NCBI GenBank assembly: GCA_024699645.1
Contig: JAILPE010000107.1
Coordinates: forward strand, 1-52,954
Source: Lachnospiraceae bacterium
GTDB taxonomy: Bacteria; Bacillota; Clostridia; Lachnospirales; Lachnospiraceae
Reading direction: 5' to 3'
Length of the DNA: 52,954 bases
Shown: positions 1-52,954 of the stretch, piece by piece
How positions within the stretch are numbered: the stretch's first letter is position 1
Layout of the letters: each line of letters opens with the position of its first letter
Made by a program: the position numbers and the translations under genes
Notes under the pieces: model-generated
The model's input: only the letters and a program-made list of their open reading frames with translations
What the model was told of the DNA's origin: nothing
The model's database searches: none

Positions 1-890
1 GCAACGACATCACATACAGTTTTCACAAAGTCTAAGGTGAAAGCCAATCCATAAAATATATGGTTTAATACATTGTTTTCAAAGTCAGTATTTCGTAGCC
101 AATCCTGAATAGTATCCTGATCAGAATAAATCTTAGCCAAAGCAGGTTCAGGTTCTTCCTTAGTAATGGCATCATATGCCTGAAATGAAGATATAATATT
201 ATATATCGCATTTGCCGCGGTAATTGCAGCCCCAAAAAACGCACACACAGCTACGAAACCACTTGCCGGAAACGCAAGCACGGCCAGCACAACAGCCGCA
301 ATCGCACCAGCAAATGCAAGGACAACACCTATAATTTCTTTACCACCATTACATTTATACCAGTAAACCAAATCATCAATTAACGAAGATATCCCTTCTG
401 CTATGTTATTGATCAGATTTCCGATTGCATCAAAAATGGGACAACTGTATTTTAAGTCTATAAACCATTCCTTAATTGATGTCCACCAATCACTTTTTAT
501 ATAATCGTGCTGATCAACAAAATATTTTTTTGCCTCGCTTATGGTTTTAGCTACATAATCATCTTTTTCTGAGGCGAACTTACTGAAAGCACTGACATTG
601 TTTGCAAACAAACTATAGGTTGATTTTTTAGCTGTAAGTGCTTTTATCTTGTTATTGACATAATATTCACTGTTAGATAAGTTCTCGCTTGATCCTCCGG
701 ATACATCACCATAACAGCTCACAATCTTTGAAAGATCATCTATGTAATCCTGCATCATTGAAGATGCTTCTGAAGCTTCATTTATAATATCATCCAAACG
801 TCCGTAATCGAGAGATATTGTTTTTTCAAAGTCACCGTAATAATCGAGAGCTTTTTTTCTTTCAAAGTTACCGTAAAATACTGTTCCCAC
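1..890 (-). CDS. Putative type VII secretion effector, N-terminal part (runs off the window)
   Basis: The reading frame is open from a GTG at 890 to the window edge (296 codons seen), so the C-terminus, where toxin activity would sit, is missing. An AGGAGGTG ribosome site lies at 896-903, which decides the GTG start. The first ~150 residues are polar and helical, with starts such as VGTVFYGNFE and a stretch LSNSEYYVNN; around residues 190-235 there is a long hydrophobic Gly/Ala-rich segment (VVLAFAGAIAAVV..., then AVCAFFGAAITAANA) that could form a membrane hairpin. It directly follows a WXG100 protein and a DUF5082-like coiled coil, the arrangement of LXG-type effectors and their partners in Firmicutes (for example ywqH-ywqI-ywqJ in Bacillus). 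Calling it an effector rests on that context, not on a recognised toxin domain. Confidence 0.6.
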   Translation of the reverse strand, partial: MGTVFYGNFERKKALDYYGDFEKTISLDYGRLDDIINEASEASSMMQDYIDDLSKIVSCYGDVSGGSSENLSNSEYYVNNKIKALTAKKSTYSLFANNVSAFSKFASEKDDYVAKTISEAKKYFVDQHDYIKSDWWTSIKEWFIDLKYSCPIFDAIGNLINNIAEGISSLIDDLVYWYKCNGGKEIIGVVLAFAGAIAAVVLAVLAFPASGFVAVCAFFGAAITAANAIYNIISSFQAYDAITKEEPEPALAKIYSDQDTIQDWLRNTDFENNVLNHIFYGLAFTLDFVKTVCDVV

Positions 891-907
891 TGTTGCACCT
901 CCTAATG

Positions 908-1441
908 TCAATGATTATATTTCACATTATTCGTATTTTTCGCTTTAGCATTTGCCTCTTCCTGTCTTTTACGTTCTTCTTCCTGCCTTCTGCGTTCCTC
1001 CTCTTCCTGTCGTTCCCTCTCTATCCTTGCCTCTTCTGCTCTGATACTTGAATTCAAATTATCAATCGTATTTTGTGTAATAGTGATATTAGTCTCCAAC
1101 TCTGCTATTTTATCACCCACTTTTGACAATTCCGTATTTAGGTAATTTATTGCATTACTAAGATTAACATCCGACGAACCTTTATCTTTATCAGCCTCGG
1201 TAGCTGTTGATAAACTATCAGCCGCGCTGACCCCATCCAATGCATCAGGATAATTGGCTATCATTTTATTAAGATAACCATTTATTTCATCAGAATCATC
1301 GGAAGCAACACTATACAACGAAGATAGTATCCTTTTTATATCTTCTTTCCTCTTTTTTTGTACATTAAGCTTTTCTTTATATGTGGCAAGTTTATTCTTT
1401 TCGCTTTGTAACTGGCCATATAATATATCAAGATAACTCAT
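908..1441 (-). CDS. Coiled-coil protein, YwqH/DUF5082-like
   Basis: 177 residues, highly charged and predicted to be almost entirely helical. The N-terminus (MSYLDILYGQLQSEKNKLATY) and the central Leu-rich heptads (NAINYLNTELSKVGDKIAEL) resemble DUF5082 (YwqH) proteins that accompany LXG effectors of type VII secretion. The C-terminal ~35 residues are a low-complexity Glu/Arg/Gln helix (repeats of EEERRRQ) ending in NNVKYNH. The ATG at 1441 is preceded by GGGAGG at the right distance; a TTG four codons further upstream overlaps that ribosome site and is unlikely. It sits 23 bp after the WXG100 gene and 17 bp before the effector, so all three are probably co-translated. Likely role by analogy: chaperone or co-secreted partner of the effector. 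Confidence 0.65.
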   Translation of the reverse strand: MSYLDILYGQLQSEKNKLATYKEKLNVQKKRKEDIKRILSSLYSVASDDSDEINGYLNKMIANYPDALDGVSAADSLSTATEADKDKGSSDVNLSNAINYLNTELSKVGDKIAELETNITITQNTIDNLNSSIRAEEARIERERQEEEERRRQEEERKRQEEANAKAKNTNNVKYNH

Positions 1442-1464
1442 ATTTCCTCCCAAATATTCACTCT

Positions 1465-1776
1465 TTACATATGTAAGCTCTTAGCTATAGACTCGTCCGC
1501 CTGGATATAAATGGCGTCCGAATCAACCAACGAATCATAAAGATCATACATAATATCACTGATATCACTTAACTGTTGATACACCGTACTGTAATCTTTT
1601 TCGAATTCTGTTTTCCCTTTACCATACCACGTTCCTAAAAGGGAATTGGTTTCAGTCGAAATCTTATGAACAATTTCATTGTACTTTTCAATGCTGCTTT
1701 TTAGCGTAAGTGCTGCTTGGTTTAGTCTTTCTGAATCAAGCTCCTCTACCTGGGGGGTAGTATTATTATCTCCCAT
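1465..1776 (-). CDS. WXG100/ESAT-6-like secreted protein
   Basis: 103 residues, the usual size for the family. A two-helix hairpin is evident with the turn motif W-Y-G in LLGTWYGKGK (about residue 50), equivalent to the canonical WXG. Near the C-terminus, YIQAD matches the YxxxD/E export signal of type VII substrates. There is no signal peptide. The start ATG has AGGAG 9 bp upstream. The gene lies 21 bp downstream of the EssC ATPase and just before the DUF5082-like protein and putative effector, so it is probably either a core substrate of the machine or the targeting partner of the effector. Confidence 0.85.
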   Translation of the reverse strand: MGDNNTTPQVEELDSERLNQAALTLKSSIEKYNEIVHKISTETNSLLGTWYGKGKTEFEKDYSTVYQQLSDISDIMYDLYDSLVDSDAIYIQADESIAKSLHM

Positions 1777-1797
1777 ACACTATCACTCCTTTTTATA

Positions 1798-4700
1798 TTA
1801 TTCTGCTTTGACAGTTTTTACCCTCAAAAGTGTGCCATCAGCATTCAATCTGAACGCATCTCCGATTTCGATCTGTTTTTTATGTTGTTTAACAATATTC
1901 ATATTGAAATCAAACAACTTAATATTGGTAATGTCTTCCATTATGAACAAAACACTAAGTTCCTTCATCTGTTTCAACATCTCAGGAGCACTAAAAGCAA
2001 TATTCACATTTGGTACATTTGAGAAAACAAATAATACTTTCTGCATTTTATAACTTGAAATGATTCTCTTATAAGCATCGGACACTTGTTTTGTAATCAC
2101 ACCATTGTCAAATATTGATTGGTTATCAACAATACATATTAACAAAGGTTCTTTATCAAGACACCCAATACCCTCCTCGACCATTCTTTCCTTTCTGGTC
2201 GACAATTCCGTCTCTATTTCGTTCAATATTTCTTCAAATGAATTGATATCTATACTGTATTTTTCAACCACTCCCATTGAAGAAAACTGTTCAAGCCTAC
2301 GCGAATAATCATCGAGTATATAAATTCTCGAAGGATGATCAAATACCTCATTCTGACAATAGTTCATAATCAGTTTGACCAAATTTTTCTTTCCGCTCTT
2401 TTCTCTGCCTGAAATTCCCAGTGTCACAAGACGTGACAGATCGAGTATTTGGAAATCAATCGTGTCATAATCAATCCCTGCTACTATATGGTAAGGTAAC
2501 AAGTCTTTAACATTGGCATTAACATATGACATATCCAACGAGTCCGGAACGCAAGGAATGCTTTTTGCGAAACTGTTCTCACACCGTAAATTGGTTTGTT
2601 TCACAAATGCTCTTATTGCTTCTACACGTTCTATTTCTCTTTCACCGCTGAAAGCGAGATAAGTTTGAAGTTCAAACATCTCCTTATCAAGCATTATCAA
2701 TCCCCTACCAGGAGTCGATTTTGGTTCAATCCTGCATCTGTCAAAGAGCGAGCCGTATTCATCCCTCGAATTGCAATACAAACAAAGTCTGTTAGAAAAG
2801 TTGCTCAAATACTTATATGTTATTCCATTCATCTGAAGTGATGTAATAACAATACTTATACCCAATGCAACGCCTTCTCTGCAAAGAGAAAGGAAATCAT
2901 CCTCATATGCAGGATAAAGCTCTTTGAATGCTATAAAATTATCCACCAATAACATTACTCTGGGCAGATCACTGTAACCCGCCTCAACATAAGAATTGAA
3001 GGATGTAATCCCTAATTTTGCATACTTTTCTTTCCTGTTTTTTACCTCTTTCATCAACAACCGGAATAAATTCTTAATCCGTTCATCCTCAGCAGGGGTA
3101 ACAACACCCCCCACATGATTCAGATTTTCAAAAGACCTAAGTGCCATTGACCCAAAATCAAGCACATAAATATTCACTTCATCCGGTGTATAATCATCCG
3201 CAAGTGACCTTATGATCAATTGGAGAAGATTTGTTTTTCCATACTGAGAAGATCCGATTATAACAGTATTTCCCGTTGCAACATTTAAACAGGCAACATC
3301 TTGCAACTGACGGCTAGGGTCATCATATATGCCGATAGGTATTTCAAAAGGATTGGTGCTGACATTATTTTTCTTATATTCAATAAAATCCGTCAAAGGT
3401 GCCAGGCAAATGCTCGGCAACCTGCTTATATTTTCATTTTCGCAATAAGCTTTTACATAATCCACCAACGCCTCAAGTTGGGTTATGGATTCACCACTTT
3501 GTTTTGATACTCCGCTCTTAAATACCACTTTTCTTTTGCCCATCAGGTCAACTTCCGAGATTACAAATTTCTTCTCACTTGAAGCATCTCCTCCACTTGA
3601 AGAGGCACCACTGTACGCAGATTGAAACAACTCAAATATTTCATTGTTTCCCACCTGTAGATATGCTCTTCCGGGCTCTTTTATTTCTGCAGCCAAAGGA
3701 GATTTAATGACTTCATTACTGTCTTCCTTAGTCTGCACCTTTAGACAAAGTTTAAATTTTGAATTCGACCATATCTGTTCATTTACCTGTCCGGCAGGTT
3801 TTTGTGTAGCCAATATCAAATGTACTCCCAAACTTCTGCCTATACGTGCTGCCGAAATCAGCTCCCTCATAAAATCAGGTTGTTCAGCTTTTAATTCTGC
3901 AAATTCATCAACTATGATAATAAGATGAGGAATTGGAATCTGTGTTTTTCCCTCTTTATAAAGCTTTATATAGTTGCTTATATTATTAACATTATACTCG
4001 GCGAAGACCCTTTGGCGTTTTTCCAATTCGGCTTTTATCGACATCAATGAGCGATTTATCTCTTTTCCGTCAATATTAGTTATGGCTCCCATCATATGTG
4101 GAAGATTCTTGAACTGGTTTGCCATTCCGCCGCCCTTAAAATCAATTATTACAAACCCAACTTCATAGGGGTGATAATAAATTGCCATTGTAAGAATATA
4201 AGTTTGCAGTATCTCAGATTTTCCGGATCCTGTTGTTCCCGCAACAAGTCCGTGCGGACCGTGTGCTTTTTCATGCAGATCAAGGTAAACCATTTCATTC
4301 TTTGTCTTTACTCCCAATGGAGCTGCCATTGTTTTGTAAATCTCTGATTTTGCCCAATTATTTCTCAAATCAATGTCTTCGACTCCGAATATATTAAGCA
4401 TTTCATACAGCGTAATGCTTTTCGTCAAAGCATTTTCCAAACTGATTTCTTCACAATATATCGGGGAAAGCATTTTAGCTGCATTCTCCATTTGCTCATC
4501 GGTAAGTAAGTTATATTCAAAAGGCTGTTCAGTATCACCGTCAGTTGTATCAATCATTCTTCCCAAACGATTTCCGGTGAGATGAATTATCCTACTGCAC
4601 CCCAAAGGCAAGCTTTCTTTTTTTTCTTCAAAAAACAAAAATGTTGCACCACATTCGTTGGCCATACTGATATACTGAGATACCGGATGTGTCTTAATTC

Positions 4701-6318
4701 CAAATTCATTTAAGACAAATACAACATAATGTGCTGTGTCTCTTCCTTCTTTGTTGAGACGTTTTCCAAATTCAACATATAATCTTTCAAAGAGAAGGTT
4801 CTTGCTCTCACTGTTAAATATGACGTTTCTGATTCCCGACTGTCGGTCTGTAATATGTGGCAACCATTTTATCCATCTCTCATATTTAGACACGTCAACT
4901 TCACTTAACAGGAAAAAGACTTTTACATCTCTGAAATAATGTCGTGATACTATATCAAGTACAATATTTTTTACAAAATCATTACAATCGTTAGGGCTAC
5001 CTATAATCCCTACAACACTATTTTCAACTAAATTAATAACGACAGGCGCTCCTGAAACAAACTTGAAATCTTCCGATACTTTTTCCGGTAATGCTGCAAG
5101 CTCATCTTCTGCTTCGTATGTTTCTCTTTTTTTATATCCAATCTTACGTCGTGCCCGAATCGTGCCTGTTCCGACCCTGACACTGAGAAAATCTTCATCA
5201 TCAACAGTTTTGTCAAATATATTTCCGGAAAATGTCCTGATATTTTCGATTTCCTCATTTGATGAGATATACATCTTATTCAGTTTATATAACTCTTCTG
5301 CCCTTAAAGCGGCAATTTGCTTTCTTTTTCGGTTAATGTAAGCATTATAGTTTTCTATTCTCGAGGCAATTTCTTTTTTGTATTTTTTTCTTTCAGATAC
5401 CATACTGACAATAGAGGTTATGATACCCAATGACATCGAACATACGCTGAATATGATAAATGAAGAATTTGAATTGTTCCCCAAAAAACCACGTACAATA
5501 ATGGTAAGCAGTATCATTGCAATAGCCGGGAATAGCTGCATCATAATATTTCCTGCAGGCTGCGCCGGCGGCGAAACAGGGTCAAGTATCTCTATATCTT
5601 CATCATCAATCTTCACCTTGATGCGTGTATTTCTGTTAAACTTCGGATATCCTTCTCGAACAGGGAGATCCTGAAATTTTAAACCCGTTACAACACTTTT
5701 TGATGTGTAAAGACAATTATTTCTGAAATACAAGCTACAATCAGCGATCGATACAAAATCACCATCATTCAGCGTCTTATTGTTATTAAATACCTGCCCA
5801 TTAAACAGGACCCCGAATCCCGGTTTGCGAACATTTATCGAAAAAGAATTTGCATTCAAGCGAATTAGTTCTATAAGTGTATCTGCAACATACTCTCCGT
5901 TCAATCTTATATCAGAATTAACTTCCGAACCGATAGATACCCTTTCAACCCCGCCGAGATTGATCACTCTCGTATAGTCCTTAACATCATTATCAAAATC
6001 ATAAGTGAATTCTATCTTAAACAACTCATTCTCAGAATTTCGATATTTAACCGAGAACTGATCACCATGTGCCAGTTCTTTAGAAAACAATTTTTCAATA
6101 TTATCAGTATCTATAAAAATATTCTCTGTACAGGAAACGTTCCATTTTCCATAACTATTTGAGAAAACCAACTCAAACTCTTCAAAAAACAATTCCTTGC
6201 GAAATCTACTGTCAGAATCCAACCCTGTACCGACCGAAAATGCAGTTACTGACTCGGGAAGTTGAACTTCCCTGTAAAAATCTCTTCCAATTATCTTTAT
6301 AACATAACCGTACTGCAT
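1798..6318 (-). CDS. essC: EssC/YukB-type FtsK/SpoIIIE ATPase of type VII secretion
   Basis: About 1506 residues, typical for EssC. Order: N-terminal FHA-like region (1-210), two membrane helices (about 257-280 and 286-308), a degenerate first ATPase-like region, then three FtsK-type modules. Module 1 has a full Walker A (GTTGSGKSE, ~694) and Walker B with the catalytic Glu (LIIIVDEFAEL, ~800). Modules 2 and 3 have altered P-loops (GSSQYGKTN ~1022; GREKSGKKN ~1303) and Walker B motifs ending VDN, lacking the Glu, as in other EssC proteins where only the first module hydrolyses ATP. It is the membrane motor that recruits WXG100 substrates. A GTG at 6330 is in frame, but the ATG at 6318 has GAGG six bases upstream and is preferred. 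Gene order after EsaB and before WXG100 supports the call. Confidence 0.95.
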   Translation of the reverse strand: MQYGYVIKIIGRDFYREVQLPESVTAFSVGTGLDSDSRFRKELFFEEFELVFSNSYGKWNVSCTENIFIDTDNIEKLFSKELAHGDQFSVKYRNSENELFKIEFTYDFDNDVKDYTRVINLGGVERVSIGSEVNSDIRLNGEYVADTLIELIRLNANSFSINVRKPGFGVLFNGQVFNNNKTLNDGDFVSIADCSLYFRNNCLYTSKSVVTGLKFQDLPVREGYPKFNRNTRIKVKIDDEDIEILDPVSPPAQPAGNIMMQLFPAIAMILLTIIVRGFLGNNSNSSFIIFSVCSMSLGIITSIVSMVSERKKYKKEIASRIENYNAYINRKRKQIAALRAEELYKLNKMYISSNEEIENIRTFSGNIFDKTVDDEDFLSVRVGTGTIRARRKIGYKKRETYEAEDELAALPEKVSEDFKFVSGAPVVINLVENSVVGIIGSPNDCNDFVKNIVLDIVSRHYFRDVKVFFLLSEVDVSKYERWIKWLPHITDRQSGIRNVIFNSESKNLLFERLYVEFGKRLNKEGRDTAHYVVFVLNEFGIKTHPVSQYISMANECGATFLFFEEKKESLPLGCSRIIHLTGNRLGRMIDTTDGDTEQPFEYNLLTDEQMENAAKMLSPIYCEEISLENALTKSITLYEMLNIFGVEDIDLRNNWAKSEIYKTMAAPLGVKTKNEMVYLDLHEKAHGPHGLVAGTTGSGKSEILQTYILTMAIYYHPYEVGFVIIDFKGGGMANQFKNLPHMMGAITNIDGKEINRSLMSIKAELEKRQRVFAEYNVNNISNYIKLYKEGKTQIPIPHLIIIVDEFAELKAEQPDFMRELISAARIGRSLGVHLILATQKPAGQVNEQIWSNSKFKLCLKVQTKEDSNEVIKSPLAAEIKEPGRAYLQVGNNEIFELFQSAYSGASSSGGDASSEKKFVISEVDLMGKRKVVFKSGVSKQSGESITQLEALVDYVKAYCENENISRLPSICLAPLTDFIEYKKNNVSTNPFEIPIGIYDDPSRQLQDVACLNVATGNTVIIGSSQYGKTNLLQLIIRSLADDYTPDEVNIYVLDFGSMALRSFENLNHVGGVVTPAEDERIKNLFRLLMKEVKNRKEKYAKLGITSFNSYVEAGYSDLPRVMLLVDNFIAFKELYPAYEDDFLSLCREGVALGISIVITSLQMNGITYKYLSNFSNRLCLYCNSRDEYGSLFDRCRIEPKSTPGRGLIMLDKEMFELQTYLAFSGEREIERVEAIRAFVKQTNLRCENSFAKSIPCVPDSLDMSYVNANVKDLLPYHIVAGIDYDTIDFQILDLSRLVTLGISGREKSGKKNLVKLIMNYCQNEVFDHPSRIYILDDYSRRLEQFSSMGVVEKYSIDINSFEEILNEIETELSTRKERMVEEGIGCLDKEPLLICIVDNQSIFDNGVITKQVSDAYKRIISSYKMQKVLFVFSNVPNVNIAFSAPEMLKQMKELSVLFIMEDITNIKLFDFNMNIVKQHKKQIEIGDAFRLNADGTLLRVKTVKAE

Positions 6319-6329
6319 TCTTAGCCTCA

Positions 6330-6587
6330 CTAAATATAACTGATCATAGTCCCGTTACGAATTCCAAAATCTCGGAGAAGTCTTTTCCCTTTTATCAGCG
6401 CCACCGGATTTTCCGAACGTAGAAAGCATGCCCCCGAATCCGATACATCTATTTCTAAATCATAAGCGGTATTCAGTGCTCTAACCAATTCATCACCGGA
6501 TATTTCAAGTGGAATTTCAATGTCCACGCACATATTTCTTTTTTTTATCCAAAATGTAACCACCGCTTTTTCGTCATCCATGTTCAA
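6330..6587 (-). CDS. esaB: EsaB/YukD-like ubiquitin-fold protein
   Basis: 85 residues with a beta-grasp pattern: two strands (AVVTFWIKKR, CVDIEIPLEI), a helix (GDELVRALNTAYDL), and a C-terminus typical of YukD (LLRDFGIRNGTMISYI). EsaB/YukD is a small cytosolic ubiquitin-like accessory protein required for, or regulating, type VII secretion. The frame opens at a TTG (6587) with GAGG five bases upstream; an ATG two codons later is an alternative start. Its stop abuts the essC start region, consistent with translational coupling. Confidence 0.85.
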   Translation of the reverse strand: MNMDDEKAVVTFWIKKRNMCVDIEIPLEISGDELVRALNTAYDLEIDVSDSGACFLRSENPVALIKGKRLLRDFGIRNGTMISYI

Positions 6588-6594
6588 GTAAACC

Positions 6595-7644
6595 TCACAT
6601 AATCAAACAAGCCAATCGCCGTATTCCATTTATCTCGGCTATAGTTTCTAAAGGCTTTTCATCACAGTCCGGAATCTTTTCGATTGTTTCTTCTATACAT
6701 CCCGATCTATTTCTGTTCGGATCAACCTCATCAAGATTTGCTTCCCCTCCAAATTCATTGCAAACAAACAAATATTTCTCGTTGTTCGAATCAATAATGC
6801 TCGAGATTAAAATGTCCGTGACACTCTGTGAAGCTTTATCCTGCTTTGTAACAACTACCACCTTGTCTGAAAGCTTAAGCAGGGACGCCTTATATCTGTC
6901 AAAACCCGAATCTGCATCCACAATAATAAAATCATATTCTTTAGATTTTTTTGCGGATTCAGCCAATTTTTCATAGATTCCGTAATCCACACCCAACGAT
7001 ATCAAAGGCAATCCAAACGGTGGCAAATACGAAAACCCTTCTTTTCTGATTACTCTTTTAACAGCATCATACATTGAATCGTCCGCACAGGAGCCTATCG
7101 CTCTCGCATCGACCGAAGACATCGTTGACGGATCTTTTAGCCTAAATCCAAAAGAATTAATCCATCCCGCATTTATATACAGTACTTTTTTATATCCTTG
7201 TGCAAGTCTAGTGGCTAAACCCAAGGAAATTGTAGTCTTACCTGCTCCACCAAATGCAGAATACACCGATACGATCTGAGTTCCGTTATTATCCGGCAAT
7301 GCTCTGATAGAATTGCCACTTATCCCAATTATTTTGCTGAAAATTTCCTTTGGGCTGGTGTATTTTGAAATTCTTGCAATCGGATTATGTGTTGTTGCAT
7401 CATCAACTGTTTCAGCAAGTACTATAATTTTCTCAATGTCATGTTTATTAAGAATCGGATTGTACAATTCCTCTGAAACGATCAGCACATCCACTTTCTG
7501 TGGCGAACTGAACAGATTATTAAAATAGTTCTCATCCGTGATTATCTCAAGATTGATCCTACCAAAGTATTCCTCGACAAATCTTACCTTTATCGGAACA
7601 ATATAATTATAGTCCTTGTCGGCTATGATAATTCTCGGCTTAAT
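6595..7644 (-). CDS. CpaE/MinD-like ATPase with receiver-like N-terminus; probable AUU start
   Basis: About 349 residues if translated from 7644. The N-terminal ~110 residues resemble a degenerate receiver domain (IIIADKDYNYIV, later VDVLIVSEELY), as in CpaE. The remainder is a ParA/MinD-type P-loop ATPase: deviant Walker A FGGAGKTT, switch region with VDADSGFDRY (DFIIVDADSG) and VVVVTKQDKAS. The coding frame continues 50 codons upstream of the first conventional start (a GTG at 7494), with convincing protein sequence but no ATG, GTG or TTG. The only well placed start is an ATT at 7642-7644, nine bases after GGGGGGAGG. Upstream of it is an in-frame TGA. A single-base error here cannot be excluded. 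CpaE-like ATPases occur in clostridial type VII loci; the role here is probably positioning or assembling the machine (inference). Confidence 0.8.
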   Translation of the reverse strand: MKPRIIIADKDYNYIVPIKVRFVEEYFGRINLEIITDENYFNNLFSSPQKVDVLIVSEELYNPILNKHDIEKIIVLAETVDDATTHNPIARISKYTSPKEIFSKIIGISGNSIRALPDNNGTQIVSVYSAFGGAGKTTISLGLATRLAQGYKKVLYINAGWINSFGFRLKDPSTMSSVDARAIGSCADDSMYDAVKRVIRKEGFSYLPPFGLPLISLGVDYGIYEKLAESAKKSKEYDFIIVDADSGFDRYKASLLKLSDKVVVVTKQDKASQSVTDILISSIIDSNNEKYLFVCNEFGGEANLDEVDPNRNRSGCIEETIEKIPDCDEKPLETIAEINGIRRLACLIM

Positions 7645-7730
7645 TCTTTTTCACCTCCCCCCATTAGGTATAACCTTCATCCATTTGTTACGAATATTTT
7701 TTTTGAAGGATCATACGTGGCGAACATGTT

Positions 7731-8642
7731 TTACCTTACTTCAACTTTAAACACAATATCTGCAATCCTTAAGGAGTCATCATTTTTTATTTCCACCGAT
7801 GCATCCGGGGTCAGTCTTTTTCCATTAATAAATGTACCGTTTGTACTATTCAAATCTTTCACTGTAAATCCATTAACTGTTCTTTCAAATAAACAATGCT
7901 TCCTGCTTATCAAATTATCATGACCTATTACGCCGTCATTGTTTTCACTCTTTCCGATCGCATACTTATCCTTAAGAATATCAAACTCGACGATCACCGG
8001 TGAATTCATTGATGTCAATAATAACCGTCGACCTGCCTCCTCAATACCATTACCCTGAAATCCTGATTCATCAAAAACAGAGTTCGGATTGTTTTTTGCG
8101 AGATTCGTATATAAATCTTGAACAGTAAAAGTACCTATTTCATTATTGTCTGCATACATATATATTTCATCAGACAACCTCAGTGAACTGTTACATATAA
8201 GTTCGATCATTTCCGAAAGAAAACTGTCTTCAACTATACGCGCATCAATTAACGAATTTCTGTTTATCGGAATATATACGAACTTAACTCTGCGAGTCTC
8301 CCTGTCGACATAAATATGTTCTAAAGAGACATCAAGATTTGCCAAATTTAAAAAACCATTATTTTTTACTTCAAGAACAGCGATGAGTAAATTTTTAATA
8401 ATTTCAGCAAAATCTTTTTCAGCGGAAAGCGGCAATATATGAGAAAGTGGTCTAAAAGTGCCCCCAACCGAATAAAATAACTCGAGCTTTCCGTTGTAAC
8501 TCATTCTAAAGCATTTAGCCAGACCTTCTCCGTTAAAACTTTGAAGAACTTTATACTCAGTAAGTGAAAAATGCGTAGCATCTCCAAGGACATAGGCAGG
8601 ATTATTATCACAATTCATAATTTCTATCTCACAATTTTCCAT
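7731..8642 (-). CDS. DUF6382-like/FHA domain protein of the type VII locus
   Basis: 303 residues. The C-terminal ~80 residues are a clear FHA phosphothreonine-binding domain: YAIGKSE, SRKHCLF and the hallmark LNSTNGTFINGK. The N-terminal ~200 residues resemble the DUF6382 domain seen with FHA domains in Clostridia; a segment VSLEHIYVDRETRRVKFVYIP recalls the catalytic-loop region of the pseudokinase fold of EssB/YukC, but no membrane helix is present. First gene of the secretion operon, with AAAGG before the ATG. It may replace EssB as a cytosolic scaffold that reads phosphorylation (inference). No EssA, EssB or EsaA gene is recognisable in the window. Confidence 0.75.
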   Translation of the reverse strand: MENCEIEIMNCDNNPAYVLGDATHFSLTEYKVLQSFNGEGLAKCFRMSYNGKLELFYSVGGTFRPLSHILPLSAEKDFAEIIKNLLIAVLEVKNNGFLNLANLDVSLEHIYVDRETRRVKFVYIPINRNSLIDARIVEDSFLSEMIELICNSSLRLSDEIYMYADNNEIGTFTVQDLYTNLAKNNPNSVFDESGFQGNGIEEAGRRLLLTSMNSPVIVEFDILKDKYAIGKSENNDGVIGHDNLISRKHCLFERTVNGFTVKDLNSTNGTFINGKRLTPDASVEIKNDDSLRIADIVFKVEVR

Positions 8643-8717
8643 AAACCTTTTTCCTTTTTGATGTAATGTTTATTGGCCGCAATTACAACATTTTTTATCC
8701 AGCGTTACGTTTATAAC

Positions 8718-8772
8718 AAAAAAACATTGCTATCAAGCACCAAATACTATTTAGGTGCCCTGTATAGCAATG
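8718..8772 (-). terminator. Rho-independent terminator/attenuator ahead of the secretion operon
   Basis: On the minus strand, CATTGCTAT (8764-8772) pairs perfectly with ATAGCAATG (8725-8733), and an inner GGCACC/GGTGC pairing extends the hairpin; it is followed by seven T. It lies between two promoters and the first secretion gene, so any transcript reaching that gene from those promoters must pass it. The 5' arm overlaps the last codons of the leader ORF. Confidence 0.8.
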
Positions 8773-8816
8773 ATTTCTAATACGATAGTCTTCAAAAAAA
8801 CAACATTTCGGCCCAT
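8751..8816 (-). CDS. 21-residue hydrophobic leader peptide (candidate attenuator peptide)
   Basis: An ATG at 8816 is preceded six bases upstream by GAGGGGAG (8823-8830), a strong ribosome site. The ORF begins MGRNVVFLKT and continues with Ile/Val/Leu/Ala codons, ending at a TAA (8751-8753) within the terminator hairpin just downstream. A ribosome reaching the stop would cover the hairpin's 5' arm. It is too short for homology. It could be a regulatory leader peptide, a small membrane peptide, or chance; the ribosome site and overlap favour the first. Confidence 0.55.
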   Translation of the reverse strand: MGRNVVFLKTIVLEIIAIQGT

Positions 8817-8845
8817 ACAACGCTCCCCTCTTGTACCCTTATAAA

Positions 8846-8874
8846 AATATATACAATCCACAAAGATAACGCAA
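8846..8874 (-). promoter_or_regulatory. Promoter P2 for the leader ORF
   Basis: TTGCGT (8869-8874) and TATATT (8846-8851) separated by 17 bp. A transcript would start about 8838, some ten bases before the ribosome site of the leader ORF. Confidence 0.6.
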
Positions 8875-8942
8875 GTCTATTTTCAAAAATTACACATTTA
8901 TTAAAAAACTGACATATATTTGCTTCTTAAAAAACTGTTTAC

Positions 8943-8971
8943 ATTCTAACACATAAGGACTTCATCCGCAA
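8943..8971 (-). promoter_or_regulatory. Promoter P1 upstream of the leader ORF
   Basis: TTGCGG (8966-8971) and TAGAAT (8943-8948), the latter preceded by a TG, separated by 17 bp. It lies about 100 bp upstream of P2 and shortly after the polC stop. No terminator was recognised between polC and this promoter. The rest of the gap 8643-9026 is A+T-rich with no further gene. Confidence 0.55.
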
Positions 8972-9026
8972 TATCGCTTACCCAAAAATAAACATAAAAC
9001 ATTATATAATTCCCTTGGGTTTATTA

Positions 9027-12000
9027 TCACATACTAAACATATCGGTAAACGATATTTGCTCGGAATCGGGAAGTCCGTCAAGAAGACCAAGTTTCGACA
9101 TGAGTTGCACGATCGTATCACTCACCTTGCAGCTTCTCTTGAAATCATCCTTCGAGAGGAACTTCTTCTTTGCCGAAACATCTTCTATCATCTCCGCCGC
9201 TTTCTCGCCGAGGCCCTGAAGTGTGACAAGTGATGGCATAAGCGCTCCGTCAACTATGGTAAAATGACGTGCCTTTGCCTTATAAATGTCTATGGGCACA
9301 AATTTGAAGCCCCTCGCATAGTATTCCAGTACGAGATGCATATCATCAAGTTCCTTGTCATCTCTGGCAGTCCTGTTATTCTTGGGTACACTTTTGTTAA
9401 GTGCAAGGCGTCCGAGAAGTTCTTCTTTTCCGAGCGCCATCTTCTCATAATCAAAGCCTGTTGCTCTGATACTGAAATATGCGGCATAATAGGCCAACGG
9501 ATAGTACACCTTAAAATGGGCTATTCTGAATGCCATGACCATATAAGCGCATGCGTGTGCCTTCGGGAACATATATTTTATCTTTTTACAGGAATCTATA
9601 TACCACTGAGGTACATTTTTGTCATGCATATCAGCTTCCATTTCGGGGCTGAGACCCCTTCCTTTTCGAACCGATTCCATGGTTTTAAATGCAAGTCCCG
9701 GTTCAATCCCCATGGATATCAGATAGATCATTATATCATCACGTGTACATATTGCGGTTTCAATGGTACAATCACCGTTCTTGATATAATCACTGGCATT
9801 GTTGGTCCACACATCGGTTCCGTGCGAAAGACCCGATATCTTTACCATGTCCGAAAAAGTCTTTGGCTTGGCTTCCTTTAACATCTGCATAACAAAGTTA
9901 GTCCCAAGTTCCGGAAGTCCGAGACACCCAAGATCTATACCATCAATATCTTTTGGATCGGCTCCGATAGCCTCCGTTGAGGCAAACAGAGAAAGCACCT
10001 TCGGATCATCCATCGGGATCGTCTTCACATCAACTCCGGTAAGATCTTCAAGCATTCTGACCATAGTAGGATCATCGTGTCCGAGTATATCGAGCTTCAA
10101 AAGGTTGTGATCGATAGAATGATATTCAAAATGTGTTGTTACGATTGGGCTGTTAAGATCGTTTGCCGGATGTTGCAAAGGAGTAAATGAAAATATGTTT
10201 TCACCGTGAGGAAGTACGACGATACCGCCCGGGTGCTGTCCGGTCGTACGTCTGACGCCCACACATCCGTCCGCAAGTCTTTCTTTTTCGGCCGTACGCA
10301 AATGCTGACCACGTTCCTCATAATACTTTGAAACTATTCCGAATGCTGTTTTTTCGGCCAAAGTTCCAATCGTTCCCGCACGGAAGGTCTGCCCCGGTCC
10401 AAAGATAACTTCGGTATAATCATGCGCTTTACTCTGATACTCACCCGAGAAATTAAGGTCAATATCGGGTTCTTTGTCTCCGTAAAATCCGAGGAATGTT
10501 TCAAAGGGTATATTCTGACCTTCTTTAATAAGCTTTTTACCGCAAACGGGGCATATTTTATCCGGAAGGTCAAATCCCGATTTGTTCGAATATTCCTTAC
10601 ATATATCCGAATCAAATTCACTGTAATGACATTCGGAGCAATAATAATGAGGGGGCAACGGGTTGATCTCCGAAATACCCGCCATAGTCGCAACAAACGA
10701 TGATCCAACGGAACCACGCGACCCTACGAGATAGCCGTCTTCATTTGACTTCCAAACAAGTTTCTGCGCTATTATGTACATAACGGCAAATCCGTTCTTT
10801 ATGATGGAATCGAGCTCGTGTTCAAGCCTGCTTGACACTGCCTCCGGCAATACTTCACCATACATCGAATGAGCCTTGTTTTCACATATCTCACGAAGAG
10901 TCTTATCAGAATCTTCAATGACGGGAGGACACTTATCGGGACGGACCGGTTCTATTTTTTCTATCGAATCAAATATCTGATTTGGATATTCGACAACCAC
11001 TTCGTAAGCGCGTTTTTCTCCGAGATATGCACATTCACTCAGCATCTCGTCTGTTGTATGAAGGAAAAGCGGTGCCTGTTCGTCCGCATCCTTAAATCCT
11101 TTGGATGCCATAAGGATACGTCTGTATACCTCATCTTCGGGGTCGAGAAAATGTACGTCACAAGTGGCTATACAGGGCTTATTGTCCCTTATCGCAAGGT
11201 CCGATATCTTCATATTGATGCGCTTCAAGTCCTCATAAGAGTTTACCTCTGGGAACTTCGGCTCCTTAATCATATATGCGTTGTTCCCAATCTGCTGTAT
11301 CTCATAGTAATCGTAAAACGAAGCGATCCTGTCTATTTCCTCCTGCGGTTTTTCATGAACTATGGCACGGAAAAGTTCTCCGGCTTCACATGCCGAACCC
11401 ACAATGATCCCCTCCCTGTTCTCTCTGAGCAAACTCTTTGGGATCCTCGGATACCTGTTGAAATATTTAAGATGTGCATAAGACACAAGCTTATAGAGGT
11501 TTACTCTTCCTGTGTCGTTTTTGCACAAAAGAATAATATGGTGCGCCGGCATATGTCTGATATCTTCATCGCTATATGTTCCGTCTTCACCTCTTTTAAA
11601 GGTCTTTCCTTTATCATCCGTAACGGAATCGACTTCGTCATCAACTATGTAACCTTCGCATCCGTATACGATCTTAAAGTTCTTTACTCTGTCCTGTAAC
11701 TCTTCGGGAAAGCTTTTTGGACTCAAAGCATGAAATGCGATCGGGAATGCCTGCACAACACCGTGATCGGTAATAGCGATTCCTCTGTGTCCCCATTCTA
11801 TAGCACGTTTGATAAGCATATCGGGAGGGATAACGCCATCCATATCGCTCATCATCGTGTGAGCATGTAATTCGATACGTTTTACTTCCGCATTATCGCG
11901 TCTCTTTTGTCTGAAGTCTTTGATCGACCTGATACCCTGAACGGACTGGATAGTTATGTCTTTATCATAAGCGTCGTAATCAACAACTCCCTTGAGCATG

Positions 12001-13085
12001 ATAAAGCTGCCCTTCTTCATCTTCGGGAGAACCGCATCCTTATCCTCTTGAGTAAGGAATATCTTGCCCATGATGGAATCGGTAAAATCGGTCATGGCAA
12101 AAGTAACAAGGATCTTACCGGTCCTTGTTTCACGGTCCTCACTCTTCATGATCATTCCGCGAACACAAACCTGTCCCACCGATTCGGCAAGCTCTGAGAT
12201 CGGGATAGGGTCTCCTTCAAAATTACGTCCGTAAAAGATATCGGGGTCAACAGGGAGATTGTTGTCATTCTTCCATTTCGAGCGATATCCGCCTTTTCCT
12301 TTAGACGAAGTCCCTTCATTTTTCCTGAATTTTTCTTCTTTTCCGGCGTTCTCTTCTTTTTTGACGGGCTTTTCATTTGAGGATGTTTCATTCTGTGCTT
12401 TAACGCCTATTTCACTCTCTGCTTTAATGTTAATTTCGTTTGCTGCTGTTTCCTGCTCATCATCGGGCAGTATGTCATCAAACCAATCGTCTGCTCCGGT
12501 TACGGTAGAAATCGGTTCATTATTCCGTTCAATATCTTCTTTTCTTATCACGCGGACGATCTCATCTTTTCGGGACCTGTCTCTTTTTTCCGGTTCATGA
12601 TACTTAAAATCCACTTTTACATCGATTCCGAAACGTTCCTTCCAATGGTCGATTATCATCGCGGCAAGTGTACTCTGTTTTTCGCGTGCTATATAGTTTT
12701 CTTCAATATCAAGAGTGATAACTCCCGCTTCTCCGCTGATACGGGCATTTCTGTAAATAGAGGCAAGCAGACCGCTTCTGGCATTGATCTCTTCTGCCAT
12801 ATAAAGCCTATACTTCTCCCACATCGAGTCAAATCCGGTATTGTCATCAAAGTCAAATCTCACCTTGAGTTCAACAAGCTTCTCGGCCTTTGAAAACACG
12901 GAGTCAAAAAGAGCCTTCTCCATTCCCGCGATCTGAACACCCGTGATATATTTTTTGCTTTCGGCATATATTATCACTTCGTCAGCATCAGGAAGCGCGG
13001 TTATTCCGTTAACCGTCGCTTTGGAGAAGACATTTTTTAGTTCTGTATCAGTTTCAAGAGTCGGAAATGCATCAAAGAACAGCAT
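9027..13085 (-). CDS. polC: DNA polymerase III alpha subunit PolC, lacking the exonuclease domain
   Basis: About 1352 residues. Order: PolC N-terminal domain (1-180), charged linker, OB-fold (~295-395), PHP domain (RIELHAHTMMSDMDG ~405, ITDHGVVQAF ~440), palm/fingers (GSRGSVGSSF ~790, zinc ribbon CSEC...CPVC ~818-850, catalytic PDIDLNFSGEYQ ~875, LLKLDILGHDDPT), and C-terminal helix-hairpin-helix region ending QISFTDMF. Bacillus PolC carries a DnaQ-like exonuclease inserted in the PHP domain after the equivalent of CEGYIVDD; here that point (~485) leads after only ~30 charged residues straight to HHIILLCKNDTG, and no D-E-T-T-G type exonuclease motif exists. The ATG at 13085 overlaps the end of ispG and has AAGGAG upstream; a TTG at 13094 is less likely. 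Main replicative polymerase. Confidence 0.97.
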   Translation of the reverse strand: MLFFDAFPTLETDTELKNVFSKATVNGITALPDADEVIIYAESKKYITGVQIAGMEKALFDSVFSKAEKLVELKVRFDFDDNTGFDSMWEKYRLYMAEEINARSGLLASIYRNARISGEAGVITLDIEENYIAREKQSTLAAMIIDHWKERFGIDVKVDFKYHEPEKRDRSRKDEIVRVIRKEDIERNNEPISTVTGADDWFDDILPDDEQETAANEINIKAESEIGVKAQNETSSNEKPVKKEENAGKEEKFRKNEGTSSKGKGGYRSKWKNDNNLPVDPDIFYGRNFEGDPIPISELAESVGQVCVRGMIMKSEDRETRTGKILVTFAMTDFTDSIMGKIFLTQEDKDAVLPKMKKGSFIMLKGVVDYDAYDKDITIQSVQGIRSIKDFRQKRRDNAEVKRIELHAHTMMSDMDGVIPPDMLIKRAIEWGHRGIAITDHGVVQAFPIAFHALSPKSFPEELQDRVKNFKIVYGCEGYIVDDEVDSVTDDKGKTFKRGEDGTYSDEDIRHMPAHHIILLCKNDTGRVNLYKLVSYAHLKYFNRYPRIPKSLLRENREGIIVGSACEAGELFRAIVHEKPQEEIDRIASFYDYYEIQQIGNNAYMIKEPKFPEVNSYEDLKRINMKISDLAIRDNKPCIATCDVHFLDPEDEVYRRILMASKGFKDADEQAPLFLHTTDEMLSECAYLGEKRAYEVVVEYPNQIFDSIEKIEPVRPDKCPPVIEDSDKTLREICENKAHSMYGEVLPEAVSSRLEHELDSIIKNGFAVMYIIAQKLVWKSNEDGYLVGSRGSVGSSFVATMAGISEINPLPPHYYCSECHYSEFDSDICKEYSNKSGFDLPDKICPVCGKKLIKEGQNIPFETFLGFYGDKEPDIDLNFSGEYQSKAHDYTEVIFGPGQTFRAGTIGTLAEKTAFGIVSKYYEERGQHLRTAEKERLADGCVGVRRTTGQHPGGIVVLPHGENIFSFTPLQHPANDLNSPIVTTHFEYHSIDHNLLKLDILGHDDPTMVRMLEDLTGVDVKTIPMDDPKVLSLFASTEAIGADPKDIDGIDLGCLGLPELGTNFVMQMLKEAKPKTFSDMVKISGLSHGTDVWTNNASDYIKNGDCTIETAICTRDDIMIYLISMGIEPGLAFKTMESVRKGRGLSPEMEADMHDKNVPQWYIDSCKKIKYMFPKAHACAYMVMAFRIAHFKVYYPLAYYAAYFSIRATGFDYEKMALGKEELLGRLALNKSVPKNNRTARDDKELDDMHLVLEYYARGFKFVPIDIYKAKARHFTIVDGALMPSLVTLQGLGEKAAEMIEDVSAKKKFLSKDDFKRSCKVSDTIVQLMSKLGLLDGLPDSEQISFTDMFSM

Positions 13086-14130
13086 ACGAATCAAGCTCCT
13101 TTTTTAACTCGCTGAGTATCATCTCTTCGGGCACTTTTCTTATTATCTCGCCGTGCCTGAAAATAATACCTACCCCGTCGCCTCCCGCAACACCGAGATC
13201 GGCCTCGCGCGCTTCACCGGGTCCGTTAACGGGGCATCCCATAACGGCAACCTTAATATCAAGGTCATAATTTTCACAGATTTTCTCTACTTCTGTGGCA
13301 AGTCCGACAAGGTCGATCCTTGTTCTTCCGCATGTGGGGCATGCCACAACATCAATTCCGCCTTTTCTCAGTCCGAGGACCTTAAGGATCCTTTTTGCGG
13401 TTGCCACTTCAAGCACAGGATCCGCGGTAAGGCTTACCCTGATCGTATCTCCGATGCCGCTACCGAGTATCATACCAAGGCCGACAGACGATTTTATTAT
13501 CCCGCAAGTCGGAGTTCCCGTCTCAGTGATCCCGACATGAAGCGGATGATCGGTCATCCCCTTAAGGATCTCATGAGCCCTGACGCACATCATGGTATCT
13601 GATGACTTTATGCTTATAACGATATTTCCGAAATCGAGATCTTCAAGGATCTTTACGTTACGGATGGCACTTTCGGCCAAACCCTCCGCAGTCACTCCGC
13701 CGTATTTTGCGATCAGATCTTTTTCAAGTGACCCGCTGTTAACACCTACTCTGATCGGTAAGCCCCTCTTTGAAGCTTCCTGTACAACCGCTTTGATACG
13801 ATCGATCGAGCCTATGTTTCCGGGATTTATCCTGATCTTATCGGCACCGTGTTCCATCGCCATGATCGCAAGCCTGTAATCAAAATGAATGTCGGCGACG
13901 AGAGGGATGTTGATCCCTTCTTTTATCTTATCAAGCGCACATGCCGCCTCCTTATCAGGGACCGCACAGCGTATTATTTCACATCCCGCTTTTTCAAGTT
14001 CATTTATCTGATCGATCGTAGCGCGGATATCATCGGTCCTCGTGTTCGTCATGGACTGAATAGCTATAGGATTATCGGCACCTATCGAAACGTTTCCGAT
14101 CTTCACCTCATGAGTTTTCATCCTGTCCAT
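13072..14130 (-). CDS. ispG: (E)-4-hydroxy-3-methylbut-2-enyl-diphosphate synthase
   Basis: 352 residues. IspG/GcpE reduces MEcPP to HMBPP in the MEP isoprenoid pathway using a [4Fe-4S] cluster. Visible: N-terminal TIM-barrel motifs (PIAIQSMTNTRTDD, LVADIHFDYRLA, IRINPGNIG) and the C-terminal cluster ligands VACPTCGRTR and VMGCPVNGPGEA. The start at 14130 follows GGAGG; a longer frame to 14196 runs into the upstream tandem repeat and is spurious. Together with dxr five kilobases upstream it places two MEP enzymes in one cluster. It overlaps polC by 14 bp. Confidence 0.97.
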   Translation of the reverse strand: MDRMKTHEVKIGNVSIGADNPIAIQSMTNTRTDDIRATIDQINELEKAGCEIIRCAVPDKEAACALDKIKEGINIPLVADIHFDYRLAIMAMEHGADKIRINPGNIGSIDRIKAVVQEASKRGLPIRVGVNSGSLEKDLIAKYGGVTAEGLAESAIRNVKILEDLDFGNIVISIKSSDTMMCVRAHEILKGMTDHPLHVGITETGTPTCGIIKSSVGLGMILGSGIGDTIRVSLTADPVLEVATAKRILKVLGLRKGGIDVVACPTCGRTRIDLVGLATEVEKICENYDLDIKVAVMGCPVNGPGEAREADLGVAGGDGVGIIFRHGEIIRKVPEEMILSELKKELDSYAVL

Positions 14131-14176
14131 GTAATCCTCCTTCACAGTTTGCCGGGTAACATCCTTTTCTTGTGAG

Positions 14177-14305
14177 GCAAACCGACTGATCCTCAAATAT
14201 CAAAATCCTGTGCAAACCGACTGATCCTCAAATATCATATTCTTATACAGACCGATCAGTCCCCAAACATCCGAATCTTATGCAAAAAGACTGATTATAT
14301 CCTTA
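14177..14305. repeat. 35-bp tandem repeat between rseP and ispG
   Basis: Four diverged units begin at 14177, 14212, 14247 and 14282, exactly 35 bp apart (core gcaaaccgactgatcctcaa). The oldest-looking unit includes the final codons and stop of rseP, suggesting the array arose by duplication of the gene's 3' end. Confidence 0.85.
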
Positions 14306-15585
14306 AAGAACACCAAAACCACCACTATAAGTAACAATATAGCCCCGATTATATTAACGATACCTTCTTTTTCAGGCGGAATCGGCTTACGTCTGATCAC
14401 CTCGATCAGCGCAAACAATATCCTTCCTCCGTCAAGCATCGGTATCGGCAGAAGGTTCATAACTCCAAGATTGGCGCTTATCAATATGATCCAGTTTATA
14501 AGATTCATTATGACTATAAATACGCCCTGATCTTCCGTTGCTTCTATGGTGTCGTCTATTTTTTCGACGATCTTTACGGGACCGCCGAAATCATCTCCGG
14601 TCAGCTTGCCCGTAAATAGGAGCACAAGACTCTTTATCGTCCCGACAATATTGTATTTAAGCTCGTAATACGAATACTTTATAACCGAGAGTCCACTGAC
14701 TTCGGTTCTGTAACTGCTGTTAAACGAAAGTCCGGCATCATAACCCTCTACAGCGATCGGAACAACGGTGTAATCATTTTTTACTCCGCCTCTGTCTACC
14801 GTTACGACTATAGAATCTCCGTTAAGCGGATTGACGCCTATATAGCTGTTGAGCTCGCCTCCCGTTGATATCTTTTCACCGTTCATCGCAACTATAATGT
14901 CATTTTTCCTTATCCCTGCCTTATAAAAAGCTCCGTCTTCACTGACATCCGCTATCTTGGCGGGATTATCATCGATATAATATGTAAATCCGAGCTTATA
15001 AACCTTTCTGTAATCCGGAGTAATAACGGTCGAATATGTTTCTCCGTCCCTCTCATACTCCATCTTGATAGGATCGGCCTGAAGCGGACGATAGCGGAGT
15101 TCCACCGCAAGCTCTCTTCCGAGATTGACCGTCATATCGTCATATTCGGTGATAATGTCTCCCGGACGGATACCTGCCTCATAAGCCGGTCCGTTTTCTG
15201 CCACCCTTGTAACAACAGGTGAATCATATCCGACAAATCCGATAACGATCAGACTGACAAGGAAAGCCAATATAAAATTAAAAACAGGACCTGCGATATA
15301 AACGCAAAACTTTATAAGCGGTTTCTTGGCATTTATAGTTCTCTCGGGATCAACATCCGGATCTGCCGAGGTAGCCATCTGGCACGCGCCGCCGATCGGC
15401 AAAAGTCTTATCGAGAAAAGCGTTTCACCTTTTTTAAAACTGCAAAGCTTCGGTCCAAAGCCGACAAAAAACTGGGGTACTGCTATATTGTACATTTTAC
15501 ATAAAAGAAAATGGCCAAATTCATGAAAAACGATTATCAACCCCAAAAGAAGTATTCCAAATAAAATACTGATCACTATACTCAT
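14278..15585 (-). CDS. rseP: Site-2 membrane metalloprotease RseP/RasP
   Basis: 435 residues. An intramembrane zinc protease that cuts anti-sigma factors and signal peptides. Helix 1 holds the zinc motif HEFGH (~20); a PDZ region follows (EAGIRPGDII and a second KAGIRKNDIIVAMNG); the C-terminal membrane helices carry NLLPIPMLDGGR with the third zinc ligand. The ATG at 15585 has GGAG eight bases upstream; the longer frame to 15633 adds an unlikely N-terminus. Its place after dxr matches the Bacillus dxr-rasP order. Confidence 0.96.
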   Translation of the reverse strand: MSIVISILFGILLLGLIIVFHEFGHFLLCKMYNIAVPQFFVGFGPKLCSFKKGETLFSIRLLPIGGACQMATSADPDVDPERTINAKKPLIKFCVYIAGPVFNFILAFLVSLIVIGFVGYDSPVVTRVAENGPAYEAGIRPGDIITEYDDMTVNLGRELAVELRYRPLQADPIKMEYERDGETYSTVITPDYRKVYKLGFTYYIDDNPAKIADVSEDGAFYKAGIRKNDIIVAMNGEKISTGGELNSYIGVNPLNGDSIVVTVDRGGVKNDYTVVPIAVEGYDAGLSFNSSYRTEVSGLSVIKYSYYELKYNIVGTIKSLVLLFTGKLTGDDFGGPVKIVEKIDDTIEATEDQGVFIVIMNLINWIILISANLGVMNLLPIPMLDGGRILFALIEVIRRKPIPPEKEGIVNIIGAILLLIVVVLVFFKDIISLFA

Positions 15586-15669
15586 CAAAAAAACTCCATG
15601 TATCCGGTTGAATTTAGCAAAAGCTACGGACACTTATCATGTTAAACCAATTCCCGATCCCTAATATCA

Positions 15670-16845
15670 TTAGCATGCGGAAGGATTCTTCATTGAAGAT
15701 ATAAACTTTAAGGAAAGCTCCCTCGTGTTTTCCTTAAGCTCAAATATCTGTTCAAGCGACGGCTCTTTTTCCGCTTTTATCGTCCTCATGCACTCCTCTA
15801 TTATATCATAAATACCGAGGAAACCGATCTTACCTTCAAGAAATGCCGCAACGGCAAATTCATTTGCCGCATTGAAAACCGTACACATCCCGCACCCGTC
15901 TGACGCTGCCGAAAGACCGAGAGGTAAGCCCCTGAGCACTTTGTTGTCAGGTTTCTCAAAATGTATCGCACCGATGTCGGCAAGACTCATTCTCTGTTTT
16001 AAAGGAGATTCAAGCCTTTGCGGATAATAAAGAGCATGTTGGATAGGTATCCTCATATCCGGAGGTGCAATCTGAGCCACGATAGAACCGTCTCTGTATT
16101 CAACGGCGGAATGTATCATACTCTCGGGTTGAACAACAACCTCGATGTTATCCACCGGAACATCAAATAACCAATGTGCTTCCATTACTTCGAGAGCTTT
16201 ATTGACCATTGTAGCCGAGTCGATGGTGATTTTTTTGCCCATCGCCCAGTTCGGATGGCAAAGAGCATCCGATGCTGTCACTTTTTTCAGCTGTTCAACG
16301 GTCATTCCACGGAACGGTCCACCTGAAGCCGTAAGAAGGATATTTGCTATCTCCTCTTTTTTCCCACATTCCAGGCACTGCCATATCGCACAATGCTCGC
16401 TGTCTATGGGCCTGATAAAATGAGATCTGTTCCACTCATGAGAAGTGATAAGATGTCCCGCACATACCATCGTTTCCTTATTGGCCAGTGCAATGTCACA
16501 TCCCGCATCCATAGCCGCAAGAGTCGGTTCTATCCCGATCATTCCGACTATTGCGGTGACCGTGAGTGTTTCACTTCCACCGATAGCGGCTGCTTCACAA
16601 AGTCCGGTCATTCCGGAAGTAACCTTAACATCGACATCACTTAAGCGCAGCTTCAATTCCTTTGCCGCATCCTCATTATACATGCAGCATATTTCAGGTT
16701 TGAACTTTCTTACCTGTTGTTCCATAAGGTCGACGCTGTTGCTTGCTGTCAATGCCCTTACCCTGAATCCGCCGCGTTTTTCGATGATTTCAAGTGTCTG
16801 TGTTCCGATCGAACCCGTTGAACCGAGTATTGCTATATCTCTCAT
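15670..16845 (-). CDS. dxr: 1-deoxy-D-xylulose 5-phosphate reductoisomerase
   Basis: 391 residues, full length. Converts DXP to MEP with NADPH, the first committed MEP step. N-terminal Rossmann motif AILGSTGSIGTQTLE; ANKETMVCAG; catalytic region with IDSEHCAIWQCL and TASGGPFRG; C-terminal PNWAMGKKITIDSATM. The start is set by GAGG upstream of the ATG. It lies between cdsA and rseP as in Bacillus. Confidence 0.97.
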   Translation of the reverse strand: MRDIAILGSTGSIGTQTLEIIEKRGGFRVRALTASNSVDLMEQQVRKFKPEICCMYNEDAAKELKLRLSDVDVKVTSGMTGLCEAAAIGGSETLTVTAIVGMIGIEPTLAAMDAGCDIALANKETMVCAGHLITSHEWNRSHFIRPIDSEHCAIWQCLECGKKEEIANILLTASGGPFRGMTVEQLKKVTASDALCHPNWAMGKKITIDSATMVNKALEVMEAHWLFDVPVDNIEVVVQPESMIHSAVEYRDGSIVAQIAPPDMRIPIQHALYYPQRLESPLKQRMSLADIGAIHFEKPDNKVLRGLPLGLSAASDGCGMCTVFNAANEFAVAAFLEGKIGFLGIYDIIEECMRTIKAEKEPSLEQIFELKENTRELSLKFISSMKNPSAC

Positions 16846-16875
16846 TAACCGTTCCTCTGACTGTATAAATCTATC

Positions 16876-17745
16876 TTAACCGATAAGTTTCAGTAAAAAA
16901 TATATTATCGGTGCCACAAATATCACGCTGTCAAATCTGTCAAGTATCCCACCGTGTCCCGGGATAAGCTTTCCGTAATCTTTGATATCTTTATTTCTTT
17001 TTATCGCAGACGCCGCCATATCTCCTATCATCGAAACAACCGAAGCAGCCGCGCTGACTATTACAAACAGAAGCACAGGATTATCATACACTTCGGAAAG
17101 CTCGGCTTTGAAGATCATCGAGTAAATGAATCCTATAAGCGTTGCGCCTACCACTCCGCCGATGCACCCTTCCAATGTCTTCTTGGGTGAAAGCACGGGC
17201 GCTATCTTATGTTTTCCGATCAGTATACCGGTAAGATATGCCATCGTATCGGCTCCCCACGATGCGATAAATACAAGCCAAACGCTGTATGCACCTCCGT
17301 CTGAGATCCTGAGCTTATATATATATGATATCGTAAGTGCCACATAAAACAATCCGAAGAATACCATTGTTATCTGCTCGGAGTTGTACTTGGGGAAAGT
17401 AAGCACATAAGCAGCAAGCAGAACCACCAAGAAAACGCCTATGAGCACAGCCGGATATCCCCCGACTTCACTGCATTTTTTTATAATCTCAAAATCCTGA
17501 GTGCACTCCATAACGCCAAAATACAGCGCGATCGCAGCAAGGTACCCGACGATCCCCACCGACCTTTTATGTACATCAAATATCCTGTAAAGTTCCATAA
17601 GTCCGATAAGGGTGATTGCAAGTAAAACTCCGAAAAGGTAATATCCGCCAAGCACCATTGAAAGAACCGTGATCGTCATAAGAATGATCGAACTTCTGAA
17701 TCTTATCAAAAAAGAACGCTTTATTCCGCTGTCTTTCTCCTTCAT
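16876..17745 (-). CDS. cdsA: Phosphatidate cytidylyltransferase
   Basis: 289 residues with about eight membrane helices. Makes CDP-diacylglycerol from phosphatidate and CTP for phospholipid synthesis. The C-terminal signature is present: ACSPKKTLEGCIGG-like (VLSPKKTLEGCIGGVVGA) and GDMAASAIKRNKDIKDYGKL followed by PGHGGILDRFDS. The ATG at 17745 has a strong GGAGG five bases upstream; a longer frame beginning at 17850 inside uppS is possible but lacks a ribosome site. Confidence 0.96.
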   Translation of the reverse strand: MKEKDSGIKRSFLIRFRSSIILMTITVLSMVLGGYYLFGVLLAITLIGLMELYRIFDVHKRSVGIVGYLAAIALYFGVMECTQDFEIIKKCSEVGGYPAVLIGVFLVVLLAAYVLTFPKYNSEQITMVFFGLFYVALTISYIYKLRISDGGAYSVWLVFIASWGADTMAYLTGILIGKHKIAPVLSPKKTLEGCIGGVVGATLIGFIYSMIFKAELSEVYDNPVLLFVIVSAAASVVSMIGDMAASAIKRNKDIKDYGKLIPGHGGILDRFDSVIFVAPIIYFLLKLIG

Positions 17746-17821
17746 AAACTCCTCCGTAACATTTATTTCGAAAAGATCATATTCCCCGTTTGTTTCTTCG
17801 CATTTGTTTCTTCGCGCGTCA

Positions 17822-18550
17822 TTATCCGCCGTATCTTCTGTCCCTGCCATTATACCACTCTATAGCTTTTATAAGTTCTTTTTTATCGAAATCCGGCCAC
17901 AGTACGTCGGTGAAATAGAGCTCCGAATATGCCGATTGCCATGGAAGGAAATTGGACAGCCTTATCTCTCCGCTTGTACGTATCACAAGATCGGGATCCG
18001 GCATATCCGACGTATCGAGGTACCCCGAAATAACGTCTTCGCTAATGTCTGCCGCCGTGATCTTTCCGGTATCACGATCCTCAAGTATTTTTCTTACCGC
18101 TCTGACTATCTCGTCCCTTCCGCCGTAGTTAAGAGCCACTGTAAAGCAGAGCCCCGTATTGGCCGAAGATTCATGTGTCAGTTCTTTGATGCTCTCGCGA
18201 AGGTCCTCGTCAAGTCTTGTGATATCACCTATGACCCTGACTCTCATATTGTTTTTTCTGCTTCGTTCAAGACAATTCTTCATATATTTCCTAAGCAGAT
18301 CCATGAGCGTCGCCACTTCACTTTCGGGTCTTTTCCAGTTTTCCGTCGAAAACGCATATACAGTCAGATATTTGATTCCGAGCGACCATGCATCGTCGCA
18401 GATCTGTTCAACAGTCCTGCTCCCCGCCGAATGGCCTGCGCTTCGGGGCAGGAACCTCTTTTTTGCCCATCTGCCGTTTCCGTCCATGATGATTGCCACA
18501 TGTTCGGGTATCTTTTTATCCTCTGACAATTCTGTCTTCTTTTTAGCCAA
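17822..18550 (-). CDS. uppS: Undecaprenyl diphosphate synthase (cis-prenyltransferase)
   Basis: 242 residues from a TTG at 18550, which has AAGGAG six bases upstream. Elongates FPP to C55-PP, the lipid carrier of wall synthesis. Motifs: HVAIIMDGNGRWAKKR (catalytic Asp), GHSAGSRTVEQI, YAFSTENWKRP, ALNYGGRDEI and the C-terminal DLVIRTSGEIRLSNFLPWQSAYSE region. A frame reaching 18730 exists only because it reads through the upstream 33-bp repeats; those residues (SKVSGAASERR and similar) are not family sequence. Confidence 0.96.
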   Translation of the reverse strand: MAKKKTELSEDKKIPEHVAIIMDGNGRWAKKRFLPRSAGHSAGSRTVEQICDDAWSLGIKYLTVYAFSTENWKRPESEVATLMDLLRKYMKNCLERSRKNNMRVRVIGDITRLDEDLRESIKELTHESSANTGLCFTVALNYGGRDEIVRAVRKILEDRDTGKITAADISEDVISGYLDTSDMPDPDLVIRTSGEIRLSNFLPWQSAYSELYFTDVLWPDFDKKELIKAIEWYNGRDRRYGG

Positions 18551-18592
18551 TTGATTCTCCTTCCGTGTCGCATGCGAAAGCTCCCGCATCCC

Positions 18593-18691
18593 GGCACCCG
18601 ATACTTTGCTGCGTCGCTCCGATGCGGCACCCGATACTTTGCCGCGTCGCTCCGATGAGGCAACCGACACTTTGCTGCGTCGGAGCGCTGT
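18593..18691. repeat. 33-bp tandem repeat between frr and uppS
   Basis: Nearly three units start at 18593, 18626 and 18659 (33 bp apart, core ggcacccgatactttgc). The array lies between the terminator after frr and the uppS ribosome site. Confidence 0.9.
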
Positions 18692-18696
18692 TACAC

Positions 18697-18728
18697 AAAA
18701 ACTGGTCGGGAATGAACCACTCCCGACC
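18697..18728 (-). terminator. Rho-independent terminator after frr
   Basis: On the minus strand GGTCGGGA pairs with TCCCGACC across a nine-base loop, followed by AGTTTTTG. It separates pyrH-frr from uppS; since only repeats lie between it and uppS, either it is leaky or a promoter is hidden in the repeats. Confidence 0.75.
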
Positions 18729-18749
18729 ACCTTTATTTACCGCGGGGCA

Positions 18750-19304
18750 TTATACCGTCATGATCTCTTTGCTCTTGCTCTCGATCATCTTGTCTATGTC
18801 TCCGATGTTCTTTTCAGTAACCTTATTGATATCTTCCTCGATCTGCTTTTGAACGTCTTCGGAGATTTCCGATGACTTTCCGAGTTTCTTGGCAAGATCG
18901 TTGGCATCACGTCTTATATTTCTGATCGCAACCTTTGCATCTTCGCCCTTTTTCTTAACGTCTTTAACAAGTTCCTTACGTCTGTCCTCGGTCAACTCGG
19001 GGAAAACAAGTCTGATCACCTTGCCGTCATTTGTGGGATTGATGCCGATCTCTGCCATGTTTATCGCCTTCTCGATCTCTTTGATCATCTTTGCCTCCCA
19101 CGGCTGGATCTGTATTATCCTTGCCTCGGGTACCGATACGTTTGCAACTGCGTTGATGGGTGAAGGAGTTCCGTAATAATCAACCTTGATCTTATCGATC
19201 AAATGGGGATTTGCACGGCCTGCTCTGACCGAAGCATATTCCTCGTTAAGCACATCAATTGTTTTCTTCATCTTTTCTTCGTAAACTTTAAATCTCTCAT
19301 CCAT
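18750..19304 (-). CDS. frr: Ribosome recycling factor
   Basis: 184 residues, standard length. With EF-G it splits post-termination ribosomes. Recognised by the N-terminal helix (VYEEKMKKTIDVLNEEYASV), the hallmark RAGRANPHLIDKIKVDYYG, PWEAKMIKEIEKAI and the C-terminal charged helix bundle. GGAGG lies before the ATG. It follows pyrH, the usual bacterial arrangement. Confidence 0.98.
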   Translation of the reverse strand: MDERFKVYEEKMKKTIDVLNEEYASVRAGRANPHLIDKIKVDYYGTPSPINAVANVSVPEARIIQIQPWEAKMIKEIEKAINMAEIGINPTNDGKVIRLVFPELTEDRRKELVKDVKKKGEDAKVAIRNIRRDANDLAKKLGKSSEISEDVQKQIEEDINKVTEKNIGDIDKMIESKSKEIMTV

Positions 19305-19390
19305 AATTAACCCTCCTCTGTGATCCGAATGATCTTTATATGATCTTTTGATCGGTTTTCCATAATTGATTTATCACTGCCGTATATAAG

Positions 19391-20098
19391 TCATTCGGCG
19401 GTTATCACTGTCCCGGTGTGTTCTCCCGATGCATTCCTGATGATCGAATTCTTTTCATCAAGAGCAAAGAGAACAAGCGGCATCGAATGCTCACTGCAAA
19501 GAACTGCCGATGCCTGATCTATCACTTTGAGACCCTTCGCAATAACCTCTTTGAGTGATATGCTGTCATATTTGACGGCTGATGGATCCACCTTGGGATC
19601 GGCCGAATATACACCATCGATCGTCTTTGCCATAAAGATCGCGTCACACCCAAGCTCGATAGCGCGTATAGCCGCAGGTGTATCTGTCGAAAAGAATGGG
19701 TGCCCCGTTCCTCCCGCAAAGAAAACAACCCGTCCGTTCTTCAGATCTTCCATGACATCATCTTTGTAAAAAAGCTTTGTCACATCGCCACACAAAAACG
19801 GCGTATAAACCTGTGTTGAAACTCCCAATCCCCGAAGTGTTTCGGACATATATATGCAGTTCATGACCGTTGCAAGCATGCCGATCTGGTCTGATCTGAG
19901 ACGGTCGATCCCGCCTCCGGTCCTGCCTCTCCAGAAGTTTCCGCCGCCTATAACGATCGCAACTTCTGTTCCGGACTCAACAACTGTTTTTATCTGCTGT
20001 GCAACCGCCCTGCATGTTCCGTCGTCAAAGCCGTTAGCTTTGTCTCCCGAAAGGGCTTCTCCGCTCAATTTTAGAAGTATTCTTTTATAACGTGCCAT
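19391..20098 (-). CDS. pyrH: UMP kinase
   Basis: 235 residues. Phosphorylates UMP to UDP; hexameric amino-acid-kinase fold. Motifs: RILLKLSGEAL, VAIVIGGGNFWRGR, ADQIGML-like DQIGMLATVMN, GTGHPFFSTDTPAAIRA and KTIDGVYSADPKVD. The ATG at 20098 has GGAG six bases upstream; an ATG four codons earlier is also in frame. In many bacteria rpsB-tsf precede pyrH-frr; here a bactofilin does. Confidence 0.98.
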   Translation of the reverse strand: MARYKRILLKLSGEALSGDKANGFDDGTCRAVAQQIKTVVESGTEVAIVIGGGNFWRGRTGGGIDRLRSDQIGMLATVMNCIYMSETLRGLGVSTQVYTPFLCGDVTKLFYKDDVMEDLKNGRVVFFAGGTGHPFFSTDTPAAIRAIELGCDAIFMAKTIDGVYSADPKVDPSAVKYDSISLKEVIAKGLKVIDQASAVLCSEHSMPLVLFALDEKNSIIRNASGEHTGTVITAE

Positions 20099-20133
20099 GT
20101 TTCTCTCCATCCCGTCAAATCATATGATGTTCA

Positions 20134-20979
20134 TTATTCAAAAATATCGTCGACACTGACGGATGAGTAGATAAGCGAGCAGAAGCCTTCAAGGATTGCT
20201 CCGTTATTCATCTGAACAGACTTGGCCTTGACATTACCTTTAATGATGGCTGTCGAATCAATAACGATGGGTCCTTGTATATCAAGCTCACCCTTAACGG
20301 CACCGGCAACAACCGCTGAACCTGCCTTTATATCTCCTACAACTACCGTACCGAGACCTATCTTAACGGCTCCTTCACTGTCGATGTTACCGTTGAGTCT
20401 CTTAGCGCTCACAAATACATCCGATGCTGTCGAATTACCGGCCACATTACCTGAGATCGTAAGTTTGCCGACGCATTCGATGTCGCCGTTGATCGTTCCC
20501 ATAACATCAAGTGAACAATCGGAAATGATCGATCCGTTGATCGTTGTTCCCTTTGTTATCACGGTTACTTGGTCGTCATTTGCCGCGCTTCTGGTAGCAG
20601 CGGGTGCCTTTGGTGCGCTCTCATCAAGTTTTTTGAACTGATCTGCAGGAGCAGCAACAGGCTCTTCCTTTGTCTCTTCCTGAAGAGCAACAGGCTCTTC
20701 GGGAACTGCCTCGCTCACATCATCGACCTTTGTATCCGAAAATATATCGTCCGAAAAAATATCATCGACCGATGTCTCTTTTTTTGCAGGCTCTTCCTCT
20801 TTGGTTTCAGCATCTTCCACATCATACTTTTCGTCCACAACGGCTATATCGTCACCGTCACTGTTCCCATCAAAAAGACTCTGTAACAAAGATGCGTCCA
20901 CATCCTCATCTGCAGTAACATTTACAAGATCGTCCGCACTGTTGTCGACCTCTCCGTTGATATCTTTGAAAAAACCCAT
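20134..20979 (-). CDS. Bactofilin-domain protein with acidic N-terminal tail
   Basis: 281 residues. The first ~140 are acidic and disordered (Asp/Glu/Ala/Pro-rich, with VDDIFSDDIFSD). Residues ~140-265 are a bactofilin (polymer-forming cytoskeletal) right-handed beta-helix: TVITKGTTINGSI, LDVMGTINGDIECVGKL, VKIGLGTVVVGDIKAG, AVVAGAVKGELDIQG. Bactofilins self-assemble into filaments that position wall enzymes or other factors. The C-terminus ends SVSVDDIFE, repeating the VDDIF motif of the tail. It opens the pyrH-frr cluster behind its own promoter, with AGAGGAGG before the ATG. Confidence 0.85.
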   Translation of the reverse strand: MGFFKDINGEVDNSADDLVNVTADEDVDASLLQSLFDGNSDGDDIAVVDEKYDVEDAETKEEEPAKKETSVDDIFSDDIFSDTKVDDVSEAVPEEPVALQEETKEEPVAAPADQFKKLDESAPKAPAATRSAANDDQVTVITKGTTINGSIISDCSLDVMGTINGDIECVGKLTISGNVAGNSTASDVFVSAKRLNGNIDSEGAVKIGLGTVVVGDIKAGSAVVAGAVKGELDIQGPIVIDSTAIIKGNVKAKSVQMNNGAILEGFCSLIYSSVSVDDIFE

Positions 20980-21021
20980 ATTTGCCTCCTCTTACACAAT
21001 AATTCAATGTAAACAACAATC

Positions 21022-21050
21022 ATTATATTATATCCTCAAAAAAAAGTCAT
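21022..21050 (-). promoter_or_regulatory. Promoter of the bactofilin-pyrH-frr cluster
   Basis: ATGACT (21045-21050), 17 bp, perfect TATAAT (21022-21027), about 40 bp ahead of the bactofilin ATG and just after the preceding operon's terminator. Confidence 0.75.
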
Positions 21051-21061
21051 CCTTTTATTCT

Positions 21062-21101
21062 CAAAAAAACCCTCCTTCCCGATCGATCCGGCAAGGAGGG
21101 T
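21062..21101 (-). terminator. Terminator of the SPFH/zinc-ribbon/TPM operon
   Basis: ACCCTCCTT (21093-21101 on the complement) pairs with AAGGAGGGT, loop of 15 bases, then a run of seven T and GAG on the minus strand. Confidence 0.9.
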
Positions 21102-21144
21102 CTGTGTCTGTCTTTAAGCTGTGACTTTTATCTTAATCTATGGA

Positions 21145-22038
21145 TCAATAATGTCCGCCACCGCCCGAGAATGATCTTCCGCCCGAAGAGTGATGTGAAC
21201 CGCCTCCCGACGACGAAGAAGACTCTCTCTTGACTCTCGTTACTGTCTTATACAGGAAGAAATCACGGGAATTTTTCAAATTAAACGATCCCGGTACAAT
21301 ATAATCCGAAGCTTCTGTCTTAACAGCAACACTCTTAAGCTGGCTCTTCATCGAACCGACTCTTATCAATCCGATCACAAGGCCTATAACGATCCATACA
21401 ACTATCCTGAGTCCCCAGTCAAACAGTCTTTGAGGATGCTTGCCGTTAACATAAGCATTTCCTGTTCTGTAACCTTCGAAATGGATCTCCGCCTGCTCAA
21501 TAAACTCATCCACAGCCGTTGTATACAGATCATCTGAGAGCGATGATTTGATCTGGTCAAAAATATAATCCGTCGAAGAATGATCTATCGCATTTTCAAG
21601 TATTCCGGTAGACTCGATAGCCCATGTTCTATCCTCATCACAGAGCATAAAGATAAGTCCGTCATCGGACAGATTACCTTCATGGTAATAATCCTCCCAC
21701 GCGTAGAAATCACAGGCAAACTGCTGCGTTCTCCATACCTCATCACGATCTGTATAGGACGAATCATAGTCACTCGGGCGTTTCGAGCAAAATGCCACGA
21801 TCACGTCAACACCGTATTTGTCGCTCAGATTACGAAGTTTCTCTTCTATTTCGGATTCGTTGCCGTCATATATGAGACCCGCTTCATCATAAAATCTCCT
21901 GATGTCGGTAGAACCGCTTCCGATCTTGTAATTCACATTTCCGGTATCGTCTGCCTGTGCGCTTACGCCGTATCCTGCTGTGCTCACCACAACTGTGCAA
22001 AGAACGGCAAGTAAAAATGTTCTGATAAGTTTTTTCAT
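21145..22038 (-). CDS. TPM-domain membrane protein, YdjH/YgcG-like
   Basis: 297 residues. Signal peptide (MKKLIRTFLLAVLCTVVV... ending near SAQA), then a TPM/YgcG domain with RFYDEAGLIYDGNESEIEEKL, YGVDVIVAF, DDGLIFMLCDEDRTWAIE; a membrane helix near residue 215 (IVVWIVIGLVIGLI); and a Gly/Ser/His-rich tail (SGGGSHHSSGGRSFSGGGGHY) typical of the family. The ATG at 22038 is preceded by GGAGGGAGG. With the two genes upstream it matches the Bacillus YdjG-YdjH-YdjI set, linked there to PspA and envelope stress. No pspA gene is present here. Confidence 0.85.
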   Translation of the reverse strand: MKKLIRTFLLAVLCTVVVSTAGYGVSAQADDTGNVNYKIGSGSTDIRRFYDEAGLIYDGNESEIEEKLRNLSDKYGVDVIVAFCSKRPSDYDSSYTDRDEVWRTQQFACDFYAWEDYYHEGNLSDDGLIFMLCDEDRTWAIESTGILENAIDHSSTDYIFDQIKSSLSDDLYTTAVDEFIEQAEIHFEGYRTGNAYVNGKHPQRLFDWGLRIVVWIVIGLVIGLIRVGSMKSQLKSVAVKTEASDYIVPGSFNLKNSRDFFLYKTVTRVKRESSSSSGGGSHHSSGGRSFSGGGGHY

Positions 22039-22054
22039 TTTCTTGTCCTCCCTC

Positions 22055-23149
22055 CTACAGTATCCCGAGCAAATGAAGTACGAACCAGCCAATACCGCTG
22101 GCAACCGTACCTATCAACACAGTGCTCCACAGATATTTTCTGTACAGCCCCTTATCGCAAGGCAGATTTCCGACAAACTTACCTGTCTGTCCGTTCATAG
22201 CGAAAACATACTTTTCTCCGTTCCATGTTGTATTAAGTATCCACAGCGGAAGAAGTGCATAACGTGTTCTTCCCTTACTCAGACGAATATTATTGGCCTC
22301 CGTAGTAAGGGTTGTGTATTCTGATGCCGTTGCCCTAAAAGCCGCTTCCGTGCTGTTACGGACACGAGTATTGGCACGTTCTACCGATTCCTCGGGAGAA
22401 ACATCGTATTTATCGGCGCAATAACCGGCGAGATATGCGGACTGGAATTCCACACCCTGGTTTACATCAAAAGGTTCAACAGAATCCATGAGCGCATCAT
22501 CCATTTTTTCCGAACCGTCCACAGGGATATTGGCAAATGACATGCTTCCCGAGCGAAGAACCCTGTAGTAATTTGTCTCGGTAACATCGTATGAACCCGA
22601 TGAATAATGACGGACCTTGGTTCCTTTAAATATCATGTTCGCATCGGCATCCGAATCAAAGATCCAGAAAGGCACATAAACTCCTTTGATCTCATCGATA
22701 TGATTCTGTTCTTTAAATACCGGAGGCAAAAGCTTTTTGCCTTGAAGATGCTGATTAAAAGCTTGTTTCGCAGCTTTTTTGTCAAGCTTGAAGGGAATAA
22801 CGAAATCAGGCTTAAGACCTCCCACAAAGCCGGCCGTCATAACGATCGGATTTCCGCAGAACGGGCATGACGATGCCGTTGTGGTCGAATCAAAAGTAAT
22901 CTTGGCTCCGCATGATTTACATTCATAACTGACCATACCCGACGCGTCGGCATCGCTCCATTCGGAACCTGCCTTTGTGTCCCACGAAAGATCGTCATTG
23001 ACTGTATCTTCAGAAATGGCTTCATCCATTTCCTTAAGAGTCTCCATCTCAAATTCGGTATCGCAATAGGGACATTTCATTTTTCCAACATTACTGTTGT
23101 ACTCTATCGCACCCGAACAGCATGGACACTTATATTCAAGTAATGCCAT
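22055..23149 (-). CDS. Double zinc-ribbon membrane protein, YdjG-like
   Basis: 364 residues. Two N-terminal zinc ribbons (CPCCSG...CPYCDTEF at ~9-32; CKSCGAK...CPFCGNPI at ~76-100), then a domain of unknown function (VIPFKLDKKAAKQAF, GVYVPFWIFDSDADANMIFKG, LLPLWILNTTWNGEKYVFAMNGQTG), and one C-terminal membrane helix (VLIGTVASGIGWFVLHLL). Related proteins are labelled TFIIB-type zinc-ribbon proteins; they are not transcription factors as far as the sequence shows. Lies between the SPFH and TPM genes; AGGAG precedes the ATG. Confidence 0.8.
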   Translation of the reverse strand: MALLEYKCPCCSGAIEYNSNVGKMKCPYCDTEFEMETLKEMDEAISEDTVNDDLSWDTKAGSEWSDADASGMVSYECKSCGAKITFDSTTTASSCPFCGNPIVMTAGFVGGLKPDFVIPFKLDKKAAKQAFNQHLQGKKLLPPVFKEQNHIDEIKGVYVPFWIFDSDADANMIFKGTKVRHYSSGSYDVTETNYYRVLRSGSMSFANIPVDGSEKMDDALMDSVEPFDVNQGVEFQSAYLAGYCADKYDVSPEESVERANTRVRNSTEAAFRATASEYTTLTTEANNIRLSKGRTRYALLPLWILNTTWNGEKYVFAMNGQTGKFVGNLPCDKGLYRKYLWSTVLIGTVASGIGWFVLHLLGIL

Positions 23150-23239
23150 TTTTTCTCCTCTTCCTATACGCCAAAGCCCCCCAAATATTCACGCAGAACA
23201 CTCAGGGTGCTTTCGGCATTATTCTTTATCAGCCATATG

Positions 23240-24439
23240 TCAATGTCTCGGTGAACCGCAATTGCTGCAGAACTTTCCGGTATTGACGGTTCCGCACTGA
23301 CATGTCCATGATCCTGTAGCGGGTGCGGGAGCCGGTGAACCGCAATTACTGCAGAACTTTCCGGTATTGACAGTTCCGCACTGACATGTCCATGATCCTG
23401 CAGCGGGCGCAGCCTGCTGCTGTTGCTGTTGCTGCTGACCCATTGCAAAAAGATTCTGAGCGCTTACTCCGCCTGCCTGCTGAGCCATACCCATGCCCAT
23501 AAAGCCTGTCATTGCGCCTGCCGAATTCTTTGCTGCGTCCTGCATTGCCTGACTCTGTGCTCCGACAAGTGTTGCGGCAGCCATGGTAGGATCGCGGTAG
23601 ATCGCATTTCTCTGTGCCTGACGGATAAGTTCCTCGTCGTCGGGATCCGCATTGATGGAATTGATATTAAATGTATGAAGTGTGATACCACGGTTCTGTG
23701 TCCACTTCTCAACAAGTACTTCACGAAGAGCCTTCTCAAGTTCAAGAGTATGTCCTGCTATTGAACTGTAACGTATTCCCTGATCGGAGATCTTGCTGAA
23801 TGCGGGCTGAAGAGCTGCAAGAAGCTCACTCTTAAGCTGTGCATCGATTTCGGAACGATCATAGGTATTTGAAACGTTTCCGCATACATTGGTATAGAAA
23901 AGGAGCGGATCTGTTATCTTGTAAGAATAGATAGCGTTACATCTCATTCTTATGTCGATATCAAGGCCGATATTTTTATCAACTACTCTGAAAGGAACAG
24001 GGCTGGGAGTTCCAACCTTATTGTCGATGATCTCCTTGGTATTGAAGTAGTAAACTCTCTGATCCTTGCCGGTATCTCCGCCGTACGTGAAACGCTTACC
24101 GAATGTCTTAAAAGATTCGATAATGCTCTTTCCGAAACTTCCGGCAAAAATACTGGGTTCTGAGGATGTATCATATGTAAACTCGCCGGGTTCTGCGCAG
24201 AACTCAACTACCTTACCCTGATCAACTATGATCATGCACTGTCCGTCTGCTACGCAAATACCGCTGCCGTTAGAAATGATGTTATCGCTTCCCTTTGTGT
24301 TCGAAGAACGGGAACCGATCATCTTCTGTCCCTTAACAACAAGGATATCCTTGTCAATTGCCTCACAATAAAAAAATTCTTTCCACTGATCGGCGAGAAC
24401 GCCACCTGCTGCTCCGAGAGCTGCTTTGATAAGTCCCAT
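23240..24439 (-). CDS. SPFH-domain (virion-core-like) protein, YdjI-like, with duplicated zinc ribbon
   Basis: 399 residues. Residues ~1-300 are an SPFH/band-7-like domain of the YdjI type: WKEFFYCEAIDKDILVVKGQKM, IVDQGKVVEFCAEPGEFTYD, RMRCNAIYSYKITDPLLFY, RGITLHTFNINSINADPDDEELI. A Gln/Ala/Met-rich linker follows, then two nearly identical C-terminal zinc ribbons (WTCQCGTVNTGKFCSNCGSP). In Bacillus, YdjI is a membrane-microdomain protein that works with YdjG/H and PspA under envelope stress. First gene of the three-gene operon. Confidence 0.87.
   Translation of the reverse strand: MGLIKAALGAAGGVLADQWKEFFYCEAIDKDILVVKGQKMIGSRSSNTKGSDNIISNGSGICVADGQCMIIVDQGKVVEFCAEPGEFTYDTSSEPSIFAGSFGKSIIESFKTFGKRFTYGGDTGKDQRVYYFNTKEIIDNKVGTPSPVPFRVVDKNIGLDIDIRMRCNAIYSYKITDPLLFYTNVCGNVSNTYDRSEIDAQLKSELLAALQPAFSKISDQGIRYSSIAGHTLELEKALREVLVEKWTQNRGITLHTFNINSINADPDDEELIRQAQRNAIYRDPTMAAATLVGAQSQAMQDAAKNSAGAMTGFMGMGMAQQAGGVSAQNLFAMGQQQQQQQQAAPAAGSWTCQCGTVNTGKFCSNCGSPAPAPATGSWTCQCGTVNTGKFCSNCGSPRH
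23250..23417. repeat. 84-bp in-frame duplication in the SPFH gene
   Basis: Two copies starting at 23250 and 23334 differ at only a few positions and each encode one 28-residue zinc ribbon plus linker, indicating a recent duplication. Confidence 0.95.
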
Positions 24440-24607
24440 TTGTAAACTCCTTTCAATATGTCCTTTGAGGATTTGCCGATTCTTTCGGCGTCGACATTAA
24501 TTATAAGTTTTTTCTCTTCGTTCCGCAACATAAACATGGCGTCATGGACAGGTAATAAACCGCTATTTAATCTGTATTACCCGGTTATAAGTCGCCTGCA
24601 CAGCATC

Positions 24608-24636
24608 TATATACTCCAAGTCCGCATTATTAACAA
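24608..24636 (-). promoter_or_regulatory. Candidate promoter of the SPFH operon
   Basis: TTGTTA (24631-24636), 17 bp, TATATA (24608-24613), about 170 bp before the SPFH start. The intervening leader has no convincing gene, although short open frames occur. Confidence 0.4.
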
Positions 24637-24687
24637 CTTTTTCGATCAGAGGATCATATGTCCGAAACGGTAAAGAGATCGCAGATA

Positions 24688-24716
24688 TTGAAAAGAGGAA
24701 TTATTTATTGTAGAAT
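24688..24716 (+). promoter_or_regulatory. Promoter of the HTH gene
   Basis: TTGAAA (24688-24693), 17 bp, TAGAAT (24711-24716). The transcript would carry a 115-base A+T-rich leader before the ATG at 24835. Confidence 0.75.
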
Positions 24717-24834
24717 ATGTTGGGTTCGTAAAAAATGTTTTTTTCAGCAAAATAAGCACTTTTATTTTTGTCAATGCAAAACATTATATAACCTACCGCC
24801 ATAACGGCTCATTACACAAGGAGAAATCGTTACC

Positions 24835-25353
24835 ATGGGAAAAAGATCTATACGTGAAAACAAAAACATTTACCAGACAAGTCGTGAGGCTATGGAGCTT
24901 ACAAGAGAAAAGGCATCGGAACTGATGGTCTTTTTATCCGCTGACAGGATTGAAAAGATCGAAAGCGAAAAATCACTGCCTCATCCCGATGAGATACTTG
25001 CCATGGCAGAAGCGTACAAAGCGCCGGCTCTGTGCAATTACTTCTGCTCTCATGAATGCCCGATAGGCAGAAAGAACGTCCCTGAGATCAGACTCAAAGA
25101 CCTCTCGCAGATCGTTCTTGAGATAATCTCTTCTCTTAACCATTTCGACAAAGAAAAAGATAAGCTTATAAACATTTCCGTGGACGGAGAGATCACAGAG
25201 GAAGAATACGAAGAATTTGCTCTCATCGAGAAGCATCTTGACGACATTTCTCTTGCAGTACGCTCGTTAAGGCTCTGGGTAGATCAGACGATCGCCAACG
25301 GACATATCGACAAGGACCAGCTTGAAGAAGCCAGAGAACGTGTAAACAGCTGA
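24835..25353 (+). CDS. XRE-like HTH-domain protein
   Basis: 172 residues. The first ~65 residues read as a helix-turn-helix of the XRE type (NIYQTSREAMELTREKASELM, then SADRIEKIESEKSLPHPDEI) followed by a Cys-containing segment NYFCSHECPIG. The C-terminal half is helical (IVLEIISSLNHFDKEKDKL, EYEEFALIEKHLDDISLAVRSLRLWVDQ) and probably dimerises. Similar proteins are common in Lachnospiraceae with no assigned target. It is a single-gene unit between its own promoter and terminator, with AAGGAG before the ATG. Whether it controls the divergent SPFH operon is untested. Confidence 0.75.
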   Translation: MGKRSIRENKNIYQTSREAMELTREKASELMVFLSADRIEKIESEKSLPHPDEILAMAEAYKAPALCNYFCSHECPIGRKNVPEIRLKDLSQIVLEIISSLNHFDKEKDKLINISVDGEITEEEYEEFALIEKHLDDISLAVRSLRLWVDQTIANGHIDKDQLEEARERVNS

Positions 25354-25387
25354 TCGTATTAGTAATACATATATATCGCAACAAGTG

Positions 25388-25420
25388 AACCCCGGCATTC
25401 TACGCCGGGGTTCTTTGGTT
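25388..25420 (+). terminator. Terminator of the HTH gene
   Basis: AACCCCGGC pairs with GCCGGGGTT across a seven-base loop, followed by TCTTTGGTTTTC. It is also the only hairpin after the convergent DUF6472-like gene, but there is no T tract on the minus strand. Confidence 0.8.
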
Positions 25421-25421
25421 T

Positions 25422-25631
25422 TCATATCTGTTTTTTAACGATCGTATACTCATTTCCCGCACGATAGTACGGACAACCGGATCGTGAATCACCCGCCATG
25501 CGGGCATAATCATCTTCGTCGATAAAACTTTCGACGCAGTAATACTCACCGTATTCGTCATCATATTCATAATACATACATCCGTCACACGTCGGGTGCA
25601 CCGTTCTGCCGTCCTTCTTTTTACCGTCCAT
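25422..25631 (-). CDS. Small Cys-rich protein, DUF6472-like
   Basis: 69 residues, acidic and Tyr-rich, with four Cys in a pattern like DUF6472: CDGCMYYEYDDEYGEYYC, DEDDYARM and CPYYRAGNEYTIVKKQI. The spacing suggests a zinc or iron site. Such genes are frequent in Lachnospiraceae; the function is unknown. It ends its operon, eight bases after the PAP2 gene. Confidence 0.75.
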   Translation of the reverse strand: MDGKKKDGRTVHPTCDGCMYYEYDDEYGEYYCVESFIDEDDYARMAGDSRSGCPYYRAGNEYTIVKKQI

Positions 25632-25639
25632 AGCGTTAC

Positions 25640-26296
25640 CTACTTATTCTCATACAAAAGATTTGCGCCTATATAAACACATACAAGCGCCAAGCTGTAA
25701 AAAACTCCGCCGATCATATCCGTAAGCCAGTGTACTCCCGAGAAAAGCCTGCATATAACGACCACAACCGCAAGAAATGCCAAAACCGATGTGATGATAA
25801 ATGCGATCTTTTTGTCTTTTATTATCCTTCCCACAGAAAAAATGGCAGGAATAAGTATACAGACAGCCAAAAGCGTATGCGAAGAAGGAAATGAAGATTC
25901 GAGCGTGCCGTCCGATTCAAGGATCGGTCTGTAATTGATCGGCATCTTATCAAACAGTATGTAAAGGATCATAACGACAACGAACAATACTCCCATACTG
26001 AGAATACAATAATCCACTTTAAAAATGTTTTTTCTTTTTACGAGCTCATATGCCCCAAGTGCGACAAATGCAAGAGCAACGATAATGGCCGGATAACCGC
26101 ATACTTCCGAAATAACATACAACACCTTGTTGATCCCGAACGCATCGGCAAAGGCACTGTTAAGTCCCGCTAACCCTACTGACGAACCGTTGGGTCCTAT
26201 CGGTCTTACATCTATTGTGGCTACCATGACGGTAAACAGGATCGCAGCCGCCATAAGTCCGATCCCTATTATTGTAAATTTCTTCCCCAGTCTCAT
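25640..26296 (-). CDS. PAP2-family membrane phosphatase
   Basis: 218 residues with about six membrane helices. The PAP2 acid-phosphatase signatures are FPSSHTLLAV (motif 2, with PSSH in place of PSGH) and SGVHWLTDMIGG (motif 3, nucleophilic His). The first motif is degenerate (NYRPILESDGTLESS). Probably dephosphorylates a lipid phosphate such as phosphatidylglycerol phosphate or undecaprenyl diphosphate. The ATG at 26296 has AGGTGA upstream and is preferred over a GTG three codons earlier. Confidence 0.85.
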   Translation of the reverse strand: MRLGKKFTIIGIGLMAAAILFTVMVATIDVRPIGPNGSSVGLAGLNSAFADAFGINKVLYVISEVCGYPAIIVALAFVALGAYELVKRKNIFKVDYCILSMGVLFVVVMILYILFDKMPINYRPILESDGTLESSFPSSHTLLAVCILIPAIFSVGRIIKDKKIAFIITSVLAFLAVVVVICRLFSGVHWLTDMIGGVFYSLALVCVYIGANLLYENK

Positions 26297-26317
26297 ATTT
26301 CTCACCTGTACTTCCTT

Positions 26318-27265
26318 TCACACAAGTTCGGGCTCATACCCATCTTCATACAGCATATGCAGCATCCCGCCGAATATGTCATATCCAAGCTTCGTATACA
26401 GACCGACAGCATAATTGTTCACGCCGTATACAAACAACGATGCCTCCCTGTACCCTTTAGCCGAAAGATATCCGCATACATACCTCAAAAGCCTCTCGGT
26501 GATCCCTCTTCTGCGATATTTTTTTATACAGAAGATGTTTTCTGTTGAGACCCGGTCCTTGCTGTTTTCCCAAACAGAAACGGCTGCAACGACTTTTCCC
26601 CGTGCTCTTGCCAAAAACTGAATACCGTTTTGCTTAACCATCCTGTATTTGAGCTCGTTCTCACTGTCGGGCACACCGAAAGCGCTTCCGTTGGCTTCAA
26701 AATAACCGTCGAGCCCGCTGACAACACCGTCCTTCGAAGCCTTTATCATCTCTACATCTATTTTTTCTTCTTTTCCGCTCGGATCGGTTATCACAAAACT
26801 GTAACTGCCTTCAGAAATGACCGGAGTCACTTCCGTAAGATCACGCCTCATTCTGTACATAAAATTATCGGCTCTGAATCCGAAAGTGGAAAGGAATGAC
26901 ATATAATCGTTAGAGGATGCCGAGCAAAACGTGCGAAGTATTATTCTCCTGTTTTTTTCGGAACGGCATATCATGCGATAATCGTCAATAAGCGTATCGA
27001 TCAATAACGCATATATCTCCACGGTCTCATCACCTTCGACAGCCGCATACTCCATATCAATATAACCTTTTCGGTGCGAATCGGCATATCTGTACGAGGA
27101 TGTGGCGATCAGGAAACCGACTCCAACGGGTTCGCCGTTTTCTTCCGCAACGCATATGCTCTCCGCGATAACATCGCCGTGGTAATTAATCTCATTCCAT
27201 AATCCATTGAAAAGTTTTTCGATCTTGTTCGAATACTTTTCATCGTATCTGCTTATTTTGATCAA
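26318..27265 (-). CDS. GNAT-family N-acetyltransferase
   Basis: About 316 residues. The C-terminal GNAT domain shows the acetyl-CoA loop in FCIKKYRRRGITERLLRYV, with FVYGVNNYAVGLYTKLGYDIFGGMLHMLYE. The N-terminal half (ICVAEENGEPVGVGFLIAT, YIDMEYAAVEGDETVEIYALLIDTLI) looks like a second, degenerate GNAT fold. The substrate cannot be told. The start is uncertain: a TTG at 27265 has GAAAGG upstream; another TTG at 27295 overlaps the preceding gene. Confidence 0.75.
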   Translation of the reverse strand: MIKISRYDEKYSNKIEKLFNGLWNEINYHGDVIAESICVAEENGEPVGVGFLIATSSYRYADSHRKGYIDMEYAAVEGDETVEIYALLIDTLIDDYRMICRSEKNRRIILRTFCSASSNDYMSFLSTFGFRADNFMYRMRRDLTEVTPVISEGSYSFVITDPSGKEEKIDVEMIKASKDGVVSGLDGYFEANGSAFGVPDSENELKYRMVKQNGIQFLARARGKVVAAVSVWENSKDRVSTENIFCIKKYRRRGITERLLRYVCGYLSAKGYREASLFVYGVNNYAVGLYTKLGYDIFGGMLHMLYEDGYEPELV

Positions 27266-27281
27266 TTTTGAAGCCTTTCTC

Positions 27282-28214
27282 CTATCTTGCGACAAACGAG
27301 ATCACACCTCTCGAAGATATCTTCAGCTCTCCGAAGGAATCAACATCGTTTTTGGTGAGTGCGACAGGAATCTCCTTATTCTCCTCATTAAAAGCTTTTA
27401 TTTCGTTGCTCTCACTTTCCTGATCGAACGCACACAAAAATGCGTCCGCGCCCGATGTCATCTGTACCAGATCAAGGGCCGTGAGCGTAGAACCGGCATT
27501 TACCCCTGAAAGAACGATCACATAGTCCGCCCCTTCCTGTCTGCACTTGTCAATACTCTCCTGCACTTTATCGCTTAAGAATGACGTCGATCTTCCGCAA
27601 AAGGAATAAGCCACCCTTCCGTCTTCAATAAAAATATCTTTATCCTCATCAAGTACCTGCGGATCCGAGATTGCCACATAGCCCACCTTAGTACTTCCGA
27701 GTTCCGTAATATCGTATTTTAAGATCTTTTCGGTGATATCTTCTTCAAAACCGCTGTATCTGAAATTACTTGAGATCAAAGCGGGACCTTCCGCTTCGAT
27801 CAATTTACGAAGTCCGTCGATGCCAAAACAAAATTCATTCCTGTTCACCACCGCATGACTGTATCCGCATGCCTTCATTGCCCTCATCGCAGCCTGCGCA
27901 TCATCAATGCTTCCGTCTGAACCGACAAAACTGCCGAGATCAACGACATCAACCATAATATTATCTTTTTTCAATTCCTGCGCACGATCCGCGATCTTTT
28001 TGAGGTCGGACTCACTCTTGATTTTTCCGAACAGATTTCCCGTAAAAAGGATCGCTATTTCTTCATGGACCGTCTCCTCAGGGATCTCCTCAACCGTCTC
28101 CTCGACATGCGTTTCTTGAGTAAATTTCTCTTCCTTTGAAGAGCAGGCACTCGCTGTGACGGTAAAGATCGCTGTGATCAACATAAGCGTTATATTTATG
28201 ATCGTTTTTTTCAT
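27282..28214 (-). CDS. Lipoprotein with degenerate 5'-nucleotidase/metallophosphatase fold
   Basis: 310 residues. Lipoprotein signal: MKKTIINITLML... with lipobox ASAC (Cys ~21), then an acidic linker. The remainder aligns in pattern with the UshA/5'-nucleotidase metallophosphatase core, but the metal-binding motifs are altered: expected HTND reads FTGN, DxGD reads DLGS, GNHE reads VNRNEF, and the late GHSH-type motif is not evident. It is therefore probably catalytically dead and may bind a ligand at the cell surface. Start set by GAGGGAG before the ATG at 28214; promoter immediately upstream. Confidence 0.75.
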   Translation of the reverse strand: MKKTIINITLMLITAIFTVTASACSSKEEKFTQETHVEETVEEIPEETVHEEIAILFTGNLFGKIKSESDLKKIADRAQELKKDNIMVDVVDLGSFVGSDGSIDDAQAAMRAMKACGYSHAVVNRNEFCFGIDGLRKLIEAEGPALISSNFRYSGFEEDITEKILKYDITELGSTKVGYVAISDPQVLDEDKDIFIEDGRVAYSFCGRSTSFLSDKVQESIDKCRQEGADYVIVLSGVNAGSTLTALDLVQMTSGADAFLCAFDQESESNEIKAFNEENKEIPVALTKNDVDSFGELKISSRGVISFVAR

Positions 28215-28253
28215 GGACAAGCTCCCTCTTCTTTGTACGATATTCCCCGATAC

Positions 28254-28282
28254 AGTATAATGTTCATTCTCTTCTTTCACAA
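28254..28282 (-). promoter_or_regulatory. Promoter of the lipoprotein operon
   Basis: TTGTGA (28277-28282), 17 bp, TATACT (28254-28259), about 40 bp before the lipoprotein ATG. Confidence 0.7.
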
Positions 28283-28290
28283 GTCCTTTT

Positions 28291-28409
28291 TCCGACGGAC
28301 CGCATTATCGTCTCTTTACTCGAAATGTATATCACAAATCTTTTTCCGGCGGATCGCGCTATTGTCTTTTCACGGCGGACCGCATTATTGTTCATTATCG
28401 CGGAACGTA
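28291..28409. repeat. Degenerate repeats between divergent promoters
   Basis: Three or four diverged copies of a tccggcggaccgcattattg-like unit with irregular spacing (54 and 26 bp). They lie between the minus-strand lipoprotein promoter and the plus-strand mscS promoter. Confidence 0.6.
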
Positions 28410-28414
28410 CATTA

Positions 28415-28443
28415 TTGAAATGGCTTTAAAAAAATTTTATAAT
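28415..28443 (+). promoter_or_regulatory. Promoter of mscS
   Basis: TTGAAA (28415-28420), 17 bp, perfect TATAAT (28438-28443), 60 bp before the start codon. Confidence 0.88.
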
Positions 28444-28502
28444 CTTATCATATGGTTTTTATCAATAATGTGAAACACCAAAAATATGAAGGAGGCATTT
28501 AA

Positions 28503-29306
28503 ATGGACGAATTTTTAAACTTTTTGGCAGAAACAGGAACCGATTTTGCACTTCGCCTCATAGGCGGTATCGTTCTGCTTTTCATCGGTATCAAGGTCTC
28601 GAAAAAGATCGTAAAGATAATCGATAAGAGTAAAAAGATCCAAAAGATCGAGCCAAGCGTAAGAACTTTCCTCAGAAGCGCGCTCACCATTGTTCTTTAC
28701 GCGGCCGTTATATCAAGTGCTGCGATAATCTGGGGCATCCCGACAACATCATTTATGACCGTCTTTGCCTCTGCCGGTGTGGCTGTCGGTCTTGCACTTC
28801 AGGGTTCTCTCTCAAATCTTGCTGGAGGCATCATGATACTTCTCTTCAAGCCTTTTAAGGTCGGAGATTATATCGAAGGTGTTTCATGCGCCGGGGTAGT
28901 TCAGGAGATCACCGTGATGTACACAAAGCTCCTCACTCTCGACAACAAAGTCGTTGTCATTCCTAACGGCACCCTCACCAATTCAAACATCACCGACTAC
29001 TCCACCATGCCCCTCAGGCGTGTCGATCTTACTATCAGCGCTTCGTACGGTGATGATATCGATAAGGTTAAAAGCGTCCTCCTTAAGACAGTTAACGCCC
29101 ACGAGCTCGTTCTTAAAGACCCCGAGCCTTTTGTCAGACTCCTTGCCCATAAAGAGAGTTCGCTCGATTACACCGTAAGGGTTTGGGTTAAGGGTGAAGA
29201 CTACTGGACTGTATATTTCGATCTTACGGAAAACATTAAAAAGGCATTCGATGCAGAGGGCATTTCAATACCTTTCCGTCAGCTCGACGTTACGATCATA
29301 AAATAA
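28503..29306 (+). CDS. mscS: Small-conductance mechanosensitive channel
   Basis: 267 residues, the length of minimal MscS. Three membrane helices: LRLIGGIVLLFIGIKV, SALTIVLYAAVISSAAIIW, and the pore-lining TM3 region FASAGVAVGLALQGSLSNLAGGIMILLFKPFKVGDYIE with its Gly/Ala pattern; then the beta domain (VVVIPNGTLTNSNITDYS) and the C-terminal vestibule domain. It opens under membrane tension to release solutes in osmotic downshock. GGAGG precedes the ATG; a single-gene unit. Confidence 0.95.
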   Translation: MDEFLNFLAETGTDFALRLIGGIVLLFIGIKVSKKIVKIIDKSKKIQKIEPSVRTFLRSALTIVLYAAVISSAAIIWGIPTTSFMTVFASAGVAVGLALQGSLSNLAGGIMILLFKPFKVGDYIEGVSCAGVVQEITVMYTKLLTLDNKVVVIPNGTLTNSNITDYSTMPLRRVDLTISASYGDDIDKVKSVLLKTVNAHELVLKDPEPFVRLLAHKESSLDYTVRVWVKGEDYWTVYFDLTENIKKAFDAEGISIPFRQLDVTIIK

Positions 29307-29327
29307 TAAAATGATAAAGCACGAACG

Positions 29328-29361
29328 CCCCGGCAGGTTAAAGGCCCATCGGGGAGTTTTT
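29328..29361 (+). terminator. Terminator of mscS
   Basis: GCCCCG...CGGGG hairpin followed by AGTTTTTAC, 22 bp after the mscS stop. Confidence 0.8.
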
Positions 29362-29379
29362 ACACTTAGTTTTCCGTAC

Positions 29380-30432
29380 TTAGATCCTTGACATCCATAA
29401 CATCGCAAGTTCGGGCCACATTGCCACATCCGCAAAAGCTTTCAGCGGATCAAATTGTTCTTTTACCGGCTCATTTTGTGAAACGTTATCAGCGTCCTTC
29501 GAGGAGCCGCCGGCATTCTCTACTTCAGCGTTTTTCAAGGCGCCGCCGGAAGGTTCTTCGTCGGGGAACTGCGCTTTAAGCTCTGCCACCCTCTCAGGGG
29601 TGACGTTTATCCCTCTGCCTTCCTTCACGGCCTCAACGGCGTTTTCAACCTGCTCCATTGTAAAATCCGGGAATTCTCCTTTGAAAAAATCGGCATTCGG
29701 AACGGATAATCCGTGAAATCCGCCCGGAAAAACATAATGAGCGTACATAACGCCTTTTTCCCTGAGCGCATCGGCAAAGAGATAACTGTTTTCAACCGGA
29801 ACAAGGTTATCGTCCCTCGTCTGCCATATAAAGCACGGAGGGGTATCAGTCGAGACATGTTTTTCAAGCGAGAAATAATCGGTAAGATCTTCCGGCAGAT
29901 CATGCCCTATGAGCGCCTGAGCCGAATATATATGTGTAAATTTTCCGAGCGTGATCACGGGATAAGAAAGAATGACTCCGTCAGGTCTTGCCGAAACTGT
30001 CTCATATGCGGGATTCGGATCGACCACATCTTTATAATGAACCGCAAGACTACCGCAGACATGCGCTCCCGCCGAAAATCCGCACATAAATATCTTTTTG
30101 CCTTCGATACCGTAAAGGCCTGCCCTGCTTCTGATAAATCTCAAAGCTCTTGCCGCATCATTCATAGGCTGATAAAGAAGCGGAACGGACATCGTGATAT
30201 CGGTTGTGTATGTCAGCACAAAAACGTTCATCCCCCTGCCGAAAAACTCAAGCGCAGGTATCTGTGCTTCCGGCGGAACCACCATGCAGTACCCGCCTCC
30301 CGGAACAATGATCATGCAGTCGTGCATCGTACCGTCCTCGTGAAGGTACGCCCGAATATTGGGTTCAAAACCGTAAGCTGCTTCATAAGCGTACTCGCCC
30401 GTCTGCCATATATTTTCTCTGAAGGTTTTCAT
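29380..30432 (-). CDS. Alpha/beta hydrolase, probable carbohydrate (acetyl) esterase
   Basis: 350 residues, no signal peptide, so cytosolic. Alpha/beta-hydrolase features: oxyanion motif VPGGGYCMV (~40), nucleophile elbow GFSAGAH (~115), acidic residue in QTRDDNLVP and catalytic His in GGFHGLS. This is the pattern of BD-FAE/acetyl-xylan-esterase-like enzymes. The C-terminal ~50 residues are a low-complexity extension rich in Glu, Ala and Asn. The ATG at 30432 has GGGGAGG upstream. Directly follows the GH31 gene, supporting a role in deacetylating imported xylo-oligosaccharides (inference). Confidence 0.8.
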   Translation of the reverse strand: MKTFRENIWQTGEYAYEAAYGFEPNIRAYLHEDGTMHDCMIIVPGGGYCMVVPPEAQIPALEFFGRGMNVFVLTYTTDITMSVPLLYQPMNDAARALRFIRSRAGLYGIEGKKIFMCGFSAGAHVCGSLAVHYKDVVDPNPAYETVSARPDGVILSYPVITLGKFTHIYSAQALIGHDLPEDLTDYFSLEKHVSTDTPPCFIWQTRDDNLVPVENSYLFADALREKGVMYAHYVFPGGFHGLSVPNADFFKGEFPDFTMEQVENAVEAVKEGRGINVTPERVAELKAQFPDEEPSGGALKNAEVENAGGSSKDADNVSQNEPVKEQFDPLKAFADVAMWPELAMLWMSRI

Positions 30433-30515
30433 TCTGATCCTCCCCGATCCGCTCCGGTTTTTCCGTAAAGCTTTCTTTGCGTTCTCTTGTCGTATAATTA
30501 TAAGTACTGAGTAGT

Positions 30516-32555
30516 TCACATGCGTTCGAAAACAGGCATATATTCGATGGGTGCCTTGACTCTGACGGTATTTCCGCCCTCAAATACAGTCTCACAGTCG
30601 TCACAGTGATCTCTGTGCGCAAGCTTCCACTTTCCTGTCGGGAGATATACCTCGCGCTCAAACTCGTTATAACGGAGGATCGGCGCAACAAGATATTTTG
30701 ATCCGAACATATACTGATCTTCCGTTTCCCAGCACTTTGAGTCTTCGGGGAATTCGTAGAACATCGGTCTTATAAGTGGTGAGCCGTTACTGCTCGCCTC
30801 TTCGTACAACGACTTGATGTAGTCGTGCATTCCGATCCTGATGTCGTAATACTTTTTCATTATGGCATAGTTTTCTTCCCCGTAGCTCCAAAGCTCGTTG
30901 GGCTGACCTGTATGAAGATAACCTCCCCCACGTTCCCTCTCGTCGAGTGGAGGAATATTATAAGGTCCCCGGTCACCGTGCATTCTGAGAACCGCCGAAT
31001 AAACAGCGAACTCGTACCAGCGGATAAGAAGCTGCCTGAACTCGGGATCATTGACGTCATCGGTCATAAAGCCTCCGATATCGGTCGTCCACCACGGGAT
31101 CCCCGCAATGCCCATATTAAGACCGCATTTAACCTGATCTGCGAATGCTTCGAAAGTCGAGGGTACATCTCCGGACCATACGACATTACCGTATTTCTGT
31201 GAACCCGCCCATGCGCATCTTAAAAGATTTGCAAAAGGCTTACCCTCTTTGGTCATTTCGTCATAGAACACACGGCTGTACATCTGCGGATACATGTTGC
31301 TGACAGCGAGTGCCGGTCCGTCGCAATAACGGTAATTCTCAAAATCATAAACACCGTAATCCGGCTCCGAATTATCGAGCCAGAACGCATCTATTCCAAG
31401 GTCATAATAATTCTTTTTGCATACTTCCCAGACATACTTTCTCGTCTCGGGATTAAACGGATCGATCTCCACGCAGTCACCCTGATAATCGTAGGTCTGG
31501 GCAGCCCCGCGCTCTGTTTTTATAAGAAGCCCCCGTTCCGCCATGGGATAAAAATTCTCGCTTCTCCTATCGACCGAAGGCCACACGGAAACGATGACCT
31601 TGATCCCCATTGAATGAAGCTCGTCTACCATCGCTTTCGGGTTCGGCCAGTATTTTTCATCAAACTTCCAATCACCCTGAACGGTCCAGTGGAAGAAATC
31701 GATAACGATCATGTCGATCTTTATACCTTCGGCCTTATACTTTCTCGCAACCTCAAGTACCTCTTCCTGCGTGCGATACCTGAGCTTGCACTGCCAGAGT
31801 CCCATGAGGTCTTCCGGGAATTCTCCGGCCCTGCCTGTTACGGCCGTGTAGTTTTCAAGGATCTCTTTCGGTGTGTCGCCGGCAGTGATCCAGTAGTCCA
31901 TCTCCTTCGTTGCCCTTGCGACCCACTCGGTATAGTTCTTTCCGAAAGTAACGCGTCCCACCGCCGGGTTATTCCAAAGGAATCCGTATCCGAGCGATGA
32001 AAGAGCAAAAGGAACGGATATCTGCGAATTACGCTGGGCGAGTTCGAGCACACAACCCTTAAGTTCCATAGAGTCCTGCTGATACTGCCCCATTCCGAAG
32101 ATCTTCTCACCTTTGTTTGCTTCAAACTTCGCATTCAGCGCATATTCACTTCCGCCGATGATCCCCTTCCACTCACGGTTAACGATCTTTAAGCACCTGC
32201 TTTCCCGCGAAAGGGTTCCTCCGTACGAACGGAAATACTCGCGGAGTATAAGTCTGTCATCCCGGTAAAAGGATATCACTCCCGCGAAATTAACAGTAGC
32301 TTTGATCCTGCCGTTAGTGATCGTGGCAAAAGGCTGCTTGGATACGGAACCGTCACCGTTTTTGAACTCTTCTTCGGAGATAACGACAACAGCTTCCGCT
32401 GATACCGGCTTTTCGGTCAGTGCCCGGTCGTCACCCGTGAAATCTTTCTGCATGGTGGCCCTGACTCTGAGAGAATTCCTTCCCCAGCCTCTGATCTCAA
32501 GTTTTTCACCGCCGCGGCAACATATAAGTGTTCCGTTTCGATCCTCAAAATGCAT
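30516..32555 (-). CDS. GH31 glycosidase, probably alpha-xylosidase
   Basis: 679 residues, cytosolic. GH31 (beta/alpha)8 enzyme with the nucleophile region FWLDNSEPDYGVY, VIDFFHWTVQGDWKFDEKYWPNP and MHGDRGPYNIPPLDERE. The latter group of motifs and the lack of a signal peptide fit alpha-xylosidases of the YicI/XylS type rather than alpha-glucosidases, but substrate cannot be proved from sequence. The ATG at 32555 has GAGGAG upstream; in-frame GTG codons just before it overlap that site. Paired with an esterase and, farther on, GH51. Confidence 0.88.
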   Translation of the reverse strand: MHFEDRNGTLICCRGGEKLEIRGWGRNSLRVRATMQKDFTGDDRALTEKPVSAEAVVVISEEEFKNGDGSVSKQPFATITNGRIKATVNFAGVISFYRDDRLILREYFRSYGGTLSRESRCLKIVNREWKGIIGGSEYALNAKFEANKGEKIFGMGQYQQDSMELKGCVLELAQRNSQISVPFALSSLGYGFLWNNPAVGRVTFGKNYTEWVARATKEMDYWITAGDTPKEILENYTAVTGRAGEFPEDLMGLWQCKLRYRTQEEVLEVARKYKAEGIKIDMIVIDFFHWTVQGDWKFDEKYWPNPKAMVDELHSMGIKVIVSVWPSVDRRSENFYPMAERGLLIKTERGAAQTYDYQGDCVEIDPFNPETRKYVWEVCKKNYYDLGIDAFWLDNSEPDYGVYDFENYRYCDGPALAVSNMYPQMYSRVFYDEMTKEGKPFANLLRCAWAGSQKYGNVVWSGDVPSTFEAFADQVKCGLNMGIAGIPWWTTDIGGFMTDDVNDPEFRQLLIRWYEFAVYSAVLRMHGDRGPYNIPPLDERERGGGYLHTGQPNELWSYGEENYAIMKKYYDIRIGMHDYIKSLYEEASSNGSPLIRPMFYEFPEDSKCWETEDQYMFGSKYLVAPILRYNEFEREVYLPTGKWKLAHRDHCDDCETVFEGGNTVRVKAPIEYMPVFERM

Positions 32556-32656
32556 AATCACCACTCCTCGCTAAGCCCTCGGAGAGCTTTTACCTTTTTA
32601 ACACACCACTGTACACTTTCTTTAGAGCCTGTTCCGTTCTTCACATTTTTGAAAAC

Positions 32657-33433
32657 TTACACTGCACGGATCGCATCCTTCATGGACTTTACGTATTCCC
32701 CGACATGAGGAGCCGCATCCCTGCCGTACTGCTCGATTATCTTGATGATCGCCGAACCTACGATAGCGCCGTCCGATACTCCGGCCGCCTTTGCAGCCTG
32801 CTCGGGTTTTGATATGCCAAATCCGATCGCACAGGGTACTTTGGTATTTTCACGAACAACCTTAACGATCGAATCAAGATCTGTTTTTATCTCACTCCTC
32901 ATACCGGTAACGCCGAGACTTGATACGATATAAATAAACCCTTCTGCCTCTTTTGCGATCATTGCGATGCGCCCTGCCGAGGTGGGCGCGATAAGTGAGA
33001 TAAGGCTCACGTCATATTTTTTGCATATAGGCGCAAACTCGTCCTTCTCTTCAAACGGAAGGTCGGGAAGGATAAGTCCGTCGATGCCTGCTTCGCTGCA
33101 TTTACCGATAAACTTCTCGGCTCCGTATGAGAACACAACGTTTGCATATGTCATGAACACCATCGGAATAGTGACTTCTTTCCTGAGGTCTTTCACAAGA
33201 TCAAAGATCATATCTGTCTTGACTCCGCCGGAAAGCGCCCTAAGGTTTGCTCCCTGGATCACAGGGCCCTCCGCCGTAGGATCCGAGAAGGGGATACCGA
33301 GCTCAATGAGATCGGCTCCGTTTTTTGCCGCCTCCCTGACTACCTTTGCTGTTGTCTCAAGGTCAGGGTCACCGCATGTTATAAATGCAATGAACGCTTT
33401 TTTATTTTCAAATGCTGATGCAATTCTGTTCAT
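32657..33433 (-). CDS. trpA: Tryptophan synthase alpha chain
   Basis: 258 residues, normal length. Cleaves indole-3-glycerol phosphate to indole. Motifs: FITCGDPDLETT, ELGIPFSDPTAEGPVIQ (catalytic Glu and Asp), LILPDLPFEE, PTSAGRIAMIAKEAEGFIY, GFGISKPEQA. The ATG at 33433 follows AGGAG; longer frames up to 33589 read through the upstream 17-bp repeats. Last gene of the trp operon. Confidence 0.97.
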   Translation of the reverse strand: MNRIASAFENKKAFIAFITCGDPDLETTAKVVREAAKNGADLIELGIPFSDPTAEGPVIQGANLRALSGGVKTDMIFDLVKDLRKEVTIPMVFMTYANVVFSYGAEKFIGKCSEAGIDGLILPDLPFEEKDEFAPICKKYDVSLISLIAPTSAGRIAMIAKEAEGFIYIVSSLGVTGMRSEIKTDLDSIVKVVRENTKVPCAIGFGISKPEQAAKAAGVSDGAIVGSAIIKIIEQYGRDAAPHVGEYVKSMKDAIRAV

Positions 33434-33449
33434 CTCTAAACTCCTTTTC

Positions 33450-33590
33450 TCGTACCGATTTTTCTTCGCATGCCGTTTTTCTTCGCGTACCGATTTTCTT
33501 CGCGTATCGGTTTTCTTCGCATGCCGTTTTCCTTCGCATACCGGTTTTCTTCGCATGCCGATTTTCCTTCGCATACCGGATTTCTGCATG
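33450..33590. repeat. 17-bp tandem repeat between trpB and trpA
   Basis: About eight units of a 17-18 bp element (core tcgcataccggttttct). Because the unit is not a multiple of three and lacks stops, long frames stay open on both strands; these are artefacts. The array ends just before the trpA ribosome site. Confidence 0.92.
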
Positions 33591-33607
33591 TGCTGCCACT
33601 TAATATC

Positions 33608-34798
33608 TCACTCGGAAATATCCTCTCCGCGATATCTTGCGATCGCGGCACAATCCTTATCTCCGCGGCCCGAGATCGTGATAACGATTATCTTATCCTT
33701 TTCCAATGTAGGAGCCAGTTTTCTTGCATATGCCACTGCGTGAGAAGACTCGATTGCAGCGATTATCCCCTCTGTCTTTGCAAGGTATTCGAACGCCTCA
33801 ACGGCCTCATCATCCGTGACGGGTACATATTCAGCTCTGCCCGTATCATGAAGATACGCATGTTCGGGTCCGACTCCCGGATAATCAAGTCCGGCAGAGA
33901 TAGAGTAAACGGGCGCTATCTGACCGTCACTGTCCTGGCAAAAGTAAGACTTCATGCCGTGGAAGATCCCGAGCCTTCCCGTCGCTATGGTTGCAGCAGT
34001 CTCAAACGTGTCAACTCCGCGTCCCGCCGCTTCGCAGCCGATCAGTCTTACCTTCGGGTCTTCGATAAAATGATAAAAACTTCCGATCGCGTTCGATCCA
34101 CCGCCGACGCAGGCTATGACCGCATCGGGAAGTCTTCCCTCTTTTTCGAGAAGCTGTGATTTGATTTCCTTACTGATAACTGCCTGAAAATCACGAACGA
34201 TAGTAGGGAAGGGATGGGGACCCATAACAGATCCGAGGCAGTAATGAGTATCGTCTATCCTCGAAGTCCACTCTCTCATGGCCTCGGAAACAGCATCCTT
34301 AAGTGTTGCCGTACCGGTCTTAACAGGCACAACACTCGCCCCGAGAAGCTTCATTCGGTACACATTAAGAGCCTGACGCTTTGTATCCTCTTCGCCCATG
34401 AAGACTACACATTCCATTCCCATAAGTGCCGCTGCCGTTGCAGTCGCTACTCCGTGCTGGCCTGCACCCGTTTCGGCTATAAGACGTGTTTTACCCATCT
34501 TCTTCGCAAGAAGAGCCTGACCGAGCACGTTGTTGATCTTGTGTGCGCCCGTGTGATTGAGGTCCTCTCTCTTTAAATAGATCCTGGCTCCCCCGAGGTC
34601 ACGCGTCATTTTCTCCGCATAATAAAGTCTTGAGGGTCTGCCCGCATATTCGTTAAAAAGCGTTTCAAGCTCTTTATTGAAATCGGGATCGTTCTTATAC
34701 TTATTATAGGCTTCCTCAAGCTCTATAACCGCATTCATAAGCGTTTCGGGGATATACTGACCTCCGTGTATCCCAAATCTTCCGTTTGGATTTGTCAT
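33608..34798 (-). CDS. trpB: Tryptophan synthase beta chain
   Basis: 396 residues, full length TrpB1 type. PLP enzyme that condenses indole with serine. Motifs: [28 protein letters not shown] (PLP lysine), [29 protein letters not shown], and [12 protein letters not shown]. The 174-bp gap to trpA is filled by the repeat array, unusual because trpB and trpA are normally tightly coupled. Confidence 0.98.
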
Positions 34799-34881
34799 GA
34801 TTTTCTCACTTTCTGATTTATTATAATTGTATAGTTTATTTCATGCATCCCGGCTTTGTTTCCGGTGCTTTCCCGTTTATC

Positions 34882-35664
34882 TCACCGAGCCGTATGTACC
34901 GCCGCCATAAAGCGCTCCATCTTCGCCCTGTCCTTAAAGCCGTCCGTCTCGATCCCCGAGCTCACATCAAGCGCATATGGTCTCAGTCTTTCGATCGCAC
35001 GCTCCGCGCTGTCCGCGTCAAGACCGCCCGCAAGAAAATAAGGGCGCCGTACTTCCCCGAGCACGGACCAGTCAAATTCTTTTCCGCTGCCCGCTCCGGA
35101 ATCGAGAAGTATCATATCGGCGGTCGATAAGTTCGCCGATCGCACATCTTCCTCCGATGCTACCTTAAAGGCCTTGATTATACGTATTTTCCCGTGTGTT
35201 TGGTCGCTGCTGTCCTCGCCGGTTTCCCCATCTTCTCGTTCAGTTCTGTTCTCGCAGGATTCGCTTTCTTTCCGGGCCGCTGCGTTATTGCAGTTTTCCC
35301 CGTCTTCCCGAGCGGCTCTTTCCTTGCCCGGATTCCGGTACGCCGCGCCGCAGCCGGCTCCGTTCTCTTCGATGAGTTTTCGAAGTCGGGCCACATAGGC
35401 GTCGTCCTCGCTCCCGTGGAGCTGCGCTATATCGATCGTACCGTCCGCGATGAGGCCTGCTACGACCCCGGGTTCCTCATCAACAAAAACACCGACAACG
35501 CTTATCTCGTGTTTCAGCATTTTTCTGAGCGTTGCCGCCTTCCCGGGATCGACATAACGTTTGCTTTTCTTCGCAAACACGAATCCGGCATAGTCAACAC
35601 ACAGCTCATTGACCGCCGTTATATCTTCCGGGCGTCTGAGCCCGCAGAATTTCACTTTTACCAT
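34882..35664 (-). CDS. trpF: Phosphoribosylanthranilate isomerase with a ~58-residue insertion
   Basis: 260 residues against about 200 usual. N-terminal half has KFCGLRRPEDI (catalytic Cys), YAGFVFAKKSKRYVDP and IAQLHGSED; C-terminal half has MILLDSGAGSGKEFDW (catalytic Asp), YFLAGGLDADS and LDVSSGIETDGFKD. Between KLIEE (~100) and KIRIIKAF (~159) is a low-complexity polar insertion rich in Glu, Arg, Gly, Asn and Cys. All catalytic motifs are intact, so the enzyme is probably active with an extended loop. The ribosome site lies in the last unit of the upstream repeat. Confidence 0.92.
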   Translation of the reverse strand: MVKVKFCGLRRPEDITAVNELCVDYAGFVFAKKSKRYVDPGKAATLRKMLKHEISVVGVFVDEEPGVVAGLIADGTIDIAQLHGSEDDAYVARLRKLIEENGAGCGAAYRNPGKERAAREDGENCNNAAARKESESCENRTEREDGETGEDSSDQTHGKIRIIKAFKVASEEDVRSANLSTADMILLDSGAGSGKEFDWSVLGEVRRPYFLAGGLDADSAERAIERLRPYALDVSSGIETDGFKDRAKMERFMAAVHTAR

Positions 35665-35673
35665 ATATTATCC

Positions 35674-35766
35674 ACTTCTCCGGAATCAGACTTTAGGTCT
35701 CCGCGTTACTTCTCCGGAATCAGACTTTAGGTCTCCGCTTTACTTCTCCGAAATCAGACTTTAGAT
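35674..35766. repeat. 34-bp tandem repeat between trpC and trpF
   Basis: Units begin at 35674, 35708 and 35742 (34 bp), core acttctccggaatcagac; the first two are almost identical. The unit nearest trpF supplies its GGAGA ribosome site, so the same candidate site is repeated upstream. Confidence 0.95.
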
Positions 35767-35784
35767 TATCCCCCGTCGCCTCTT

Positions 35785-36621
35785 TCAGAGCATACTTTTA
35801 AGTTCGGCAAGCTTTGCGCTTTTGTCTTCGGCCCGCATAAGCGTTTCACCGACAAGTACCGCATCGGCGCCCATATCCCTGAGTCCCTTTACATCTTCAG
35901 CCGTCTTTACGCCACTCTCCGAAACAAAGATCGTTCCCTCCGGCACAAGTTCCCTAAGCCGCCTGCTGTTACCCGTATCAACCGTGAAATCCCTGAGATT
36001 ACGGTTGTTAACGCCTATGATCCTCGCGCCCGCCCATATCGCATCGGCGACTTCGTTTTCATCATGTGTCTCAACGAGTGCCGAAAGACCGAGCGTGTCG
36101 CAGATAGCAATATAACTCTTAACCACTTCCTTCGGAAGTATTGAGCAGATAAGAAGGACCGCTGATGCGCCGCAAACCTTCGCCTCGTAGATCATATACT
36201 CATCAACGGTAAAATCTTTCCTGATACAGGGAATATTCACACTGTCCGTAATCTTACGAAGGTGTTCGAGGCTTCCCTTGAACCACTTCGGTTCGGTAAG
36301 GACGGAGATGCAGTCGGCACCGGCCGCCTCATAGGCGCGGGCTATCGATTCATAAGGATAATCTTCGGCGATGAGTCCCTTTGAGGGAGACGCCTTTTTG
36401 CATTCACATATAAATGACATGCCCTTGTGCGCAAGAGCCTTTTCAAACGCAAATTGTTCTCTTTGAGCACTCTTCCCAGACGCACGCGAGGCGGCAAACA
36501 AAGCTTCATCTGCTTTTGCGACTTCGAATGCCTGCTCTTTTATCTCTTCGATCGGTACTTTTTCCTTTGCCGCTTTCACACGCTCACGGGCGTATTCTGC
36601 GATCGTGTCGAGTATCGTCAT
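35785..36621 (-). CDS. trpC: Indole-3-glycerol phosphate synthase
   Basis: 278 residues. Closes CdRP to indole-3-glycerol phosphate. Motifs: [13 protein letters not shown] (catalytic Lys), [72 protein letters not shown] and [11 protein letters not shown]. Starts inside the trpD stop (ATGA overlap), indicating translational coupling. Confidence 0.97.
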
Positions 36622-37634
36622 CTGTTGCTTACCTCGATAAGCTTATTGAGTGTTTCCATTGCCTTTCCGGAATCGATAAGTTCAGCGGCAAGCTTAACAC
36701 CATCTTTAAATGTCTCTGCCTTGCCTGCGATATAGAGTGATGCGCCGGCATTGAGGAGTACCGCATGTCTTCTGTGTCCGTCAACCCCCTTAAGGACTGT
36801 GAGTGTGATCGCAGCATTCTCCGAAGGTGTTCCTCCCATAAGATCTTCCTTATGACAACGATTAAATCCGAAATCCTCGGGTTTGATCGTGTAAGGCTTG
36901 AGCCATCCGTCTTTGATCTCACAGATGTTTGTGGGTGCAGAAAGAGATATCTCATCGAGTTTGTCTGTTCCATATACAACCATACCCCTCTTTACACCGA
37001 GGCTCACAAGAACCTGCGCAAGGGGATTTACAAGATAATCGTCATAAACGCCGAGAAGCTGCATTGAAGGGCTTCCGGGATTCGTAAGAGGTCCGAGAAT
37101 GTTGAATACTGTTCTGAAGCCGAGTTCTTTTCTGATCGCACCGACATACTTCATAGAGGTATGATATTTCTGAGCGAAGAAGAAACACATGCCGACTTCG
37201 TTGAGGAGCTCTACGCACTTCTCGGGGCTCTGGTCGATGTTCACCCCGAGTGCCTCAAGGCAATCCGCAGTTCCGCACTTACTTGAAGCCGCGCGATTTC
37301 CGTGCTTGGCAACCTTAACTCCACCCGCTGCCGCAACGATCGCTGATGTTGTCGAAATATTAAAGCTCTGGGCATTGTCTCCGCCCGTTCCGACGATTTC
37401 AAAAACCTCCATGCCCGTTTCAACCTTTGTGGCATGAGCTCTCATTGCCGCAGCACATCCTGCTATCTCATCAGTAGTTTCAGCCTTTGCGCTTTTTGTC
37501 GAAAGAGCTGAAAGAAATGCGGCATTCTGAGTTGCCGAAGTCTCACCGCTCATGATCTCGTTCATTACATCATAGGCCTCCTGATATGTGAGGTCCTCCT
37601 TGTTCACTATTTTAACTATTGCCTCTTTGATCAT
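36618..37634 (-). CDS. trpD: Anthranilate phosphoribosyltransferase
   Basis: 338 residues. Transfers phosphoribose from PRPP to anthranilate. Motifs: [17 protein letters not shown] (PRPP loop), [52 protein letters not shown]. The ATG at 37634 has AAGGAG upstream. A stand-alone TrpD, not fused to TrpG. Confidence 0.97.
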
Positions 37635-37749
37635 AATACTGCTCCTTTCGTTTAATCCCATGTTTTTTGATTAATTACATATTTTTTGTTGCTTAATTTC
37701 GCTGTGTTCCCGACAATTCAGTTTTCGTTCCGGGATGCCTTACAGATCA

Positions 37750-38319
37750 TCATCTTAAAGCGATGAAATTCTCAAGCATTTTCTTTCCGTCAGGTGTAAG
37801 TATCGATTCCGGATGGAACTGAACTCCGTATATCGGATACTCCCTGTGTTTCACAGCCATTATCTCGCCTTCATCTGTGACCGCCGTTACTTCAAGTTCC
37901 TGCGGGATCGTTGTCGGATCGGCTGCCAGCGAATGGTATCTTGCCACGCGAGCCTCGGCGGGACATCCCTTAAAAAGCGGACAATCTTCCACAAATTTTA
38001 CAAGTGACTGCTTTCCGTGCATAAGCCTTTTCGCATATGTGACCGTTGCTCCGTATGCCGCACATATAGCCTGATGACCGAGACACACACCGAGAGTCGG
38101 TATCTTCTTTGCGATCGTCTTTGCCACTTCGATCGTAATTCCTGCATCTTCGGGTCTTCCCGGCCCCGGAGAAAGGATTATATGCGATGGTGCGAGCTTT
38201 TCTATCTCTTCAACCGTCATCTCATCATTTCTGATCACTTTTATGTCGGGGTCTATCTCTCCTACCATCTGAAAAAGGTTATATGAAAAGCTGTCGTAAT
38301 TGTCAATAAGAAGTATCAT
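37750..38319 (-). CDS. trpG: Anthranilate synthase glutaminase subunit
   Basis: 189 residues. Class I glutamine amidotransferase supplying ammonia to TrpE. Motifs: LIDNYDSFSYNL, ILSPGPGRPEDAG, GVCLGHQAI (nucleophile Cys), and VQFHPESILTPDG (His and Glu of the triad). The same subunit may also serve aminodeoxychorismate synthase, which cannot be decided here. GGAG precedes the ATG. The 115-bp gap to trpD has only minor A+T-rich repetition. Confidence 0.96.
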   Translation of the reverse strand: MILLIDNYDSFSYNLFQMVGEIDPDIKVIRNDEMTVEEIEKLAPSHIILSPGPGRPEDAGITIEVAKTIAKKIPTLGVCLGHQAICAAYGATVTYAKRLMHGKQSLVKFVEDCPLFKGCPAEARVARYHSLAADPTTIPQELEVTAVTDEGEIMAVKHREYPIYGVQFHPESILTPDGKKMLENFIALR

Positions 38320-38367
38320 ATTATTCTCCTCAAAATCTGCTTTTTCGAAGCTTTTTATTATTTATTG

Positions 38368-38507
38368 TGCTTGCTGGTTTACTTGCTTGTTTCACTTACT
38401 TGTTTCTCTTGATTGTTTTGCTTGCTTGTTTTACTTACTTGTTTCTCTTGATTGTTTTGCTTGCTTGTTTCTCTTGATTGTTTTGCTTGTTCCTTTTGAT
38501 TGTTTTT
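38368..38507. repeat. 13-bp tandem repeat between trpE and trpG
   Basis: About ten 13-bp units alternate between tgcttgcttgttt, tacttacttgttt and ctcttgattgttt, giving higher-order periods of 26 and 39 bp. On the coding strand the array is A-rich and C-poor in structure and would stay unpaired. Confidence 0.92.
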
Positions 38508-38527
38508 CCGTGACGATTTCAAAAGAT

Positions 38528-40003
38528 CTACTCTATCGTCTCGCCGAGTTCAAGAGCCTTAAGCGAAGCTTTTGCCTTATTGAGACATTCTTCATATTCT
38601 TTTTCGGGGTTCGAATCGGCAACTATACCCGCCCCGCTTCGCACAAAGACTTTGCCGTTCTTTTTGTATGCGATCCTGATAGCGATGCATGTATCCATGT
38701 TTCCCGTGAAATCGATATATCCGATCGCGCCGCCGTAGATTCCTCTCTTGTTGTTCTCAAGCTCGCCGATTATCTGACATGCACGGATCTTGGGAGCTCC
38801 CGAAAGTGTTCCTGCGGGAAGTACAGCCTCGATCGCATCAAGCGCATCCTTATCTTCCCTGATCTCGCCTCTCACAGTTGAGCCTATATGCATTACGTGC
38901 GAGAACCTTTCGATCCCACGGAGCTTTTCAACCTGAACCGTTCCGAACCTGCTCACTCTGCCGAGGTCATTTCTTCCGAGATCCACGAGCATATTGTGTT
39001 CTGCAAGTTCCTTTTCATCCGCAAGCAGCTCCTTTTCAAGCTCGATGTCCTCCTCGGGAGTCTTTCCTCTCGGTCTTGTTCCTGCGAGGGGGAAGGTGTG
39101 GAGTACTCCGTCCTCAAGCTTTACGAGGGTTTCCGGCGATGCACCGGCGATCTCCACATCCGTTCCCGAAAAGTAAAACATGTAAGGAGAAGGGTTTATT
39201 GTACGCAGGACTCTGTATGTGTTAAGTAAGCTTCCTTCAAACGGTGCACTGAGTCGATTTGAAAGAACCACCTGGAAAATATCACCTTCACGAATATAAT
39301 TCTTGGCTTTTTCAACCATTTCACAGTACTCTTCTTTGGTGAACATCGCAGACACTTCGCCGAGAAGCTTTCCTGCGGGCTCCTGCTTTTTTTCTCCGTT
39401 CTTGAGGAGCTGTGCGAGCTGTCCGAGTTCCCATACTGCTTTGTTGTAGTTCACATCCGGCTCATCGAGATGAATGTTCGCAATAAGGATTATCTTTTGC
39501 TTGATATTGTCAAAAGCGATGACCTTCTCGAAAAGCATCAGGTCAACGTCTCGGAATCCCTCCGTATCCTTGGCCTGCGTTCTGGCTTCAGGCTCGCTGT
39601 ATCCGAGATAATCATAAGAAAAATATCCGACAAGGCCGCCTGTAAAAGGAGGAAGGCCTTCAAGCTTCGGACTTTTGTACTTGGCGAGGACTTCTCTCAG
39701 GTATCCGGCGGGATTTCCTGTCACGTACTTCATTCTTCCGGCATCTAGTACTCCGTTCATTTCTCCGCCGATGCAGGTAATCTCCATCTTGGGATCAAAT
39801 CCGAGGAACGTGTATCTTCCCCACATCTCATCAGCCTGAGCAGACTCAAGCATGAAAACATGATTTGAAACATTCTTGAGCACCCTTATCGCTTCGATAG
39901 GTGTAATAAAGTCAGACATGATCTGAACGCTTATGGGCATGATATCGTATTTGCCGCTTGAAGCGTATTTCTCAACCTCGCTGAGTTCAGGATAAAAATT
40001 CAT
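38528..40003 (-). CDS. trpE: Anthranilate synthase component I
   Basis: 491 residues. Chorismate to anthranilate with TrpG. N-terminal region carries the feedback-type segment [20 protein letters not shown]; the chorismate-binding domain shows [74 protein letters not shown] and [29 protein letters not shown] precedes the ATG. First gene of the operon, behind a T-box leader. Confidence 0.98.
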
Positions 40004-40024
40004 AACTACCTCCTAAAGATATGT

Positions 40025-40262
40025 CATCTCGCAAACTTTGTTTGCTCGATGTTCGTGCGCTCACCATTCGGTATGAGAGGCTTCGCCTCTCTCTGCGCGA
40101 TGCCTTCAATACTCCTTTGAAAGCAAGCTTTCACGTCGTGTTGCTTCATCTCGCAAACTTTGTTTGCTCGATGTACGTGCGCTCACCATTCGGTACGAGA
40201 GGCTTCGCCTCTCTCTGCGCGATGCCTTCAATACTCCTTTGAAAGCAAGCTTTCACGTCGTA
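40025..40262. repeat. 122-bp hairpin-rich tandem repeat between the T-box and trpE
   Basis: Copy 1 (40025-40146) and copy 2 (from 40147) are nearly identical until about 40255. Each contains at least three palindromes (gcaaactttgtttgc, gagaggcttcgcctctc, gaaagcaagctttc). A further stretch (40268-40300) carries parts in inverted orientation. The whole 315-bp gap 40004-40317 has no gene; it would be a string of hairpins in the read-through trp mRNA. Confidence 0.9.
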
Positions 40263-40317
40263 TTTATGGCATCGCGCAGAGAAAGCAAGCTTTCTCCGAA
40301 TGGATTCGCTTGGCGCG

Positions 40318-40353
40318 CAAAAAAGTCCTTGACAGACTTAGTCTGTCAAGGAC
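40318..40353 (-). terminator. T-box terminator
   Basis: Perfect 13-bp stem GTCCTTGACAGAC/GTCTGTCAAGGAC with a three-base loop, followed by six T on the minus strand. Confidence 0.95.
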
Positions 40354-40604
40354 GAATATACAAATATAAACTATCCGCGGTACCACCTTGTTTCACGATC
40401 ACTCGTGCGCTCAGCAGGATACTGACATATCCCCGACAAGTAACGTCTGTCCAAACGTCGCAGAATACTCGGGAACCACTCCCTTTGACTGCGCCCTCGG
40501 CGGTCCATTTGACAACTTGTTTCTTACCTGACTCTCAGCATCGCAGGCTCTCTGTAAAGGCATCATCGCCGTTATCTCCGCGTCAACGGTTTGTTTATTA
40601 AATT
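40318..40604 (-). promoter_or_regulatory. Tryptophan T-box riboswitch
   Basis: The leader has the T-box sequence AAGGTGGTACCGCGG (40376-40390 region) that pairs with the uncharged tRNA acceptor end, an upstream stem I, and a terminator downstream. In stem I, CGGCG pairs with CGCCG, and the trinucleotide immediately 5' of that strand is TGG (40505-40507) followed by A: a Trp specifier codon. Uncharged tRNA-Trp would stabilise the antiterminator and switch on trpEGDCFBA. Confidence 0.93.
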
Positions 40605-40610
40605 GTTTGT

Positions 40611-40639
40611 AATTTATCACACTAAAGGATGCGTGTCAA
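40611..40639 (-). promoter_or_regulatory. trp operon promoter
   Basis: Perfect TTGACA (40634-40639), 17 bp, TAAATT (40611-40616), placing the start just ahead of T-box stem I. Confidence 0.8.
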
Positions 40640-40782
40640 CAAAAAGTTTGCTTTCTGTTTAAAAATCTATAAATCATTTTTGATAATGTCTTATTAAACC
40701 ACAAGAAAAATGTAAGCACGCTTCACCTTTGAAAAGGATTGATTCTTTGAGCAAGCTTGATATCATAAACAAGCATTTAGCA

Positions 40783-40945
40783 AAAATACGTCCAATAGAA
40801 AATCCTTGCTTGCTGTGGACCACATTTTTTTAGTGATTTTGCCATAAAATGGAATGGATTTCGTATTGGACGCATTTTCTTGTTTTTCGGTAAAATAACT
40901 CAGAAAATTACGTCCACAGAGGACATCGATTTCGTATTGGACGCA
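40783..40945. repeat. Direct and inverted repeats in the trp upstream gap
   Basis: gatttcgtattggacgca occurs at about 40857 and 40928, and an inverted relative (atacgtccaatagaaaatcc) at about 40784. Short open frames here on both strands are explained by the repeats. No transposase motif or target duplication was recognised; it may be a small mobile-element relic. The rest of 40640-40782 shows nothing. Confidence 0.5.
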
Positions 40946-40976
40946 ATTATGCAATTGAATAACCGAGGATCCCCGA

Positions 40977-41659
40977 TTATATTCCTAAGCTTCGGTCAAA
41001 GCATACTTTTGCAGCTTGAACAAATACGTCTTCCGTCATCCCGGCTCTTTAAGCAGCGTCAGACACAGTAAGGATCCCATCTTTTACAAGCGAATCCAAG
41101 ATTTTTACAACACCTTCTCCTCAACCTTCTTCCGGTCCCTTCGCTTGACCTTCTACTCAACCTTCTTCAAGCCCTTTATGACGTCCTTCTTCAATTGCAT
41201 CAAGAAAAGTTACTGCGTATGTCATATACTCAACCCTCCATTTCTGATGTGCGATAGCTTCTGTTACCCTTTCATCAATACGTTTAGTCAGTTCGTCATG
41301 TACTTCTTTCTTTGTCAGATAATCAAACAGATTTCTGACCTTCTCGGGTAACTCTCAGCATTCACAAACACCTTATAAGTCTCGTCATTAAGCTTAATGT
41401 CTGCGTACTGATTGCATGTGTTTTCAAATGTCAGGATAGTATCAACCTTCTGCATCTCGATGTCATAGACAGTATTCTTTCCGTCCTCGACATATACATC
41501 AAGCCTTACCACTTCACTGTCATATTTGATGTCAATTTCCTTCTGTGTCTGTGAAAGCTCTACTTTCTCAATCTTAATATCGAGGATCAACTCCAAAATA
41601 TCCTTACACAATTCAAGATCGCTCGACAAAATCTTGCAGAACATAAATGCTTCGGGCAT
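40977..41659 (-). pseudogene. Rpn-family (PD-(D/E)XK) nuclease/transposase pseudogene
   Basis: The intact part (41315-41659) reads AFMFCKILSSDLELCKDILE, VRLDVYVEDGKNTVYDIEMQ (nuclease core D...E-x-Q) and then jumps to LTFENTCNQYADIKLND, so about 50 family residues between them are missing. A frameshift near 41340 moves the rest to another frame: KVRNLFDYLTKKEV, AIAHQKWRVEYMTYAVTFLD, GRHKGLEEG, then three in-frame stops before the C-terminal VKILDSLVKDGILTVSDAA and FVQAAKVCFDRSLGI. Rpn proteins promote recombination and are found in many copies in Lachnospiraceae; this copy is dead. Confidence 0.82.
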
Positions 41660-41699
41660 GTAGGTCTCTTCAATTCGAACAAAGAATGCTACTCAACCG

Positions 41700-41963
41700 T
41701 TACCACTTCCCGTACGGACACTTCTCCGTCTTCTTGGCGGCCAGCAGCTCCACCATGCACCCACAGGCTCCGCAAAAAGCGTCCTTCAGATATGAGCAGG
41801 TTGTGCAGACCTGAAGGCGTGCTTCATAAGCGTCAGCAGGAGTCTTCTCAGCCGGACTCAGAAGATTTATGAGCCGCTTCACTTTTGCCTCGTACTCCGC
41901 GGGGTTAATATCCCTGAGGAGACAGAGCCTGCACGGTTTTTGTGTCTTTATGTCATTCATCAT
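41700..41963 (-). CDS. Small Cys-rich protein, DUF6171-like
   Basis: 87 residues with eight Cys in pairs: CRLCLLRDINP, CTTCSYLKDAFCGACGCMVELLAAKK and CPYGKW. The pattern resembles DUF6171 and suggests one or two zinc sites. Function unknown. It starts inside the stop of the GH51 gene (ATGA-type overlap), so it is translated from the same message. Confidence 0.75.
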   Translation of the reverse strand: MMNDIKTQKPCRLCLLRDINPAEYEAKVKRLINLLSPAEKTPADAYEARLQVCTTCSYLKDAFCGACGCMVELLAAKKTEKCPYGKW

Positions 41964-43462
41964 TTCACTCTGAGCAGCGTCACGCTCCTCGCGGGAAGCT
42001 TAGCAACAATACCCTCTTCTGTGATCTTTACGCTCTCAAGCTTCTCGGTCGTAACAACCTCGGGTTTATCAAACGTGTTATGCGCGTTCATCGCACCGGT
42101 AACAACCTGAGCCTCTACAGAGGAAGCCTTAAGCGCATCGAACCCTATCAGGACTTCCTTCTCTGCGCCAAGCGAAAGGTTGTTAAGTGTAATGTTTACA
42201 GTCCCATCCTCACTCATCGAAACAGATTCCGTGATATCGGGCACCATGTTCTCACCGAGTCCCGTCTCACCTACGCCCGTGAGGAAGCTTGTGAGAAGCT
42301 CCGCTCCCTGATGATGCTTGAACATCCTGAATACATGATAAGTAGGTGTGAGTACCATCTTCGGTCCCTCCGTCAGGATCACGGACTGAAGGACATTGAC
42401 GGTCTGAGCAATATTAGCCATGCGGACTCTGTCGCAGTGCTTATTAAAAATATTGAGGTTTATTCCCGCAACAAGGGCATCCCTGATCGTGTTCTGCTGG
42501 TAGAGGAATCCGGGGTTTGTACCCTCTTCGACATCATACCAACAACCCCACTCATCGACTATAAGCGCTATGATCTTCTTCGGATCGTACTTGTCCATGA
42601 TATTCGAGTGCTTCGTGATGATCTCGTCCATCTTGAGCGTCTTAAAGAGCGTGATGTACCACTCCTCGTCGTTGAAATCGGTCGCGCTACCCTTGTGATC
42701 CCAGTTGTGAGGCAGGGTATAGTAATGGAGTGAAAGCGCATCAAGATTACCGTGAAGATGATCGAAGCAATGCGTAAACAGCCTGTTCAAAAGCTTCTCG
42801 GTCCACTCATAATCAAAATCGGAGGGGCCGCATGCCACACGCTTTATGGGATTATCCCTGTCATACATCTTGACAAACGACTGGTAACGTCTGTAGACAT
42901 CGGCATAATACTCGGGAACCATGTTTCCGCCGCAGCCCCAGTTCTCGTTGCCGACTCCGAACCAGTCAACTCTCCATGCCTTATCACGTCCGTTCGCGCG
43001 GCGCTCGTTCGCGAGAGGCGACTCTCCTTCAAAAGTCATGTATTCGATCCACTCGGACATCTCCTGTACCGTTCCCGAGCCCACATTGCCATTGATATAC
43101 GTCTTACAGCCGAGCTGATCGCAAAGCTCAAAATACTCATGCGTACCGAAGCTGTTATCTTCCACAACTCCGCCCCAGTTTGTATTGACCATGCGCTTTC
43201 TCTTGTCCTTCGGGCCGATACCATCCTTCCAGTGATATTCGTCCGCAAAGCAGCCGCCGGGCCAACGAAGGACCGGGATTCCCATATCCCTGAGAGCTTC
43301 CACAACATCTGTTCTCATTCCGTTCTTATTCGGAACCGGCGAATTATCTCCGACAAATATACCTTCGTATATGCATCTTCCGAGATGCTCCGAAAAATGG
43401 CCGTAGATTTCGGGACTTATCTTCCCTTTCTTTTCGTTCTCATGTACCGTAAGCTTCGTCAT
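41960..43462 (-). CDS. GH51 alpha-L-arabinofuranosidase
   Basis: 500 residues, cytosolic. GH51 enzymes remove arabinose from arabinoxylan and arabinan oligosaccharides. Motifs: ISPEIYGHFSEHLGRCIYEG, LRWPGGCFADEYHWKDG, FGVGNENWGCGG (acid/base Glu) and LIVDEWGCWYD (nucleophile Glu), then the C-terminal beta domain. AAAGGAG precedes the ATG. A small hairpin (43483-43503) without a T tract lies between it and the regulator gene. Confidence 0.96.
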   Translation of the reverse strand: MTKLTVHENEKKGKISPEIYGHFSEHLGRCIYEGIFVGDNSPVPNKNGMRTDVVEALRDMGIPVLRWPGGCFADEYHWKDGIGPKDKRKRMVNTNWGGVVEDNSFGTHEYFELCDQLGCKTYINGNVGSGTVQEMSEWIEYMTFEGESPLANERRANGRDKAWRVDWFGVGNENWGCGGNMVPEYYADVYRRYQSFVKMYDRDNPIKRVACGPSDFDYEWTEKLLNRLFTHCFDHLHGNLDALSLHYYTLPHNWDHKGSATDFNDEEWYITLFKTLKMDEIITKHSNIMDKYDPKKIIALIVDEWGCWYDVEEGTNPGFLYQQNTIRDALVAGINLNIFNKHCDRVRMANIAQTVNVLQSVILTEGPKMVLTPTYHVFRMFKHHQGAELLTSFLTGVGETGLGENMVPDITESVSMSEDGTVNITLNNLSLGAEKEVLIGFDALKASSVEAQVVTGAMNAHNTFDKPEVVTTEKLESVKITEEGIVAKLPARSVTLLRVK

Positions 43463-43510
43463 AAATAACTCCTTTCTTTTTGTTCGGAGCTTTTTACTCC
43501 GAAGTTCACC

Positions 43511-44287
43511 TTAAGTTTTTTGACCAAAGAATTCACCAAGCTTTTTTAAGAGCATTTCTTTACCGATCGACTTAAGAAGATAATCAGCAGGCTTAAGATC
43601 AATGACCGACATTACACTTTCACGCTCTCCGTGTCCCGTCAGGAACATAACAGGAACCGAGTCGGTCTGCGAATCACTCTTGAGCATCTGCAATACCTGT
43701 GGTCCGTTTGCTATCGGCATTTCATAATCAAGCAACACAAGATCGACCTTATTCTTGGTAAGGTAGCTTATAGCCTGTACTCCGCCCGATGCCATCCCTA
43801 CGTGGTACTCATCCTTAAGCCATTCATAAACTGTTCTCATATATGTGATATCATCATCGACGATAAGGATCGATCTTTTACGGTTTTCTCCCGTGTTTTC
43901 CTCACGGTACCTCACTATTCTTTCGATCAGATCGTCCATGACAAGCGGTCTTTTGAACAGGTCGAGTATAAAAGTCTCCGCGATCGTCTTCTTAACACTC
44001 TCATATCCCGATTCGTCTCCGACAAGAATAAATCTCGAATCGTTATCGTTTGCGATATCCTTCAGGTAAACGAGTGTCCTCGTTTTGATTTCCATCCCGT
44101 CGTTCATAAAGAGGACCATAAGCGTTGTATGAGCTTTATATGGCTCTATCTCCTTGATCTCGTCATGAACAAAAGCCGAATCTATCCCTTTCCCCTTTAG
44201 CTTTGTAACAAGGCTTTTGGCGAGGAAACTGTCCGTGTCGCTTATGACAAGAATCGTTCCCGCACCGTTGATCGATAAATCTGACAT
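43511..44287 (-). CDS. Double-receiver response regulator, first receiver degenerate
   Basis: 258 residues, two receiver-like domains and no output domain. The N-terminal one (TILVISDTDSFLAKSL, LMVLFMNDGMEIKTRT, DLFKRPL) lacks a phosphoacceptor Asp at the expected strand end. The C-terminal one is canonical: SILIVDDDITYMRTVYEW, LVLLDYEMPIANGPQ, FLTGHGERES, DYLLKS. Probably relays or titrates phosphate from the kinase encoded just upstream. The ATG at 44287 has AGGAGG upstream; the frame to 44383 overlaps the kinase. Confidence 0.88.
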   Translation of the reverse strand: MSDLSINGAGTILVISDTDSFLAKSLVTKLKGKGIDSAFVHDEIKEIEPYKAHTTLMVLFMNDGMEIKTRTLVYLKDIANDNDSRFILVGDESGYESVKKTIAETFILDLFKRPLVMDDLIERIVRYREENTGENRKRSILIVDDDITYMRTVYEWLKDEYHVGMASGGVQAISYLTKNKVDLVLLDYEMPIANGPQVLQMLKSDSQTDSVPVMFLTGHGERESVMSVIDLKPADYLLKSIGKEMLLKKLGEFFGQKT

Positions 44288-44297
44288 CATCTTCCTC

Positions 44298-47096
44298 CTA
44301 CCTCTGTGCTGTTTCACAGATTCCATTCCAATCGAGCTGCATGAGCTTTTCTTCGATCCGGTCGATCGCAGCCGCATCATCATCAGAAAGTCTGTATCCC
44401 CTGATGTCCTTTAAAAGCTGTTCCATGAGGCCGTAATCCATGCTGCCCGCAACTTCCGCAATAGTTTGAAACGCATCTTTTCTGAGCTCCGGTGAAAGAG
44501 CGGGAAGATCCTCCTTCTCATCAGCCGGTCCCGAGAGCTTTTCAGCGAGCTCTCTGTAATTGTTCAGAAGCGCTTCCGTATCGCTTTTTATAACGCCTAT
44601 ATCGCGTTTTTTTCCTGCCGCTTCAAGGTTTTTTGCTGCCAAAGATAGCTCATGAGCGCCGATGATACGAGCCGAGCTCTTAAGAGCATGAACCTTCACG
44701 GTGTAGTTCTCCCAGTCTTCCTCCCTATAATACTTTTCGATCTCATCTGCCTTTGAAGATGCCGTCTTACGGAAAACATCGATAACCGAAACATATCCCT
44801 CTTCGGATCCGCAATCCTTTATACCGCTTTCCGTGTCCAAACCGTTTATTTCTTTGAGCCACCCTGGGATCGTTTCACCGGTTTCACTTTGATCCGTTTT
44901 TTCCGACTCCTCAACCTCATTTATTTTTCCCGCCGGAAGGTAATTCTTCAACATCTCTTCCAATCGCCTGCCATCAATCGGCTTGGAAATATAATCTTCA
45001 AAGCCCTCCTTGATATATCGTTCCCTCGCTCCGGACACTGCATTTGCCGTAAGCGCTATACATACCGTTCCGTTCAGATCACATTCCTTACGCATTTCAT
45101 GGAGTGTGTCGATCCCGTCCATATCCGGCATCATATGATCAATGAAAATAATATCATAATGACCATCACGCGCCAAAGCAAGAGCTTCCTTTCCCGATGA
45201 AGCTGTATCGATCCCGACCATCGTCCGTTTCAAAAGGTTCTTTACAACGGCGAGGTTCACTTCGGTGTCATCCACAACCATTATCCTCGCATCCGGTGCG
45301 TGGAACAACTCATGATATTCATTAACCGATTCAATGTTAGACGCAAATCTCTCCGACAATTCTCCCATCGGATCCCATTTTACGACGTCCTGCTTTACCG
45401 CAAAAGAAAATTCCGAACCTTCACCATAAACGCTCTTTACATCGAGTTTGCTTTCCATAAGGTCAAGAAGCTGATTTACAATGCTCATTCCGAGGCCGGT
45501 GCCTTCCACTGAGCGGTTCTTCTTTTCCTCAATCCTCGTAAAGGGAGTAAAGAGTTTGTCCATATCCTCTTCTTTCATTCCGATACCCGTGTCGCTGACA
45601 CGGAACCTGAGGGATATCTCTTTATCCGAAGTTTTTTCATATCCGATCTCAAAACCGATCTTTCCTTTATGCGTATACTTTACCGAATTGGTCAGCAGAT
45701 TAAGCAGGACCTGTCTTATCCTTATCTCGTCTCCGTAAAGTATGTGAGGTACATCCTTATCGGCGGTCACATCAAATACAAGCCCTTTTTTTGCAGCCCT
45801 GTCTTTCACCATATTGCAGATATCATTGATCATTGAAGACAGATCATATTGAACGGGGATTATCTCCATCTTACCTTCTTCTATCTTGGAGAAATCGAGG
45901 ATATCATTTATGAGTGAAAGCAACGAACGACCCGCATTCCTAATATCGACCGCATATGAGCGTATTTCTTTCTGATCGCTTTCCCTGATGATCATCTCGT
46001 CCATTCCGAGGACGGCATTTATGGGGGTCCTTATCTCATGGGACATGTTAGCAAGAAAAGCAGATTTTGCTTTATTGGCGTTTTCGGCTATGAGCGTCTG
46101 TTCCCTCAGATCGTCCATATACTTGAAATGCTCGGTATCATCATCCATTACATATACCGTTCCGATAACGCGCCCTTCATCGTGAAGCTCACTGACGACG
46201 GGAACATAGACGCTGTCGTTTATCCTGATCGGCTCGTGGTTTTCAACCGATTCCTCAAGCATTTTGATGACTTCCTCGGGATTCGTCTTTATCCGGGGCA
46301 TGAGCGCAAGTGCGGGCTTGTTATAGTAGCTTATCCTGTTTTCGGAATTAACGGTTATGATCCCCTCCGAAAGCTCGTCTATGATATATTCCTTAACGAG
46401 TGCGTCGTGGTCGAGGAGCTTGTATCTGAATATGGCGACGAACATAAAAATTGTCGAGATCGGAAATCCGATCATCGTCACATCATAATAATCTGACACG
46501 TGAGGGATCTTAAGGATCTGAAGTACAAGGAACAATGCCTGTGTCGCGATTGCCAGTGCCACCATTATCAGGCGTTTTTTCGTCGGTCTCTTTCTTTCCT
46601 TGAATGCCGATGAGAACAAAAGCGTCAGACCGAAAACGATGTAGAGGAAAAGTACGAGATTCCACCATGCATGTCCGGTTCCGTTGACATGTTCGAGAAC
46701 GGGAAATTTTCCGACAAGACGGAAGTTGATCTTCGTATAATACAGACCTGTCTCCCTGGTCGTAAAAACCATGACATAGGCTGCAACGTTTATAAGTGAA
46801 AGGATCGCCTTTCCCCATCTCGGTATCTTAAACCTTACGAGTTGTGCAATAAAAAGAAGCAGAGCGAAACTGATCCATATCTTTCCGAAATAAGACATGA
46901 TCAACGCGGTAAAATAGCTTTCCTCGCTCTTTGACAGTAATTGAAGGAGATATCCTATATTTGCGACTATCGTTGTAACACACGCAAAGAAAAGGTACGA
47001 ATGGAGCATTCCTTTCCAATTGGCAAGAACTATCCAGCATTCGGCAAACAAAACGACAATACTGAACAGCTGAATCCCTATCACAACCTCATACAT
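44298..47096 (-). CDS. Hybrid sensor histidine kinase (7TM-PAS-HisKA-HATPase-REC-Hpt)
   Basis: About 932 residues. Seven membrane helices (1-225), of the histidine-kinase 7TM type; a PAS-like domain (IDELSEGIITVNSENRISYYN); HisKA with FLANMSHEIRTPINAVLGM (phospho-His ~355); HATPase with LLTNSVKYTHKGKI, DTGIGMKEEDM and GTGLGMSIVNQLL; a receiver (MVVDDTEVNLAVVKNLL, IIFIDHMMPDMDG); and an Hpt domain (VKVHALKSSARIIGA). A complete internal phosphorelay. Signal unknown. The ATG at 47096 is nine bases from GGAGG; an ATG two codons earlier is possible. Confidence 0.93.
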   Translation of the reverse strand: MYEVVIGIQLFSIVVLFAECWIVLANWKGMLHSYLFFACVTTIVANIGYLLQLLSKSEESYFTALIMSYFGKIWISFALLLFIAQLVRFKIPRWGKAILSLINVAAYVMVFTTRETGLYYTKINFRLVGKFPVLEHVNGTGHAWWNLVLFLYIVFGLTLLFSSAFKERKRPTKKRLIMVALAIATQALFLVLQILKIPHVSDYYDVTMIGFPISTIFMFVAIFRYKLLDHDALVKEYIIDELSEGIITVNSENRISYYNKPALALMPRIKTNPEEVIKMLEESVENHEPIRINDSVYVPVVSELHDEGRVIGTVYVMDDDTEHFKYMDDLREQTLIAENANKAKSAFLANMSHEIRTPINAVLGMDEMIIRESDQKEIRSYAVDIRNAGRSLLSLINDILDFSKIEEGKMEIIPVQYDLSSMINDICNMVKDRAAKKGLVFDVTADKDVPHILYGDEIRIRQVLLNLLTNSVKYTHKGKIGFEIGYEKTSDKEISLRFRVSDTGIGMKEEDMDKLFTPFTRIEEKKNRSVEGTGLGMSIVNQLLDLMESKLDVKSVYGEGSEFSFAVKQDVVKWDPMGELSERFASNIESVNEYHELFHAPDARIMVVDDTEVNLAVVKNLLKRTMVGIDTASSGKEALALARDGHYDIIFIDHMMPDMDGIDTLHEMRKECDLNGTVCIALTANAVSGARERYIKEGFEDYISKPIDGRRLEEMLKNYLPAGKINEVEESEKTDQSETGETIPGWLKEINGLDTESGIKDCGSEEGYVSVIDVFRKTASSKADEIEKYYREEDWENYTVKVHALKSSARIIGAHELSLAAKNLEAAGKKRDIGVIKSDTEALLNNYRELAEKLSGPADEKEDLPALSPELRKDAFQTIAEVAGSMDYGLMEQLLKDIRGYRLSDDDAAAIDRIEEKLMQLDWNGICETAQR

Positions 47097-47130
47097 TCTC
47101 ATTCACCTCCGTCGTGCCGTAACATGTGAG

Positions 47131-47643
47131 CTACTCTGTAACTCTCTTTTCGTCAGAGGCCGCTTTTCTTCGTTTTTCGGCTTTTCTTTGGCGAGCTCTC
47201 TCTATGAGTCCGACCGATTCGTCAAAAGCTTCGTCTATATAAAGATCGTCGTCAAGCTTACCTTTTTTTTCGATCTTCTTGATCTCTTCCCAGTTTTGCA
47301 GAACTTCTTCGGTTCCGGCAACCGCTGTCTCTCCAAATACGTGAGGGTGTCTTCGAATCATTTTTTCGGTGATCGCCCTATTCACATCATCGATCGTAAA
47401 AAGGCCCTCCTCCTCCGCGATCCTCGCATGCATCACTACCTGAAACAGGAGGTCTCCGAGTTCTTCCATGAGATTTGAGGCATTACCTGTTTTATCAAGG
47501 ATGTTGATCCCGCAGACAACCTCGGCTGCTTCTTCAATACAGGGTGCTTTTAGAGTTGCATGTGTCTGCTCTCTGTCCCACGGACATCCTCCCTCGCCTC
47601 TCAGGCGTGCCACAACCTCCACAAGATCTTCAAAGCTCTTCAT
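47131..47643 (-). CDS. mazG: MazG-type nucleoside triphosphate pyrophosphohydrolase
   Basis: 170 residues, one MazG domain. Motifs: LRGEGGCPWDREQTHATL, EEAAEVVCGI, EELGDLLFQVVMHARIAEEEG and RRHPHVFGE, the all-alpha NTP-PPase core with metal-binding Glu/Asp. Hydrolyses non-canonical or damaged NTPs. The C-terminus is Arg/Lys/Ala-rich. AAAGGAAAG before the ATG is the end of the upstream repeat array. Confidence 0.93.
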   Translation of the reverse strand: MKSFEDLVEVVARLRGEGGCPWDREQTHATLKAPCIEEAAEVVCGINILDKTGNASNLMEELGDLLFQVVMHARIAEEEGLFTIDDVNRAITEKMIRRHPHVFGETAVAGTEEVLQNWEEIKKIEKKGKLDDDLYIDEAFDESVGLIERARQRKAEKRRKAASDEKRVTE

Positions 47644-47654
47644 TTTGCTTTCCT

Positions 47655-47765
47655 TTCAATACTCCGGATATGACCGCTCTTTCTTTTCTTTCATTACTCC
47701 GGATCCGAATGCTTTTCTTTTATCACTCAGGGTCTGACCGGTTTGCCGCTATAGTTTTGACCTCT
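47655..47765. repeat. Tandem repeat between larC and mazG
   Basis: Three diverged units share actccggat...gaccg...ctttctttt; unit starts at about 47661, 47696 and 47725 (35 and 29 bp). The last one provides the mazG ribosome site. Confidence 0.75.
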
Positions 47766-47771
47766 CCGGGC

Positions 47772-49277
47772 TCACTTACCCGTATAAGCACGTACCGCTT
47801 TTTCGCAAACCTCTTCAAGCGGAACACCCTCCCTGCACGCAATGGCGGCAACGCTTTCATATTCGGGATAAACCTTTTCTTTCCCGCTGTGAGTGCAAAC
47901 CTTTAGATCGACCTCACCATGCTCTGTTGAAACCGTCACTTTTTTTCTCGGAAGCACAGTACGCAGCATCTTTTGCCGCCTGATCCCGATCGTTGTCGTA
48001 TTTTCGAATACTATGTCCTCCATACGGCTGATGATCTCTTCATCACAGATCACCGTCAGAAGGTATGCCGGCCGATTCTTTTTCATATACACCGGTGTGA
48101 AGAAAACATCCCTTGCTCCGTTTTCCATAAGACGTTCGAGAACAAACCCAAGCTGCTCTCCCGTAGAATCGTCAATGTTCGTCTCAAGCTTCCAGATAGT
48201 GTCACTTTCGTTCAAATCCGTGTCCCGGCACGATCCTTTCTCGCTTATTCCCGAATTCTCTGCCAACAATCCTTTCCCGCCTATCCCCGAATTCCCAGCC
48301 AACGATCCGCTTTCAATAATTACCGCTCTTAAAATACTCGGATATTTATATGCCCGCTTTCCAGCACCGAGTCCGACCTTCAAAGAGATAAAGGTCTCGG
48401 GCAGCTTCGTATCGGTCATAACAGCCGCAGCAAACGCCGCACCCGTGGGAGTAATAAGCTCCACAGGTCTCTCGGTCACAGAGATCGGAAGTCTGCAAGC
48501 GGAAGCAATATTCATAACGGCCGGTACCGGTATGGGAAGTATCCCGTGAGCACACCTCACCGTTCCCGTTCCCTCGCATATTTTAGGTATCACGACCTTC
48601 TCAATTCCGAGGTTGTCAAAGCAGACCGCTGCCGCTACAATATCGGCTATCGAATCGAGTGCCCCGACTTCATGGAAATGTACCTCATTCTTGTCTTTTC
48701 CGTGAGCTTTTCCCTCTGCCTCGGCAAGAATGTCAAAAATCTTCCCCGCAAGCTTCCTGGCATTCGGTGTCATTTCCATTCCATCCATGATCCTGTTAAC
48801 ATCTGCGAGATTTCTGTGTTCATGGTGATGATTGTGGTCATGATCATGATGGTCGTGGTCATGATAATGGTCATGGTCGTGGTGGTCGTGATCATGGTCT
48901 TTGTGGTGGTCATGTTCGTAGTCGTCATGATCATGGTGGTGATCGTGATCATGGTGGTGATCGTGATCATGGTGGTGATCGTCATGATCATGGTGGTAAT
49001 CGTGATCATGGTCGTGATCGTCATGTCCGTTTAAATGGCCGTAAAGATACTCCATATCATGATCGTGATTATCATGTTCTTCATCGAGCACCACGTCAAA
49101 ATTACAGCAATCCACCGCATTTTTCATTACTCTTTCGGTTACGATCTTAACACCTTCCCGGCTGAGACCTTCAAGCGCCTTTCTCATAACGCATTCATCG
49201 GCTCCGAGATCGAGGAGCGCACCGACTATCATGTCACCGCTAATTCCGCTTCCGCAATCAAGATAAAGTGTCTTCAT
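47772..49277 (-). CDS. larC: Nickel insertion protein LarC, with long His/Asp repeat
   Basis: 501 residues in one uninterrupted frame. LarC is the CTP-dependent nickel insertase that completes the nickel-pincer cofactor of lactate racemase. N-terminal MKTLYLDCGSGISGDM, GALLDLGADE; then ~90 residues of His/Asp runs (about 70-160), a nickel-binding or storage tail; then HFHEVGALDSIADIV, PVPAVMNIA, ELITPTGAA; and the C-terminal domain with LETNIDDSTGEQLGFVLE and KKNRPAYLLTVIC. A short Gly/Asn/Ser insertion (LAGNSGIGGKG/LAENSGISEKG) is a two-copy repeat. In Lactobacillus the two halves are joined by frameshifting; here no frameshift is needed. ATG at 49277 after AAAGGTG. Confidence 0.95.
   Translation of the reverse strand: MKTLYLDCGSGISGDMIVGALLDLGADECVMRKALEGLSREGVKIVTERVMKNAVDCCNFDVVLDEEHDNHDHDMEYLYGHLNGHDDHDHDHDYHHDHDDHHHDHDHHHDHDHHHDHDDYEHDHHKDHDHDHHDHDHYHDHDHHDHDHNHHHEHRNLADVNRIMDGMEMTPNARKLAGKIFDILAEAEGKAHGKDKNEVHFHEVGALDSIADIVAAAVCFDNLGIEKVVIPKICEGTGTVRCAHGILPIPVPAVMNIASACRLPISVTERPVELITPTGAAFAAAVMTDTKLPETFISLKVGLGAGKRAYKYPSILRAVIIESGSLAGNSGIGGKGLLAENSGISEKGSCRDTDLNESDTIWKLETNIDDSTGEQLGFVLERLMENGARDVFFTPVYMKKNRPAYLLTVICDEEIISRMEDIVFENTTTIGIRRQKMLRTVLPRKKVTVSTEHGEVDLKVCTHSGKEKVYPEYESVAAIACREGVPLEEVCEKAVRAYTGK
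48820..49065. repeat. Coding repeats for the LarC His/Asp tract
   Basis: Simple catgatcatggtggt-like repeats of 6-18 bp, in frame with larC throughout. Not a CRISPR: the units are contiguous without spacers. Confidence 0.95.
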
Positions 49278-49329
49278 GCTTTCACCTTTCTTTCTGCAGG
49301 ACATCCGAATTCGCCCTGCACATATTGTT

Positions 49330-50073
49330 TTATCTGACGGCAAGTCTGTTGATCTGCGCCGCAAGATATCCGGCTCCGTAACCGTTATCTATATTTACAA
49401 CGGCAACTCCGTTCGCGCATGAATTGATCATGGACAAAAGTGCCGACAATCCCTCAAAATTAGCTCCGTACCCCACCGACGTAGGAACTGCTATCACCGG
49501 CACCCGCGCGAGTCCGCCGACAACACTCGCAAGTGCACCTTCCATCCCGGCAATAGCAACAACACAATTAGCTTCACGTATAACGTCAGTCTTAGAGAGA
49601 AGCCTGTGAAGTCCGCTCACCCCGACATCATATATCCTCTCAACTCTGCACCCGAAGAATTCTGCCGTCTGCGCCGCCTCTTCGGCGACAGGCACATCGG
49701 AAGTCCCACCGCAGCAGATCGCGATCATTCCCCCCGCTTTCAAGGGCTTTCCTGCAGTGATCAAACGACTTACAGGGTCGTACACGGCAGCGCTCACTTC
49801 TTCACGAACGATCTCATATTGATGTTTGTTTGCGCGCGTTCCGAGAACACGTCCTTCACTGTCAAAAAGACGTTTAAATATACTCACAAGATGTTCGTCA
49901 AGCTTCCCTTCACAATACACAACCTCCGGAAACCCGCTTCTCTCGCTTCTTCCCGTATCAAGCTTTGCAAATCCGAGGTCCGCATAAGAGCCGCTTTTTA
50001 AGGCCTTTTCGGCATCCGAAACGCTCATCTCTTTGTTCGCAACTTTTTCAAGAATTTCTTCTATTCCTGTCAT
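49330..50073 (-). CDS. larB: Nickel-pincer cofactor biosynthesis protein LarB
   Basis: 247 residues. LarB carboxylates and hydrolyses nicotinic acid adenine dinucleotide, the first cofactor step. AIR-carboxylase-like core: GTRANKHQYEIVREE, AICCGGTSDVPVAEEAAQTAEFFG, YDVGVSGLHRLLS, VAIAGMEGALASVVGGL, PVIAVPTSVGYGANFEGLSALLSMINSCANGVAVVNIDNGYGAGYLAA. GGGAGAG precedes the ATG. larE and a larA homologue are not in the window. Confidence 0.96.
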   Translation of the reverse strand: MTGIEEILEKVANKEMSVSDAEKALKSGSYADLGFAKLDTGRSERSGFPEVVYCEGKLDEHLVSIFKRLFDSEGRVLGTRANKHQYEIVREEVSAAVYDPVSRLITAGKPLKAGGMIAICCGGTSDVPVAEEAAQTAEFFGCRVERIYDVGVSGLHRLLSKTDVIREANCVVAIAGMEGALASVVGGLARVPVIAVPTSVGYGANFEGLSALLSMINSCANGVAVVNIDNGYGAGYLAAQINRLAVR

Positions 50074-50110
50074 TATCTCTCCCGATAAAATTATTGTTTA
50101 AATCTTTCAC

Positions 50111-50136
50111 GATACCCACTTAAAGAAGTGAGTATC
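50111..50136 (-). promoter_or_regulatory. Hairpin in the larB leader
   Basis: GATACTCACTT pairs with AAGTGGGTATC (one G-T pair) around a four-base loop, 40 bp before larB. No T tract follows, so it is not a terminator. Confidence 0.5.
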
Positions 50137-50169
50137 TTCTCTTACCGAAATAAAGCCCGCTTCAGATTC

Positions 50170-50179
50170 AGTATAGCAT
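50170..50179 (-). promoter_or_regulatory. Extended -10 promoter of larB
   Basis: TATACT (50170-50175) preceded by TGC, an extended -10; no good -35 is visible. Confidence 0.5.
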
Positions 50180-50228
50180 ATCATCGATTTGAAAAACAGC
50201 TTACAAGAAAAGATATGTCCGTATACGT

Positions 50229-50260
50229 GAAAAGACCGAACATGTCGGTCTTTTCTTTAT
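50229..50260. terminator. Bidirectional terminator between the membrane-protein genes and larB
   Basis: Perfect 11-bp stem GAAAAGACCGA/TCGGTCTTTTC with a five-base loop; T-rich on the 3' side in both directions. It ends the minus-strand transcript of the two membrane-protein genes. The rest of the gap 50256-50403 holds another small hairpin (near 50280-50300) and no gene. Confidence 0.75.
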
Positions 50261-50403
50261 TATCCGTGTCTCTGACTGCTCCCACAGGCAAGCCTATGGG
50301 GTTTCGCCGAGAATTTATAACGTGTATTTATACTTTGTTACGCCAAGCCTCACATGATCGTGAGTACAACCGTGCGGCCGTTGATCATAAAAAGCTTCCT
50401 CTG

Positions 50404-50745
50404 TCATTCTTTCTCAAGCTCGGCTTCCTTAGCTCGGGTTGTTCTGCCGAGTGACTTCTTTACTACTCCCTTTGGATCTGCGATAAGAAGTCTGACTACC
50501 CATATGACCAGTCCGAGTGCAACAACCGAAAGTCCAAGGAATGAATCGTTGAGCATATCGACAGGTTCGGGTGTAAAGTAAGCTGCTTCAAGCTCGATAT
50601 ACTCTGCGATCGCATCAACAAACCACATGAGGGAAGCTCCCCAATACATAAGTGCGAGGCTTCCGAGTCTCATATCATCATTTTCACGTTTATACCATTT
50701 AACCGTGACAGCAACAGCGGCAAAAACGCTTATAAGCAATGTCAT
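50404..50745 (-). CDS. Small membrane protein, unknown function
   Basis: 113 residues with about three membrane helices (LLISVFAAVAVTVKWY, SLALMYWGASLMWFVDAIAEYI, LGLSVVALGLVIWVVRLLI) and a charged C-terminal tail (GRTTRAKEAELEKE). No family recognised with certainty. It lies 22 bp after another small membrane protein and shares its structured leader. GGGAGG precedes the ATG. Confidence 0.7.
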   Translation of the reverse strand: MTLLISVFAAVAVTVKWYKRENDDMRLGSLALMYWGASLMWFVDAIAEYIELEAAYFTPEPVDMLNDSFLGLSVVALGLVIWVVRLLIADPKGVVKKSLGRTTRAKEAELEKE

Positions 50746-50767
50746 AAATGTACCCTCCCATTATTAT

Positions 50768-51187
50768 TTATTTTCTGTCTTTGATAATTGCTTCCGTCTG
50801 TAATCCTTTTAATGCGGGACGTCCTGCAATATATAACGCAGTCTTGCTCATAACAAACCAAACACCGGTCACAAGCGCAGCCATCCCGACTCCTACCGTG
50901 CCGATTTCAGTCAGCATCTCCGCCGCATCGGCAGCGTCGTTCATCGCTGTGAGGAAGGGGAACCACGGAACAACCTCTCCGTGCCAAACATGCTCAAACG
51001 CAAGAAGAGCACTTCCTCCGAAAAGAAGCTTTGAAAGCCATCCGAGTCTCGTCGACAACGGGATCAAAGGCTTCTCGACATTTGAAGTATTTCCCTTTGC
51101 CTCAGCAAGTTTTTCCTTCTTTGCCACTTTTTTTTCTATTACCTTAACTACGATTGCCTCTGCCACAGATACCGTAAAACAAGCCAT
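50768..51187 (-). CDS. Small membrane protein, unknown function
   Basis: 139 residues. A Lys-rich amphipathic N-terminal segment (IEKKVAKKEKLAEAKG), then hydrophobic stretches LGWLSKLLFGGSALLAFEHVWHG, EMLTEIGTVGVGMAALVTGVWFVMS. The motif EHVWHGEVVPWFPFL contains two His in or near the membrane. Not recognised. AGGAGG precedes the ATG; first gene of a two-gene unit. Confidence 0.7.
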   Translation of the reverse strand: MACFTVSVAEAIVVKVIEKKVAKKEKLAEAKGNTSNVEKPLIPLSTRLGWLSKLLFGGSALLAFEHVWHGEVVPWFPFLTAMNDAADAAEMLTEIGTVGVGMAALVTGVWFVMSKTALYIAGRPALKGLQTEAIIKDRK

Positions 51188-51223
51188 GTTCGTTTCCTCC
51201 TTTTAACGTCCATACCACAAGAT

Positions 51224-51281
51224 TCAGTGATTCGACCGATACCCGGTATCGGATCTTCACCGATTACAGTAAAATCACTGA
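51224..51281 (-). promoter_or_regulatory. Structured 5' leader of the membrane-protein operon
   Basis: Nested stems: outer TCAGTGATT/AATCACTGA (51273-51281 with 51224-51232) and inner CCGATACC/GGTATCGG (51236-51252). It fits between the candidate promoter and the ribosome site. It does not match a riboswitch class I can name; the inner palindrome could also be an operator. Confidence 0.55.
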
Positions 51282-51291
51282 CATCTAATTT

Positions 51292-51320
51292 AACATATAT
51301 ACGTTCGCGTAACACATCAA
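51292..51320 (-). promoter_or_regulatory. Candidate promoter of the membrane-protein operon
   Basis: TTGATG (51315-51320), 17 bp, TATGTT (51292-51297), placing the start just before the structured leader. Better TTGACA boxes nearby lack a matching -10. Confidence 0.4.
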
Positions 51321-51352
51321 TATCCGCTGATGCACTTGTCAATTATTGTCAA

Positions 51353-52027
51353 TCATCGATCCGATGAAGCAACCCCTGTGATCAGTTTCCTTATATCATC
51401 AGCCGTTTTGGCTATAAGCGTTGCACCCGCTCTTTTCAGTTCCTCTTCACTTCCGTAGCCGTATAAAACTCCTACCGAATCAACCCCGACCTCTACGGCC
51501 GCCTCGATATCGTAAAAGCGGTCTCCGACCATTACGATGTCCTTTCGGTCTTCGTCCGTAAGTCCGAGGTAGTCCATGGCTTCATGTATAAGCCTTGCTT
51601 TGCTCGGGTTTTTGTCTTCCTTTGAAGGTCCGACGATCTCTTCGAAACACTCTTTGATCCCGTTGTTCCCGGCTACGACCTCGGCGAGGACTTTGGGCTT
51701 CGAGGTTACCATCATAAGCGTACAGCCGCCGGCTTTGAGGCTCTCGAGCATTTCCTTGACTCCGTCGTAAAGAGGCGCTTTAAAGATACCCTCTTTTTCG
51801 TAGTGCGCTCTGTAATACTTGATCGCATCCATGCACTGTTCCTCGTTCATTCCGTAACGGTCATGGAACGATACATAAAGAGGGGGACCGATGAACTTCT
51901 TGAGGTTCTCATAGTCATCTTCTACCCCGAACTTTTCGAGTGCTTTACGGGCCGATTCGATGATCCCGAACTCGGACTGCGTGAGCGTCCCGTCAAGATC
52001 GAAAAACACATATTTATACTTGGACAT
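51353..52027 (-). CDS. HAD-family phosphatase, phosphoglycolate-phosphatase-like
   Basis: 224 residues. HAD motifs: FFDLDGTLTQSEFG (nucleophile and acid Asp), LMMVTSKPK (motif II), KEDKNPSKARLI (motif III Lys) and IVMVGDRFYDIEAAVEVGVDSVGVLYGYGSEEEL (motif IV). The helical cap resembles Gph/PgmB-type enzymes; the substrate is not determined. AAGGA precedes the ATG. Confidence 0.9.
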   Translation of the reverse strand: MSKYKYVFFDLDGTLTQSEFGIIESARKALEKFGVEDDYENLKKFIGPPLYVSFHDRYGMNEEQCMDAIKYYRAHYEKEGIFKAPLYDGVKEMLESLKAGGCTLMMVTSKPKVLAEVVAGNNGIKECFEEIVGPSKEDKNPSKARLIHEAMDYLGLTDEDRKDIVMVGDRFYDIEAAVEVGVDSVGVLYGYGSEEELKRAGATLIAKTADDIRKLITGVASSDR

Positions 52028-52115
52028 CTGATATTTCCTTACGCCGAATGACCGTTACCCGGGCATCACATCGGCACCTTTCATACGTATTTTTATCATT
52101 TTCCATCCCTGCGAA

Positions 52116-52185
52116 GTACAAAGGTCTCTACCTTTCCTTTCGTCCCGTAAGCATGAAGATTTCTACCTGTCCTTCCGTCCGAACA
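52116..52185. repeat. 35-bp duplication of the DUF362 gene's 3' end
   Basis: Two units starting at 52116 and 52151 (35 bp apart). The second spans the last codons (GRKDR) and stop of the DUF362 gene; the first is a downstream copy that still reads GRKER-stop. Confidence 0.8.
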
Positions 52186-52954
52186 ACCCACGTCCCGCCG
52201 AGATCGCGTGCTTGGGGCACATTTCCTGACAACAGTAGCATCTGATGCACTTTTTATAATCATATACGGGCGGTTTGTCCTTACCGTTCTTAAAGTCTAC
52301 CGCTTTCCCGGGTACAGGGCAGTGATTTACGCAGATGCCGCACTTAACACACTTATTCTTATCGATCATCGGTCTGCGCGCAAGCTTCGTCATAAAACCG
52401 GAGTATCGCATCAGGAACGTTCCGCGCGGCTTTCCTCTAGGAACGTCAAAGTTCGGATTACCAAACTTTTCAAACAATTCATTTTTAGAGACAGTTCGGG
52501 ATCTGCTCGTACCGACATTTACATCATCGCGTGTGTCATCAAGCGTTTTCTCATTTGTGGGATCACCTTCGTTATTGTCGGGAACCTCACCGCAGACCAC
52601 GATCTCAATCTCTTCTTCCCTGTCAGTGCCGATACCCATGCGCATGCCCTGCGAATTGGTCGGGATGATCTCCGGATCAAGGTTTACCAGGTAACAAAAT
52701 ACGGTATCGACCGCCACGGGGTCATCCGAAACTATGAGGACGTTCATGGGTGTCGGAGTTCCAGACCCGGGACCATTGCCCTCCATCGCCATGATGCCGT
52801 CCATGATATGGAGTCTCGGCTTCGTACACCTGTGAATGTCCGCGAGCATCCTCGCAAACACAGTGTCATTAGGGAACTTTACATGCCCCGCTGCCTTCCT
52901 GTAACCACAGATAAAACCATAAACATTCTTGACCGCGCCCGTGATCCTCTCAAG
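52163..52954 (-). CDS. DUF362 protein with two [4Fe-4S] clusters, N-terminus outside the window
   Basis: 263 codons visible; the frame is open to the window edge, so the start is missing. The DUF362 part shows RLHIMDGIMAMEGNGPGSGTP and VSDDPVAVDTVFCYLVNLDPE; the C-terminus is a two-cluster ferredoxin domain: CVKCGICVNHCP and CIRCYCCQEMCPKHAI. Between them is a polar linker (NNEGDPTNEKTLDDTRDDVN). DUF362 proteins are iron-sulfur redox proteins of uncertain role. Probably co-transcribed with the HAD gene. Confidence 0.9.
   Translation of the reverse strand, partial: LERITGAVKNVYGFICGYRKAAGHVKFPNDTVFARMLADIHRCTKPRLHIMDGIMAMEGNGPGSGTPTPMNVLIVSDDPVAVDTVFCYLVNLDPEIIPTNSQGMRMGIGTDREEEIEIVVCGEVPDNNEGDPTNEKTLDDTRDDVNVGTSRSRTVSKNELFEKFGNPNFDVPRGKPRGTFLMRYSGFMTKLARRPMIDKNKCVKCGICVNHCPVPGKAVDFKNGKDKPPVYDYKKCIRCYCCQEMCPKHAISAGRGLFGRKDR

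Follow-up and report, generated by a model that had tools for sequence, protein, structure and literature searches.

According to the published description, Borg genomes carry many tandem-repeat arrays, each unique to its locus, and such arrays are rare in host genomes (Schoelmerich et al. 2023, PMC9879509). In that description, genic units were divisible by three and intergenic units mostly were not, some arrays began in gene ends, the coding strand of the repeats was A-rich and T-poor, and the repeats were seldom conserved between close relatives. The counting rule used there accepted perfect repeats with at least three units and at least 50 nt, and it gave an average of 46 arrays per 829 kb (PMC9879509). 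In the present study, we analyzed tandem repeats in a 52,954-nt stretch of Lachnospiraceae DNA (the window) and in a sample of the genome to which it belongs (G000). The host is a gut or rumen bacterium. The two sets of arrays were alike in several respects: the G000 arrays were also locus-unique (5 of 93 matched elsewhere in the sample), their periods were divisible by three in 33/36 arrays wholly inside genes and in 16/54 arrays not classed as coding, and they too crossed gene ends, were A-rich and T-poor, and were rarely conserved in relatives. However, the perfect-repeat rule yielded 2 arrays in the 533-kb G000 sample, and the copies were diverged and few (median copy number 2.6) and lay on a bacterial chromosome.

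Bacterial minisatellites or VNTRs are likewise scattered over unrelated loci, each being a tandem array of 10-100-bp units whose copy number differs between lineages. The G000 arrays were head-to-tail units of about 10-100 bp with few exceptions, such as a 122-bp unit, but they were denser than in most sampled relatives. MIRUs are intergenic or intercistronic repeats, sometimes tandem, with one sequence family across loci. Palindromic-unit (BIME) repeats are intergenic or intercistronic and sometimes tandem (PMC2884548). Many of the G000 arrays were likewise intergenic or intercistronic, but the single family shared across loci in MIRU and BIME repeats had no counterpart among them. No description of such arrays in Lachnospiraceae or Butyrivibrio was found in the searched literature, the coverage of which leaves out most subscription journals.

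An initial annotation had named arrays in many intercistronic gaps of the window, and these arrays exist. Arrays were called with TRF, and gene names were verified against NCBIfam and Pfam. The rseP/ispG array (14178..14295, minus strand; 35 bp, 3.4 copies) spanned the rseP stop and was absent from the orthologous junctions of 6/6 relatives. The frr/uppS array (18592..18682, minus strand; 33 bp, 2.8 copies) was located downstream of a terminator-like hairpin and T run. The hairpin was kept in relatives, as judged by eye, and the array was found in 0/4 of them, with gaps of 70-143 bp vs 199 bp here. Upstream of mscS, an array without assigned strand (28342..28391; 26 bp, 2.0 copies) was called in a divergent gap, which, taken whole, gave its strongest self-match at lag 54, above 500/500 shuffles. 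Two of the named repeats, in the larC/mazG gap (47644..47771, minus strand) and in the DUF362/HAD gap with the DUF362 gene end (52028..52200, minus strand), were degenerate and received no TRF call even with the score lowered to 30; each showed a lag of 35 above 500/500 dinucleotide shuffles in an ungapped self-match test. Within genes, arrays with periods divisible by three were called in an SPFH-domain gene (23249..23407, minus strand; 84 bp, 1.9 copies) and in larC (48233..48308, minus strand; 36 bp, 2.1 copies). No Rfam match was obtained across the window at the gathering threshold.

To place these arrays in a genomic context, we sampled 533 kb of G000, representing 25% of the genome and 41 of 123 contigs, with a maximum of 20 kb each except for the window; contig C41 was excluded from the counts. 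Genes were called with a home-made caller, which chose starts by SD strength. TRF called 93 arrays in the sample and 0 in one dinucleotide-shuffled version of it; thus, chance was ruled out. Periods spanned 9 to 122 bp. Density was 71 arrays per 100 kb of noncoding DNA vs 8.5 per 100 kb of coding DNA. In a TRF-free test, 49/227 gaps in G000 were self-repeating, compared with 25/365 summed over nine other genomes.

The load was uneven among relatives. G000 carried 174 arrays per Mb vs 30-127 in 12/14 other genomes, and the exceptions were G017 (233) and G027 (179). Arrays occupied 7.7% of noncoding DNA in G000, 0-3.7% in 13/14 other genomes, and 9.5% in the congener G017. The stretch of G017 syntenic to the window contained no array, and locally high loads were seen in other places as well: G011 had 2 arrays within 1.4 kb of noncoding DNA, and 5/64 named loci exceeded a load of 10%. 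The uneven load suggested a raised tandem-duplication rate in this lineage, a claim for which the well-sampled genomes are two, G000 and G017, the remaining samples being thin. Because G023, the sister of G017, has a low load, a rate change and a slower loss cannot be distinguished.

The initial annotation had described the unit sequences as unrelated to each other, and the near-absence of matches elsewhere in the sample bore this out. The same result weighs against the view that the arrays belong to a dispersed family of mobile or palindromic elements (MIRU-, BIME-, or RIME-like) that inserted between cistrons. Such a family would agree with the location of arrays in operon gaps, with the ACCTCAGAGGT motif common to arrays at two named loci (L065 and L069), and with the folding of 14/31 co-directional arrays at z < -2 (40 mononucleotide shuffles each), although repetition by itself can depress a shuffled-fold z. 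However, the 122-bp unit was confined to a single locus genome-wide, and arrays were mostly missing in relatives. A dispersed element was therefore rejected, largely on unit unrelatedness, and we regard it as very improbable. An assembly artefact also had to be considered, since the metagenome bin is fragmented (123 contigs), has 4.53% contamination, and carries a second trp operon with about 83% identity. Within arrays not classed as coding, however, copies matched at a median of 90.5%, and such differences between copies would not be produced by joining identical reads. The trpC/trpF array also recurred in contig C41, and the biases in frame and at starts and stops described below require biology, so that an artefact is scarcely credible.

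We then analyzed array placement. The suggestion of a genome-wide process duplicating gene junctions held for its genome-wide reach and locus-specific units, but not for the targeting of junctions. Co-directional gaps contained 31/44 gap arrays vs 33.8 expected from their share of bases (p = 0.37; 10 contig-edge and 39 coding arrays were left out), and the per-base array frequency in divergent and convergent gaps equaled that in co-directional gaps. A proposed clustering of periods near 33-35 bp was likewise not sustained: 8/54 arrays not classed as coding fell there, where a log-normal fit predicted 4.4 (p = 0.08). A sharp preferred period was rejected for the same 54 arrays (best 3-bp bin, p = 0.69), and no helix phasing was detected at periods of 10.2, 10.5, or 10.8 in the arrays of G000 and G017 combined (Rayleigh p 0.48-0.94).

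The annotation had further raised the possibility that the arrays buffer or tune translational coupling; in that case, they would serve as regulatory spacers between operon genes. Consistent with this, the mRNA strand of arrays in co-directional gaps was rich in A and G and poor in T (A.347 and T.194 vs.329 and.267 in the remaining gap DNA), SD-like words were more frequent in array DNA (GGAG, 8.3 vs 4.0 per kb), and trpB and trpA, which overlap in 9/13 relatives, are 174 bp apart here. Base composition alone, however, predicted about 7.1 vs 4.5 GGAG per kb, indicating that most of the SD excess is compositional, and multiplication of SD motifs was rejected. Besides the equal density in divergent and convergent gaps, arrays were found in 1/40 orthologous comparisons, 0/31 co-directional arrays overlapped the called downstream start, and arrays crossing gene ends avoided starts, as described below. 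A role in coupling is not supported by these counts and appears unlikely. Some arrays had also been said to include the upstream stop or the downstream ribosome site. The former applied to rseP/ispG and, by eye in the printed sequence, to DUF362/HAD. The latter is, within the window, at most possible at trpC/trpF, where the final unit stops 9 nt short of the downstream start.

Gene boundaries revealed a clear asymmetry. Arrays crossing gene ends involved stops rather than starts at 16:1 (p = 0.0003), a ratio that the choice of starts by SD strength may bias. Together with the excess of in-gene periods divisible by three, this asymmetry suggested that purifying selection is the cause of the frame and stop/start biases.

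The trp operon, on the minus strand, carried several arrays. In the trpB/trpA array (33453..33585), a 17-bp unit was organized in a 34-bp higher-order unit (TRF periods of 17, 34, and 51 bp). The flanks of this junction were shared with G002, in which the gap measured 72 bp and contained two imperfect half-units; the difference from the 174-bp gap here was 102 bp, equal to 3x34 or 6x17 bp. The G002 site is apparently a single-copy precursor of the array; copies may instead have been lost in G002, and the grouping of G002 with G000 had a support of only 0.41. The trpC/trpF array (35674..35764; 34 bp, 2.7 copies) had a related 34-bp array with 4.2 copies in contig C41, a between-lineage difference. 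Within trpF, a stretch with a degenerate 36-bp period (35194..35352) contained an in-frame insert of about 50 aa relative to G023 in an alignment, and its lag of 36 exceeded 1000/1000 codon shuffles. A short array was called at trpG/trpD (37652..37688; 19 bp, 1.9 copies). The trpE/trpG array (38370..38506) had nested periods of 13, 26, and 39 bp and was found in 0/7 relatives, with gaps of -4 to 20 bp vs 208 bp here. The trp leader array (40024..40261; 122 bp, 2.0 copies) lay between the T-box leader and trpE, an interval of 306 bp here vs 82 bp in G023; in a whole-genome search, its unit matched its own locus only.

Collectively, we consider it probable (about 0.75) that the arrays are locus-specific minisatellites derived from recurrent small tandem duplications that were then filtered by selection. 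Such duplications would arise recurrently throughout the genome, and the most likely mechanism is slipped-strand copying or template switching at short imperfect repeats. The genome-wide reach of the process and the locus specificity of the units are consistent with slippage, which the annotation had also offered. Once formed, arrays would expand, contract, and decay. Inside genes, frame-preserving units would survive; duplications crossing a stop would be tolerated because the first stop still terminates the protein, and those of starts would be purged. The enrichment in gene gaps would reflect tolerance of arrays there rather than targeting of the gaps.

End-joining of staggered breaks, by fill-in and ligation, would likewise yield short tandem duplications. 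As Ku was not found in G000 or in 15 other genomes of the genus (G017 and G023 outside that set), and occurred only in G027, from another family, among 25 genomes searched, this route is quite improbable as the source of the duplications in place of slippage, even though Ku-independent end-joining is compatible with the data. A low-fidelity replication background, as suggested by the annotation, may still play a part; among its possible causes, loss of MutS1, a MutS2-like protein, or RecJ was rejected, since G000 encodes all of them. G000, G002, and G011 had seemed to be short of MutS-like paralogues, but this idea was dropped because the low-load G023 gave the same three matches; G017 and G023 were searched with the MutS_V domain only. 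Overall, no repair-gene difference was found in the MutS-type, RecJ, and Ku searches. Tentatively, and with somewhat more doubt than belief, we propose a heritable tandem-duplication mutator in this lineage, gained or lost between sisters (G017 high, G023 low), that would rewrite gaps and add frame-preserving protein inserts, as in TrpF, and would be a bacterial chromosomal counterpart of Borg repeats.

Near relatives with a several-fold different minisatellite load represent a natural system, and because they differ in load, the cause of the bacterial tandem-duplication rate could be mapped by comparison. The results also suggest a simple rule, in which tandem duplications pass the 3' ends of genes and are largely barred from the 5' ends. 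The intergenic repeats look like mutational leftovers rather than switches for neighboring genes, and repeated gene junctions should not be taken as regulatory elements.

Nine tandem-repeat arrays, mostly at gene junctions, had been named in the window by the initial annotation, and all of them were recovered. Seven were found by TRF, and those at larC/mazG and DUF362/HAD, which fell below TRF detection in the window because their copies were too degenerate, were detected by self-match at lag 35, exceeding all 500 shuffles in each case. The gene names in the window were checked. The 17-bp unit at trpB/trpA was found to be half of a 34-bp higher-order unit. Upstream of trpE, a T-box leader (RF00230) was located at 40345-40595 on the minus strand (90.3 bits, E 5e-20; slightly below the gathering score of 93). 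The 122-bp trp-leader repeat lay between this leader and trpE, and thus outside the T-box match proper. We also observed an SPFH-domain gene whose end carries an almost perfect 84-bp duplication (23249-23407) and a repetitive stretch, His/Asp-rich by eye, within the LarC (nickel insertion) gene (48815-49022).

The bin of the window (G000), in which the window forms contig C71, comprised 2.13 Mb in 123 contigs and was 93.0% complete and 4.5% contaminated. Among the best 80 of 586 named loci in a trpB search, the nearest were mostly rumen or gut bins labelled Clostridia, Clostridiales or Lachnospiraceae, and Butyrivibrio sp. NC2007 was also among the closest. To quantify array load, we sampled the window and the first 20 kb at most of contigs 1-20, 61-70 and 72-81 (533 kb, 25% of the bin; 424 genes and 85.7% coding by a small gene caller). 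With arrays defined by a TRF score of 50 and a period of at least 8 after collapsing, 93 arrays were found, and the same measure gave 0 in one dinucleotide shuffle of the sample. Of the noncoding bases, 7.7% lay in arrays, compared with 0.8% of the coding bases. Two contig ends (L150 on C64 and L156 on C70) were dense in arrays, with 27 bp common to two arrays; the assembly may break at such repeats.

Across 14 other genomes, the noncoding share in arrays was 9.5% in G017, 3.7% in G014, 3.3% in G025, 1.7% in G027 and G028, 1.6% in G031 and G040, 1.1% in G023, and 0-0.5% in G006, G009, G022, G024, G034 and G037. The contrast with G000 was weaker by arrays per Mb (G000 174, G017 233, G027 179, the other twelve 30-127) than by noncoding share. 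Thin samples gave 3.5% of 5.9 kb noncoding in G002, 20.8% of 1.4 kb in G011 and 5.4% of 0.8 kb in G018; no arrays were found in those of G004, G015, G005 and G020, nor in a 10.7-kb G017 piece syntenic to the window. In the named trpB loci (best 80 of 586, two sharing contigs with the G017 and G014 stretches), arrays made up 2.0% of pooled noncoding DNA. For the 64 of these loci that reached 10 kb, the median share was 0, versus 5.7% in 22 length-matched stretches of G000 (p 9e-6); five of the 64 exceeded 10%, indicating that repeat-rich stretches also occur in other lineages. A TRF-free test compared the best ungapped self-match of gaps of 60-400 bp with 60 shuffles, leaving out G022, G024, G027 and G037. 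Self-repeating gaps numbered 49/227 in G000, 10/32 in G017, 4/25 in G002, 27/257 among the named-locus gaps covered (loci from the best 80 of 586), and 25/365 in G023, G014, G006, G009, G025, G028, G034, G031 and G040 summed. These results demonstrated a real, dense minisatellite set in G000, unevenly spread among relatives.

A process aimed at gene junctions with periods near 33-35 bp, as initially proposed, was not borne out. The 44 arrays in gaps between called genes of the G000 sample were divided into 31 co-directional, 10 divergent and 3 convergent, and the co-directional count did not differ from the 33.8 predicted by base share (p=0.37). Among the 54 arrays outside the coding class, periods spanned 11-122 bp and fell within 18-56 in 47, with no significant peak at 33-35. 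The suggested translational-coupling or regulatory role likewise found little support.

The arrays carried an apparent footprint of selection. The period was divisible by three in 33 of the 36 arrays wholly within genes, and in 16 of the 54 not classed as coding. In G000, 16 arrays crossed a stop versus 1 a start (p=0.0003), although the reliance of the start calls on SD strength may bias the comparison. Stop:start crossings were 1:0 in G017, 7:1 in other congeners (p 0.07), 6:0 in other families (p 0.03) and 9:4 at named loci (best 80 of 586; p 0.27). Since these sets, among which the named loci overlap slightly with the others, combined to 23:5, the rule may be general beyond G000. Random placement in co-directional gaps predicted about 9 overlaps at each gene end; stops were overlapped by 11 of the 31 co-directional arrays, about as expected, and starts by none, so the bias is an absence at starts rather than an excess at stops. 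A few arrays finished 2, 9, 9 and 12 nt from a start, and some of those ending near a start held an SD-like word in the last unit, indicating that protection of the SD itself is incomplete.

TrpF was 260 aa long in the window versus 209 in G023 and 229 on contig C41 of the same bin. Alignment assigned the excess mainly to one in-frame insert (within 35194-35352, minus strand), which adds about 50 aa compared with G023 and has a degenerate 36-bp period. The self-match of its DNA at lag 36, equal to twelve codons, exceeded all 1000 codon shuffles. The insert is the coding counterpart of the gap arrays.

At five named junctions, TRF at score 40 found arrays in only 1 of 40 comparisons with relatives (trpE/trpG 0/7, trpC/trpF 1/10, trpB/trpA 0/13, frr/uppS 0/4, rseP/ispG 0/6). 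The single positive was C41, which carried a related 34-bp unit in 4.2 copies versus 2.7 in the window. The trp operon on C41 is the second one in this bin, with a nucleotide identity of about 83%, suggesting that the bin is mixed. Relatives had arrays of their own at other junctions within these regions (G014 trpG/trpD, SRR15510239 trpD/trpC, G002 uppS/cdsA). The trpB and trpA genes overlapped (-8) in nine relatives and were separated by 57 bp in G017 and G023 and by 154 bp in G011. In G002, the gap was 72 bp, with flanks matching the window and two imperfect half-units mid-gap, and the window gap was longer by 102 bp, exactly three 34-bp units. This arrangement fits an array that would have been born from a weak pre-existing repeat, although copies may instead have been lost in G002.

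The closest description found was that of Borg tandem repeats. As described in PMC9879509, these resemble the G000 arrays in several respects: units are unique to a locus, genic units preserve the reading frame, arrays occur at the ends of genes, and the coding strand is enriched in A and depleted in T; however, Borg arrays are perfect and those of G000 diverged, and only two arrays in the 533-kb sample followed the Borg rule. For E. coli, another source (PMC2884548) lists minisatellites as 18 of 1,037 variable loci and ascribes to slippage those variable segments with short flanking repeats (10-18%). By eye, a palindromic motif, ACCTCAGAGGT, was common to arrays at several loci (L065 and L069); this is a dispersed element, unlike the locus-specific units of the window.

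In a tree built from up to seven proteins, G017 (high load) grouped with G023 (low load) at a support of 0.999, and G000 with G002 at only 0.41. As the former are sisters, array load seems to change between sister genomes. MutS1, RecJ and a MutS2-like protein, named by length and a partial match rather than by a MutS2 model, were present in G000, and a search of G000 for Ku found none. Collectively, the G000 arrays are best read as the outcome of raised tandem duplication, which would then have been filtered by selection.
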